Source: Ectocarpus siliculosus (lineage: Eukaryota; Sar; Phaeophyceae; Ectocarpales; Ectocarpaceae). Taken from it: 64,000 nt of DNA. The translations under genes and the position numbers were made by a program. The stretch spans positions 4,059,541 to 4,123,540 of the forward strand of contig FN649752.1 in NCBI GenBank assembly GCA_000310025.1, written 5' to 3'. The notes under the pieces were generated by a model, which searched no databases, was not told the DNA's origin, and was given only the letters and a program-made list of their open reading frames with translations. This document shows, piece after piece, positions 1 through 64,000 of this stretch. Positions within the stretch are counted from its first letter, which is position 1. Every line of letters begins with the position of its first letter.

Positions 1-417
1 CGACTCCATAAACACCCTTGAGAGCATACCGCCCTCCACTCCACCACTGCGTGAACTTGGTACGCTCGTCGTACGCTTGACCCGCCGTCTTCCTTCCCCA
101 CACACTGGCGCCACGAGCAACGCACGCAACCCTGTGCAGTAGTCGTAGAAATAGCATCGCCCCTCAAATTTCCACTTCTCCTACTTTCTCCAAGGTTACA
201 AGGCTTCCTTGAGCACGGGAAGTCCCACACTTTATTCCTGGTACGGTAGAGAAGCCGGTAGAAGCCCGTTTTCCGGATAAAATGCCGGTGACATCACGAG
301 GCATAGGTTGACCACTCAATGTATCTCGTATCACAAGTGCCGGATTCAAACCTCACACGTACTGCCGGGTAAGCAGTGTACGGGGGGGTGTGCTTCCGTA
401 CCAACTGGCTGGGTGGT
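1..417. other. non-coding flank downstream of the membrane-protein gene
   Basis: No exon, RNA gene or repeat can be supported here. It lies 3' of the minus-strand gene that ends at 418, so it probably holds that gene's 3' untranslated region. No clear polyadenylation signal was identified. Confidence 0.4.
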
Positions 418-2208
418 TCAAGGAGCATCTTGCCGTACCCCCTCTTCTTTTTCTCGAACTCGACACTTTTGCCACGCCCAGGCACCGGCTCCAATTATCA
501 TAGCGGCTGCCACACTGGACACAACACCAGCAATAATTTCAGTTTCTACATCATCTCCGTCATCTGAGGAGGAGTTAGACGACGAAACAGACGGCGGCGG
601 TTGGATACATGCAAGGCGTGAGCTCAGAGTACGAGTACCGGAGGAAAACGCCAAAATGGAACATGAACAGAGCATGACCTACTGCCTGGCGTCCAGAGTA
701 GACCGGGACGACACACACACAACGTGCGAAGAAAAGGTGCCTCATGAAGAGAGCGAGAGGACCTTAACCCATAAGAAATTCCATTGCTTGGTCAAGACAT
801 ATTCGGAATACTGTAGTCTATTGAAGTCAGAGCCGGAAAGTGGTCGACGGGGGATGTTCCACGGAAATATCCACTCACCACAAAAATACTCACTCACCGC
901 GAAAATATTCACTCACCGCAGTACAGTAGTAGCATGAATTTACTCCAATAGTATTCACTCACCGCTTGTATCGCAGCACTCGGCCTCCGAGCAGGTGGCC
1001 GCTTCGCAGTAGTCCGGTAGCTCTTCCTTCAGAGGTACACCTCCACTGCACATGTCGGCCGTACAGATTTCGTCTGCAGTGTTCCGCGATCATGATTTCG
1101 GGAAGGAAGCGTCCAAGCGAAGGGCAAAGGAAAACGATCGTCTCGAACGCCGCGCCACTCAACTCAAACTTCTGTGTACTCGTGGGATGGCAACCCGGCC
1201 TTGTATTAATAACCCACGTAGATTTGACATGGCGTAATAAAGACTACAATACAGTTTAATGGGCTCAACGGAACGCAATCGCGTGTATGGAAGGCGCAGT
1301 GATATTTCTCACCTAGTGTAGTAGAGCGACACAGAACACCAATGCTCGTGACGGCATAGCCGAAGGAACCGTCGTATGAAGTCGTAGAGCCAGCTTCGTC
1401 CATTTCATACGAAAGGCCATACACGTATTCTCCTTCGTCGCAGGAGGCAGTTGCTTGGGCGATGGCACCAGAAAAAGTGTTACTGAGGCCATGAAGATGG
1501 GTGAACAGCAACGAGCACGTCGGGCACACTGTTAGTATACGACTGTCATTACAACACGACTTAAGCAATCGTGAGAGTGAACGAGTTGGTTCTTCGAGCA
1601 CGACGTTCGTTCGTATGTACAACACAACAAATCTGCAGCATCGGTTGGCTGAAAGGATTCCAAAGAATAGATTCGCAAAGCAGAAGCCGAACATCTGGTA
1701 CCTTTACCGATTTCTATGTATCTACAGGACCGGCTTGTGTTGCAGGCTCCTGCTAGACAAGGTCATACTTCGCTTACATCCATAGCAGAACGAATGCTTG
1801 GTTGGTGTGCACCACTCACTCATCAGCAACAGTTTGCGCCGAACCGTCCGCGCAAGAAATGGTGGCGTTGGTCACGACTGTGGTAGAGTAGGGTAATACC
1901 CCGGCCACGGAGACTTGAAACCACTCGATCGACTCCACGCCAGCAGTCCCCGCACAGATGGCATCGGATGGAACTCCACCTTGACCGTCTCCTACCTCCA
2001 GGTTGTAGTCCGGAGGAACATACTCCTGGCCACCACCAGTGCAGACTATCTCTATCCCGTCGAGCCACCACCCAGAAAATGCGGACAGGGAGTACACCCT
2101 AGTACCGGAATCGCAGGGCACGTTGATGCCGAGCGCGGGGTACAGCACCGCCGCAGCAGCAAGCAGGACCACCCAGGGGGCGGCGCAGCGAGCGACCGAT
2201 ATCATCAT
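418..2208 (-). CDS. secreted / type I membrane protein with repeated Cys-containing beta-type modules and a C-terminal TM helix
   Basis: Exon 1 (2208-1820) begins with a clear signal peptide (MMISVARCAAPWVVLLAAAA) and a lumenal domain containing GWWLDGIEIVC. Exon 2 (1482-1313) has a related half-repeat (CDEGEYVYGLS...SIGVLC). Exon 3 (1073-963) is Cys-rich (EICTADMCSGG, then YCEAATCSEAECCD). These three exons join in perfect phase (2, then 1) with donors GTGAGT, GTGAGA and GTGAGT. A further open segment (about 613-418) encodes an acidic Ser stretch, one hydrophobic helix (EIIAGVVSSVAAAMIIGAGA) and a short basic tail ending in TGA. Its only good acceptor (CTGAG) is out of phase by one base with exon 3, so a small intermediate exon or another donor is missing from this model. 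The two half-repeats vaguely recall jacalin-like lectins, but I do not recognise the family. A cell-surface role is inferred from the signal peptide and TM helix. Confidence 0.6.
840..966 (-). repeat. tandem copies of a 5' splice-site sequence
   Basis: The donor of exon 3 of the membrane-protein gene (GCGGTGAGTGAATA, minus strand, near 963) is followed by three further near-copies near 921, 900 and 880 (GCGGTGAGTGAATA, GCGGTGAGTGAGTA, GTGGTGAGTGGATA). Each is a plausible donor, so the authentic 5' splice site sits at the head of a short degenerate tandem array. Confidence 0.7.
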
Positions 2209-5200
2209 CGCTGCTTTGGTCGAGATTGAAGCGAGCGAGTAGGTGAAACGCGATTAGGGTCATTCATTCGACTACTGTACAAGAAGAAAGAACAGCAGCT
2301 GGCAATGCGCGCCAATGCTGCTGTTTGTCTGCTGCTGTGTATCATATGCATGTATCAGTCATTTAGCTGTACAGCAGCCAATCGCGATCATTACCATGGT
2401 ACCAAGTGGTAGGCAGGATTGATGTACAGGAATACAGGAAGAGGACATATTGGAGAAGTATATGAACGAGATATCCAAGTACATTCTCCCAATTTATCAT
2501 GAGGCGAGATCACTATTTTCATATCTTAAAAGGGGTGGAGAGCCGACGACTGTAGTCTAGACTACGTAGAGTCTTCCTCCCAAGAACGGTATATATGTCG
2601 TGTGGTCGGCCAACCAGACTTGCACGCGCACTCCTGGTGTGTGTGTGCAAGAAAGCGCCTGATGCATGATGAAAAGAGACGAAGGGAGCGGACCAGTTTT
2701 CTGCCCAAGTGTGAGGAAGTAGAGATTGGATCAACTGCTGCTCGACGCACGAAGTACGGCCAAACCCAGTGTTGTGGCACGGGGCCAAACAGCGAAAGAA
2801 ATCCAATCTCACCTGGAACCGGTGTGGTGTAGCCGAGACGCGAGTTGCGAGTGTCGAGGGAACGGTGGTGTAACACAGCACCACCGGTCGGTATCTGCAA
2901 TCGCCAACGGAGAACGGCGAGCCCTCTCCCGACAGAGAGAAGCACGTGAGAACTGTCGAGCGGCCTGATGAACACGGCAGGAAGGGCGACGGGTCAGACT
3001 CCCCGCACTCTTGCACGCAACACAGGATGATGAGGTCACAGGTATCCACGATCTGGTACTCTGCCGCCGTGCTTGGCACGGGTGCCCCTGCGATGGAGCG
3101 AGGCTGCGCGTTTCACCTGGATTCTACAACAATCCGAACAAGACCTTTGAGGCACACGCAGCTCAATAACGCCGCCGGTGTGCTGTACCCAGAAAGGGCT
3201 CGGCGGGGGTTAGGAGGGGGAGTGACCCCGGTGGGGTGATGGGGACCTCGGGGCAAGGTGAGCCCGAATTGAATTAAATCGCATTGTGCCGGCAGGAGCG
3301 TTCTCAGAAAGAAGCTGTTGGCAACGCAAGGTGCTGGGGTCGTTCTCTATGCAACGCGAAATCTTGGAAACTTCTGTAGACACGTGCGTACAGGACAAAT
3401 TATTCTCACAGTCCTTAGCAAGGCAGCACAGCGTGTGGTTGAGTGCTCGCAGGCTTCAGAGGGCCAAGGTGTCCAATCTGTGCTTGAGTGGTTTTGTGGT
3501 ACAAGGTACAAGGTACTAGATGCGGGTAGAGGGACCTTCTACATGTACCATCATCATGGTAAGACTACGTATGTGCATGTATGTAGTGTATGCATGATCC
3601 GAACACTGGAACGGAGAATAGGAACACCGGCCCTGACGCAGCTTGGAGCCAGGGTCGAACCTGCCCTGCTGCTGTAGACCAAAATACACAGGCACTACCC
3701 CCTGCTCTTTCTTGGCCCGACCTCTCGAGAGTGAGCAGCTGTGGGGTGGGTGTTGGATACATAACTTCATTGGCTTATAACTCTCCAGAAAGAAAAGTGC
3801 TCCGCCTGCGAGCAGCCCCGCCCACCCTTGCGCCCGTTGCCCCGCGGGCCGTAGGCTGCAAATGTCGTTGATCGACTGTTCCACATGCCGCCGTGTCAGG
3901 TGTCCAGTGTCCGGAATGGTGATAACGAGTTCGCAAGACCACGTGACACGCAAGCCGCACGTGAGCGATGGACGGATGCACACGACACTCTACGCCGTGT
4001 TTCGGCCCTTGCGACAAGCACCATGGTGAGCTTCCCTTGGTGTTTCTCTGTCGGTTCACCAGCAAACTTCATCAGCGGCACATGCACTATGAAAATCAGT
4101 CTGCGAGTGACAGACGGGTACAGTGGTACCGTAATACACTAGATCATCGCTCGACAGTACGATACGTGGCGGGAAACGGGCCCCCCTGGCAGGATGTGGT
4201 GTGGGAAAATACATGGTGTGCTCGTTTCCTGACATTCACTGCCAGTTCCTACAGTAGAGCGAACCTTGCAGGTGCTTGCCAATGTGCGGAACTACACCGA
4301 CCTTGGGCACAGCGCCAACCAAGCACTACATGCACGTATCGTCGTATTACATGGAGTCTCGGGCAGGCAGCAACAAGAGCTCCCAACAGCCCGCTCTGAG
4401 CTCTGATGCATGTCGGTGCATCTCCTCGACAGCCGTGCCAAAACTCTTTTTTTTTGCTACTGTCGGGGTGCGTACGGTGGCTGAGCACCGCCTAGGGCAT
4501 ATACGAAAACATACGAAAACTGTGCCGGTGTGATATCCGGGGAATACAGAATCGGCGATTTGACGTACTGTGTCCCTGACTCTGTGAAAAGTACTGAGTG
4601 AACGGATACATCAACAGCACTTAAATCTTGTTAAAGAGGCACCTCTGCTCTGGCGACAGTAGCCGTCCAGCTGCAGCGCAAGCAAGCACGACAACATCAG
4701 GTATCGCTAGAACACCAAGGCGCGTGGAAGGACAACGTCCGGATCTCCAAATCGAAGATCGCAAGAATCGAAGTTGTGCTCTGGCTCTCATGGACTGAAG
4801 AAAGGTACACCAGCAAATACACACTGCTGTCTACTGCGGGGCGGGCGCGACTACTTTCTTGTACTCTCTGGGACATTGTTGCAGGAAAGCAGGGCGCGGC
4901 CAATGACAGTAAAAAGGCAAACTGTAGGCCCAGCCCTACCCGTGCGTAGCCAGTAAACGGTCCACGCCCAACATGACATGTACATCTACATTTTGTGTCG
5001 GCTTGAAACGGCATGACGACATGCACCACCCCCTTGCACTGACTCAGGATGCTAGGCTTCCATAACCGGGGATGCGCTCGATCTTTGCGAATTCCCACTC
5101 CTGCGACGTGGTAAGAGCGGCAACGAAGGCGGGGGGCACCAGTGGCCGAAAAAGGTAAACGGTGTGTCGTGTGCACACAAGAGTCAAGACGCAGAATATC

Positions 5201-5565
5201 GGCAGATATTTGTATTTTCGATTATGACTGCTGTGATGCGGTGTAGGATCGACTGAGCTTGTATGTAGGCGCTGTTCCAGAAACAAGCCAAATGGTACCT
5301 TGCGAGTAGAGATTCGAAGAGTGGATGCCCTTCCGCGGTGAGGAAGGGGAAGGAAGACTTGCAGACGCACGTATCAACGCTCCCAAGCGCCTTCATTCAC
5401 GGCAATACTACAGATGAACAGCACGTTCATTACCAAGGCAGCCCGATCCTAGATACAGGCCGACGCCGCTAGGCCACACAACACCAAGCACGCGGAGCGA
5501 CCAACTACCGTACAACCAGGTTGTGGGAGAAACGAAGCGGGCAGTGACGCGCACGGCGAAATGCT
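2209..5565. other. gene-poor interval
   Basis: Several long open frames occur here (for example 2519-3079 and 3516-3983, both minus), but none shows a recognisable domain or a phase-consistent splice partner. I see no RNA gene or convincing repeat. The part next to 2208 should contain the promoter of the minus-strand membrane-protein gene. Confidence 0.35.
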
Positions 5566-6630
5566 TCAAGACTTGCGGCGCACCTTGTTGCACAGGGGGC
5601 ACACGGAGCGGGTCTTGAGCCATCGCTGGATGCAGTCGAGGTGGAACACGTGACCGCAGCAGCCGAACGCGATCGATAGCCCGTTCTCGTTGTTTGGCGA
5701 TGGGTTCGCCTGTTTGCGGTAACCATACGTAGCACAAGAGGACGAAAACGGGTATGGATCAGGGCCCGGGATTATCTCGCTAAACGGAGTGCCAGGGTCT
5801 GAGTTTGACGTCCATGAACCTTGACATGACCACTGGTTCGTACGACCCTGACCGCCGCAACGAAAATACACTTCGAAATATATCAATATTCCCGATATTT
5901 AACAGAGTCGGATAGACAGAGGAAAGCCTAGGATGAGGTGCATCACCTGGTACTCAATGCTGGGCTCGTTGAGGCTGTTGCGGCAGATGGCGCACGTGTC
6001 GGCGCAGATGTCCCACGACCACATGGCCACCGCGTTCCACTTCTTGATCTCGAACCGAGGAGCCACCTTCGACGATCCACGATTGTTCCGATTACACCAG
6101 CATTCACAAGAAGCCACAAAAAAGCCGTGTTGTAGATTGCGGCAAAAATGAACCACGCTGCAGTCATGCAAAACGGGTGGTAGGCCCACAGAGGTATATC
6201 CATCTATCGCCGAACAAGAGGAGCTCTACGTGGTTTTGTGCTGGCCTAGTTGTCAGCGCGTGTGTGTGCGCAGTTCATGTGGCACATAGGCCGAGGGCGA
6301 AGCCCAACCATTCCGCGCCTTTGTCTCGTTGATGAGGCATTCTGCTGTTGTATTTACCCACGACTACTGGCGTAGCGTTGTTCTCAAAGAAGGTCGTGGC
6401 CGGTGCGGTTTGCGCTCATTTTGTACACAGCCAAGTTAAAACAGAGGAAAGCTCTTCCTAGTTAGAGACATTCATCGTGAAAAACCGCGAGGTGTTGGAG
6501 ATCTTTTAGGACACCCTTTAGGAGATCCTTCGTAGTCCTTCCACACCTGCCCTATCCCAGGCTCCGGTCCCTTGCCCGACTCGCCCATCACCACATCTTG
6601 AGGCTCTTGCCCCTTCGTTTCTGCCGCCAT
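5566..6630 (-). CDS. RING-box protein (RBX1/ROC1-like), cullin-RING ligase subunit
   Basis: Three exons, 6630-6547, 6066-5947 and 5709-5566, encode 115 residues; both introns are phase 0. RBX1 proteins bind the cullin C terminus and recruit the ubiquitin-charged E2. The diagnostic N-terminal strand and RING start are present ([17 protein letters not shown], then CAICRN), followed by [17 protein letters not shown] and CPLC. The start is set by an ATG giving an acidic leader ([11 protein letters not shown]) that splices in frame to [10 protein letters not shown]; length matches the usual ~108-118. Oddities: by alignment with human RBX1 from memory, the four ligands of the extra third zinc site (C53, C56, C68, H82) are replaced (Ser, Tyr, non-Cys, Asp), and D97 is a Cys, giving a more ordinary RING. 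The C-terminal tail is short and basic (KVRRKS). Likely a divergent paralogue; RBX2 or APC11 are less good matches. Confidence 0.87.
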
Positions 6631-7419
6631 CTCGGCCCTGGGGAGCAACTGCTGCTGCTGTTGCTGCTACTGCTGCATGCACAAAAGCAAGGACAGTGGT
6701 ACGCATACAAGGGAAAAACAGTTCAGCCATTGAACGGCCGGTGGTCGAACACGTTGGACGCAGTGCGGTGAATTCGGTGCTCGCACACGCTCGTCTCGCG
6801 AGAGGGTTGGGCATCAGGGCCATCGAAACGAAGGCGCGGAAACTGCATAGTGTATGTGTCTGGCATATGAGCAGGTAGGTAGTCAACGTAGCTCAGTTGG
6901 TACAGTATCCATATCCTCCCAACCTTCGCAAGAGTGAGACGTGAGTCGGATGGCTCCAACAATGCTGGCAGGCGTATCGTAGCCAACGGCTCCCCCTCTT
7001 ATCATCCCCGAACTTTCGCTGGAAGCCGCCGTTCCTACTAAGGCACACAACTCGACGCATGAGTATGTATAATGACTGCACTTGCCTCTATGGTTCTTGA
7101 CCCTCGCAGGACCCCAAGATGCACTTGTTAAGGACGCCCACAATATTTGTGACGGTGTCAGCCCCAGTCACACAACAGTGGTGGCCACAAGCATGGACAT
7201 CTTGTTCGAAATGATACTAACCAGTATCATCCCAAACCTACCCTGGTGTCAGTAATTATTAACCCCAACCCCAAACGATCCACCTCCCTATCGGCCGCCA
7301 GCAACCGATACGTCAACCAGCAAAACTATATAGCGGTGTCGCCAATTGGTTCCAGGCCGAAGACCACTTGAATAGAGATGTCAGCGAACGTTGGAGGAAG
7401 AAGCGACAAGGAATTGCCC

Positions 7420-8140
7420 GCGGTGGCGTCTTCGTGGGCACCTCGTAATCACGTCATCACCAACCTCAAGTACACATCTGCTGCGCAAGGAAGCCTACCC
7501 CGCTCCAGCCACGCTTGAACCGCTGACAATCCTGGCGCGCATCGACATAGCGAACCGACCTTCGAGGCTCGAATATGTCGATTCCCGCGAGGATAGTCAG
7601 CGATTCAAGCATACTGTAGCTGGGGCAGGGTAGGCTTTCTTGTGCAGCCGCTACTGTTTACTGTAGGTCGGTGACATCGAGGTGCCCCCGAAGACGCCAC
7701 TTCTGTACATGCGTTTTTGCCCTTTGCGGGAGAGCGATGGTGTAGGTATGACTGCTGTGTCCACGGCACGACAACAAACACCTCCATTGTCGCCGTCTTA
7801 CCCGCCTTGCACAGATGCTGCGCAAGAAGGCCTACCCCGCCCCAGCTACAGCAGTACTGTATGCTTGAATCGCTGATTTCGCTCGCACGCGCACATGTCG
7901 CGACGACTGACCCGGCCGCCCCGCGTGCCCTTCTGGCGCACGCGGACGGGCGGCTCAATGTCGATGCGCGCGAGGGTAATCAGCGATTTAATATTAGCTT
8001 GGGCGGGGAAGGCTCCCTTGCGCAGCAGCTGTGAAAGGTAGGTAGGTCGGTGACATGGAGGTGCCCGCGAAGATGCCACCTTCTGTGGACATGTCATCTT
8101 GCTCTATGCGGCGGGGAGCGATGGCATGTACATAGATATG
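7420..8140. repeat. two adjacent foldback (inverted-repeat) units
   Basis: Sequence at 7425-7600 (GGCGTCTTCGTGGGCACCTCG ... AGCCTACCCCGC ... TTGAACCGCTGAC) recurs as its reverse complement at 7606-7705 (GTCAGCGATTCAAG ... GGGTAGGCTTTC ... GAGGTGCCCCCGAAGACGCC). The same pair recurs at 7800-7890 and 7977-8080 with a second centre near 7930. Two related palindromic units therefore lie in tandem, as in foldback or MITE-type DNA elements. No coding potential was seen. Confidence 0.65.
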
Positions 8141-9054
8141 ACAGCGCTGTGTCGACGGCGGAGAAAAAAAAGCAAAAAAGGCCGACAGAAATGAAAGCAT
8201 GGAGGGTATCAAGACGCCCATTTATAGCTTCACGTTGTACAGCAAGGGAGCCACTACAGCGGACAGTTCGTAGCGGTACTGCTGTAAGCGTGGGATGTAT
8301 CGTTTGAAATCTGTCCGCTCGTATTTGCAGAGATACTGCTGTACAGTAGAGACCCAGGCAGACGTTCAAAATGAATTTGTGTCGCCGACGGCAGCAGCAC
8401 ACCTCGCCGGGGTTAGAATATGCAGCTTATCTGAACAGGAATAAACAACAGCGCCTTGGCCGACAAGCACGACTTGCCTTTCCTTCCCTTGGGGCGTTTG
8501 AGATCCCTGAGCGGCGCTGTGCGTGGCCCTTCCCTCCTCCTCCACCAGCCTTAGTCTCGTGAAACGATGCTGACCGGCCCTATCGATGTTGCCGGAAGCA
8601 CCAGCCTACACTGGAAAATGGAAAGACTCGACGACCCCAATAACCCGACGAATATCTGGAGTAGATTAGTACTAGTTCACTGCTGTGTCCTTGGCTGGTG
8701 AGTCGCACGGCTTCCCTTTTGAATCTGGTGGCTGCTCTGTTTGCCTCGTGATTGGTTTGGTCTCCGACTTTCCGACATGAGGACGCGGAGAAAAGGGGCG
8801 ACGCGAGTTTCAAGAAAAAGACCCACCCCCCTACACCCCAGGAGGAACATTTTGGCCGGCAACGCAAAACAACAAGGAAGCACATCGCATCTCTGTCTGC
8901 TGTGTATAACGCTGCCGAACTATGGTCAGTAGAAGGTCGGTAAAATCAAAATATCACACAGCAGAGGAATATTCTGATTTAGCATAGATAGGCCGGTTGT
9001 CGGGTATTCGCCCGCGGCCCCTTCGTCTTCTGTAACAACTAGCGGTAGCTCGCT

Positions 9055-9260
9055 TAGGATACCACACCCCCTGGGACGGTTTTCGAAGCGCGATTACTAT
9101 TGCACCAAAAATCGTGAGGGTGCACAAAATGGCGGCATTAACCGCCTCATCGAAACCTTTCCGACAACGTAGGTATAATATTACACTAACATCCTCTTGA
9201 TGGTGGAGTAGTCGAGCTTTGAAAATCGGTCAAGCGGGTGTGGTATCTCGTGTCACCTAC
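9055..9260. mobile_element. short TIR element (MITE family A), copy 1
   Basis: The left end reads GGATACCACACCCCCTGGGA and the right end carries CGAGCTTTGAAAATCGGTCA followed by GGTATCTCGTGTCACC, roughly the reverse complement of the left. The internal ~120 bp is non-coding. Related copies lie in introns at 32105, 36722 and 56850, with single ends near 39920, 45740 and 48106. Confidence 0.65.
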
Positions 9261-10629
9261 GATGTGCGGATGTGCGGCCTCATACCAGCTACTGTTGTGT
9301 GTCGTGGCCCATTGCTGCCTCTTGCATCTATTTTCGATTTTATTGTTGTGACTTCGGTTGTTTGATCTGCGGTGTTTTTTTGCTGGAGATGGACCCCTTT
9401 GAGTGCGCCGTCCAACATCGCAAATGAACAGAATTGAAGGAACCGGCCTTGGAGAAGACAGAAGAAACACATTGCTGCATTACCGCTCTCTCTTACCACA
9501 AGTGAAACGGCACGACGATACATTAGCGCAGCCATAAACAACATATCTTCGCAGCATGCAGCCGTACAACAACGTATCTTCTCCATATGCATACATGCGT
9601 GCGAGAGCGCCAACATCTACTGTACGCTTCACACCCAAACCGCCATGTCTCCAGCGCCGACTACACAAACAACAATATCAACCATCTACTTCACTACGTC
9701 GTCACGTGTACCACTAGAGAGACTCCCGCATGCAGCCCACACAAACATAAAACCCTTTGGGCCGTAGCGCCCTCTATCTGTTCCGCACTAAACTCCTATT
9801 ATTGTACGAGACTTAGACTTCCGCCCCGTCGATGCTACACGTCATATTTCGTCATGTCGGAAATGGCTATTTAATAGTCTACATATGCATACCTACGACG
9901 ACTTCACACAGCAAGATGAAAAACGCGGGCTGCGCGCCAACACACACACACAGATTTGCACGCGCGCTCGAAACTTACTACACATGCTGCGAGAACCGGG
10001 TTCAAACGTAGCGGCCAAAAGCTGAACCCCAGCGAAATCTTCCCGCCTTGCGCTAGCCTCCAGAGCGAAGCCACTGGTCACGATGATGGGGGCTCGCGAA
10101 CCGACGCGCTCAGACAACGCCATGAGGTGTGTACGGCAAACTTATCCAAATCGAAAGGCCCAACCTTTATCTCACGCCACCTGCCGTCATGTGGATCGCG
10201 CTGCTGTACACTGTACGCCAGCGTACGTGGGTAGAAGAGATGCGCATTTCAACCGTCAGGAGAGCCGTGTGCCATATATATGGGGAACAAGGAGCAAAAC
10301 ACACACCAACAAAAACCATCCATCATCTAGCTAGGTGAGGAGAAAAATGGAAAACAAAAACAGACCGCTGAACTGCTCTCAAACCCCCGCCCCAACGATA
10401 GACGGTATAGAACAAAACGGGCGCGGTCGTCCCAAGCACAACACTATCAACATGACGCCATCATCATCTCTGCGAAGAATGGTCCGAATTGAGCCGGCAG
10501 ATGGCGTGATGCCCAGCTCGGTAGTACCTTTCCGTCCCGCGAGCGCGCGTAGCGTGTAGCGTGGGTAGTAGGTCTAGCTTCCTTTGGTTTTGGTTGCAGG
10601 CTATACGCTGCACGTTGAGCTGTGCGGCG

Positions 10630-12541
10630 TTAGCCTACGCGTGGTGGGCGCGTGACGATGTTCTCCTTGTCGTAGTAGATCCTCACGCGGTCCGTGCGCA
10701 TGTCCATCGTCACCATGGCGCCCTGCAAAGGCGTCACGCACGAGCGGGACAAGGGAGGGGAGGCCCGAAAAACGACATGCCGGCAAGGCACGACAAGACC
10801 GCAGGGACAACGTCCTTCGTGTCAGACAGATCAACCCAGGCATGGGTTACACAAAACAGCTCGACGGGAACAGACTATTGTACAAAGGAGAGCACCGAAC
10901 TCGCCCTTTTGGAGCAACACGACCAAGTCAGGAAATGGTTCTTCGCCCACCCCTTAAAACTTCCTTTCAATCTCAAATACGGAAAGCAAGGTTCTACATT
11001 TTGAACTCAAAATTATCAATGAAAGCGCAGAAACTTCCGTAGCGAATTCGACATCGAGAAACAAACGCGTACGACCATCAACAGGCAAGACTCCTACATC
11101 GTTCCTCAAGACACACTGGGAATCAAAAAGCTGACTTCATCAACACAGGGAAAGGGAGACAATCATCCCCTGGTCTACACTTGAGTAACCAACCGGTTCC
11201 ACCATCACATGGCATGCAGGGCGTTTTGCCATGCTACACAAACACACCTTGGCGGGACGATCGCACATCGGCGGGGTCAGTGCACTAGGAAACGAAGCGA
11301 TCAAAAACATTACAGCACTGCGGCATTCAAGTACACAGGGGGCCATCCAGTCACAAGACGGCAATGCGGTGGGATAGGTACGGTTTCAGGTGACTCACCT
11401 CCGGGACCTTGGTGATTTTCCTCAGGTCCGGTCGTGCGGCCTTGATCATCTCCACCGCCTCCTCCACATCCATGCCTGTCGAGACAGCAGAAAAGGCACG
11501 CATTTGTACACAAGCGAGATCTTCAGCCAGGCGACGCGGCAGTCAAAGGATTAGGGGGGGAGGATTACTTGTCCATCGACCTGTAGCAGCCAGCATACGC
11601 CGCACGGACCGCTTTCGCGAGGATAGTAGTGTATTAGTATTAGTCGATGAGGTAAAGAGAAGGGGGGTTCGTGACCCCAACCCTAACCCTAACCCTGACC
11701 CCCACACCCGTAAACCCTACTAAAACCAAGATAAAGATCCTCGCGAAGGATACTGCGCCGCACGCACAACTGTCGACACAGCACGTATTATACCGCCACG
11801 GTAGAAATCGAGGCCAAATGAACCAGACGTGATACAAAAGGTGGACATGCAACACTCAAAAGCTCAGGCACATCAATACCCCACGCAAGCGTTGGAAACC
11901 GCATAACATCACAAAAAATACAATACCACATGGGCTGCTGCGGTGCATGGTAACCGTCTACTGAACAGTAACTATCTAGATGCTGAACACACGACAGGGA
12001 GGAGGGGGCGTAGATTGAGGCAGGTCCTGACCCTGCTGGTCATCTCAGACATCATCGACATGTACTTGTGCGAAGGAATGAAAGCCTCCCGACGCCGCCG
12101 CACCCACACGCACGAATGGCCTTGAGAAACATGTTATGTGTTCAGCCTCAACACGACTGATATCTTTCATTGGTCAGCCGGTTAGCGCGGTCGATGCTAC
12201 ATGAAAAATCAAGACACAAACGCGTAAGTTGGAACAGTACTACGGACAGTAGAAGGTACTTAGCGGAGACCGGAACTTGTTTTTGTCATGTCAAGACAAC
12301 AACCACAACAACAACAATAATATTTCCCTCATCCCTCACCGACGCATTCTTTCCATGTTTGCTGCACTCCCATTGTCGCCATCCGCGGCTTGCGCTGCTT
12401 CTTTTCCTTCTCGTGTGGGTGTGACCTCGGCAGTTCGCCCACCATGACCTCCTCCGTCACTCCCTCCTCGGCAAGCCCTCTGCTGCTGGCCTCCTTTGCC
12501 TTTTCCATCCCGGCCTCTCCCGCGTGGCCTGCCTCCGCCAT
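10630..12541 (-). CDS. potato inhibitor I family (CI-2/eglin-like) serine protease inhibitor
   Basis: Three exons, 12541-12340, 11475-11399 and 10722-10630, give 123 residues with phases 1 and 0. The inhibitor domain occupies the last ~60 residues: TWKECVG (the conserved Trp and turn), the helix MDVEEAVEMIKAARPDL, then the reactive loop MVTM-DMRTDRVRIYYDK and the terminal PPRVG. By alignment with eglin c and CI-2 the P1 residue is Met, predicting inhibition of subtilisin-, chymotrypsin- or elastase-like proteases. The loop-bracing Thr, Asp and three Arg are all retained. The fold has no disulphides. The first ~60 residues are a charged, low-complexity extension without a signal peptide, so a cytosolic location is inferred. 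The first ATG in frame was chosen; the frame is open slightly further upstream but without another ATG. Confidence 0.85.
11675..11721. repeat. telomere-like CCCTAA tract
   Basis: A short interstitial run of about four degenerate CCCTAA units lies in intron 1 of the protease-inhibitor gene. Similar tracts occur at 17104, 38183, 51797, 54695 and 62311. Confidence 0.7.
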
Positions 12542-12830
12542 CGGTGCTGCCGCCAGATGCAACACATGCGAACAAGCAATGCAAACAAAAGTATACCGTT
12601 ATTTACACTTGACGAACTTGGAACATATGAACGCATACGTAGTTAAAAGTCTCCATGCTCAACAAAATATCTAAAAATCACAACTTTTGGGCACCGCTTG
12701 TAAGCCCGGCCGAAAACCCTTGCACAAACACCAATTGGCCACTCATACCCTCGACACCTAAATGACCCCAGCGTCGCCCTAACCAGAGGTAGGTCCCGCT
12801 TACTGCTGGACAACAGGGTGTTGACGGTGT

Positions 12831-12878
12831 CTGCGGGCAACCTGTACTGCGGGCAACCTGTACTGCGGGCAACCTGTA
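12831..12878. repeat. 16-bp tandem repeat, 3 copies
   Basis: Three exact copies of CTGCGGGCAACCTGTA. Confidence 0.9.
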
Positions 12879-14693
12879 CTGGAGTGATGCCCTTGGCGGG
12901 TGGGCACAAAAACACCACAACAGGAGTGATTATGCTGCCGAGACTGAGACAGACCTGCCTTGCTGTGTTCGGAACTTGTCGGTTGTCGGTGTCCATAACG
13001 CTGCACTAACGGCACATACGCGTAGCTGCTGCTGAACAACCTGCACAAGCTGCTGCTGTGCAATTTGCTCTGTGGCTCTCATTTTCGTGCTATTCTACCG
13101 ACACAAAGCAACCCTTGTCTACGCAGAGAGAAAAGCTGCCGCTCTGCCGCTTTGTTCAAAGGGCACACATCTTCGCTGCCCTGTATATTAGGTACGTAAT
13201 GCAGTCAGCTCTGACGAACGGACGAAAAGCTCACCGGAAGGCAGCGTTGCTGCTAGGAGAAGAGCGGTGGCTTTCGGGAAAGACGCGAAACGCATGTCCT
13301 AGGCTGGTTGGTCGGCCCCCTTGCGGAGCTTCTCTGTCCTGTGAAGGGCGTCATCAGGACAGATCAGGGAGTCGGCGAGATGTTACATCACACGGTACAC
13401 CCGTCTTTTCCCCACCTCTCATGGGGGAAGGGAGTGAGGTTGATTAGGAAGGTCGCCCTTGGCTAACACTGCTATCTCTCGGTGCGTGCGAGGTAAGACG
13501 CAAGCCGAGGGCTCCAACATACAGAGTACACAGGAAAGGGAAGGTGTGGACTGGTCTCTGCTCTCCTGCCCTGTGCCAAACGGCTCTTTGAAGTTCTACT
13601 ACACTTGGAGCAAGAGGAGGGGAACCTTAGATTGAGGCTACATACGTGTTTCAGAACGTCAAGACTGGGCCCTCCATTCCAACCGTCTTCTCTAGCACCG
13701 TGCAATCACTTGCCTTGATATCGTAGACAGTACAAGAGGGAGAGAGCGGGGCGCTTGTGTTTTGTGATGTGTTGGGCAACCTTTTTCGGCGGGCGGCTCC
13801 GTGATATGATTTTCGGGGCATATGGTTGCGAAAAACAATGATCCACGGAGCCCTCGTGCGTGATGTGCCGCACACATCCTGATCCACATGCCAGGAGTCG
13901 GACCGTACCTGCTGCTGCAGTCAGCTACACTAGTTGTGTAGTGCTGAGTACTCTCATTGCTGCTCGCGAGAGAATCTGCCAACTGCGTCTGCCAGCGGGA
14001 AAGCCTCCATTCCAGCGATCCCAACCGCACACAGGTATGCCTAGGATAGAATTCCGATAAGTTGTTCGTGTCAAATACTGCTGTACCTCCACTGCTGTGG
14101 GTACTTGCAGAGAGACACTGCTGTGTGGTACAAGGCCGTGGTATGGTGGACGGTGGAGAGCCTCTCCGGAATGCAGCAAGTGTAATGCCTTTCCAAAGAC
14201 ACGAGCATACCCAAGCACCGCAAGACGCACCACGAAATGATGGTATGATAGTGTCCTCCGGCTGCTCTACACAAGAAAATGCCGACAGATCTCTCCGACG
14301 TATTGCTTGTAGGGACCGACGCATGTGCCCGAGCCGGCATGCATGCCCAGACTACGAAGGAGTGGCAGCAGCACTCCTCGTTTGTGCAGCAGGAGGTTCC
14401 GAACTCGCCGAATCAACGTCTAATTTGAAGGGGACATGAAGAATATGTTCCGTCCTTCTGTTCTCGCATTTTCATTGGGTGTGAGAACATGAGAAACCTT
14501 GTTGTGTGGGTCGTCGGCCGTCCCTCGGAGCGAACAACTCCTTTTACATGTATCTGAGACGACGCTTGTGAGGAACAGATCGTAACATCATCATGGTGCG
14601 CGTTTTTGAGCCCGGAGGCCTGAAATAAAAGGCACATTGTCTGTGTAAACCGGGCGCTTGTGGGTGAGATTTGCAAGACAGCCGTGCTTAGGG

Positions 14694-15483
14694 TAGGTCT
14701 TAACGAAGAAATCAGATCTCGAAATCACATTTCGATGTAAGAATAAGAGTCGATCTACCCAAATCCAGACGGAAATGGCCTGTGTGTCTTAACAACAGAT
14801 CTTCCAAGTGGAAACGAGTATCTGCAGTCCACCGCGAACCACCCGAGAGGTCCGCCGCTTGCCAACTACCAGATTGTTGTTGTGACATGCTGTTGTGACG
14901 TGGCCACACCACATGGGGAGCTATCGCTCCCGAGAAGCACACACCAACGCGTACATGGCCTCTGTGCGGTCCTGACACGATGTCTATGCATGTGAGACTT
15001 TGAATCGAGCCTCGTCCGACGGAAAGCCACCAACTCGTCTGTGCATTTGAAGTTCGACAGCCCAGGGGAGATTGCCCCACAGACCAACACACTCCACACA
15101 CTTTTTTTTCGGCGCCAAGTCACGTGCAACAACGATGCGCAGTCACCCTCCCTTTGGGTTGACTTTTTATGCCCACTCTCTCCTTTGTGCTCGGCGGTGG
15201 ATAGAGTTCGTGTGGATGGGGCTAGGTGGGCACGCGTCGTGCATGCGAGTAGACCGCTAATGTTCGAACTTGGTTTCGGTTCACCCAAATCGGGATCTGA
15301 TGAAATGATTTCACCTTTTTTCAAATCCCGATTTGGTTTTGGGTCGTCCTGTTTTAAGTCCTAAAGAGGAGACCGGCGGAAGAACTTTTTGCCCAATCAA
15401 AAACAGAGTTCTTTGGATCTTCTGGTCTTATAACCAAATCTGAATGTGATTTCGAGATCTGATTCCTGCGTTAAGACCGGCCC
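14694..15483. mobile_element. ~790-bp non-autonomous element with ~50-bp terminal inverted repeats
   Basis: The left end GGTCTTAACGAAGAAATCAG, continuing ATCTCGAAATCACATT, matches the reverse complement of the right end (15425-15483: AATGTGATTTCGAGATCTGA, then CGTTAAGACC). A second internal inverted repeat surrounds CAAATCGGGAT / ATCCCGATTTG at 15289-15340. No transposase frame is visible and no convincing target-site duplication was seen. Confidence 0.7.
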
Positions 15484-16732
15484 TTTCCGCATGGAAGAGA
15501 ACCGTTAGAATTGAATCTCCCTGATTCTCTCGAAAGGGGGGTTAGCGTGATGCGGTGGTGAGCAAGTTGACTTGATTGCGGGATGACCCGGTGCAGTACC
15601 AAGTTGTTTTCCAACTGCAAGAGCTACAGGTGTTGCAGTGGCACTGCTGGTGGCAATACGAAGAATAGCTACTTTGTAGAAGCACATGAGTTTCGTGGTG
15701 CCCGGGCTACTTTTTGCCGAATTTTGCAAGAAAGTGAACGACAAGCGCGTCCGCCTGTGTACAGAATGACCGGCGGGGCAGGCGTGTGGCACAGTGCAAA
15801 GAGAGTATCGAAGGAAGGAAGAAAGGAAGGGAGGAACAACCCCGACAGCCGATCGTCTTTGCGTATGATATGCATATGCACGTACTGTAAATAAAATGAA
15901 ATGCAGAGAAGGTGTCTGCGGGGGGTGGGGTCGCCCCCCGCCAAAAGGAACCGACCTGAAGACAAGACGGAAAGGTGTAAGAAAACATTGCTGTGCCGTT
16001 TCTTCGATTGTTCTTATCATTTTTCCTTTCGGCTATAGTGCGCTTGTGGTCAACATACGGCAGATGGACTTGGCTGTGCTCACAATAGAGCAGCAGCTCT
16101 ACAGCAGTGCAAGCACAAAAAAGCAGCACCCGACACACACAGGAAGCACACTTATTGTAGACTCATTCGGCCTGCTGTTTTCGGCACCGGGAGCAGTGCC
16201 ACAACCTGGGTGTTGGTTGAGATTTCCCCCCTGGTCTTTCCCGTGGCGACCCCCTTCTTTGACCTCCCCCTGCCCAAAGGTACACGAGATTCATTGAGCG
16301 GCAAGGGCGCTGAGGGCGGCGAACATCTTCTACATTGACGAATCGGAAAGAATCACAGTGTCGGAGGCCCTCTTGCTCTACTACTGCGTGGTGCTGGTAA
16401 GTTGTGTTCCTACATATCCCCGAGCGAGAACAGGCCATCTCACCGCTTTATACAAAAATGGCACATTCTCTTTCTCCTTGTACCCTCTCGACTTTCCCGT
16501 ACGCGCATTCGACGTAGACTAGAATGCAACCCCTTGTGGCTGGTTCACGGCTGCACCTTAACCTCCTCCCGAAATTTTGGTGCTGAACTGTTGAACAAAC
16601 TCATGGTGTCAAACCGGCTGAATCTGTTCTGTTCGCGAATCGCTCAGGAAAAGGAAACTAGATACAGCTAGGAGAGGAGGTGCGGCATCCAATAGCCAGG
16701 AGACGAACGGAGACGAACGGAGGCGAGGCACG

Positions 16733-19700
16733 ATGGGGGAAGAGTCGAGCAAGGCGATGCTGCGGGTCACTGGCGTGATTGCCCAGTACTGGGTCGTGAG
16801 CATCTCCTTGGTGTACATCAACAAGTTTATCTTGTCGGAACAATCGGCGCCAATTTTCATCACCTGGTCACAGGTGCGCGAAATAAGGGGCCTCGGGTGG
16901 TTGCTGTCAAATTCACTGGACAAGTCGTCAAAGTGTACATGAAGACGATCAGGATGCACACGCAAAGGGAGGGGGCGATGCACACGCAAAGGGACGGGGC
17001 GACGGCAAAATCCACTATCAACGTCGCAGTAGTGTGCATGACGTTGGATGCGATCAGGATACAGCAGTGCATACGCGAAGAGAGATTGACCGCCGCCATC
17101 AATGGTCTACCTAAACCCTAACCCTAACGCTGACCCAAGGGGAGGCTGGCTTCATGTCGCCTATTTAGCGCTTAACCCCGCAATCTTGATGTTATTTTGA
17201 AGATGCTCGGTATGAATAGATATGTCCGAGAAGGACCGCCGAGTTTGCTCCGGGTTGGCACTCTTGCTCTATCGGTAGTTGCGTGAGAACCCCAGGCGGT
17301 TCCTCGCTATCCGTGTTGGTGTCACGTAAGTTGGTGCACGATTTGTACAGTACGCTCTGAAGGCATCCCCCCCCCCCCCCCTCCCAAGCGGTTGGCACCA
17401 GCATATTCGGGTAACGCGCCGATACCCTGATGAATGCACTAATAGCGCATCGTTCTCTAAAACATGTGGGTACCTACCCGCGCTGGGGTGCATCAGCGAC
17501 GACTCCGCCTTGCTATTCGAAGGGCTTGCTTACGAAAACACACAGCCGCAGTACTTGAGAACCGGAGAAAACAGCGCGGTGTTGTTCATGGTCGTGATCG
17601 AGAGCGCAGGGATATTTGGCATGGTGTGGCTCCCGTGCACTGAATAGATATGCCCCCCTTCTGTGCCTCAGCGCTTTGGTGCGCGGCTCACCACCCCGCC
17701 AATCCGTGCGCTCACACCACAACTCCCTTGGCCTTGGCCTCGCCGGGTGGCAACAAAACGCGCGAACGACTTCGCAGTGCATCGTGACATGCGTCATCTG
17801 CTGGGTGTGCGGGGCGCTGGGGGAGAAGATGCGCGAGACGCAGAGCGGCGCAACGAGGGAGAAGGCCGAGGAGGGGGGTCACGCGGCCGGGAAACCGTCA
17901 CCGGACTCTTCCTTCCTAGCGGGATTCCCGAAGGCGCGGTACGACCGAGACGCGGCGATCAAGGTGTTGCCGCTGTCGATGGTGTTCGTGCTAATGATCC
18001 TATCTAACCAGCTCACGCTCAAGTACGTCGAGGTGTCCTTCTACAACGTGGCTAGGTGAGAGGAACGAGTCCCGTGTTGGGGGCTGTGCTGGTGGTGCTG
18101 TTGGTGGTGCCGGGTAGCGATTTATCCCGGCATGTAGGCGGCTCTCGATGACGGGGGTACGCACCTAGCTTTGGGCGGGCCGCCCTGGGGTCGTCGAAGA
18201 CGATAAATGAACCACGAACTGAACGGCGGCATTTTATTTTATTTGCTGTGCGTGATGGGTACCCTACAGTAGTCGTCTTGATGCTTGGACGCACCTCGGC
18301 ATCTACACGTGTCTCTCGCAAAGGGGTCACCGTCCAACTCACGATTGCCGTCTGGGTTCCGTCCTCTCGAAGACGCGTGGTCAACGGCGTGCAAAACATG
18401 AGAGTACGCCCCTCCCTTCGCCTCTCTGCTCTCTCTCTGGCCAGGTCGCTGACTATCGTGTTCAACGCAATATTCAGCGTGATGATACTTGGTTCCGTGG
18501 TTAGCTGCCGCACCATCGCCTGCCTGGCGGTCGTCATTACGGGTTTCATAGTGGGCTGCGGGGGGGAGGTGCAGCTCTCGGTCCTGGGGGTGCAGTGGGG
18601 GCTCATCTCCAGCGTGTCTGTCAGTCTCAACTCCATCTACACCAAGAAGGTAAACTCAAAAGGTCGTTCTGTGTGTAGCGTTGTTCAAGGCATGTCAGCC
18701 GCGTTACTATAGAGCAGTGCAATAGTTGAACGGTTGCATTTCTTTCACCCTTGAAAACTACCGGCCAACATGATTCTGTAAGGTTCTGTAGCTCGAGTTT
18801 GTTTCGGTCCAGTCGGCTCGTTTTCGTCCCGTTTTTTGTTGTTGTCCTCTGTGGCGAGAGGTACTTGAGTGTGGGATGTGCCGGTATCGGATCGGTTGCG
18901 CTAACACACGCAAGACTCGCTTCGTATTCTAGCGGTACTGCCACCACATTTTTACGGCATATACGGTTGTCGAGGTCTGCTGTAGGAGCGAAGCGGCCGA
19001 CAGGTTGGTCACCGCAACGGATGATACTACAGCCACAGCTCGGCTATATATATTTCGATACAGAAAGTTTACAATATGAAGGCATGCACAGCATAGAAAA
19101 CGTTTTTGAGTGTGTGGCCCCCCCTGCCTGCGGCGCCCCCCAACGACCACCTTTGACTCAAGCGCCGACAACCCCTCACTCCGTATCCCTCTTGGTCTCC
19201 TCCTTCTCTTCGCATGGGCGGGTGAACTCACCCCCCTCCCCTCCTCCGTTGGTGTCGGTTTTCGATCATCTTGGATGGCGGCGTCGGACAGGCGCTCCCC
19301 TTCGTGATGAACGATGCGTGGCGGCTGACTTTCATCAACAACGCCAATGCGTGCCTGCTGTTCATCCCGTTCGTTATCTACTTCGAGGGAGCCATGCTGC
19401 GGGAGGTGAGCGTGTCTCTCGCTCTCTGTTGGTGCTACTGCTGTACGCGTATCTCACGTTGACAAATGAACCGTTGTGCTCGTTTTCTGCGTGTCTCTTG
19501 CTCCTCGTCGTAAGTTGTTGTCTATAGGGTTGTACGTAGCGCATCGCGTTTGGCAGAGATTCCCGCTTGGAGTGTCCCGCTCGGAGTGTCCCGCTGTTCG
19601 GTTTTTTGTGCACTTTCTCGCGATGCTACAATACACCCAGGTTAGATGTATTGTTAGATGCTCACCGCCATTGTCGACCAGTATGCACAAGGTTTTCGTA

Positions 19701-20330
19701 CTATTAATAGTATCTCTTTTGTTAAGACTTGCACGACCTCCCCTGTTCGGTGCACTCAGCACTAGAAAAGGATATCCGGAGATGTGGGGGTTCCGTGAAC
19801 CAAGTGTTGGTATCACCGTGTTTTTAGGTGGGCGATCGAACCCCCTTCTGCAGTGCGAGGGCCAGCGTGCCCTTTCGACTGGTTAACAAGGTCTTGACTC
19901 ATCTTCGCGCCTCTGACGATAAACACTCCCTACTTGTACCCAACATCTCAGCACTCCCTATTCTCGGACGGATTGCCCTCTTACACCAAATTGTGAAGCA
20001 AGCATCCAATCCATCTTCTTAACGCCTCGGCTTTGAACCTGCGCGTGCTTCCCTCGCCGCGCCTGTGCCCTGTTTTTCTTCCTGCAGCAAGCGTCTACTG
20101 GTACGCTTTTCTCGAGGTCGATTGTGACGGGTCTGGTCGTGTCGGGCGTCCTGGGATTCTTGATGGGGATCGTTTCAGTCATGCAGATTCGCGTCACGAG
20201 TCCGCTGACCCACAACATATCGGGGACTGCCAAGGCGGGTGTGCAGAGCATCATGGCGTTTTACATCTGGGACAACGAGGCGACCGTCTTGGCTTGCGTC
20301 GGTGAGTAGCGCCGCCAGGACCTGGCATGA

Positions 20331-20369
<39 letters not shown>

Positions 20370-21316
20370 GTGCCGCAGCTTGTTGTTGTCCTGTCTAACG
20401 TTTTGCGGCGGGAACGATGTTGCTGCTGTGTGCCGTCACTATGTTTGGCGGCTGGCATGATGTTTGGTTACCTGCCCGGGTTGTGGTGTGGACACGGTTG
20501 ATCACACAGACGCCGCTTGAAGAGATAAACAGTTGTGACTCAAACTCCGCGTATGTGAACCACCCCCAGACAAGAGAAAGACCTTAGGCGGAGCATCGAG
20601 GGGGGTCCGTCATATCATACAATCTCCCCCATCACATACCAAGAGGTTTGGCGGGTCGGTGCTAACACCGAGTTTACCAAACAATGCTGCTGCTGCTGCT
20701 GCTGCTGGTGTGCCGCATTTTCGTCCTGTCAATGTTTAGCGGCGGGAGTGAGTCTTGGGGCTTCTGGCGGGAATATGTTGTATTGTTGTGCAATCGTAAC
20801 ATGCGGCCAATGGTCACAAGATGGATGAAGAGGGCCTGTCTTTTTGCAGCGTTTCGTTTTGTGGCTAGTGTGTTTTTGCTTCTAGTCCTTGCGTCCGTGT
20901 CAAACTCGTCATTTTGGCTGTTCTTCTGCTTCTCCAACGGCCAGGGCACATTGCGACTGCAACTTAAACCAACGTGTTAAGGTCCAGGCCGGCTAGCCCA
21001 CTCGCTCGCTCTGTGCCGCGTCTGTTGGCGTCTCGTGGACTTGACTCCTCGCCAACACAAATTTTCGCTCTCTTTTCACTCCCCACCGTGCCTGTTGTGC
21101 TGTGTTTCGCGATGGTTGATGTCTCATGGACTCCTCCCTAATACTTGTGTTGGCTCTTCCCACACACCCTACCGCGCGTGTTTTGCTGTGTTCTCCGCGA
21201 TGGCAGGAATCTTCTTGGTGCTGTTCGGGTCAAGCCTGTACACGTACGTCAAGATCACGGAGGTGCAGAAGGGACCGGCAAAGGTCGAAGGCGGAAAGCC
21301 GCTCTTGCCCAAGTAA
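16733..21316 (+). CDS. GDP-fucose transporter (SLC35C1-type nucleotide-sugar transporter)
   Basis: Six exons, 16733-16873, 17778-18055, 18445-18649, 19292-19405, 20088-20301 and 21207-21316, join in phase (0, 2, 0, 0, 1) to a 353-residue multi-pass protein, against 364 in human SLC35C1. It follows that family along its length: QYWVVSISLVYINKF at the start, KVLPLSMVFVLMILSN and LKYVEVSFYNVARSLT mid-protein, VSLNSIYTKK, then WRLTFINNANACLLFIPF and SPLTHNISGTAKAGVQS near the end. The role is Golgi import of GDP-fucose in exchange for GMP, feeding fucosyltransferases; in a brown alga that supply would serve fucoidan synthesis. The C terminus is short and Lys-rich (GGKPLLPK). A region of ~50 residues between helices 2 and 3 (EKMRETQSG...) is longer and more charged than usual. 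Substrate is inferred from similarity; GDP-mannose transporters are a more distant alternative. Confidence 0.88.
17104..17135. repeat. telomere-like CCCTAA tract
   Basis: TAAACCCTAACCCTAACGCT lies in intron 1 of the transporter gene. Confidence 0.7.
20334..20369. repeat. (GCT)n microsatellite
   Basis: About twelve uninterrupted GCT units lie at the start of the transporter's last intron; shorter runs recur near 20420 and 20685. Confidence 0.9.
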
Positions 21317-21863
21317 ATGAATCAACCAATCAGTCGTCTTGTGAGGAATAGATAGGCGCGTCGGCCGCCGCGACAAGGCGTGACTTTCCATGCTTAGGAA
21401 TAGTTAGAGCTTGGCAAGACACGGCGGGTGAGAGGATAACGTTGGGCGTTGGCAGCAGAGTCGGCATCGAACGGTGTTAGTGCTTGGCGTGCTTGGTATG
21501 GATGCCACTTTAGGACGAGGCGGAACGCAGCTTGTTGGTCGCGGTGTTTTTTTAGTCTTAGCTTGTTTTCATGTGGTGGGCGGGTTGGCTTTGGCGTGAG
21601 GGTGGTCGGCGGCAGCAGGTGTGCCTGGTGTTTCGGTGGGAGGTGTGCACGGTAGTACAGCAGCGGTGACGATGGGGGTAAGACCCGGGGGATGAACGAT
21701 CCAAGATGACTGTGCTACATAACCTGTTTGCCCGGGTGTCTTCTCTTATCGCCAGTCGCAGGTCAAGTGCGTGTCTGCGCTAGGGTCCTGTGTCGTGTGC
21801 CATGGATGGCATAGTCTTGTACTCTTTCTGGTTTCTGATGCTGTTGCTTCTGCCCCCCCCCAA

Positions 21864-22256
21864 GGTGGTCGAGTAGATCATGGTGTGCGGGGTCGAGAAC
21901 CCTCACTCCACGCTAGGGGGATGATCGCACCACGTTGTGTTAAAATGGTCAAGCATCCTCGAGGCAGTTACACAGTGCTTACAACTGTCTCTGGAAGTGA
22001 AAGCACCAGAAAATAAATCAAGTCATACGCAGCTGTCATCCGTACGCAAGGAAGTAAGCACAAGATGCCGAACACCCTTAGCAGGATGCAGCTCACCCTT
22101 CATGCGACTCGCCGCATACCTCACGGCGCTTCGCGCTTGGTGATGTGAGAGCCTGGTCCGGTGAGAACCCGGCGTGCTCCGTCCCGGCTTTGTAGGGATG
22201 CGAGGTCAATGGTCTAACGGCATGCACGACTATGAGTACACCCCCGCCCCCCCCCA
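21864..22256 (+). mobile_element. dispersed ~400-bp repeat, copy 1
   Basis: Nearly identical to 53468-53873 over its length and related at its 3' half to 50038-50257. It starts GGTGGTCGAGTAGATCATG, ends TATGAGTAC plus a C-rich tail, and has no coding frame shared by the copies. The start matches a pol III A-box pattern (TGGTCGAGTAG) with a possible B-box-like GGGTCGAGAACCC nearby, which suggests a SINE-like element; the spacing is shorter than usual. Confidence 0.7.
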
Positions 22257-25200
22257 AGGGTGTGGCCGCCTCATGGTCGGATGTCCTTGTTGGGCTCTCT
22301 GGAACTTTTCATGAATGTATCTTTTGTTCGCGAGCTCATTTGGCGAGCTGACTATTTTAGACATGTACGTTTAACGTTAGTCGCATCATGTTTGGGGATG
22401 TGTCCTGTCGTGTTTATTTTGATTATTTTTCCATGCCCCCGGCAGCTGGACTAGCTAGTGTCCTCCGTTATTGCCGGCGTGAGCGGTCGTGAACTCCAAA
22501 ATGTACGCAGAACCGCAGCTAATGGTTGACCCCTTTTCAGACACCAAGCTACTGCTGGTGCCATGTATTTTAGCTAAGAGGGCTCGAGTCAAGCTGTGAA
22601 CAGGCGGTGTGCAAGCTTTCGAAGGTTTGAATACCATTATCTCTCCGTGCGCGGCTGGATATGGGATACAACGCATGATGTTTTTTTTTTTGTGTGTTTT
22701 GGTTGTTGTTGATGCAACGGAGTATTGAGCGACGGCCGCTGGAGGTACGTACGCTTGTGTAAAAATCGAGATTTGCTCCCTTTTTCTGTGGGGGTGGGGG
22801 TGGGAGGGAGAGTCGTGCACTACGACAAACTGCGGTAAGGGTTGGCTTCGGATGCGTGACGTCGCAGCAGTAGTTCGGCGTGTGTCTCTGGCGAGAACGT
22901 GTGGCGCGGACATGTCTGTGGATGTTGTGACTTTGGTCTCACGGCCGTCTTTGATGATACCCGAGCCTCCTTGGTGCGGTGTTCCATCTACATCTATCTG
23001 TCGGGCGCGCGCTTTTCTTGGTGTTTGTTTTCTAAATAGCGGGGATGGAGAGAACGGGGCTTGCGCCAATCGCTGATCACATTTCTCCCCCAGTCATCAT
23101 GCTGCGTGGACTCTGGGTATGTTGCCAATTGTTGTTTGAATCCTTTGCCGCGATAGTTGCAACACGCATACAGTATAACATTGTCCTCACTCTCATTGCC
23201 ATTCGGCCGGGTAAACGGCGTGATGGACTTGCTTCCCGTATTTGGAATACTGAGGTACACACGCGCGGCGCCCAAACTGCTACAAAAGTATGTTGGGCAA
23301 CTCCAACGAGCCATTAGAAAACACAGCCGGGCTGGCATTGTTTACTTGCTTGGCATGCGCTTGGGGGGGGGCGGGGTTAAAACGATTTGAGGGTGGTCAC
23401 CGAGCGACAACGTCGTCCAGACATGATGGCGCTCGATATTTAAGCTCCGTACGCTTGTCTCGACAGCGCGGGGTACCTGGAACACCGCTTCCTGTCTCTC
23501 TTATCTTTTACGAAATAATGGATGGGTCATACAGGAGGTCTCATGAGGAACTTATGAATTCAACCGACATTTTTTTTCTACTGTATTGCGCACCCAACGA
23601 GAAAAAGGGTGTCATAGTAAATCCTGAAGTAGTGTTCATTTTATCTCACTATTTAGACTAGTTGTCTACACAACAGTAGCATTAGGGCGTCACTCGTTCC
23701 GGAAGAGTTATTTAGTGAGAATGCCTCTTCACCGCACCAGTTGGAGCATTAGCATTGCTACGGGCGGACCGTAAGACCACTACTTGAGAGCTCTCAAACC
23801 AACCACTTTCTTTCCATTGTACACTGCTTCGAAAACAATACCACATCACCACACCGCCGTGGTGTTATTTTCGTCAGCGCAGGCTGCCGAGAGCACGATT
23901 GGCGTCACAGAGGCGGAGTTTCTGTACCTCCTGGACTGCTGTGCGATAGAGAGGCAAACAGTAAGCGAGTTGACTCTGTGAATAAATGGATTAGTATGCA
24001 CAAGTGAGTTACAGCAGGGTCTGGGTAGCCGAGAGGCCTCGCAGATGACGTGATATGACACCCCCCCCAGGTCGTCAAAAAAAAAATGATCGTTCGTATA
24101 GATGACAGCATACACGTACCTTGCGTAGAGAGAAGAGATGTCGTTGCAAGCCTGACGTTCAGCAGAAACAGCAGTCACGAGGGATTGGCAGCACAACCCG
24201 CCCGTCGACGATCGACACCAGCAGCGAGATCAAAGGAGAGGGCTGCCTTCTCTCATCGGGAAGGCAATCGGTTTTGAGCTCTCCCGTTTGAGATTTGCTA
24301 CACACAGCAGTTCGTGGCAGGGGCAGCCAGGGCAGGCACAACCAAGACAGACCTGTTTTGCCTCTTGCTTTGCCTGTGCACACCGTGAAGAGGTCTGGCT
24401 GCTTCTCAGACGGAGCCAGCTGACCAGTCGCGGGAGAGCCGACTGCAGGGAATCCCTTGGCGTGCTTACGGGGTGAGAGAGTTTGGAACATTCTGCACGC
24501 AACACAACGCCCTGTGAGAGCCTTGTGTGTAGACTGCTGCTCTTGCTGCTGCTGCGTTGTTGTGAGGAACTCGCAAAATCTCTTCAGGGCTTTTGATCCC
24601 CTGCACGTCTGCCCTGAGACCGAACAACCGCTGGGTTTGAGAGGAGACACAGGCCGAGAGTCTCGGCAGGCGGACCCGTAGCAACGCGCTCGAGAACTTT
24701 TTTTGGCGTCGACACGGCTGGTTGCTTGCTGTTTCAAACGAGAGCTCTCGCCTCTTACGTATGATACCACGATGGTTGTTAGACTAAAATGATACCGCTT
24801 GTTTTATTCCAAACCAGCACACGTCAACAGACGCTCGCTGTGTATTTCCGGCGGTGTGTATAATAGCCCTGCTCTCTACCATGTTGCTGCTGTAACACGA
24901 TGTGACACGATGTGATTCATGTGTGAGGTGCGCTTGCTGAGAGCCGCTGGCGGGGGGGGTGGTGTGCCGGATTTTTTGTGCTCGCACAGAAACGTTGTGT
25001 GACATGTTTCGACGCAGGATGCAGCATCTACGGTAACACCCCGCCGCTTTCGTGAAGCCAGCGTGGGAGGTCCTGTAGACAAAGCTAACTTTGGCGTAAA
25101 CCCTCGAATTTTCGGTACATAGCTAAAGACCTGAGCTGTTACCCTCCTCCATGGGGTGAGCTTGTCATCCCCGGCTCTCCATTCTGAGAGGATGTGCTCG

Positions 25201-25999
25201 CGATTTAAATGTTTGAAAAAATGATCCTTCGTCGCCTGCATCATGCACCTTAGTTTTGGGAGCCCTTGAACTTACGCATGACGATTACTTTTTATTTTTT
25301 GTCATCCTTCTCCCCATCAGCTGATGTATGTAGTAGCAGATGATTCCCCCATCCCTGCCATTCGCCTCAAGCCCCGCAACCATCTCTCAGAGCACTAGCA
25401 TAGACCTGACTGCCAAACCTCCGCCGCCTCCGCAAAAGTAGGTATTTTTGACTGTCGGCGCCAGCGCTCTCTCTTTCGATCCTTCCGCAGCGGGGCAGCT
25501 GCTGTTTGATTCGATGATACGGTGTCCCTTACGTTTTTTTCCGCACACATGTACGTATAGAGCCAATATCGGTCTGAAAGTGCAGTGTTGGGAACACCGC
25601 TGGCTGTGTCGTACTATTATGCATGTGTACTTTGCATCTTTACACCAGGCTTGTTGGAGCGGAATCGAGAATCGAAAAGAGAACAAGCAACGGCGGTATC
25701 ATATGTAGCAGCCAACAGCTGCCAGGTGCTGTTGTATGCAGTGAAGCCCTGATTTCGCCTTGGGAATTCAAACACTGGCTGCTAATCCTTGTTGTACATA
25801 CACCGTCCGTGAACTGACACAAATAGATGCCGAGTTAGACACCACGGCTCCGGTGATGATAATCAGGGCGCTCGTCATAGACAGCAGTAGTACGTAACGC
25901 CGCCATATTCTACAAGGGGGTGTATTATCTCGTGTCACCCGACTGCTGTACGATAGAGAACGCTCCACTGCTATGTAGAGCCCAGTTGTCAAAGGGGAT

Positions 26000-26243
26000 A
26001 TGCCGTAAGGTTGCGAGTCAGCGCACAGGGGTGCGATCGATTTCCATAGCGTAATTTCTCCACGACCAGGAGGGTGCAAGCGCCAACTGATACTTCTCAG
26101 GAACGGTCTCGATGAGATATTTTCCAAACGATGAGATATTTTCCAAAACCGCCTTTTTTGACAGCGGTTACCTCGTGGTGGTGGAGAATTACGCTTTGAA
26201 AATCGTTCGCACCCCTGTGCGCTGACTCGCAACCTTACGGTAT
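26000..26243. mobile_element. 244-bp MITE with ~65-bp inverted repeats
   Basis: The left arm (TGCCGTAAGGTTGCGAGTCA, then GCGCACAGGGGTGCGA) and the right arm (TCGCACCCCTGTGCGC, then TGACTCGCAACCTTACGG) are near-perfect reverse complements. The inner parts of the arms (GTAATTTCTCCACGAC / GTGGTGGTGGAGAATTAC) also pair. The centre has a direct repeat GATGAGATATTTTCCAAA. Confidence 0.8.
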
Positions 26244-27867
26244 GACATGATACCTCTACACGGGCGAAGACTATGAGGTTGCGATATTCTATCCGCGTTC
26301 TCCTGCCGCTGTGCGCGATGTCGAAGGAGGGCATGTTTGTGTGATTTCCTGGTTTCGAAGAAACAGTACTCGCAAGAACGCCGTGGCATCTCAGCAGTAT
26401 TAGGGACGCCGGTTTTCTCACTCCCGTGCCAAGTAGTCACACGAAAGGCGCATGTTTCTGAAAATCAGAGGCTGTAGCTTTTTAGTATTTAGGCGGAAAC
26501 GCGAAGTAAGTACAAGATGCAATGCTGGTCCATCGGTTGGCAACACGTCCGAAGCAGCAGCACTCTTACTACTTTGAGCGAAGGCATGTTGATCTTTTCC
26601 GACACTACCATGTAGGGCCAGGAGCATCAAGCACAACATGCGGCTGGCAAGACTGGTTCCTCAGGAATATGTACACGGACTATGACATTCGCGCATCGTA
26701 GCATCCCAGCGGACACCATGCGGAGTAGCTGTGTAGACTGCCGACACCACACACTCCCTCCGACAATTTTCTCGAACCGAGAGCCCTTCGTTGATAACAT
26801 GTACTTGTAGTCGTATGGACAGCATATCCACTACGCTACAAATGAGCGCTGATTTGTATCATAGAGGATATGCTGCACATGTAACAACGGTAAAACCCGG
26901 GGTCCTTGAACTCGTTTGAGCTGTTGGAGATTCACCTTGTATTCTGAAAAAGCAAACCCCGGTCAGTTCCTAGCAGGTGTCCCTCAATTCTAGTCCTTAC
27001 TGAAGTGTTCAATTTCACACGTGCTTTCGAAATGGGTGTTACAAGATGCTGCTGTATCTCCAACGGGTGGCCTCCCTTTCATGTTAGATTATGTGGTACC
27101 GCATATTTCTGCACGCGAAGTATATGCGTACGCGATCAATACCTATTTCCCGCGTGTTGGTATCTACCATACAGCACAGGACGGGAAACAAGACGAGGAG
27201 AAAAGGCCCGTCAGCCAGCCGGCACAACGTACAAGTATTGATTGTGCTGGGGAAACAGCAGAGATAATGTCTCGAGCCTTCGGTACTGAGGCTTGTCCAT
27301 CATTTCTCGTCCAGTCGAGTTCTCAGGCCGACTTGCCCCCAACCTTTTTGACATTGGCACAACACACACCACCAGCACACTGTGTGAGTTTGTGTGTGTT
27401 TTAGTTATTACCGGGTTGTGAGGTATATTCGCACGTCCGCATGCACGTCAGGGTAGAAACCCGCGGGTCGTGCTTGGTCGCCACGGTCGTGCCGCCGCCT
27501 AAGGGCACATACCCTGTAGTAGTTCCCACCCGCGTATGCCCTCGGACAACACATGGTGCGAAGAATTTTTTTAGGATATGTCTCTGACTGCAGCCATGGC
27601 ATCCCAAAGAGGCCATCTACAATGCGCGCTTCAGCAGTACACGTCCATCAGCGCCATCCAGTTTTAGCATAGTTTGGTCTCGCATCGATCACGGACCCTA
27701 GACCCCTCTCTCTATTATCAGCTTCCGACCCCCACTGGGGGATATTGGGCCAGGCTATGTCTGCCGCGCCTGTGCACCGCGAGCACGAAAGAGCCCAACG
27801 AGAGAGAAAGGAAAAGGGTCAAACCTTAACACAGAGACACACACAGTTCTAACAAGAACGGCCCTCC

Positions 27868-30800
27868 ATGTTTTGCTGCTGCATGCCCCCGGTCGACCAC
27901 CCACTTGTCAACACAGCACGGGAGTCGCCAAACATTCCATCATCCCTGTGGAGCAAGGCGATGTCAACGTCGCGCAAGCGTAACAAGGCCTCCAAGGGCA
28001 AGAAGTCCAACTCCTCCTCTTCCTCTCGATCTCTCGCCGGTGACGGGGGGGGGGGGGGGTCCAACCAGACTGATATGGCGGGGCTCCAGGAGCCGGGCGG
28101 CGGCGACGCATCGGGAGCGGGGGCGGGGGACGATCCCTGGGTGTGGGAGAAAAAAAAAGCGGCGGGCGTGGCCAAGGCTAAGGCGCCCGCGGGTGACAGG
28201 CTGGTTTACTTCGATCCCCAAATCATCTTGCCTCCGGCGGACAAGCGCAGCGGTGAGTTGAGTCGAGTAGGGGGAGGCGGCACCACATTCCGCAGCCTAA
28301 TACCAGTTTTGGTCAATCTGTTAATCCTGCAGCGCTTGCACGTGTTTGTGGTACGTAGCGTTCCGAAAATGCGTGTGTCCTTACTGCTACACGTCATGCG
28401 TTCCGGCAGTCATCATCGTGAATCGTTGTCTTCCCAAAAGGTGAACGAATAAACGGTTCTTGCGCACGTAGGTACGTCCGGAGGGCCTGGAGAGGGGGGT
28501 ACTCTAAAACCAAGTGAACAGAAAGACCGAAAAAGTGCTATTCTTTAGCTTCGCTAAAAAGTGCTACACCACTTCTGCTGTCGACCTCTCTAGGTAGGCG
28601 TTGTTTCTAGTTTTTTTCGTGGCCCGTTATCTCATTAGACCGCCTCTTTCGTAGATCGCACGTACCCCTCGTTTTCGTATATGTCAACCTCTCGTTTTCG
28701 CTGATGGTCACCTCTCGTTTTCGTAGATGGTTGCCTCTCGTTTTCGCAGATGGTTGCCTCTCGTTTTCGTAGATGGTTGCCTCTCGTTTTCGGAGATGGT
28801 TACCTCTCGTTTTCGTAGATGCCCACCTCTCGTTTTCGTAGATGCTCACCTCTCGTTTTCGTAGATGGTTGCCTCTCGTTTTCGGAGATGGTTACCTCTC
28901 GTTTTCGTAGATGCCCACCTCTCGTTTTCGTAGATGCTCACCTCTCGCGTTCGTAGATGGTTGCCTCTCGCTTTCGGAGATACACTGTTTCGTTGATACA
29001 CTCTCTCGTTGTCGTAGATAGTAACGTCGTTGTCTTCCACCGCATACCACACACACCCTAGAATACACACGAGACGCTTATGATGTAACGAATACTTCAA
29101 GGCTGATCACGATGTGCATATTCGCGCGCCCTTCCGTGCCGCTGACCCTTGCCGCAGCGCCTGGAGGGGAGACGGCGGAGGAGCAAAGGCGGTACAACAA
29201 CCGCTGGATGTTTACGCCTGCCACGGTGCTGTCGGCCGTTGACCCCGAGCCAGGAGTGGTGCTCATCCGAACCAGAGACTCGGCGGTCCACAGGCGAGCA
29301 CCGGTAGTGCGTAGTGCAGTATTATAATGATAGTGTACGTGGTGTGTTTGGTGGAGGGGGCCTGTGCCAGAGGGGCTCCGTGGTTTTGATGGCTGCAAGA
29401 GGGGCTCCGTAGTCTGATGGATTCGAGAGGGGCGCCGTGGTGTGATGGCTGCCCGAGGGGGTCCGTGGTTGATGTCTTGAAGAGAGGCTCCGTGGTTTGA
29501 CGGCTTCAAGACGGGGGCTCCTTGGTAATGTCTTCAACAGAAATTTCCACGACGCGTTGCTTGTGATGGTGTTGTCGTGTGGAGCCCGCGGTGGCATTTT
29601 TTTGTCCCTCCCCAATGTGAGCCCTGCCGGCTCACTAGAGCTCCTGTGATTTTCCCACAATTCCTACAAGCACGCAAGCACACCAGCACACACCTACCTT
29701 TGCATCAGTGGCTCTCTAGGTCTTGACTTTGTGCGGGTGTCGCGGTGGTCTCTATAAAATCGCGACCCCTTCTTTCATCCATATTGACGTGTGTGTCGGG
29801 TTTGTGTCGGTATGCTCTGGGCGGCGATGCCTGCCGTAATGCCGTGCTTAGTGCTGTGGTTGTTCCGTGATCGTGACTGCGATTGGACAGGGCGAATGGA
29901 GCGGAGCTGGAGACAGTCAACCCGCAGGCGTTGGAAGGCGTGCCTGACGCCATGAACGTTTCGAACCTCACGCAGGCCTCGCTGCTGCATACCGTCCGGG
30001 AGCGGTACAACCGTGACGAGGTGAGCCGGAAAGAGGTATTCCCGCGTTGAGGATGGGATAGAGAACAGGTACCTACAGCAGTGGTGAGTTTTCCCCAGGT
30101 AGAGTATAGTATGTACTATGACACCCATCATCTCGTTCAGATGGCTCAGCCCTCTTGATCCGAACCTACTCGTGTTGCGTCGTCAAAACTGAAAATTTAT
30201 GATACCCAAAACTAGAAAAAAGAAATGTACCCAAAACTGGAAATGTTATTATTCCGAACACAGAAACATGGCATTGACGCACCCAACACTTGTATTGCAC
30301 CCTCTGCCAATCGGTTCTATCTCTATTCGTGTTTTGTGCTACACCCATTATCATGCGTGTATCAGAGGTACGAGTCCCTGGGTTGTTTTTTATTCGGCAC
30401 CGTCGCCATCACCTCGACGAGAAACAGGCACCAAACACATCTGTATGGGAAACATGAACCAGTAGTCCAACCCCTTTCTGATATGAGTCGAGAGGACGCA
30501 GCTTGAAAGCGTGAGGAACGGTTTCCCCTCTCCGACAAACACAGCACAACACAATGATGTCACTCCTCAACGCATGGTGCCCTTTACATGGGATATGGTG
30601 TGCATGACAGGTCTACACCCGTGTGGGGCCGGTTTTGATGTCGGTGAACCCGTACAAGTGGATAGTGGGGCTCTACGCCGAGGACGCGATGCTGAGCTAC
30701 CACGGAAAGGCTGCCATGGTTGAGGCGGGAGAGCTCGCCCCGCATCTGTTCGGCGTGGCCGATCACGCCTACTCGGAGCTGGTACGTGCTATTTGGTCGT

Positions 30801-33800
30801 CACGGTCTCCCCACAAGTGGCAGGGGGGGGGGGGGAGGGTCCTGTGTCCCGCAGAAATATGTTGTAAGAAAGAGTAAGGGTATGCATGAGCCGCGGTGTA
30901 CCTTGTATCTGTCAATAGTGGGATTTTTTTTCTCGTTTCTGGCGTTACCTGGCCGTCGAGTCTAGTATTATAGGTGCTCAAAGAGTTGTCGCGGGCTGTG
31001 TTGATGCGGTGGTTGTTTTTTGCCGGAAGAACTCCGGGCTGAAGAGTACGGAAGCATAAGAAGTACTGAAGTGGCGCAATTCCAAACATCATGTTCTTGT
31101 AACGACAACGACAACAACAACAACAACAACAACAACAACAGCAACACCGACGATGATGGCATTGTAGCAAGCAATAAAGTGATAACCTGTAGCAAAACAA
31201 CCGCGGCAACAAATGATCAGGTGAAGGGGCACTTGGAAGCCGAGTCCGAGACTAAGGAGGACGTGCGCGCCAGGAAGGCTAGGGCCTCAAACCAGTCCAT
31301 CATCATCAGCGGGGAGAGTGGGTCGGGCAAGACAGAGGCGACGAAGATCATCATGCAGTACCTAGCCAGGATCACGTCGGGTGAAGCGGTGGGGGCGTCC
31401 GGTGCCGGGTGAGGAACTTGAACTTTGGTTTGAAGCGTTTGCTATTGTTGCCGTTGCAGTTATTGATACTGCTGCTGCTGCTGCTGTTGATTTTGCTGAG
31501 TATTGAGGTAGTGCCTTGTTGCTGTTGGTCCAACGCTCCGTCTCTGCTGGTGCTGGTGCTGCTGCTGCTGCTGCTGTCGGGTGCTGTCTGTACCGATGGT
31601 CTCAAGGCCGCTGTACGCGGTCGACGTCTGCGTGATATGCAACCCTCTTGATTAGAGATCCGTTCACGACAAGTGACACCCCGCCGTATCTTCGCGACGC
31701 CCCCCGATTCGTTTGGCTTTGACATCGAGAAACCCTCCAATCACGAACAATACTCCCATCTCCGTCTCCCCCCTTCTCCCCCACCGGTTTCTGCAGCGAG
31801 GCATCTGATGCGTGCAGAGACTCTCGAGCAGCCAGCGAGGCCATCATGCTGCACGTGGGGGACTTGGAGAGCAGGGTGCTGAGCTGCAACCCCCTCTTGG
31901 AGAGCTTCGGCAACGCCGTGACCCTCAAGAACGATAACTCGTCGCGCTTCGGGAAGTTCATCAAGATCCAGTTCGACAAGAAGGGGAGGATAAGGGGGGC
32001 ACAGGTGAGTGGGGTTGGGGGGTGGTATGGGCGGTGCGATGGGGTGGGGTTTAGGGGTCGCAAAAGTGAGTGAGTGTTGTGGGGAGGGGGGTATGGGTGG
32101 GGTACCGGATACGGCACAAGATAACACAACCCCTGGACCGATTTGCAAAGCTCGCACACTGCACGACGAAGAGGATGTATAAACGAAACGATACGTTTTC
32201 GGAGAGCTCTCCACCAGACGGCTTCAACGCCGGCGCCGTTTTCGGCGTTTTGACGCTTTTCTGCTGTTGAGAAATCGAGCTCTGAAAATAGGTCCAGGGG
32301 GTGTGTTATCTTGCGTCGTATGCGGTAGGGGGGTTGGGGGTTGATATGAGCGGGGCGATGGAGTGGGTTTGGGCGGGAGGGGAGGGAAGGATATCGGGAT
32401 CGCAAAGCGAGTTGAGTGTTTTTATGGGGAGGGAGGTATCGGCTGTGATACGGGGTGCACGAGCGAGGGAGGGGTGCTTGACTCATGCTCATGATTGAGC
32501 AAGAAACTCATGTCACCTTGGTGTTTGCTTGTCTTCCGTAATTGTGGCATTGGTATGACATGCCTCACACATGTGCCACTACTTGTAATATTACCGTTCG
32601 TGTTGGCCGTCCGTGGGTCACTCCTGTACAATACTCTGATCTAACGCCTCTCTCTGTGCGCGTTGCTATGATTGTTCCGTGCTCTTTCGCATGCTACTAC
32701 TACTGTAGATCCAAAACTATCTCTTGGAAAAGACGAGGATCGTGGCCCAGGCAAAAAGAGAGCGGAGCTACCACATCTTCTACCAGCTGCTGGCGGGGTC
32801 GTCCGGTGCCCTTAAGAAGGAGCTCAAGCTGGACAACGGAGTGGCCGGCTTCCAGTGCCTCAAGGGATCCAGCATCAAAGGGGAGGACGCGCCTGACTTT
32901 CACGTACGTACGCGACGGTGGTCGGTAGAGACGTGGTGCGGGTAAGAGGTTTCCTGGAGAGTGTGAAGGCGTTTTTGTGGAGTATTGTCAAGGGGGGGTT
33001 GCGTTCGGGGGCACGTCGATGCATTAGTATCCTTGGTATCCTGTGGAGCGCCGTTATCGATCAACAATAACCCTCGTGGTGGAAGTTGTCCTTGGACAGA
33101 TGTCCTTTTTTTGGACATGGATATCTTTTTGGATACATGCCCTTGGATACATTTCCTTGTGGATACATGTCCTTGGATAGATATGTATTCGTCCGTTGTT
33201 GACTACCTCGGTAGATTTTCCAGTTGCGCGAAACGTGTTTGGGTGCCCTGTTCTCACAAGACCTGACGCATCGCAGACACGCTCCTGAAGTAGCGCATCA
33301 GACACCCCCCCTTTGGTGGCAGTCCTCGCCTTTTGCCTTGAAGCGGCACTTTTTGGAAGCTTGTGTCTTGTCTCTGACTCCTCAATGTGTTGATTCACTC
33401 GTTCAGAGAGTTCCCTCGTCGTCCGAAAGAGCAGCACGTCATGAGAATGAGGAAGCAAACATTGTGCGATAGGGATGCCGGCGGGCACGATCTTTTATTC
33501 CCTAGCCCGTCGGATTTGGCGTGGTTAGGGCGGGCGGTCGTTTTTGTTTGGAGATCGATCGCGCCGTGCGCCTGTTTTGCTGCTGTATGTCGGGAGACAC
33601 ACTTTGTTGTCCCCGATATCTCTAAGCCATCGGAATATACGTGACTAGGGCGAGTCGTTCTATTTGGAGGTGAATCGTGCCGTGTGACGCTTCGCTGATG
33701 CCGCCGTTACCACTGCTGTTGCTGTGCAGCGCACTACGGAGTGCCTGAAGAAGATTGGCGTGCAGCCAGTCAGCATGGACGGGGAGCACGGGCAAGACGC

Positions 33801-36800
33801 CATCTTCAGGCTGATCGCGGCCATTATGCACCTCCTCAACGTCGGCTTCGAGTCAGGTGCGACGAATCTTTATATTTCTCAGATTGAATTACCGCAATGA
33901 GCAGGAGTCCGGTGTGACGATGTTTTTTTTTATTTGGGGACAGAAAGGCGTGACCAACATCGGTGTATTCAGTGTAATCGTGTGGGTCTTGTTGTAGCGC
34001 TCCTGGTGGGTTACGGTTTGCCGGTTTTTGGAGGGCGCGCGGTTGAGGCAGCTATGCTCACCTTTGTAGAAGGCATTAGATACTGAGCTCGGAATCGCAT
34101 CCATATATTTATAGTCGTTCGCTACACTCCCGCAGCAATCCTCGGTGCGTCAAGGATTTAACGTGGATCGTGTTCATGTTGTTAGGATGGATCGTGTTCA
34201 TGTTGTTTGGATGGATCGTGTTCATGTTAGTAGGATGGATCGTGTTCATGTTGCTAGGATGGATCGTGTTCATGTTGCTAGGATGGATCCTGCGAGCTTT
34301 CCTCCTTCGAGGCACTATTATAATAAAAAAATGATCACGACTCGTGCATATCCCTTGCCAGGATCCTGCACGCGAATCCCCCAATAAGGCGCTGAAGAAT
34401 GGGCACAAAAATCAGGCGCAATCCTTGCAATAGTCGACGTGAACCGCGTACGTACCCTCACGCAGCGCCGTTTTGCGTCTACTCACGTGTCAAAACGGTC
34501 TCGTTGCGCGGTGTCTTGACGTTTTTTTTGTGTGTCATGTAATTGGTTGATGCAGTCCACGTCAACGAGGGCGAGGCTTGTGAGATCCGGGACAGCACGA
34601 GGCCCTCGTTGGCGTTCGCCGCTGAGCTGCTGGGAGTGGAGGCGGATCGGCTGGAAAAAGCGGCGGTCTCCAAGACCATGGCGGTAAGAAATTTTGAGAG
34701 TACGAGAAGAGCGTCGTTGTGGCCTCTATCGAAGCCTTGGCCTACTGAGCATCTATCCTAGCCGAGTAGGGTCACGTGGAGACTGTAATTAATATGTGGG
34801 TGGGGACTAAAATAGCGACAACCATGTAAGTGTGGCCTCTATCGCAGCTTTGTCCTATTGGGCACCCGTGTGCGAAAATCCTCTTCAGAACGGTACAATC
34901 TCTACAACGCGGTATACACCTATTATAGTTGGTGGGTAACGTGCACTTTTCCGGGTATTTGTTTTTTCCTGCCACACCGTACCGCAATGGGCACGGATGG
35001 ATGTGGTGCTGTAGACGTTTGCGTAGGAACAAGGCAAGAGAGAACCAAGTACTGGCTTGTGTGGCTTGACCTTTTGGTGTATAAAAGCCTCTCTCCCTTG
35101 TTTGCTTGTGTGTCTTTGGTGCCACTTTTTTTTTTTTTCGCCTCGTATTAGGGTTATAGCCATGTGTGCCCTGTTGCCCTGTTGCCCCTGTGTGTGCGTC
35201 TCTTTTTTTGGGGCATCGACCGCGCTCACCTGCCGACCACTTTTATCGTTTGGTGGGACAGTATATACGTAAACACACTTCCTAGTTGTGGGCTCTACAG
35301 GCAGGGGGCGCAGGAGTTAGAAGAGAGTGTGCCGCGTGTGTTTGTTAATAAGTGCAGGTGCGCAGCATGGATATGATGATGCTGCACCGTTTTTTTGTCT
35401 CGCCTCGTGTGTTGACCATCACCATCTGTACCCACTCGCTTGCTTTGTTTCCCTTTACTTGTGTTGCTGCTGTTGTTGTTGTTGCTGTTGCGGCAGGTGC
35501 GCAGCTCGAACACGATGATGCTGCAGACGGTGGAGCAGGCCCATGATAAGGTGGCCGCCCTGGGCAAGGCTCTCTACAGCCAGCTCTTCCTCTGGCTCGT
35601 GGCCAAGCTCAACACCACCATATCAGCACCCCAGAGGTGAATGTGTACATGATAGTCTGTGTTCTCGCCCTGTTAACTCTCGCGACAGGTGGTGGGTGGC
35701 GGGACTGCACAAGCATACAAGACCCTGGGGCTAACCTCGATTACTTGCAACCATACCGTCGATATGTATGCAGTGCATCCTACAAATACCATTCCGTTTT
35801 CATTTTTTAACTTGTTTTTTTTTTTGCCCTGCTGTAGTAGAGGGTAGCCCCGGGTCTCGCTGTCTTGCCCTCTGTCGCGGGAGTCTAGTCTAGCCCATAG
35901 CTTGCGGCCGACGAGGGAACCATTTTCAACGCACACCCCATCTGTGTCGGTGCACCTCTACCTTTGCTTGGTTCTTCGGTGTCGGCCGCATGTGGGTCTT
36001 CAAATACACGTACTCTCTCTCGACGTTCTGCACGAGGTGGGAAAATGTGCCACCGTGCGCACTCAGCTGGGCTGATTCCCCTTTGTTGTTTCTGTTGACT
36101 CTGCTGATGGGATTCTTCCTGATTCCAACCGCTGACATAACCAAAATGGACGGTTGGAGAGATCAGACCGTTCTTTACCGCTGTCGATTTTGATATTGGC
36201 GTGGTAGGAATTAGGTACCACTGCCAACATTATAATCGACAGCGGGCAAGACCTGTCTGGTCTCTCGAGCGGTCGATTTTGGTTATGTCAGCGATTGGAA
36301 TCAGGAAGAATCCCATCAGCAGAGGCAACAGAAACTGCAAAGGGAAATCAGCCCAACTGAGCGCACACGGTGGCACATGTCCCGCTTCGTGTAGAACGTT
36401 GAGATGATACGTGCACCTGAAGACCCACTTGTGGCCGACACCGAAGAGCCTAGCAAAGGTAGAGGTGCAGCGACACAGATGGGGGGTGCGTTGAAAACAG
36501 TCCCCCCGCCGAAGGAATTAGGAAGAGCCCGAACAGCAGTCAGTCAAACGAGAGGAAAAGGGATACTCGGCCCAACCGAACGGGTGCTGGGATAGTTTCT
36601 ACCTTACCTCGTGCAGAATGCTACAGAGACGACGTTCATTTTCGTGGGCGTTCGAAGCCCTGTATGTATAGTAGAACGCACGGATCGGCAAGTGTGTTGC
36701 AGTTGCTCGAGGAGGTTGCACAAGGCACCAGCGCACCCCCTGAACCGATTTTCACAGCCCGGTTTCTCCGTACAATACATGTACAATTGTGGGAAAGCCG

Positions 36801-39693
36801 GTGACGGTGTCAAAAATGGTAGTACTGACGGCCTTGGAACCGTGTCGTCGAGAGCTTCGGCTAGCGTATGGTTTGATGCTGGCATCCTCTTGATCGTGGA
36901 GGCAATCGAGCTTTGAAATCGGTCCAGGGGGTGCGGTGTCTTATGCAGCCTGCTGTAGCCCTAGGTTTTGTCTGCTCCTGCAGTCTTACCGTCTTGCCCA
37001 ATGTCTTGTTTGCTTGCGGTTGCCCGGAGCACCTTTGCGACATGCACACACCATCTCAACGTTTGCTCGTTGTCTTGCCGTTGTCAGCGACGTGTGGGGC
37101 TTCATCGGCGTGCTGGACATCTACGGCTTCGAGAAGTTCAACACCAACAGCCTCGAGCAGCTGCTCATCAACTACGCCAACGAGCACCTCCAGCGCCACT
37201 TCAACCAGTGCGTAAATAGTCTCGTATTATTGATGGATGTAGAGATACATCAGTGAATATCGATTTTGGCGAAACCTGTTCCTAGTGATGGATGGACAAG
37301 TGCAGCAGCACTTCCTACTACATAGTACAGTGGTATTAATAGTCGTGTAGTCCTAGATGGGTGTAGGCGCATCAAACACAAGAGTGACCTCTTCCGTCTA
37401 AGAAAATGTATTCCTGTAGATGACAGAACTTGAGTACCAGAGTCGCGTTCCCTGGAGTGCCTTGGGGAATTGAAAAACGTTCGAATGCCCGCGCCAACCA
37501 CACCGAAAAGGCGCGCCTTTTGGCAGCCGAAATCAAGCGATGTAGGGGTGTTTACCACGGGCGACGTCCTTGGTCCAGTGGGTGAGCCCTTGTGGTTCTA
37601 ACATGGCTTAGAATTTTGCTAATCGCCGCCTTTTTTTCAACACAGCTGCCACATTTTTCGCACCGCCAGGCATTCCGACATGCTTGGAACTGGGTGTGAA
37701 AGCTCTACCTTTTTTTTTAACAACGCTGCACCATTTCGTATGCATATCACCAGGCATATGTTCGAGGTGGAGCAAGTCGACTACGACAACGAGCAGATCG
37801 ACTGGAGCTACATCACCTTCAACGACAACAAGGTGCACGGCCGTACATACCGTAGATACCTCACACGAACATTCACGTTCGCTGCAGACTGCAGACACCC
37901 AAAAGTTGTTCCTCGGCTGGTAGAACGCCAATGACGTCATGACAACTTGGTGGGAACTAGCGACAGCAATCTTGGTTCTTTAGTGGAGTCATGTCTCGAG
38001 AGGACAGTGGCCCGCGTTCTTCGCTACACAAGTTCCCGTTGGCTGTTGTAGTTGTAGTGCTGGTTCTTTCTTCCTTGAGGTTTGCAAATTCACCCCTAGA
38101 AGTAAAAACATTATTCGGGGGACCGCCCGCGAGATATTGAGTTTGTTGAGGAAATAGAACTGTGAGGGGGAACGCAGACCGTATTCCCTAACCCTAGCCC
38201 TAACCCTAACCCAGCTTCCCCGATTGTATTCTGTATCCAACATGTTTACTTTATCGAAACTAGAAAAACCCTGCGAAGACTACTGTGCTTGTTTGCTGTT
38301 TTTTTGTGTTCATCGGAGTCATTCGCTGTTGTGAAGCGGCGGCCTCTGTTGCCTGATTCGCTACATACGCGGTCCCGTAATTTTCTGTTGCGGTGGGCGC
38401 TTCCGCCTACAACTGCAGTTTGATCGCATTTCCTCGCTTCGAATTATACAGCAACGTTTACTCGTACATGACTGCGTTTGATTTTTTTGTTGTGTGCAGG
38501 CGTGTCTGGAGCTTATCGACGGCAAGGGCGGCCTCTTCTCCTGCCTAGACGACATACAGAGGTTTGAAGGGAAAGAGGCCAACCTCAAGTTCCTCAGCAG
38601 CTTCAAGCAGAAACACGGCCCTCCCGCTGGCGGCGGCGGCGGCGGCGGCGGCGCAAACCTGAGGTGCGCCTGCAATTTATTTGTGGTTTTCGTGCGCGTG
38701 CTGGACGTCACTCTTCACTTTTTACACCCCTCGGTATGTTTCATGGACGCACCAGCCCGGGTTACCCAGAACGAAAACCACCCTGGAGGGTTTGAAAACT
38801 CAAGATGGCGACTGACGAATACATTTTTCGGGTAACTTGTGAACTATTAGTAGCTGCGGATGGACACAACCCTGGATGACCCAGGCTGATGTTGTGTGTT
38901 AAGCGCACCCGGTCGCTTTAAGGCTGTGGGTGCTGTTGTTGTTGAAACCGTCGGTGTGTTCATGTCGTGTCTGATCGCGTCGTGTGTTGTGGCACTTGCG
39001 TCACTAGCAAAGCACGGTCTCGTGTGTTACAACACATGCCTGTTGCTCTGCGTCTCTAACGGTGTGGGTTCTCCTGGTTCGTCGTGTGGACGTTACAGGG
39101 GAAATATGGCCAAGTCCGGGTCTACGTACGGCTCCATTTCCTCTCCAGTCACGAGGTGAGTTAACCGGAGATTGAGGAAATTCGAACCAGAACGAAAAAG
39201 CAGAAGACGTGGTGACTCTTGTGAGTCGGAAATGATGTCTACACCCGCCGCTCGTGGCTCGTCTGGAACTCTTGTTCCCCTCGACTTTGCCACGAAAGGT
39301 TATATATGCTGCTGTCGAATGATCACCGTTTCCCGGTTAGTGTACAATGTGTTATTCGTACATGTAGTATTCTCGGTCGTGTGCAATGTGATATTTATAT
39401 CCTTGGAAGTAGCATCATCAACGAACACCGTGCCCAGTACCTCATGTGGCGGATGTCGTTTGCTGTCAACGACGTTGGATGAAGTTGGTCCATTGCGAAT
39501 GCCTTGCCATGCGCATAATATTCTTGTGTTTTTTTGTCCTTGAGTCGGCGTTGTCTTGAAGTGCAAACCCTTTCTCTGCACGGCATCTCGTTACGATAAT
39601 ATTTTGTTGCTGTTGTTTTGCACGACGAGTTAAATGTCGCTCTTGTTGCTGCTGTGGCTGTGTTGTTGTTGTGGTTGTTGCTGTTGCTGTTGC

Positions 39694-39730
<37 letters not shown>

Positions 39731-42712
39731 GCGCAGGCGGAACTCTGTCGGCCACCCGCACTTCGTGTCGCCGCGGTTCGACCCCGACATCTCCTTCGGA
39801 ATAAAGCACTACGCCGGTGAGGTTGATGCCAAAGCCAAATGGCGGCGTTGGAAGTGTCCAGTCGAGAGCTTTCCGAAAAGCTTCGTTTGATGTTATCTTC
39901 CTTTCTTGTGTGGAGAATCCGAGCTTTGACGGTCGGTCCAGGAGTTGTGATATCTCGTGCCACCTACGGCAGCTCTGGGGCCATCTTTTCACTTTCGATC
40001 CGTGACCGATGTGGTGGCTTGCGGAAGAGGTAGCTGTGTGACCAACAATCACCCTGTCCTGTTCACGTCCATGGTCATGTCAACGATGATGTGCGTGTTG
40101 TCTTGCGTGTCATAATTTACCGTCGTGCGCGTGTTTGTTGACTTGGATCTCTCAGGCGACGTGTTCTACAACGTGGCCAAGTTCAACCAAAAGAACAGGG
40201 AGAACCTCACGGCGGACATGAAGGAGCTCATGGCGTCCTCCACCAGTGCTCTCGTCGTCGATGTAAGATGGATGCCACTGACTGGTCATGAAGCATGTGT
40301 CCGATGTATGGTAGATACCACTGACTAAATAGTCATGAAGCATGTGTTCGATGTAAGGTAGATACCACTGGCTAGTCATGGAAAAATATGTGGTACGGCC
40401 GGTCAACCATTGTGAATGTTGTTAGCTTTGGTGAGAACCTGGCTATCGCAATTGATTCCTTGTGCCATGTGGAAGGCTGTGTATCGGTTATTCGCATTAA
40501 TTGACGTTCTGTGTGATCTTCGGTCGACGTTCGTCAGTTGAAGAGGCGCGGGTCACGGGGATGGTAACAATCTGCTATTACTAGTCTAGAGAGATCACGA
40601 AAGGGATGGAGAAAAAATCAACAGCGTTAGTTGCTATCATTGCACTTGAGTCTTGCCTCTATCGTTGTCCAAGGCTAGATAACATGGGCATAGCCCATCC
40701 CACTCCATGTACCACCGTAAGCTCAATCCTGTACCTTCAGCCCATCCCAATTGTAATTGTTGTTGTTGTCTTCACATTAAGAACCGTTCCGATCTCTCTC
40801 TACCCAGTACCTTCGTATGTCCGTACTGATCCAACACTCGACGCGGTCGATTCCCGTGGTCACAGGTTAACTTACCCTATACCCTATACCCTGCGCTGTA
40901 AGCACTCGTCCTCACCTTCTCCCGGTGTTGGAAAAAGGTTCGCTTATTCCGGAACAACAATAATTAATTCTTAATTTTTTTTTAATATTTCAGGTATTCA
41001 AAGCCGGCGAGCAAGATGGTCAGAACGACGACGACGACGACGAAGACGCCTTCGAAGCGCCCACACGCGGTCGGGGCGGGGCCGGCGGACGCACCATCCG
41101 CTCCAAGAGCATCGGCATCCAGTTCAAGGAGAGCCTCGCCGAGCTCATGGCCACCATCGCCATCACTCACCCCAGGTTCGTACGCCGAGCCTGAACCGTC
41201 ACGTGAACCTTTCCCCGAACCGTTGCCCATTTTTGCCGTTTTTAGAACCACCATTGCCATTGCTCACCCCAGGTTAGATATTTTACCCCAAAGCGTCACC
41301 TGGATCGCTGCCCGAACCACAATTGTCATCACCCACCCAGGTACGTGTTTCTTTGCCGCGAATCTGAACCGTCACCTGAACCGCATCCCTATTTAGTCGT
41401 TCTTCGAACCTGAATATTTCCATCACTCACCCCAGGTTCGTTTTTTTTGCGCGAACCTGAAATTCTGTCTCTCGTAACGCTTTCATCGTTTTCGAACCAA
41501 CGTCTCCATCACTCTCGTGTTGTTATCCTATTCGTCCTATTCGTCGACAGTACAAACGTTCAACAGCGACTTGCGCAAGAGAGAAAAGAAATTGTGTTAT
41601 GTTCACAAAGTATTGGAGTACTCCGGAGTACCTGGTAGCATTTTTTACGGGTTTTGTTTTGCGCAAGGCAACTACACGCCACTGCATGCGCTCACACACC
41701 GTGGTATCCCCCCCCCCCCCCCCAGGTACATCCGATGCGTCAAGCCCAACCCGGACAAGCAAAGCGGTAGGTTCGACGGCGAGGACGTTCTGCTTCAGCT
41801 GCAATACTCGGGGACCATGGAGACCATCCGCATCCGCCAGCAGGTATCTGCTGTGGTGTACCACGCTTTTTTTTTTTTTTGTGAACGTGAAGAAGAACAA
41901 TCCTGTGTTTTTACCCTCCTTCCGAGTTACTCCAGCTCTGCTGCGCCACACGTGGTTGCCAGTGATGGATGTTGGGTACCTCACAGAGGGAACAAGAGCT
42001 AAGTACCTCGGCTAGCATAGAAGGCTCACCAAGTGATTTTGATGTGCTTGTCGAGTGCGCATAGTACGCCTATGGTCGAGCTGATGGTGTTTTGTAAGGT
42101 GCGTGGTAAGGTGTAAAGGGCATGTTTGCCACATCGGATTGGAGCTAATCCGTAACAGGAGGCAAAGACCATTTAGTGCACATGGCCACGGCAAATGACG
42201 CTTAGTAAAGCGGATGACGAAAGAGAAACACGCGCCGCCCGGAACGGAAACCCACCGACAGCAGCACCCCCGCAATGCGCCTGAACAAGAAGGCGAAACA
42301 AGGACAACAGATGCAGGCAGATCAGCGTTTGTGTTCTTCCTCTTTTCTGCGATGATTGTTAGCTGTGAAGCAATTTTATCTCAAACGCTCAATACTGTAA
42401 AGACGTGTTAAACACATGCCATCGATTCGGGCTTTGGCTTGATCGGGAGTACTTTCCTGTGATTGCATGCCCACCGTATTTTCTAAACCAACCTTGCATG
42501 CCAACTTCGTAAACCAACCTTGCGATGGTGGCGGGTTGCCTTGCCGCGGTGGGTGCTCTTGTCAGGGCTACGCCCTTCGCGAGCTGAAGGACGACTTCCT
42601 CAAGAAGTACAAGGTGCTGCAGCCCGACGCCGAGGACCTGGAGGCCCTCGTGGCCTACCTGAGCAGCATGCTGGGCGCTTCCCACCGCGACTGGCAGATC
42701 GGGACGTCCAAG
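27868..42712 (+). CDS. motor-domain block (exons 1-19) of the myosin-CBS gene
   Basis: Exons: 27868-28252, 29158-29293, 29891-30020, 30611-30781, 31221-31408, 31797-32004, 32709-32903, 33730-33856, 34556-34683, 35497-35636, 37088-37207, 37754-37832, 38500-38663, 39099-39155, 39737-39816, 40156-40262, 40994-41175, 41726-41843, 42566-42712. Motor landmarks appear in order: [15 protein letters not shown]-loop GESGSGKT (31311-31334, ~residue 305), switch [24 protein letters not shown], switch [19 protein letters not shown], the relay [28 protein letters not shown], an acidic then Gly/Arg-rich loop 2, the actin-binding/SH region [12 protein letters not shown] and [19 protein letters not shown], and converter [12 protein letters not shown]. 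Nucleotide-binding residues are intact, so an active ATPase is expected. Unusual points are a ~20-residue charged insert just before the P-loop strand ([20 protein letters not shown]) and a Gly/Ser-rich insert at 38630-39760. The myosin class is not assigned. Confidence 0.9.
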
Positions 42713-45700
42713 GTGCGCCGCTTTTGCGCATAACCAACCAACTGAATCGGAGAGGGGATTGTTTTTCATGAGCTGGCTCTCATGTTGGTTTCACCACCAC
42801 CACCACCACCGCGGTCTTCCCTTGGACTACTTGGTGTGGAGAAACAGTAGTACGAAATACGAAGTACTTCCGTTTTGTGGGTCAATTTTGGATCAAGGCT
42901 CGGTTTCTGATACATTTTACACCGTCGAGCTTAGACTACCATCCACCATGTGGGATGTACTTGATGTCTGATGTGGGATACACCTCGGATGCGTGCTTTC
43001 CCATCCCCAATTCCTCGTTGCCCCGGAAATTATTTTTACAACCTCCTTTTCGTAGTATAGAAACCGGGCCGGTGTCGTAGTGGTGTTTCGTACCTTTAAT
43101 AGCTGCATCGCGAACGCAGGCCGCTATGGTAGGATGTTTCCTATACTTGAAGTACCAGATAGCCACACTTACAAGGCTGGCCGGTAATGATGTCTCGTAA
43201 TAGTAGGTGAACTGCTGTGTGCCCAGAGAAAACAGCTTGGTCCTGCTGCAAACTCTCGCTCGGCGGAGGAAGGTATTAGCTGATCAGGGGCGTGACTCTG
43301 TCGATTCCAGCCTCATTGAAGAGCCCGAGGCCGTTCGTGTTTCTCGTCTTGAGACAAATGTGAAATGCGACGGGGGTCCATCAGACCGCTCTAGAACGAG
43401 GATGGTGTTGAAACAGGTGTTTTCATTTTGTTTACAAACACCTAAAAACATTATTTCATATCGTTAATTAATGAGTCCAGGATATATAACTGGTAGCAGT
43501 TTGTTCATTATGTTGTAGACCCTCCTGTGCTTCTACACAGCTGTATTGTTGTCGGCATTGCGTGCAACGAAAACTTTACTCATCATCCACCTGCCACCGC
43601 TGGTCGGAAAACCTTGGTTGGTTGCTGTTGGGTCGAAACGGCAGGTTTTCCTCCGCACGTCCATGTCGGACAAGCTCAACCTCATGGTGGACCTTCGGAA
43701 GAAGTGCGCCACCCGCGTCATCCAGCGCTGGGTGGTCAACACCAGGCGAAGGAGTGTTGTGCGTACCACGCTGCAGGTAAAGAAAAATGAAAACACGGTA
43801 CTGCTCGGGGCTGTAAGGATCAAAGTCAAGGGAGCACAGCCCCCCCCCCCCCCCCCCCCCCCCCCCNNNNNNNNNNNNNNNNNNNNNNNNNNNNNNNNNN
43901 NNNNNNNNNNNNNNNNNNNNNNNNNNNNNNNNNNNNNNNNNNNNNNNNNNNNNNNNNNNNNNNNNNNNNNNNNNNNNNNNNNNNNNNNNNNNNNNNNNNN
44001 NNNNNNNNNNNNNNNNNNNNNNNNNNNNNNNNNNNNNNNNNNNNNNNNNNNNNNNNNNNNAAAAAACCCCCCCCCCCCCCCCCCCCGCGCCCTCGCCCTC
44101 GCCCATGTGTATCTTCCTGTTATATGGCGGAAATACTGTTTTTTTTTATTTTCTGAATATAACCCAACGAATCCATCTCTATCTAGGAAAAGAGTCTGAA
44201 ACAGATTTAAGATAGATTTGCAATGAATTGATAGCGTCAGAGAAAGCCACCTGTATTTCCACGTTTTCCCGAGCAGCACACAGCGATATCTCCCCTGTGG
44301 GTTTCAGGCTCCACAAGACAGTTTGGTAGCCGTCTTTAGTTTTTGTTTTCTTTCGAACTGCCATTTTGCCTTAACGTTTCCCTTAACGCGAGGGGAAGAG
44401 AGAGAAGAGAGAGAAGAGAGAGAAACCACACCGACAGAGGAAGTTTCCAGCAGACGCTCTCGGCTCGTATCCTACCTTGTCTCCTCCCATCAGTACTGCT
44501 GTCTCTCCCTCTCTCCCCCAAGACTAGCAGCCTGGGTATTTTAGGAAGTATACATGTCACTGAAAGACTACCCGTTCGAGATATTACCCCTACCCCAGTC
44601 TCTCATTTTTCCACCGGTGTGAGGACCTCAGCGGCCTACGGTTGCAAACTGGAAGCTTGTTGAGATGCAGTCATTGGTACAGGATGAGGTGCGGGTGACT
44701 GCAGCGGTGCTTGGACCAACTCAACGCCATGTCGGGCTTCCGTACGGATGTACATCGCCGAGGCCGACGACCGGTAACCGATCGCCCACGAGCAGCCAAG
44801 GGCGGCACCTCATCCTGCACCAACGACTGAATCTCAACAAGCTTCAAGTTTGCAACCGTGGGCCGCTCGCCGATAAGCATCCAGTCTTTCATGAATAGCC
44901 AGGTTGTGCCACGCCGCTAGGAAATCTTGGCGCGAGCGTCTGCACGTGCACCATGGACATGGTCTGTGACGAACACCAGGGGCGGGTCTCCCGCCGGTGT
45001 TCGCCCGCCCCAGTTCGATATCGGTCCACCGACGCCGCCGCCTCGCGATCTCCTTTCTCCGCTTGCAACTGGCTGACGAACCTGACCGTTCGCGACATCG
45101 AAGCTCTCGTTCATCGCCGCCAACGCCGCACGCATCTCGGCATGTCGGCGGAGCTCTCGCCCCGCCGCCGCGCAGCGGCGCAGCCGACCGCGGTCCGACC
45201 CCCTATTTGGCGTCGGTCGTGTCGTGCTAATGGTGGGTGGCTGAGCAGTGCGCCCCCGACCCCGCCCCGCCGGCGTCCCACCGGACGTCGATCTCGTCGC
45301 TGACGGCAACTGTCGTGTCGAAACACCGCACGGCCAAAGGGACGGGGACAACAAGCAAGTATGAAACGACATATTATCGCGGGCGGTAGCTGCTGCTGCT
45401 CGGCGAACACCGACCGCTGCGGAATCACGTCGATTTGTGCATGTATGGCGGATAGTTTGGTTCAAGTAACTGCGCACTTGTAGACAGCCTTTTTTTCTTT
45501 ACAACAAACACCTCTACGCGCCTTTTTTCCCCCATGGCCTGCTTCGCCCATCGCTACGCAGCCGTTCTTGAAGTCGTCGGTGAAGCTGATGAAGTACCTT
45601 CGAGCCGCGGCTTACTTCCGGAACCTGCTCGAAGAGAGGCGGGCGGCGACTTCGATGGCGCGGTGGTACCGTCTGTCCAGGGACCGTAAGCGGTTCGTGT

Positions 45701-46946
45701 CCATGAGGGATGCCGAGAAGGTGGTCAAGGTGAGTGCTAGGTGACACGATGTAAGGTATTACACACCCTGGGCCGACTTTGAATGAACTCCACAGCAGAG
45801 GAGAAGGCGTTGCCGAAAGTAGCGGCGTTGGACCAATCTCGTGGAGAGCTTTCCGCCGTTTTTATTGTACTGAACGCGCGCGGAAGTAGTCTTGCATTGC
45901 GCTTGGTTTGGTGAACACGGGGCACCGATGGTATTGCATGGCAAAGGGTAGAATGGCACGAAGATGGGTAGAACGGCGCAACGTCTTCTTTCCGAGAATG
46001 TAAGATTTTCAGTAGATACCAAGCCAATCCCAACAGGGGGCGCACAAGAGAGAAGTTAAACGAGATTCCCCCTGAACGTCAAGTATGTTTTCCACCCTCT
46101 TCTCGGTAGATTCTACCGCTGATCGCACTAGTATGCGTACCGCCCGCGGTGAACCGCTGTATCCTGTATTGTGAACATCATTTGTGACACTTATTGCCTG
46201 GTTGTTGTTGATGTACTGTACTTGTTGAAGTCCGCGATGAGAGTGAGGTACTTCGTGACCCAGCTGGCCGTGAGAAAGGAGTTCGCCGGCAGTTCAGTGA
46301 GCGAGATCGAAGCGGCTATCGAGACCCTCGTGGAGAAGGAGAAGGCGCTCAGAGACAAAAAGGTGTGCAACACATTACTCCGTCCTTTTTGTCTGGTCTT
46401 GCCGTTGTCGTTGTTGTCGTTGGTGGTGGTCTTGTCGTCGTTATTGGCCTTTGTTTCTCGCAGCCATTCCACCTGTTTGTTAGGGCTAGCAGTGTCCTCA
46501 GGCGTGAGCCTCATCCTTTCCAGGACCGAACGAGTGATTTGTGATTTGTCCAATCAAGACCAACTTCATGTTGACCTACACCCCCCCCACCCACCCGACA
46601 GAATTGTGTTCCTCTCTACGGCAGTAAAAAAAAAAATCGCCGTCTCACCTGCGCCTGACCTACTCCCTGTTTTTCAGGATTTCTTGGCCTGCCTACCCGT
46701 AGCGTCCCGGCTGCACCACCTGAGGATCGTGGCCACCTCCATGAAGGAGCGCGACGAGAGGCGCAAGGAGCTAGCTGCCGGCGGTAACGGGGGCGGTGCG
46801 ATCGGGGCAGACGGCGGCCCCGCTCGGCAAGAGGTGGAGGTGCGTCTGATGGAGGCCGGGTGGAGGATGGCCGACGCAGAGGCGGAACAGAACTACGCGG
46901 TGTGCACGCGGCTGCAGAGGGAGATCAAGAACCTCGAGGTGCGTTG

Positions 46947-46978
<32 letters not shown>

Positions 46979-48196
46979 GGTGGCGTTGGTGTTGTTGGTG
47001 GTGTTGTTGGTGGTGTTGTTGGTGGTGGTGCTGTTGGGGGTGCGGAGGTCCGTTGGTGCTGATGTTTTTGTTGTCGATGGTGGTGTGGTGGTGCTGGGCC
47101 GTATTTTGAATATTTCGGAATTCGCACCGAAACTAATTGTTGCGAACATCAGTACTGTTGTAACGTACCTGGTATGGTGTTGCCCTCGTGGGTTGACTTC
47201 CCGCGGGTTCCATTGACAACGAATCAATCTAGCATACGATAGCAGTACTTTGTATTTTGCACAAGTCTGCCGCCAATACTATCGCCAAGCACAATCGTGT
47301 GTTGTCCTTGATACCGCAGGCGCAGCGTGAGCAGAATCCCACGCTGGCGGAGCTGAAAGAGAAGGAGGAGAAGACCAAAGCCGAGATCGACGAGGCGGCC
47401 GCCAACACCGACTACGCGAAGGCGGGGCAGTTGCAGGCGAGATAGTACGAATGTTTGAATGCCAATCCGGAGGAAAGAAGGAAATATGACGCAGCGCTGC
47501 TAATCGCCACTAGTTGTCGTCTCTCGATCGAGATGATGGCCATATGGTTGTATCCAGCGTCGCCCGCTGCCTTTTTTGCGTGTTTAGCTCGGGACGAGAC
47601 GCTTGATCGTCTCCCTGCCTCCCGAGCCCTTGTGGTTCTTCGTCGAAAAATTGTCTGCCGTCGCTGCTGTGTCTGTTGTTGCTGTGGTTGTCGTCATCGT
47701 TGTTGTTGTTGTTGATGTTGTTGTTGATATTGTCTTCACGATAGAACACCGTTCCGATACTACTCTGCTCTGCACCTTCGTATCATCCTTACCGGTCCAA
47801 TTGATGCGGGCGTCTTCCGTGGCCACAAGCCAACTACCCAAAACGGCACACACGAAATATCATCAAACGCGCGAAGTCTTGTGTCGGCTTGTTGTGACGT
47901 CAGACGGAGCTGGTGTCGATGGAGGAGAAGATCAAGGTGATCGAAGAGGTAGTGGAGGCCGAAAAGGCCCGGAGCGCCTTGAAGGACTTGTCGCAGAAGG
48001 AGCTCGAGGACAAGATTCACACCACCACCGACGAACTCGAAGCCGCCAAGGCCGCGAAGGACTTCGCCAAGTGCATCGACCTGCAGGTGTCTAGTGCTGG
48101 CGTGACGCAAGATACCACACCCTTTGGAGACTGATTTTCCAAAGCTCGAGTAGAGCTGACGTTTGTTGATGTTGTTGTTGTTTTAGTTATTGCTGT

Positions 48197-48230
<34 letters not shown>

Positions 48231-48234
48231 TTCG

Positions 48235-48278
<44 letters not shown>

Positions 48279-48309
48279 GCTGTCGTTGTTTTCGTTGTTG
48301 TTGTTTTGA

Positions 48310-48340
<31 letters not shown>

Positions 48341-51300
48341 GCTGCTGTCGTTGTTTTCGTTGTTGTTGTTTTGATGTTGCTGGTGGTGGTTGTGGTGGTA
48401 ACCCCTCCCCCTCTCTTGGATACGACCATACCTGTCGCTCGTGCGCGACATCCAGGCACGGCTGTCCGAGATGCAAGCCGCCGCGGAAGCCTTGCCGACG
48501 ATGGAGCAGGTGGAGAGGGAGGTCATATCGGCGGAGGCGGAGATGGCGGCGGCGAAGGCCAGGAAGGATTACCGCCGGGCCGCGGAACTTTCCTTCAAGC
48601 TTCCGGCGATTCTGGACCGGCACAGCGCCGTGGCGTCCGCGATCCGGAAGGCGATGAACCGGAAGCAGCTTGCCGAGGAAGTCCAGCGTCTGGAGGGGGA
48701 GGTACCAAAATGTTTTCGTTGACCTGTGGGCTGACTCTGGCTGTAGCTGTAGCTGTAGCTGTAGCTGTAGCTGTAGCTGTAGCTGTAGCTGTAGCTGTAG
48801 CTGTAGCTGTAGCTGTAGCTGTAGCTGTAGCTGTAGCCGTAGCTGTAGCTCTACTACCGTTGGAGGGTTGGTTGTCCGTTGAATGTGATGGTGCCATGTT
48901 AAGCTGATTCATGTGGTCGACTCACAGGTTGTAGTATTGCTGTAATTTGATGTGAGGGTGCCATTTTTCACACACCTTATCTAGCCGATTTCTCTTGTAA
49001 TGTAAGGTGGGGGTGTCAAGTGTGGCCGAATTTTGTTCCTGCGCAGTTTTTTACGCGAGAAGGGATCAGCAGTTCTTGCGCAAGTACGTCTTGCGAAACC
49101 TGAATATGCCCTGTTCATGCTGACGCTTTCATTGCAGATGCGCTTGGCGAAGGCTGAGAAGAGGTTCTCTCAGTGCTCTTTGCTGCAGAGGAGCCTGACC
49201 GAGATGCAGATCTTAACCGACGGGCTTCCTAGCGTTCGCGAGATCGAGGAGGAAATCAGGTATCTACGGAGATTTCATTTGTGTTGAGTCTGTTATAATA
49301 TTGTCGTATAATACAACAACGCAGATGCTTGTCCATGTTGAGGGGAAAAATACAGGTGTAGTGATTGCTGTTCAAGAATGCGGTAAGACTGATCCTCGTA
49401 CGGCACCACTCCCGTGCAAGTCGGCAGAATGCGTCGTAGCACTCGGAACTCCTCGGTCTACTCGCGTAGACGACTTAGACTAGTCCCCCAGCGTACCCCC
49501 AACTTGTTTCGTGGCGCCAGACAGTTGATGATATTGTCGGCCCTTTGCTTGCGCTGGCGCCGGCTTTGTCCTGCCAATGTTGGCGTCGTCTCCCTTTGGT
49601 GGTGGCGTCTTGTTGTTGTGCAGACGTACCGTAGACCTTGCTGCTGATCCCGCTCGCGCTGCCGTAGTCTAGCCTAGCGCTGATCCCACCCTACCTACCA
49701 CACGGGTGTTAATATCCTCTCCAAGAGTCTAGCGTAGCGCTGAAATCCCACGCTGCTACGCCTGTGTTGCTATCCTGTCCGATCGCCTGTGTTGCTACCT
49801 CTCCTCGCCGCTGGCTGTTCGTCCAGCGATGTCCGTGTCAAGATGGACACTGCCGTGTCCGAGAAGAACTACGCCGACGCCGAGAAGTTCCGGGTAAGGC
49901 TTACCGAGCTCGCGGAGGAGAAGGCTCTAGCATCCGAGAAGGAGCAGCACTCCAATTCCAGCCCTCAAGACCCAGTGGCCAAGGTGAGGGCGACCTTCCG
50001 TATTTGGTGAACCTCCCTACAAGAACAAGCCACATGGAGTCATGCGCAGCTGTCATCCGTAAGCAAGGAAGAAATCACAAGGTGCCGAACACCCTTTGCA
50101 GGATGCAGCGGCGACTCGCCGATTACCTCACGGCGCGTCGCGCTTGGGGGTGTGATGCTCTGGTCCGGTGAGAGCCCGGCGTGCTCCGTCCTGGCTTTGT
50201 AGGGATGCGAGATCAGTGGTCTAACGACTACGGCATGCACGACTATGAGTACGACCCCCTACTGTACAGGGGGCCCTGTGGTCAACCTTCCATCCGCCCT
50301 GTGACCGATCAAGGCAATACACTCCCACATGAGTTTGCCACGGGCGCCCAGCGATGACGTTAGTTTTGATGCGTAAAACACAACCAACCAGATTGCTATG
50401 TCAGCGTGACCCTGAGGACTTTGCCCACACCCAGGCAAGGCTGGCCGAGTGTGCGGGAACTGCTGTAGCTTTCGCTTTTCAATTTGGGGAGTTGCCGCAC
50501 AGCCGGGGCGATTCGCAGCGCGTGAGGTCGTAACAGCACGAGATCCTCTTACCTCGTGATTCGATCACTCCCAGTCCAATTCCGCCGCTTTTTCCCCTCA
50601 TCTTTCTCGTGTTGCAGGCGAGGGCGCGGCTGTCTGCGTCGTCAAGGGACCTAAACTTCAACTCCGAACGGGCGGGGCTGGGGGCATCGGCGGCAGGGGG
50701 GACTGTGATTGACTCTCGAAGCTCGGGAAGTCTTTCTCCTCCCACACCCGCCCCACCGGCCGACCCGAGTTCGGGAGAAAGGAGCTTCACTTCGCCAAAG
50801 GTGGCGTGGAGTTTGAATCATGCATTGGTGTTGCTGCTGCTGCTGTTGCTGCTGGATGTAATCAGTTTGAATCATGCATTGGTGTTGTTGCTGCTGCTGC
50901 TGTTGCTGCTGGATGTAATCAGTGGTTGACAGTGTTCGAGTTATTCAATCTACTGTTGAGACTTGCTCTTTGCTGTTGCTATTGTTTGCTGTGAACAGCG
51001 GTTCAACATGCTCGAGCTGTTCACGTGTTGAGACTCGTTTCTGTTGCTTCTTTTATCTGTTGTGCCGGTTTGGTGGTTGTTTATGCTCCACCTTGCCGCC
51101 TTCCAGGACGTCACAACCCTCCCCCAACCTCTCTCACCTTGCCATCGTTTTCGCTTTGCATGAATCCGCTGTCACTGTCACTGTCACTGTTACTGTTACT
51201 GTTACTGTGACTGGTGAAGGCCGTGAAGGTGAAGCAAGCTCCCGCCATCCTGTCGCCCGCGAGGGCCACCCCCGTCGCCGCTCGCGTGGCTACCGCCAGG

Positions 51301-52915
51301 CAGGCTCCGGCATCGGTCACGAAAACAGGAGATGACGTCACCGTGTCCAAGCTCAGGCCCAAGGTATGTACCCTTTCATGCCCCCTGAAGCTTATCTACA
51401 TCCCGCATAGGCTCCATCCTCCGGGTTGTGTGTGCGTTCGTCCCAACTATTCTGGCGGTGGTTTACAGGCCTTTCGGTATATATACCTGACGTATCGGCT
51501 GGGGTCACACAAGAGGAAAGTCACACAAGAGAGATTTTTTTTTTTTTGTTGCCCCACCTTTCCCCCTGTGCGTTCAAGATGAAAACGATGGTTTGTCAGT
51601 GTCTCGGTATGGAATCGGCTATTATGATAGTAATAGGAGCCGATTCGCTTGTTTGGCAAGAGAACACTTGCGACGTGTTGTTCATGACTTGAAACTTAGC
51701 AACGAACGTTCCGATCTTGGCTCATTCGGTCACGTTCGTTGTGATTATGAATCGAACACCAGTAAATTTCCATGATTATTTGCCATGAATCAACCGCAAA
51801 ACCCTAACGCTGACCCACCCCCCCCCGGTTTGTATGTCACCCGCTCTGGTCGGTGCTGTGTCTGGTGTTTGGGTGTGTCCTTTGCCGCAGCCGGCCGTTA
51901 CCGTACCGGAAGGCATGTCCGTGACGGAGGTGTGCAAGGTCATGGCGAACGCGAGGAACGACGCAGCCCTCCTCACCGGGGCCGGCGGTGGCATGACCGG
52001 CATCATTACGGCCATCGACTGCATTCGGTACGTGTGCTCTCTCTGTCGGTGATGCTTTTGTGATGTTTCGGGAAGGCTAGGTGTTTTTGTGCTTGGCTGG
52101 TTGGGCGCTCGTGCTTTTAGATGTCGTGAACGTGGTGTTTTTGTTTTGGGCTTTTGGGGTACTGTACTGTACTGTACTGTACTGTACTGTAGTGTACTGT
52201 TCTGTACTGTAGTGTAGTGTAGTGTAGTTGGACGCTGGGTGTTGCGAAGCGATCGTACAGAAACATGGTACAAGTGCATGTGTGTCGCGGTGTGAGAAGT
52301 GTGCGTGACTGGTTTTTGCCGAAACCTGTTGCGTTTTTCGCGGGGCTTTCGTTCTCAAGCCTGAGGTTGTGCGAAAAGGTCTTGAGAGTTTACTCTCATA
52401 GTGATTCGGTTCCGCAACAGCAGTTTTTAAGGGCATTGTATCGCACGCACGGCCCTGCTTCCTCTCGACCGTATCGTTTCGTCGGTGCCTCTTCGTCAAA
52501 TCGATGGGGTTTCGCTTGTGCCGTTTCGTTTTGTGCTGTTCCGCCGCTTCGGTTTTGCCGTTTCGGTTGTACCGTTTCGGTTGTATCTGTTCATTTGTGC
52601 CGATTAGTCTCTCCGTGCCGTTTCAATGTTGCATTTTATTTGGCGTCGAACAGGCGGGTGGTTGCGGTTAGCGTGGACCCCAACTCGACCGCCGCGAGCG
52701 AGGTGATGACTCCCAACCCTACGACGGTACTATCCGAAGACAGTGCCATGGAAGCGCTGAGCATCATGCTGGGGAGACACTTCAGACACCTTCCGGTGAG
52801 AGGGCGGTGGAGAGGAGAGGGAAGGAGAGGCCTTGCGTTGGGTAGTGGGAAGTGTTCCTTTTGCTGCGTTGTGGCAGGCATGCGAAGCGACAGAACACAC
52901 GAGCGGTTTAAGACG

Positions 52916-53014
<99 letters not shown>

Positions 53015-56000
53015 TAATTTGGTCGGCCATATGTAGGAACGGCTCTGCCCCTTGTATGGTGCGCGTTTTGTGCAAGGATCTTGGTTGGGAAACGCCGCAC
53101 CATTTTCGAGGTCACGTGCACTCTTTTTTTACGCTCACGCCCTCAAGTTTGCGTCCAACCAGTCGTCTACTCAATACCCTCGAAGCGCGGTGTGCTTTGC
53201 TACCCTCCTCGCTCATGCTGCCATCTGGCACGCCGTTTAAACTTGAACCCCCCCACCGCCCCCCCCGGTGTTTGCTATCGGGGTTGGGTTTTCGTCGCTT
53301 GGCAACGACGTTGTAAAACAACCCCCCCCCTCGGTGTTTGCCATCGGGATTGGGTTTTCGTCGCTTGGCAACGACGTTGTAAAACAACCATTTCACTTCG
53401 TGAACTCGGCAACCAGGTTACCGTTTTTTTTTTTGCCTCTGTTTTTTTTTTTGGCGGTAACCATAATGGTGGTCGAGTAGATCATGTTGTGCGGGGTGGA
53501 GAAACCTCACTCCGCGCAAGGGGGATGATCGCACCATGTTGTGTTAAAATGGTCAAGCATCCTCGAGGCAGTTACACAGTGCTTACAACTGTCTCTGGAA
53601 GTGAAAGCACTAGAAAATAAATTAAGTCATACGCAGCTGTCATCCGTACGCAAGGAAGTAAGCACAAGATGCCGAACACCCTTAGCAGGATGCAGCTCAC
53701 CCTTCATGCGACTCGCCGAATACCTCACGGCGCTTCGCGCTTGGTGATGTGGTGCTAACCTGGTCCGGTGAGAACCCGGCGTGCTCCGTCCCGGCTTTGT
53801 AGGGATGCGAGGTCAATGGTCTAACGACTACGGCATGCACGACTATGAGTACACCCCCCCCCCTCCCCCGACGTTCAATTCCAGGTGCGGACCCCCCGGG
53901 GCGACGTTACCGGCATCCTGGACATCGCCAAGTGCCTGTACGACGCTGTGTCTCGCCTGCAGCGCACCGCGAAGCGGAAGTCCGTGGACAGCGGCGAGGC
54001 CGACGAGGCGGAGATGTCGATGCTGGCCGAGCTCGGGAAGGGGAAGGGCAAGAAGAGCAAGGCCGCCATGCAGGCAAGATGATGATGGCGGTCGCACGAG
54101 CGGCGTTGGATGTGCAGAGATCGATTGCGCTCGTTTTTTTTTTTTATCCCCTTTTGCCATCTTGTTGGATTTTTTCCTTCATCTTGGTGTCGTATCGGAG
54201 ATGGGAAGAGAGCGCCACCCCCGTTCATTTTCAACCTCTGGGCCGTTGTGGCCTTGCTGGAACCCAGCCCTGGTTTTTGATCCCACGGCGGTTTCATTTT
54301 TTGGGAAGCTAGTCTTGACGTGTGCCTCGAGCCGGGTACAGTACTGCCATCCCTGCGGTGTGGTCGTTGCACACGTGGGCCAGATGGGCGACTTTGTTCT
54401 GCGTTTCGTCTATGGCTTTAACCCTTCCCCCCCCTTATGGTTGTGTTCGTTGCGTGCCCCCCTCCTTCCCGCTTCGTCCCCAACAACTCAACGTTCAGAG
54501 CAATGTGCTCTATTCCAAGTATTGCCGCCCTGGTTGGGGTAGACATGTTCGTTCCCTCGATGGCGAGCTAGTCCCTTGACGCCAAGCCATGTTCCCTTGG
54601 TTCTTGGTGTGCTCGACAAAGTCTCGAGAACGCGGTTTCCACGTCTCCCTGCTTTTACAATGTTTCTAGTCGTTCTGCGACGCGTGTGCCCTAGAAAACC
54701 CAACCCTAACCCTAACCTATAATAGCCCCCGGGGCGCTGGTTTTCTCGTGCATGTTCAGGCGTTGTTGGCGAAGATGTTCGCGGACGACCCCGAAGGGGG
54801 GACGGGGGTCTCCCTCTCCCTAGCGGAGTTGCTCAAGCTCAAGGGGGAGCCGCAGCTGGTGTTCGCCGATGACAGCGCGAGGGGTGCCGGCAAGGCCATC
54901 GCGCGGGGCCGCAAGGCGGTGAGACGATATTTGTTGTTTTTTGAGGTTGTCACTTTCTTTTTTTCTGGGGCCTTTTCTTTTTTTTTTCGTTCTACTGTAG
55001 AACTTTGTACCCTTCTTGTTGGTTCTTTCTAGAAAGGTACGCCCCTATTTGGGTGGTTGGCTTGTGACCACGGAAGGCGTTGTCCCCATCAGTTGGACCA
55101 GGACGGACCAGTACGGAGTTTAGAAGGTACGAGTACTAAGCAGAGAGCGGAACGTGTTTTTTTAATGTGAGTATGACAGCAACAATACGTTCTGACGCGG
55201 GGCTCACGAAGGTTGCGGTTTTGATCGTTGGTGGTTCTCACAGTTTTTTGCCTTGCTGCTGCTGCTGTCGGCTGAGCAGCCCTAGCCCTACCCCTAACGG
55301 CTTTTCGCTGTGCGGGGATGTCGTCGAGGACGCGCGTCATCGTTGTGAGTTCTAAAGTCAAGCATAGGATGATGGTGATATTTCTGCGGTTCACCTCTTC
55401 TGCCGATTCATAACGCGAAAATGGGGGGACGGGGGCAAGGGGTCTCGTCATGGCTGGTTCGAGAAGATGGTTGTATCAAATATATGTACGGAAGCTTGGG
55501 GGACTGCATTTTTGAACACCGTTGCCCTAGGCCACAAAGGAGATTCATGCACTGTTTTTTCCACGGTTCGGTTTGACGCGGTGCAGGTGCTGGTGGTTGA
55601 CAACGGTGGCCTCGCGGGCATCTTTACGGAAAAAGACATGCTGAACCGCGTGCTGTCGAAGGGGATTAATCCCGATGAGGTTTCGGTTGAAGATGTCATG
55701 ACGCCCAACCCTGACACGGTTTCGTCGACCATGACCGTCCTAGAGGCCTTGCAAGAGGTGAGTGTTTAGACTGTTGCATTGGGCTGTTGACAATGCTGAA
55801 ATGGGCTGTTTGACTCTGCAAGAGGTCAGTGTTTAGACTATTGCATTGGGCTCTTTGAGAGGTGAGCGGTTAGACTATTGCATTGGGCTCTTTAGACTCT
55901 CTGGCTATTTTATGAACCTGGTGCTGGTGTTATTTCACAGGCAGGTGCAACCAAACCCTCCGATTCAGTCCGGTTCTACCCGGAGTTGTGTCAGCCCCCC

Positions 56001-59000
56001 CCCCCCCCCCTCCCCCGTCTCCCATGCCACATCCGGGGAGGGAAATCCGTGCCCCGCTTGGCTTCCTCGGCCCCCCCTTCTTACAACTTGCCAATAGCGC
56101 CTCTTGTTCCGCCACCCTGGTTGTAGCGCCATCATGCCTGCCAGGGGGCTATTGATATGGCGATATGGTCTCGTTATTCCTTTCGTCTTTCGGGGTGCGA
56201 GGGTGTGCCTTTCGACCAAAGAGGACCTTTTAAGTTGCGATCCGGGAGATCGTAAGGGAGGCAGTTCTATTCGATGGGAGAACATCATGTAGAATTGCCT
56301 CCGTTGCGCTCCCCCGCTTCAAAAGTTGAACATCTTGTTCGATCGAAAGGCACACCCTCACCCGCCGAAAGATGGAAACGGTGACGAGAACATATCGCCA
56401 TATCAGCAGCCTCCCGGCAGGCATGATGGTGCTGCAACTAGGGTGTCGGAACAAGAGGCTCTACGGTAAGGTTTGCACCAGGCGAGCCTAGCGAACCCGA
56501 GTCGAGTAGGGCGGGGTAAAGTCGCACACCTGATGGGGGGCATGTGGACCCCGGTACTGTCACAACCCTGAGCAGAATCGGAATGCGTCGATGGGTTTCA
56601 CTTCCTGCCATGCGAAGCCAGACAAGCACGTTGCTGACAAGCACAGCTAGAGAGCCTGCCACACAACGCGATATCGTATTGCTAGACCAGCACTATGCCA
56701 TTCCCGACAACAAAAAATGCTTCATAATAGGAACAGTATATCTCGAAGCTCTTCTTGGTGCACACTCCACAAAAGTGTTCGTCAATAGCCGTAGCCTGCA
56801 AGGCAGTGCCGCTCCCTTCGCCCTTCGGTGTTAAGCAGTCGGATTGACTGGGCAAACGTCTACGCCATAGGTTGCGTAAGAAACCTCCCCCCCCCTGTAC
56901 TCATTGCCCAAACTCGATTACTCCACGACGAAGAGGATGCCAAGATCAAATCGTAACGTTTTCGAAAGTCCCTCGACGAAACGATTCCAAAGCCTTCATG
57001 TTAGGCATCGTCACTGATCTTACTGCAGAGAGAGTTCGGGCTTTGAAGATCAGTCACAAGGGGCTGTGGCATCTTACGGATGAAAACTACGTTAGTGTCC
57101 ATCAGCACTCCGAATGTTGCCATCTCTTTTCGTTTGGCGTGTCGCGGGAGTTGCACCACGACATGAGCTCCCAACGATGGTTGCGTTGGTTGGTGTGCTT
57201 GTTAATTTTGTTGCATGCTTCGAACGCTCTCGCTTTCTCTCGATGCATTTTGATACGTGTCAAATGCATGAGAACCAAGTAATGTTCCGTGCGTGAATCG
57301 CTCTCGCTTTGATTTGTTTCTGTTCGGTCAGATGCACGAGAACAAGTACCTGCACCTGCCGGTGGTGGATGAGGACAGCGGTAACGTGCTGGGGGTGGTG
57401 AGCGTCATGGAGATCATTCAGGCCACGGCGGGCGAGGAGGGAAGCACGGGGTAAGACGTAGGGAAGACTAATGGGGAAGACAAGACAAAGCTAGCACTTT
57501 ACCTGGAGACTTGTGACGAAATTCAAGACTCAGACCGTACACGAACTCAGGGCTGAGGACTGAGACTAGAGGAGGGTCATTTGTTGGGACCAAGGACAAG
57601 ACGGACGTAAGGGTGAATGCATCCTTTACCACACTCTAGGTTGTGACAGGACGATACTGGTTCATCGTGGACGATATACTTTTTGTTGTGGTCCGTTCCA
57701 CTTCAAGGAAAGACGTTGCCAATGCCCCCTCCCCCCCCACGACGAAACTCGTACCATGCACGTGAGAGCAAAGAAAGGACACAAGAATTTGGCCGAAGCA
57801 CGTACCGCAAGAATCAAGAGTCAACATCAAGTTTTATTTCTCAACAGTTTCCGAGAGACAACCCCGCAAAGCATTTCACGCATCGATTCGCCTCGCCGCC
57901 GTCCCGCTCTGTTCTCTGTCCCCATTTTTTTTTTTTCTGTCCCCCCCTATAAAAAGATGGCAAGCGTTGTTCGGGTCGGGGCTGGACGCGACAGGGGACG
58001 GTTTCTCCGACACGTCTTCCCAAGCGAGCATGGGCAGCATCGGCACTCGAGCATCGGCTAGGGTGGGAGTGGGCAGGGGCAAGACCAGCCCCCGCGTGGC
58101 GATGACCCCGTCCGCAGCGTCCTCCGTGAGAGGCAAGGAGCCGCCCAAGAAGACCGATAGTCGACCGGTGTCGATGCTCAAGCCTAAGGTAGGAGAAGAG
58201 CGCGTGGTGTGTTTTGGTCGGGGTTTTTTTGTGGCATGTTGTTGCTGTTGTTGTTTTTCTTGGTGTTTTTGCTCAAGCCTAAGGTAGGAGAAGAACGCGT
58301 GGTGTGTTTTGCCACGGTGTTTTGTGGATTGTTGTCGTTGCTGCTGTTGTTTGTCTTCATATCATGCTGAAGCCTAAGGTAGAAGAGCACGTGGTGTGCA
58401 ATATTATCTTAATTGTTTCCGTGATATGTTGTTGAAGGTTGTTACAGTAGCGGCTACGGTTTAAGAGAACTTATTTAAGAGAAAGTACGGATTTAAGAGA
58501 GAGGAATTGGCGTGTACCAATAACAATCGATTTAAGAGAAATTTCCTTTTGCAGCTGGGATTTTTCTCTTAAATCGAACAATGTGGAAACCACGTGGACA
58601 CACACACCCACACAGCTGCAGACACCATGCCCTGCGTGGCGGGCAGTCGCTGCACGGCTGTCCCCGATCACACGCCAGGCCCGCCGGCGTTCACAAACCA
58701 CCAATGTAGAGGAGTCTGCAGGCAGTACCTCCATGGCACCTGTGGTGTGGTGGACCCTCAGAGCACCTCCGAGATGCATCGCATCTGCCACAACTGCCTT
58801 TCCTCCCGTGAGCGCATGACTTCAGGCTGTAGAGGACAACGTGGAGGTAGCCGAAGCGATCGTTACAGAGATGGTAGAGGACCTCTGTGATGAGAATTTG
58901 GTGGGCATGGATCTTTCCTCTGACGACGAGGACGACGACCTGGTTGAGCTACGCCAATCGGGACAGTCGGTGGCGGCAGCGGCCCCGGCTCCGCCGCCGT

Positions 59001-62000
59001 ACGCGAATGTAGCAAATCATTTTGGTGAACTTGAGGATACTGCCGAGAAGTGCCGCATGTCCGAAGTGTCTTTTCACCTCCGCAAGGCTAAGCTAGCGTG
59101 GATGAGTGCCTACGGTTCGAGGGAAACCAAGCAGACATGCATGAGCGACTTCCTTTGACGGTTGCAGCGCAGATCGTGTTCAGGCTGACAGGTCGCCAGG
59201 GTAGCGTTGGTTTCTTGGGTTTGTGTTATTTGTACGGCGAGTGATGTTTTGATATTGTGAAGCTGTTTTTTGTTCGTTGACTCGTGTTTTTGTCGGGGGT
59301 TCAAATCGATGGGATGAGAGGTATGAGGGTGTTACATATGTTGAGGGTACGGTGGGAGGAAGGTGCAGTGTGTAAACGGGTGCGTCGTTCTTGAGTGCTG
59401 GTGCATTCGTCGCCTCGTGTTGTCCTTCTAGAAGAGGTGCAACTATGAAACCCAGCTATAAAACAACTCAACCAAAACCTTTTACGTGTCCACGTGCAAA
59501 AATGTGCATCGCATCACACGACGATGATTTATTTTTCCGAACGCAGATCCACCAAAAGCGTACAACGTACAGCAGTGCTTGGGTCCACGTGCTTGCCAAC
59601 CAAGAGAATGAGCGGTGTTTGGAGGTAGCCCGACGTAACGCTAGCTGCGCAAGTGACATGCATGATATGCTCTCTTTATGACCTATTTTGGCATTCGAGT
59701 GTAGTCAGTGCGCGAGAGCCCCTGTTTCACGACCTTCAGTTTTGTCTACGATATAAGAGAGAATTCTCTTAAAGTGAGATTCTGTTTAAGAAAATTCTCT
59801 CTTATATGGTAGCCAACACGATATAACAGAAAGCCGGATTTAAGAGAGTGAAATTGGCTTGTACCGACCCTCTCTTAAACCGTAGCCGCTACTGTATTGT
59901 TGTTGCTGTTGTTGCTGTTCTTGTTGTTTTGGCATCAAATACGCGCACACTCGATTTATCGCTGTAGGGCTTTTGCAAAGTATTGCCCGTGTTTGCGGTA
60001 CCACTTGGAATCGTCTCGCGAAAGTGCCTTCCTCCAAACACAATCAAGAGGGCGGTCAAAGTTCGTCAACAGCGTGCCGACGGAAAAGCCGCAAATCCCA
60101 CCCTGTTTTGTTCCCCCTCCAAATCTTGATCGCTTTGCTCGTGAAGCCACCGCTGTGCCTGCCGAGCACCGTAAGCGTGTTGGAGGTGGCCAAGAAGATG
60201 GCTGACGTCCGCACCGATGCTGCGATACTCCTGGACAACAAGGGCCATCTGGAGGGCATCATCAGCGATCAAGACGTTGCGAGGTGCACAGGGTTTCGTA
60301 GTGTTGGGGGGGTCGGACGGTCTTGGTGCCGTTGAGCGGGTTGTGTCTATTGCGCTACAGCAGTGTCACCAAGCGCCGCATTTAATGTCCGAAATTTCTG
60401 TTTTCCACAGGCGTGCATCGTAGCAGGGCGTAAACGAAACCAGCTTTAATGCTTCTTCATTGTACCACTCCATGTCTTGCGTCGCCAGCGGCGTCGTTCG
60501 TGTGTATGGTTATAGTTTTGCTGTTCGTGGTCTGAGGTGGTTGTTGCTGTCGTCGCCGTAATTGATGAATCAGGCGGGTGGTAGCGAACAGACTGGACCC
60601 GTCTTCGACAACGGTGAGCGAGGTGATGACGCCCCACCCGACCATCGTCCACATGGCGGACAGCGCCATGGAATGCCTGGGCATCATGATCGAGAAGCGA
60701 TTCAGACATCTGCCGGTGAGGTTGAGGAAGATATACATTTTTGAAACGTATATCTACAGGCGGTGCCACCGCTTCAAAACCTCTTTTTTTGCCGAGGCTC
60801 ATTCTCTCGTGGCATGTGTTACCCAACAGCGACGATATATGTAGGTGTTAGTATAGTATTGTTCAAACTGAACACCTGTTCTGTGGTGAAGATCTTTGGT
60901 TTCGATTTTCTTTAGCCTGAAGTTGATGATTCCCAGGTTGTTATTTGGCGCCTTTGTCAACCAAAACATGGCGTTGAAGACGAGGATGTAAGACTGTACA
61001 CAGAGTTGTAAAATGTTCGGTGTGGTTCGTTGACGTTCGCTGGGCTCTTCGAGTCAAAAACCCGGAACATCACACCGCGGCCGGAAGCTAGATGTGAGTT
61101 GGTCCTGCTCAATGCTTTCAGTACCATCTTTCATCACCCCTTTAGTGCTCTCATGAGCCAGCCCACTCCGGAGGGACCATCACTTGTATTGTGGACGTAT
61201 GTGATTCGATATGGTCGCCAGGTGATCGATGGCGAGGGAAACGTGACTGGTCTTCTCAGCATCGCCAAGTGCCTGTACGACGCCATCCAAAGGCTCAAGA
61301 AGAAGGCTGCAAGGGCCGAGAACAGCGGCGGTGGCGGTGGCGGCGGCAACGCCAACCTAGCCGCGTCGGTTCTCCAGGTTAGCAGAGCAGGCGTTTTTCC
61401 CGTCGTCACTCTATCTAGCGCAAGGCTTTTTTCTTGCGCTTTGCCGATCAATTTGTACGTTTTAAGGATAGCGTACATCGTGCACACTTACCGAACGCGT
61501 GTAGACCGGGGCCAGAGTAGATGGGACGGATGCCACTGGTGATGATTTGTTCATATTCCGACACGGAAGCATTGCCAACTGCGTCCCCCCAACTCTGGCG
61601 GCTGGCCTCACAAAGAACTTTATGCGTCTGTCAATTCCATTTATTGTGATGGCGTTTTTTATGATGTTTCGGTGTGTCTTGGGGCTCGTCAGCCGGGGGG
61701 TTAACCGCGGAAGGCGACGCGTTTTTTTTTCTTCTGTCTGCGGTGCCTCTTGCCTTCAAATTTGGCCTGACGAGAGTTCAGCTAATCCTCTCCTTCGTTG
61801 ACCGTCAAGTCGGCCTTTGTGTATGCCACCAAGTAACCGCTTTCCAAGTTCTGCTTGAACACGGATATAAGAAAATGAATGCTCAGCAAGGCACGTGTGA
61901 TAGAAAGCCGGGCACCTGCGCGCCCCCCCCCCCCCCCGAAGGTTGGGCTAGTTGTCGTCGTGGTTGATGGGGTTCAACGGTGTAAGTTCGGCTCAGATGG

Positions 62001-63926
62001 CCAACTCCATTGATGGTGTGCGTAAGCTCTCACACCGTGGAAACCCGTTGCGCCATTGTGTTGCGACTCAGATGGCCAACGCCGGGAAGGGCAAGGGCAA
62101 GAACAAGACGAGGGACCTCCAGGCCGCCCTGGCGATGCTGCTGGCCAACTCCTCAGACGAGGCCGAAGCGGTGGGTTGTTTTTGTCTCTCGCCTTCTAGA
62201 TGGATACCTTGCCGCCGGGTTTAGAAAATTACACGCCTCGCGTGGGTGTTCCAGCGATGCTCATTTCGAGCCCGCTGGAAGAAGTTTTTTCTGATGGATA
62301 ATGTAGGGTACAGGGTTAGGGTTAGCCAATAGGGTGGTGTGTCGCATTATTGAGTTCCCGCTAACTGATTGGAAATTGGTCGTTGAGGTGCAGAGATTGC
62401 AGTAGTATTATCGACAACTACCGCTGCCGAGAAATGCTGATCGCCTTGTTTCGGGTCCTTCCTTCATTTCGGGGCCACGCGATTGATGTATCTACCCTGA
62501 CGATACTGCTCGCTATCTGTCACTGCTCTCTCTCGTTGCGGTTTTTTCCTACTGAGCAGAACCATTCCCTCAGAGAAATACTGTCGGAGCAAACGACATC
62601 TTTCGTGGACGGGCGAGACTCAATCACGGCTGCCGCTGCCGCCATCGCCAAGGGCAGAAAGGCGGTGAGACACGCGACGTTTCGGATTTCGGAGAGAAAA
62701 CGTCACATTCGCTGGAACACAACAGACGCGAAAGTCTCCACCGGTCCCTTGCTAGGATTTTCTTGCCCGGGGTATATCTCGGGGTATCTATCTGTTGGCT
62801 TGGTGCTCGAAAACGTTGACCGGCCCGCAGCTAGAGGGAATGTAGGCAAACGTGTGATACCGTCTCGTGGCATTGAAGATGTTGATGTAACCTGCAAGCC
62901 GCCGTCATGTCCGGTATGGAAAATATCGCAGGTTCCTCGGCGATAGGGTGGGATGGTCCACTTCTAGTGCACCGAATGTTTGCCCGTTGCTCTCAGTTTT
63001 TTGTCGCCCTCTTATCTCTGGTCGTGTCTTGATTTTGGTTTCTGCCATCGCCAACCAAGCTGCCTCTGCTTGCTGCTGGTTGTTAACGGCTGTGTAAATT
63101 GCCACTATATATTGCCACGGCAATTAATTTCCTCTTTTTGACAGGTGCTGGTTCTCGACCAGGGGCGACTCGCGGGAATATTGACCCCGAAGGACGTGCT
63201 GATGAGGGTTGTGGCCAAGGAGCTCGACCCAGACCGTACCCCTGTGTCCTCCATCATGACCCCGAACCCAGACACGGTGCCCCCGGAGATGACGGCCGTC
63301 GAGGCTCTCGGAGAGGTATGTGTGGAAAAGCAAGTGCTTTTTGTTCGAGAGAGGTACGGCAAGTGTGGTTTGTGCGTTGAGATACAAGTAATGGTAAGCA
63401 TTTATTTGCGTTCAGAGGATGGCATGTGATTCTTTGAGAGGATGGCAGTGTTTTATTGTGTATATTTGCATGCATAGTTTTTCGCGGTAACTTGAGCCAG
63501 TTTCATGTTTCCGGTTTGTGTGTTTAGTTGTCACAAGTGCGCGAGAGAAGTCAGCGCCACGTTTTGGGTGAAAAAAAATACCCTCGAAAGGGCGCGAGAG
63601 ATATGTAGGCACTGGTGTTTTGTTATGCTTGTACTGCTCGAAAGGTAGGAGTGGGTTGCCGGCGTCATGTACTTGGATGCGCTTCGTGCTTGTGGCGCCG
63701 TTTGATGTTCCGGCCGGGGGTTGTGAAACTGAAACTTTTTTTTTTAATTCAAGACGCTCGCGCGGCGCGCCGTGATGTGCCTGTCTTCCTTTTTTTGTTC
63801 TGGTCAGATGCACGAGAACAAATACCTGCACCTACCGGTGGTCGACCTCGATGTGGGTACCGTGGTGGGGGTGGTGAACGTGATGGAGATTCTGCGGGCC
63901 ACCGCTGGGGACAAGGGCAGTTCGAG
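27868..63926 (+). CDS. giant myosin with UVR-like array and eight CBS domains (3' end beyond window)
   Basis: Forty-four exons (listed in the block entries) form one continuous frame of about 2,261 residues from ATG 27868; every junction is phase-consistent once three GC donors are allowed. Domain order: Gly/Ser-rich N terminus (1-~170), myosin motor (~175-954), basic IQ-like neck (~955-1098), about six UVR-like hairpins (~1099-1460), Ser/Pro/Ala linker (~1461-1569), four CBS domains (~1570-1875), a linker, four more CBS domains (~1953-2261). A motor would move on actin. The UVR and CBS parts presumably form a tail that binds partners and adenine nucleotides; that is inference. There is no stop codon: exon 44 ends in phase 2, so at least one more exon lies outside. 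The N gap at 43867-44060 sits in the intron after exon 20, so separate myosin and UVR-CBS genes remain possible, although exon 21 has no start codon of its own and continues the neck in phase. Confidence 0.72.
28665..28990. repeat. 24-bp minisatellite in intron 1
   Basis: About thirteen copies of a unit like CTCTCGTTTTCGTAGATGGT (24-bp period). A larger block is itself duplicated (28770-28850 and 28868-28945). The minus strand reads as a repeated RGNHLRKRE-type peptide because 24 is divisible by three; this is not taken as coding. Confidence 0.9.
31102..31141. repeat. (AAC)n microsatellite
   Basis: An AAC run lies in intron 4 of the myosin-CBS gene, just upstream of the P-loop exon. Confidence 0.85.
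32105..32322. mobile_element. MITE family A, copy 2 (intron 6)
   Basis: The left end (CAAGATAACACAACCCCTGG, then ACCGATTTGCAAAGCTCG) and right end (CGAGCTCTGAAAATAGGTCC, then AGGGGGTGTGTTATCTTG) are inverted repeats of ~45 bp around a ~125-bp non-coding centre. Confidence 0.8.
34163..34291. repeat. 24-bp minisatellite in intron 8
   Basis: About five copies of GGATCGTGTTCATGTTGCTA plus four bases (24-bp period), differing mainly at one or two positions per copy. Confidence 0.9.
35350..35385 (+). repeat. relic copy of the exon 10 acceptor and exon start
   Basis: GCAGGTGCGCAGCATGGATATG, continuing ATGATGCTGCA, resembles the true acceptor and first ~30 bp of exon 10 at 35493-35525 (GCAGGTGCGCAGCTCG ... 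GATGATGCTGCAG). It lies ~140 bp upstream in intron 9 and could act as a decoy 3' splice site. Confidence 0.55.
35923..36503. mobile_element. foldback element with ~250-bp arms (intron 10)
   Basis: The left arm starts TTTTCAACGCACACCCCATC and includes GATGGGATTCTTCCTGATTCC. The right arm contains GGAATCAGGAAGAATCCCATC and ends GATGGGGGGTGCGTTGAAAA. Smaller inverted matches flank the centre near 36205, including GTCGATTTTG and a GGTACC palindrome. No transposase frame is seen. Confidence 0.8.
36722..36950. mobile_element. MITE family A, copy 3 (intron 10)
   Basis: The left end GCACCCCCTGAACCGATTTT, then CACAGCCCGG, pairs with the right end ATCGAGCTTTGAAATCGGTC, then CAGGGGGTGC. It lies close to the preceding foldback element in the same intron. 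Confidence 0.8.
38183..38214. repeat. telomere-like CCCTAA tract
   Basis: CCTAACCCTAGCCCTAACCC lies in intron 12 of the myosin-CBS gene. Confidence 0.75.
39099..39155 (+). CDS. 57-bp symmetrical exon 14 (candidate cassette exon)
   Basis: Bounded by TTACAG and GTGAGT, this exon enters and leaves in phase 2 and adds 19 residues ([19 protein letters not shown]) to the Gly/Ser-rich surface insert of the motor. Exon 13 can also splice directly to exon 15 without a frame change, so inclusion may be optional. It carries several Ser/Thr that could be regulatory sites; that is inference. Confidence 0.65.
39640..39733. repeat. (GTT)n microsatellite
   Basis: A long GTT/GCT run ends directly at the acceptor of exon 15 and replaces a normal polypyrimidine tract. 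Confidence 0.9.
39919..39970. mobile_element. MITE family A, single end (intron 15)
   Basis: CCGAGCTTTGACGGTCGGTC, then GTGATATCTCGTGCCACC, matches the right end of the other copies. The left end is not clear, so this is a degraded or truncated copy. Confidence 0.55.
40258..40385 (+). repeat. tandem copies of the exon 16 donor region
   Basis: The exon 16 end and donor (TCGATGTAAGATGGATGCCA, then CTGACTGGTCATGAAGCATGT) is followed by two imperfect copies (CGATGTATGGTAGATACCAC and CGATGTAAGGTAGATACCAC), each with the ACTGACT...GTCATG segment. The unit is ~45-50 bp. Confidence 0.8.
41143..41445 (+). repeat. reiterated exon 17 3' end and donor
   Basis: The last ~30 bp of exon 17 with its donor (CATCACTCACCCCAGGTTCG) recurs as CATTGCTCACCCCAGGTTAG (~41257), CATCACCCACCCAGGTACG (~41325) and CATCACTCACCCCAGGTTCG (~41420), with GAACCGTCACGTGAACC-type sequence between. 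The units are ~80-100 bp and imperfect. Confidence 0.8.
43645..46362 (+). CDS. neck block (exons 20-22) of the myosin-CBS gene
   Basis: Exons 43645-43776, 45562-45729 and 46231-46362, all phase 0. Exon 20 completes the converter ([19 protein letters not shown]) and runs into IQ-like helix ([16 protein letters not shown]). Exon 21 has a further IQ-like stretch ([14 protein letters not shown]). Exon 22 continues as basic then acidic helix ([28 protein letters not shown]). Light-chain or calmodulin binding is inferred from the basic amphipathic pattern; the motifs are weak matches to the IQ consensus. The N gap lies in the 1.8-kb intron between exons 20 and 21, so an exon could be missing there. 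Confidence 0.7.
43841..44086. other. assembly gap flanked by homopolymers
   Basis: A poly-C run enters the N stretch 43867-44060 from the left; AAAAAA plus another poly-C run leaves it on the right. The gap size looks nominal, and a collapsed C-rich repeat is likely. Confidence 0.95.
44638..44865. mobile_element. ~230-bp MITE with ~50-bp inverted repeats (intron 20)
   Basis: The left arm GGTTGCAAACTGGAAGCTTG, then TTGAGAT and ACAGGATGAGGTG, pairs with the right arm CACCTCATCCTG, then ATCTCAACAAGCTTCAAGTT and TGCAACC. The centre is non-coding. Confidence 0.8.
45739..45860. mobile_element. MITE family A, left end only (intron 21)
   Basis: AGGTGACACGATGTAAGGTA, then TTACACACCCTGGGCCGACT, resembles the reverse complement of family A right ends. 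It begins within ~10 bp of the exon 21 donor. No matching right end was found. Confidence 0.5.
46678..49983 (+). CDS. UVR-like hairpin array (exons 23-28) of the myosin-CBS gene
   Basis: Exons 46678-46938, 47320-47436, 47904-48086, 48456-48701, 49138-49259 and 49827-49983. Each carries the UVR-type helical hairpin signature of a basic/acidic helix followed by A(x)nYAxAxx[90 protein letters not shown] and [21 protein letters not shown] motifs occur in UvrB/UvrC, ClpC/McsA and plastid EXECUTER proteins, where they mediate protein contacts; six in a row on a myosin is unusual. Exon 24 ends with a GC donor (CAG|GCGAGA); reading through would give a stop two codons later. An exon 23 segment ([15 protein letters not shown]) is flexible. 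Confidence 0.75.
46945..47045. repeat. GTT/GGT-rich simple repeat
   Basis: A degenerate GTTGTT/GGTGGT tract begins directly after the exon 23 donor. Confidence 0.85.
48106..48165. mobile_element. MITE family A, left end only (intron 25)
   Basis: GACGCAAGATACCACACCCT, then GATTTTCCAAAGCTCGAG, closely matches the family A left end. The expected right end is absent; a long GTT run follows instead. Confidence 0.6.
48167..48375. repeat. (GTT)n microsatellite
   Basis: About 200 bp of GTT with occasional TTC/GAT/GCT interruptions; two ~70-bp sub-blocks containing GTCGTTGTTTTCGTTG are repeated. Confidence 0.95.
48739..48852. repeat. (CTGTAG)n hexanucleotide repeat
   Basis: About nineteen near-perfect CTGTAG units start ~40 bp after the exon 26 donor. 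Confidence 0.95.
50038..50257 (+). mobile_element. dispersed ~400-bp repeat, copy 3 (5'-truncated, diverged)
   Basis: It matches the 3' half of the 21864 and 53468 copies, from GTCATGCGCAGCTGTCATCC to GACTATGAGTACGACCCCC, with more substitutions. It lies just downstream of exon 28. Confidence 0.75.
50618..51363 (+). CDS. Ser/Pro/Ala linker (exons 29-30) of the myosin-CBS gene
   Basis: Exons 50618-50800 and 51220-51363, both phase 0, encode ~109 residues of low-complexity sequence (for example [19 protein letters not shown] and [17 protein letters not shown]) that join the UVR array to the first CBS cassette. The end (SKLRPK) resembles the end of the second linker exon at 57957-58188 (SMLKPK), as expected if linker plus CBS cassette duplicated as one unit. 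Confidence 0.7.
51169..51212. repeat. (CTGTCA/CTGTTA)n hexamer repeat
   Basis: About seven hexamer units end ~8 bp before the exon 30 acceptor. Confidence 0.85.
51797..51822. repeat. telomere-like CCCTAA tract
   Basis: AAAACCCTAACGCTGACCC followed by a C run; very similar to the tract at 17104. Confidence 0.55.
51891..57450 (+). CDS. CBS cassette 1 (four CBS domains; exons 31-36)
   Basis: Exons 51891-52027, 52654-52795, 53885-54073, 54760-54918, 55587-55757 and 57332-57450. The order matches plant CBSCBSPB-type proteins: CBS1 ([20 protein letters not shown] ... GIITAIDC), CBS2 ([19 protein letters not shown] ... [19 protein letters not shown], then AKCLYDAV), a spacer ([13 protein letters not shown]), CBS3 ([20 protein letters not shown]) and CBS4 ([19 protein letters not shown] ... 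[19 protein letters not shown]). Paired CBS domains form Bateman modules that usually bind AMP, ATP, ADP or S-adenosyl-methionine; ligand binding here is inference. Exon 33 uses a GC donor (CAG|GCAAGA), needed to avoid a stop. Confidence 0.85.
52160..52228. repeat. (ACTGT)n pentanucleotide repeat
   Basis: Thirteen or so ACTGT/AGTGT units lie in intron 31. Confidence 0.9.
52919..53013. repeat. (GA)n microsatellite
   Basis: Nearly uninterrupted GA dinucleotide run of about 47 units in intron 32. Confidence 0.97.
53266..53392. repeat. 63-bp direct repeat, 2 copies
   Basis: GGTGTTTGCTATCGGGGTTG through GGCAACGACGTTGTAAAACA is followed by C-rich sequence and then repeated almost exactly. Confidence 0.9.
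53468..53873 (+). mobile_element. dispersed ~400-bp repeat, copy 2
   Basis: Nearly identical to the copy at 21864 (scattered single-base differences and a small indel). Its C-rich 3' tail ends ~12 bp before the acceptor of exon 33, so the element appears to supply the pyrimidine tract of that 3' splice site. Confidence 0.85.
54695..54719. repeat. telomere-like CCCTAA tract
   Basis: CCCAACCCTAACCCTAACCT lies ~40 bp upstream of exon 34. Confidence 0.75.
55745..55905 (+). repeat. tandem copies of exon 35 end and donor
   Basis: The exon end/donor TTGCAAGAGGTGAGTGTTTA, then GACTGTTGCATTGGGCT, recurs as CTGCAAGAGGTCAGTGTTTA (~55817) and CTTTGAGAGGTGAGCGGTTA (~55852), each followed by GACTATTGCATTGGGCTC. 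Confidence 0.85.
56098..56463. mobile_element. ~366-bp foldback element with ~130-bp arms (intron 35)
   Basis: Left arm: GCCTCTTGTTCCGCCACCCT, CCATCATGCCTGCCAG, GATATGGCGATATG, GTGAGGGTGTGCC-like. The right arm from ~56340 to 56463 is its reverse complement with ~10% differences (GGCACACCCTCACCCGCC ... CATATCGCCATATC ... CTGGCAGGCATGATGG-like ... GGAACAAGAGGC). No coding frame. Confidence 0.85.
56850..57095. mobile_element. MITE family A-like copy (intron 35), diverged
   Basis: The left end (GGTTGCGTAAGAAACCTCCC, then CCCAAACTCGATT) and right end (GAGTTCGGGCTTTGAAGATC, then GGGGCTGTGGCATCTTACG) are loosely inverted. The internal sequence shares CGACGAAGAGGATG with the 32105 copy. Confidence 0.55.
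57957..58188 (+). CDS. inter-cassette linker (exon 37)
   Basis: This exon enters in phase 2 and leaves in phase 0. It starts [20 protein letters not shown], a motif that also follows the fourth CBS domain in plant CBSCBSPB proteins, and continues as a basic Ser/Thr/Pro-rich stretch ending [10 protein letters not shown]. It shows that cassette 2 is linked to cassette 1 rather than starting a new gene: there is no stop and the next exon starts in phase 0. Confidence 0.75.
58170..58400 (+). repeat. tandem copies of exon 37 end and donor
   Basis: The exon end/donor GCTCAAGCCTAAGGTAGGAG, then AAGAGCGCGTGGTGTGTTTT, recurs at ~58272 (nearly exact) and ~58367 (GCTGAAGCCTAAGGTAGAAG). The spacing is ~95 bp, with GTTGTT-rich filler. 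Confidence 0.9.
58442..59898. mobile_element. pogo/Tigger-like DNA element (1.45 kb) with 26-bp TIRs and TA duplication
   Basis: The left terminus TA|CAGTAGCGGCTACGG, then TTTAAGAGA, and right terminus TCTCTTAAA, then CCGTAGCCGCTACTG|TA, are perfect inverted repeats of 26 bp that include the TA target. Sub-terminal sequence repeats ATTTAAGAGA several times on both sides. CAGT termini, TA duplication and repeated ATTTAA-type motifs are typical of the pogo/Tigger branch of Tc1/mariner. No intact DDE transposase is visible; short frames inside are annotated separately. It sits in the intron between exons 37 and 38. Confidence 0.82.
58627..59158 (+). pseudogene. degraded ORF inside the pogo-like element
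   Basis: One frame from ATG 58627 reads a Cys/His-rich segment ([14 protein letters not shown], then [11 protein letters not shown]) of possible zinc-binding type. A second frame, open to the TGA at 59156-59158, continues with [20 protein letters not shown] and an acidic stretch (SSDDEDDDL). The two are separated by a frameshift near 58815, or by an 18-bp GT...AG segment too short for a normal intron. Together they look like the C-terminal remnant of an element-encoded protein; I do not recognise the family. Confidence 0.45.
60147..63926 (+). CDS. CBS cassette 2 (four CBS domains; exons 38-44; gene continues past window)
   Basis: Exons 60147-60283, 60574-60715, 61222-61377, 62072-62170, 62560-62664, 63145-63315 and 63808-63926. 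It repeats cassette 1: CBS5 ([20 protein letters not shown] ... [10 protein letters not shown]), CBS6 ([19 protein letters not shown] ... [18 protein letters not shown], then AKCLYDAI), a spacer ([13 protein letters not shown]), CBS7 ([20 protein letters not shown]) and CBS8 ([19 protein letters not shown] ... [19 protein letters not shown]). Four exon lengths are identical to cassette 1 (137, 142, 171, 119 bp) with the same phases; the middle part has a different intron arrangement. The last exon ends in phase 2 at a GTACGT donor, exactly as in cassette 1, so a further exon starting with a WQALFG-like motif, perhaps followed by a PB1 domain, is expected beyond 64000. Confidence 0.85.
61990..62075 (+). 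other. duplicated in-frame 3' splice site at exon 41
   Basis: GCTCAGATGGCCAACTCC (acceptor at 61995-61996) and ACTCAGATGGCCAACGCC (acceptor at 62070-62071) are 75 bp apart. The intervening 25 codons are open and in frame, so either acceptor keeps the CBS frame. Confidence 0.65.
62308..62326. repeat. telomere-like TTAGGG tract
   Basis: Two to three TTAGGG units in the orientation opposite to the other tracts, between exons 41 and 42. Confidence 0.65.
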
Positions 63927-64000
63927 GTACGTTTGGTTGGTTGTGGGCGTCTCGCGTTAGCCGGAAACCCATCGCAGACCTCCGGGTGTGCCGTTCTTGT

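What the first reader, a model, noticed from the sequence alone, without database searches (positions are those of the whole stretch)
27868..63926. Candidate single gene fusing a myosin motor to a UVR-like array and eight CBS domains
Seen: 44 exons, all phase-compatible, run from an ATG through intact myosin P-loop, switch I, switch II and converter into IQ-like helices, six UVR-like hairpins, a linker and two four-CBS cassettes, with no stop. Known: CBS pairs bind adenine nucleotides and UVR motifs mediate protein contacts. Inferred: an actin motor whose tail could sense adenylate charge or a related ligand. I know of no described myosin with this tail.
Basis: partly seen in the sequence, partly recalled or inferred. 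Interest (0 to 1): 0.9.

Follow-up and report, generated by a model that had tools for sequence, protein, structure and literature searches.

The report
Known type of CBS-tailed algal myosin
The sequence very probably holds one long gene joining an actin motor to a string of CBS (ligand-sensing) domains, but it runs well past the window, and motors of this build were already described in 2007 from stramenopiles (the group of brown algae, diatoms and water moulds).

Summary
Pfam finds a complete motor (E 5e-192), 16 CBS domains (8 in the window) and PB1 (1.6e-8); a hydrophobic anchor ends the protein. [quoted passage not shown] The order matches; motor phylogeny was not testable. Caveats: no transcripts; the gene finder favours joining (forced splits cost 19-45 nats, but over a longer range it also ran into the next gene), so unity rests mainly on the published architecture. 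The six 'UVR-like' hairpins are a real repeat, but only 1 of 6 reaches E 5.6e-4, below Pfam's UVR cut-off. Likely role, inferred: membrane-anchored motor whose CBS modules sense adenine nucleotides. New member of a known kind.

The parts
27961..28252 (+). Exon 1 (ATG 27961; alternative in-frame ATG 27868, first upstream in-frame stop 27850)
   Evidence: gene model
29891..43776 (+). Exons 3-19: myosin motor domain (Pfam Myosin_head covers aa 161-908, profile 2-679 of 679) running into the neck
31311..31346 (+). P-loop [12 protein letters not shown] (aa 274-285)
   Evidence: coordinates worked out from the exon table
31930..31959 (+). Switch [11 protein letters not shown] (aa 351-360)
   Evidence: coordinates worked out from the exon table
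37116..37139 (+). Switch [10 protein letters not shown] (aa 582-589)
   Evidence: coordinates worked out from the exon table
43645..46362 (+). Exons 19-21: neck, one near-consensus IQ ([11 protein letters not shown]) and further IQ-like helices judged by eye
   Evidence: no Pfam IQ hit
43867..44060 (.). 194-base assembly gap after a run of 27 C, inside intron 19; could hide an exon
46678..49983 (+). Exons 22-27: six tandem ~44-aa helical-hairpin repeats (aa 1096-1392), UVR-like
50618..51363 (+). Exons 28-29: linker without a Pfam domain
51891..57450 (+). Exons 30-35: CBS cassette 1 (4 CBS, aa 1488-1792)
57957..58998 (+). Exons 36-37: inter-cassette linker, acidic in its second exon (by eye)
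60167..63926 (+). Exons 38-44: CBS cassette 2 (4 CBS, aa 1928-2230). The gene goes on past the window: cassettes 3 and 4, PB1, hydrophobic C-terminus, stop at 78166 in window coordinates (C27:4137706)

Best explanation
The locus is one gene, about 50 kb, 62 exons, 3,194 aa, for a myosin of the architecture published as class XXIX: motor, short neck, six helical hairpins, four cassettes of four CBS domains (16), PB1, hydrophobic C-terminal anchor. Shown: the open frame, the domains and their order. Inferred mechanism (about 0.4 likely as a whole): the intact ATPase motor walks on actin; the last ~20 residues insert into a membrane as a tail anchor, so the cargo is an organelle or vesicle; CBS1 and CBS3 of each cassette (8 of 16 with [ST]xxD) bind adenine nucleotides, so that ligand state changes tail compaction or motor release; PB1 and the hairpin array bring in partners or oligomers. 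The confidence given is for identity and architecture.
For: One path from ATG to stop with 61 introns (56 GT, 5 GC donors) chosen by a gene finder free to split, over 26000-80700; forced splits at 12 positions cost 19.0-44.8 nats. Pfam: Myosin_head 5e-192 full length, CBS 8+8 stretches, PB1 1.6e-8. TTAIGIAAVAVVSVVAIFM is the most hydrophobic 19-residue stretch of the protein (mean 2.4, aa 3171-3189), followed only by SRGRK and the stop. The tail is single copy as far as seen: 21 of 21 CBS-cassette matches and 6 of 6 hairpin matches in the genome lie in this gene (best candidates only are scored). Published architecture matches in order.
Against: No transcript data. Without GC donors the chain broke into three genes, at 47445 and 54082, where stops follow CAG|GC. 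The finder merges readily: with the range extended to 92900 it ran past 78166 into exons of the next, galactosyltransferase-like gene, gaining 3.6, 11.4 and 20.9 nats at the three penalties, a margin like the 19 nats that hold the neck together; so the finder alone settles neither the gene's unity nor its end. It has no promoter or poly-A term and was trained on this gene. A 194-base gap lies in the neck intron. Pfam finds no IQ. No class-XXIX sequence was at hand, so motor phylogeny is untested, and the class number may have changed: the 2017 revision lists classes 1, 4, 30, 31, 75 and 81 as common to most stramenopiles and leaves brown-algal orphans. Ligand, anchor and cargo are inferred.
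Confidence: 0.87

Rival explanations
1. Two neighbouring genes on the same strand: an ordinary unconventional myosin ending near 43.8 kb and a separate hairpin-CBS16-PB1 membrane protein starting near 45.6 kb.
For: Intron 19 (1785 bases, the longest of 61) contains an assembly gap; an ATG at 45589 lies in exon 20; the forced split in 45.0-45.5 kb is the cheapest of the 12 tested, 19.0 nats; the finder is prone to merge neighbours.
Against: The best model joins them in phase 0 across CTGCAG|gtaaag and cgcag|CCG; myosins with this whole order are published. No AATAAA or ATTAAA lies in 43777-45562, but none lies within 1.2 kb after the predicted stop either, so that says nothing.
Confidence: 0.1
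2. The motor belongs to another or an orphan class that acquired or kept a class-XXIX-like tail, so the gene is not a class-XXIX member by phylogeny.
For: The 2017 classification leaves Ectocarpus and Saccharina orphans, and 'class-29', 'class-XXIX' and 'Myo29' do not occur in its main text; the nearest solved motors are generic (myosin-X, class II, VIIa).
Against: The tail order matches the 2007 class description.
Confidence: 0.2
3. The CBS array is purely structural (spacer or dimer scaffold) and binds no nucleotide.
For: 8 of 16 CBS lack the [ST]xxD motif (IAK or VME instead).
Against: The other 8 keep it, always in positions 1 and 3 of each cassette (4 of 4 and 4 of 4), although cassettes are only 47.5-60.7% identical.
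Confidence: 0.25

Closest known systems
Class-XXIX myosins of stramenopiles (Odronitz & Kollmar 2007, PMC2375034; passages and section 17 read)
   Same: Motor, neck, helical region, many CBS domains (up to 18 published, 16 here), PB1, C-terminal transmembrane-like segment, in that order
   Different: Three IQ motifs are published, here at most one scores by pattern and none by Pfam; the helical region is a six-fold UVR-like hairpin repeat, which the parts I read call only 'short coiled-coil regions'; motor phylogeny not tested
Plant CBSCBSPB proteins (PMC2694836, passages read)
   Same: CBS domains followed by PB1 (the order in the plant proteins is recalled; the passages give the content)
   Different: No motor; [quoted passage not shown]
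UVR motif of UvrB/UvrC (PF02151) and the ClpC middle domain
   Same: Hairpin 6 scores 20.0 bits, E 5.6e-4, against PF02151; the two best PDB matches of the hairpin profile are the chains of 6emw, ClpC-type ATPase pieces (E 0.038, 0.13). That the ClpC middle domain carries a UVR-type motif is recalled
   Different: Below Pfam's cut-off (21.5); five of six hairpins show no UVR hit; the PDB matches are not significant

Membership tests
Class-XXIX myosin | Complete myosin motor domain | tested here: met
   PF00063 E 5e-192, profile 2-679/679
Class-XXIX myosin | Three IQ motifs in the neck | tested here: inconclusive
   No Pfam IQ hit; one near-consensus motif [11 protein letters not shown] by pattern, others only by eye
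Class-XXIX myosin | Short coiled-coil regions after the neck | tested here: inconclusive
   Helix-type six-fold repeat found; no coiled-coil predictor was run
Class-XXIX myosin | Up to 18 CBS domains in the tail | tested here: met
   16 CBS, 8+8 stretches
Class-XXIX myosin | PB1 domain after the CBS array | tested here: met
   PF00564 E 1.6e-8, 34.8 bits, cut-off 23.6
Class-XXIX myosin | C-terminal transmembrane domain | tested here: met
   Hydropathy maximum of the protein at aa 3171-3189 of 3194; hydropathy only, and it holds if the stop at 78166 is the true end
Class-XXIX myosin | Motor domain falls in the class-XXIX clade | not testable with these tools
   No class-XXIX reference sequence in the collections at hand
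Class-XXIX myosin | Stramenopile origin | not tested
UVR motif (PF02151) | Score above Pfam gathering cut-off | tested here: not met
   Best of six hairpins 20.0 bits against 21.5; the other five show no UVR hit

The most novel reading that the evidence does not exclude
The helical region of this CBS myosin is a true six-fold UVR-type docking array, a feature for which a search of the held papers found no mention with myosin, making the protein a membrane-tail-anchored motor that couples adenylate sensing by 16 CBS domains and UVR/PB1 partner docking to organelle transport on actin.
Probability: 0.25. Interest if true: 0.5.

Novelty: new member of a known kind. Interest (0 to 1): 0.27.

Why it matters
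It supplies an exon map of a whole CBS-tailed myosin and finds its tail single copy in this genome. The architecture makes a clear question testable: does an actin motor read the cell's adenine-nucleotide state through its tail? No functional study of such a myosin appeared in the listings of the searches made here (titles and starts of abstracts seen).

Tried and rejected
Rejected: 'no described myosin with this tail'. Rejected: the gene ending at the window edge. Rejected as models: the first run with exon penalty 6 (188 exons, many tiny and judged spurious) and the run without GC donors (three genes, broken at 47445 and 54082, the last of them running on to 84457). Rejected as the gene's end: the longer-range runs that join the next gene, because the next exons resemble a galactosyltransferase, the joining intron (2.7 kb) is longer than any of the 61, and the hydrophobic C-terminus before the stop fits the published class; this is a judgement. 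Led nowhere: viral-contig scan with a cassette-3/4 query (no match); UVR family search of the own genome (one hit, elsewhere); PB1 family search of the own genome (three hits, none in this gene, probably because its PB1 is split between exons). PDB search with CBS cassette 1 found 38 CBS sequences, best 4fry_A at 4e-10, no closer kin. Papers: 'class XXIX' with myosin 0 papers; 'UVR domain' with myosin 0 papers; myosin, CBS, PB1 and brown algae 0 papers; CBS, XXIX, PB1 and UVR do not occur in the main text of PMC3942036. Supplements have cap 0 and the metagenome collection has cap 0, and no eukaryote collection is on hand, so no other stramenopile was compared.

Full report
What is there. The window lies at C27:4059541-4123540 of an unnamed 189 Mb genome. 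CBS matches continue past its right edge, to C27:4134251, so I fetched the next 46 kb and modelled the plus strand with a splice-aware gene finder of my own, seeded with 41 exon peptides. A first run was too permissive. A stricter run without GC donors broke the chain into three genes at two places where a stop follows CAG|GC. Allowing GC-AG introns gave one chain over 26000-80700 at each of three exon penalties: ATG 27961 to TAA ending at 78166; at penalty 12, 62 exons, 3,194 aa, 56 GT and 5 GC donors, introns 253-1785 bases with median 592.

One gene or two. The finder could end one gene and start another at any place and did not. Forcing a break at 12 positions in 44.1-51.8 kb lowered the score by 19.0 to 44.8 nats, least (19.0) at 45.0-45.5 kb in the neck intron that holds the gap. 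The best reverse-strand score was 27 against 1366, and three base shuffles gave 0. Against this: the finder was trained on this gene, has no promoter or poly-A term, and is prone to merge. With the range extended to 92900 it passed the stop at 78166 and joined exons of the next gene, gaining 3.6, 11.4 and 20.9 nats at penalties 14, 12 and 10.5. So its verdict is limited support, both for unity and for the end. The stronger ground is that the whole order of domains, from motor to C-terminal membrane segment, is a published class.

Domains. Pfam gives Myosin_head over the whole profile at 5e-192, 8 CBS stretches in cassettes 1-2 and 8 in cassettes 3-4, and PB1 at 1.6e-8. P-loop, switch I and switch II are intact. 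The closest solved motors by sequence are myosin-X, then other unconventional and class-II myosins (151 sequences matched, 60 shown). The protein's most hydrophobic 19 residues are at aa 3171-3189 of 3194, followed only by SRGRK, which fits a tail anchor. No Pfam IQ is reported.

Hairpins. Six ~44-residue units repeat with a shared aromatic-x-x-[AC] turn; I aligned them by hand on that aromatic. With a profile of the other five, each unit outscored every one of its 999 shuffles (951-995 of which got a score at all). Shuffling keeps composition only, so part of that could come from general helix patterning. Against Pfam only hairpin 6 touches UVR (E 5.6e-4, 20.0 bits, cut-off 21.5). The profile's top PDB matches are the two chains of 6emw, ClpC-type pieces, at E 0.038 and 0.13, not significant; that the ClpC middle domain carries a UVR-type motif is recalled. 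'UVR-like' is fair; 'UVR' is not shown.

CBS cassettes. The four cassettes are 47.5-60.7% identical; 2 and 3 are closest. In the pattern list (19 matches, 16 of which I assign to CBS domains), CBS positions 1 and 3 of each cassette end in G-h-h-[ST]-x-x-D in 4 of 4 and 4 of 4 cassettes; position 2 has IAK and position 4 VME instead. That this motif contacts nucleotide is recalled from CBS structures and was not tested. All 21 cassette matches and all 6 hairpin matches listed for the genome fall in this gene (only best candidates are scored), so no paralogue of the tail was detected.

Comparison with the known. [quoted passage not shown] The present protein follows that order. Class 29 is still listed for diatoms in 2024 (PMC11420354, passages). 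In the 2017 revision (PMC5583752, passages) the terms class-29, class-XXIX and Myo29 do not occur in the main text, and some Ectocarpus and Saccharina myosins are orphans, so the class number by motor phylogeny remains open.

Verdict. The gene is a new member of a known kind. What remains open is transcript proof, its function and the nature of the hairpin array.

Noticed in passing
window 17829-21316 (+): Gene model (5 exons) with a triose-phosphate transporter family domain (PF03151, E 3.4e-28).
   Followed up: partly
window 12541-546 (-): A weak gene model (score 6.9) with a potato inhibitor I domain (PF00280, E 6.4e-13) and, by eye only, a RING-box-like peptide; perhaps two genes merged.
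   Followed up: partly
window coordinates about 83656-85092 (+), beyond the window: Two exon pieces with weak galactosyltransferase matches (PF01762, E 3.5e-4 and 5.1e-5), taken as the next gene downstream; the gene finder joins nearby exons to the myosin if allowed.
   Followed up: partly
window 28647-28981: Minisatellite of 23/92-base units (13.9 copies of the 23-mer) in intron 1; other tandem arrays at 34164-34289 and 40259-40380.
   Followed up: no
G000 C27:364574-367410, C2:9214133-9216780, C4, C18, C19: Seven of 12 Pfam CBS matches listed for the genome lie outside this gene, two of them on the same contig.
   Followed up: no
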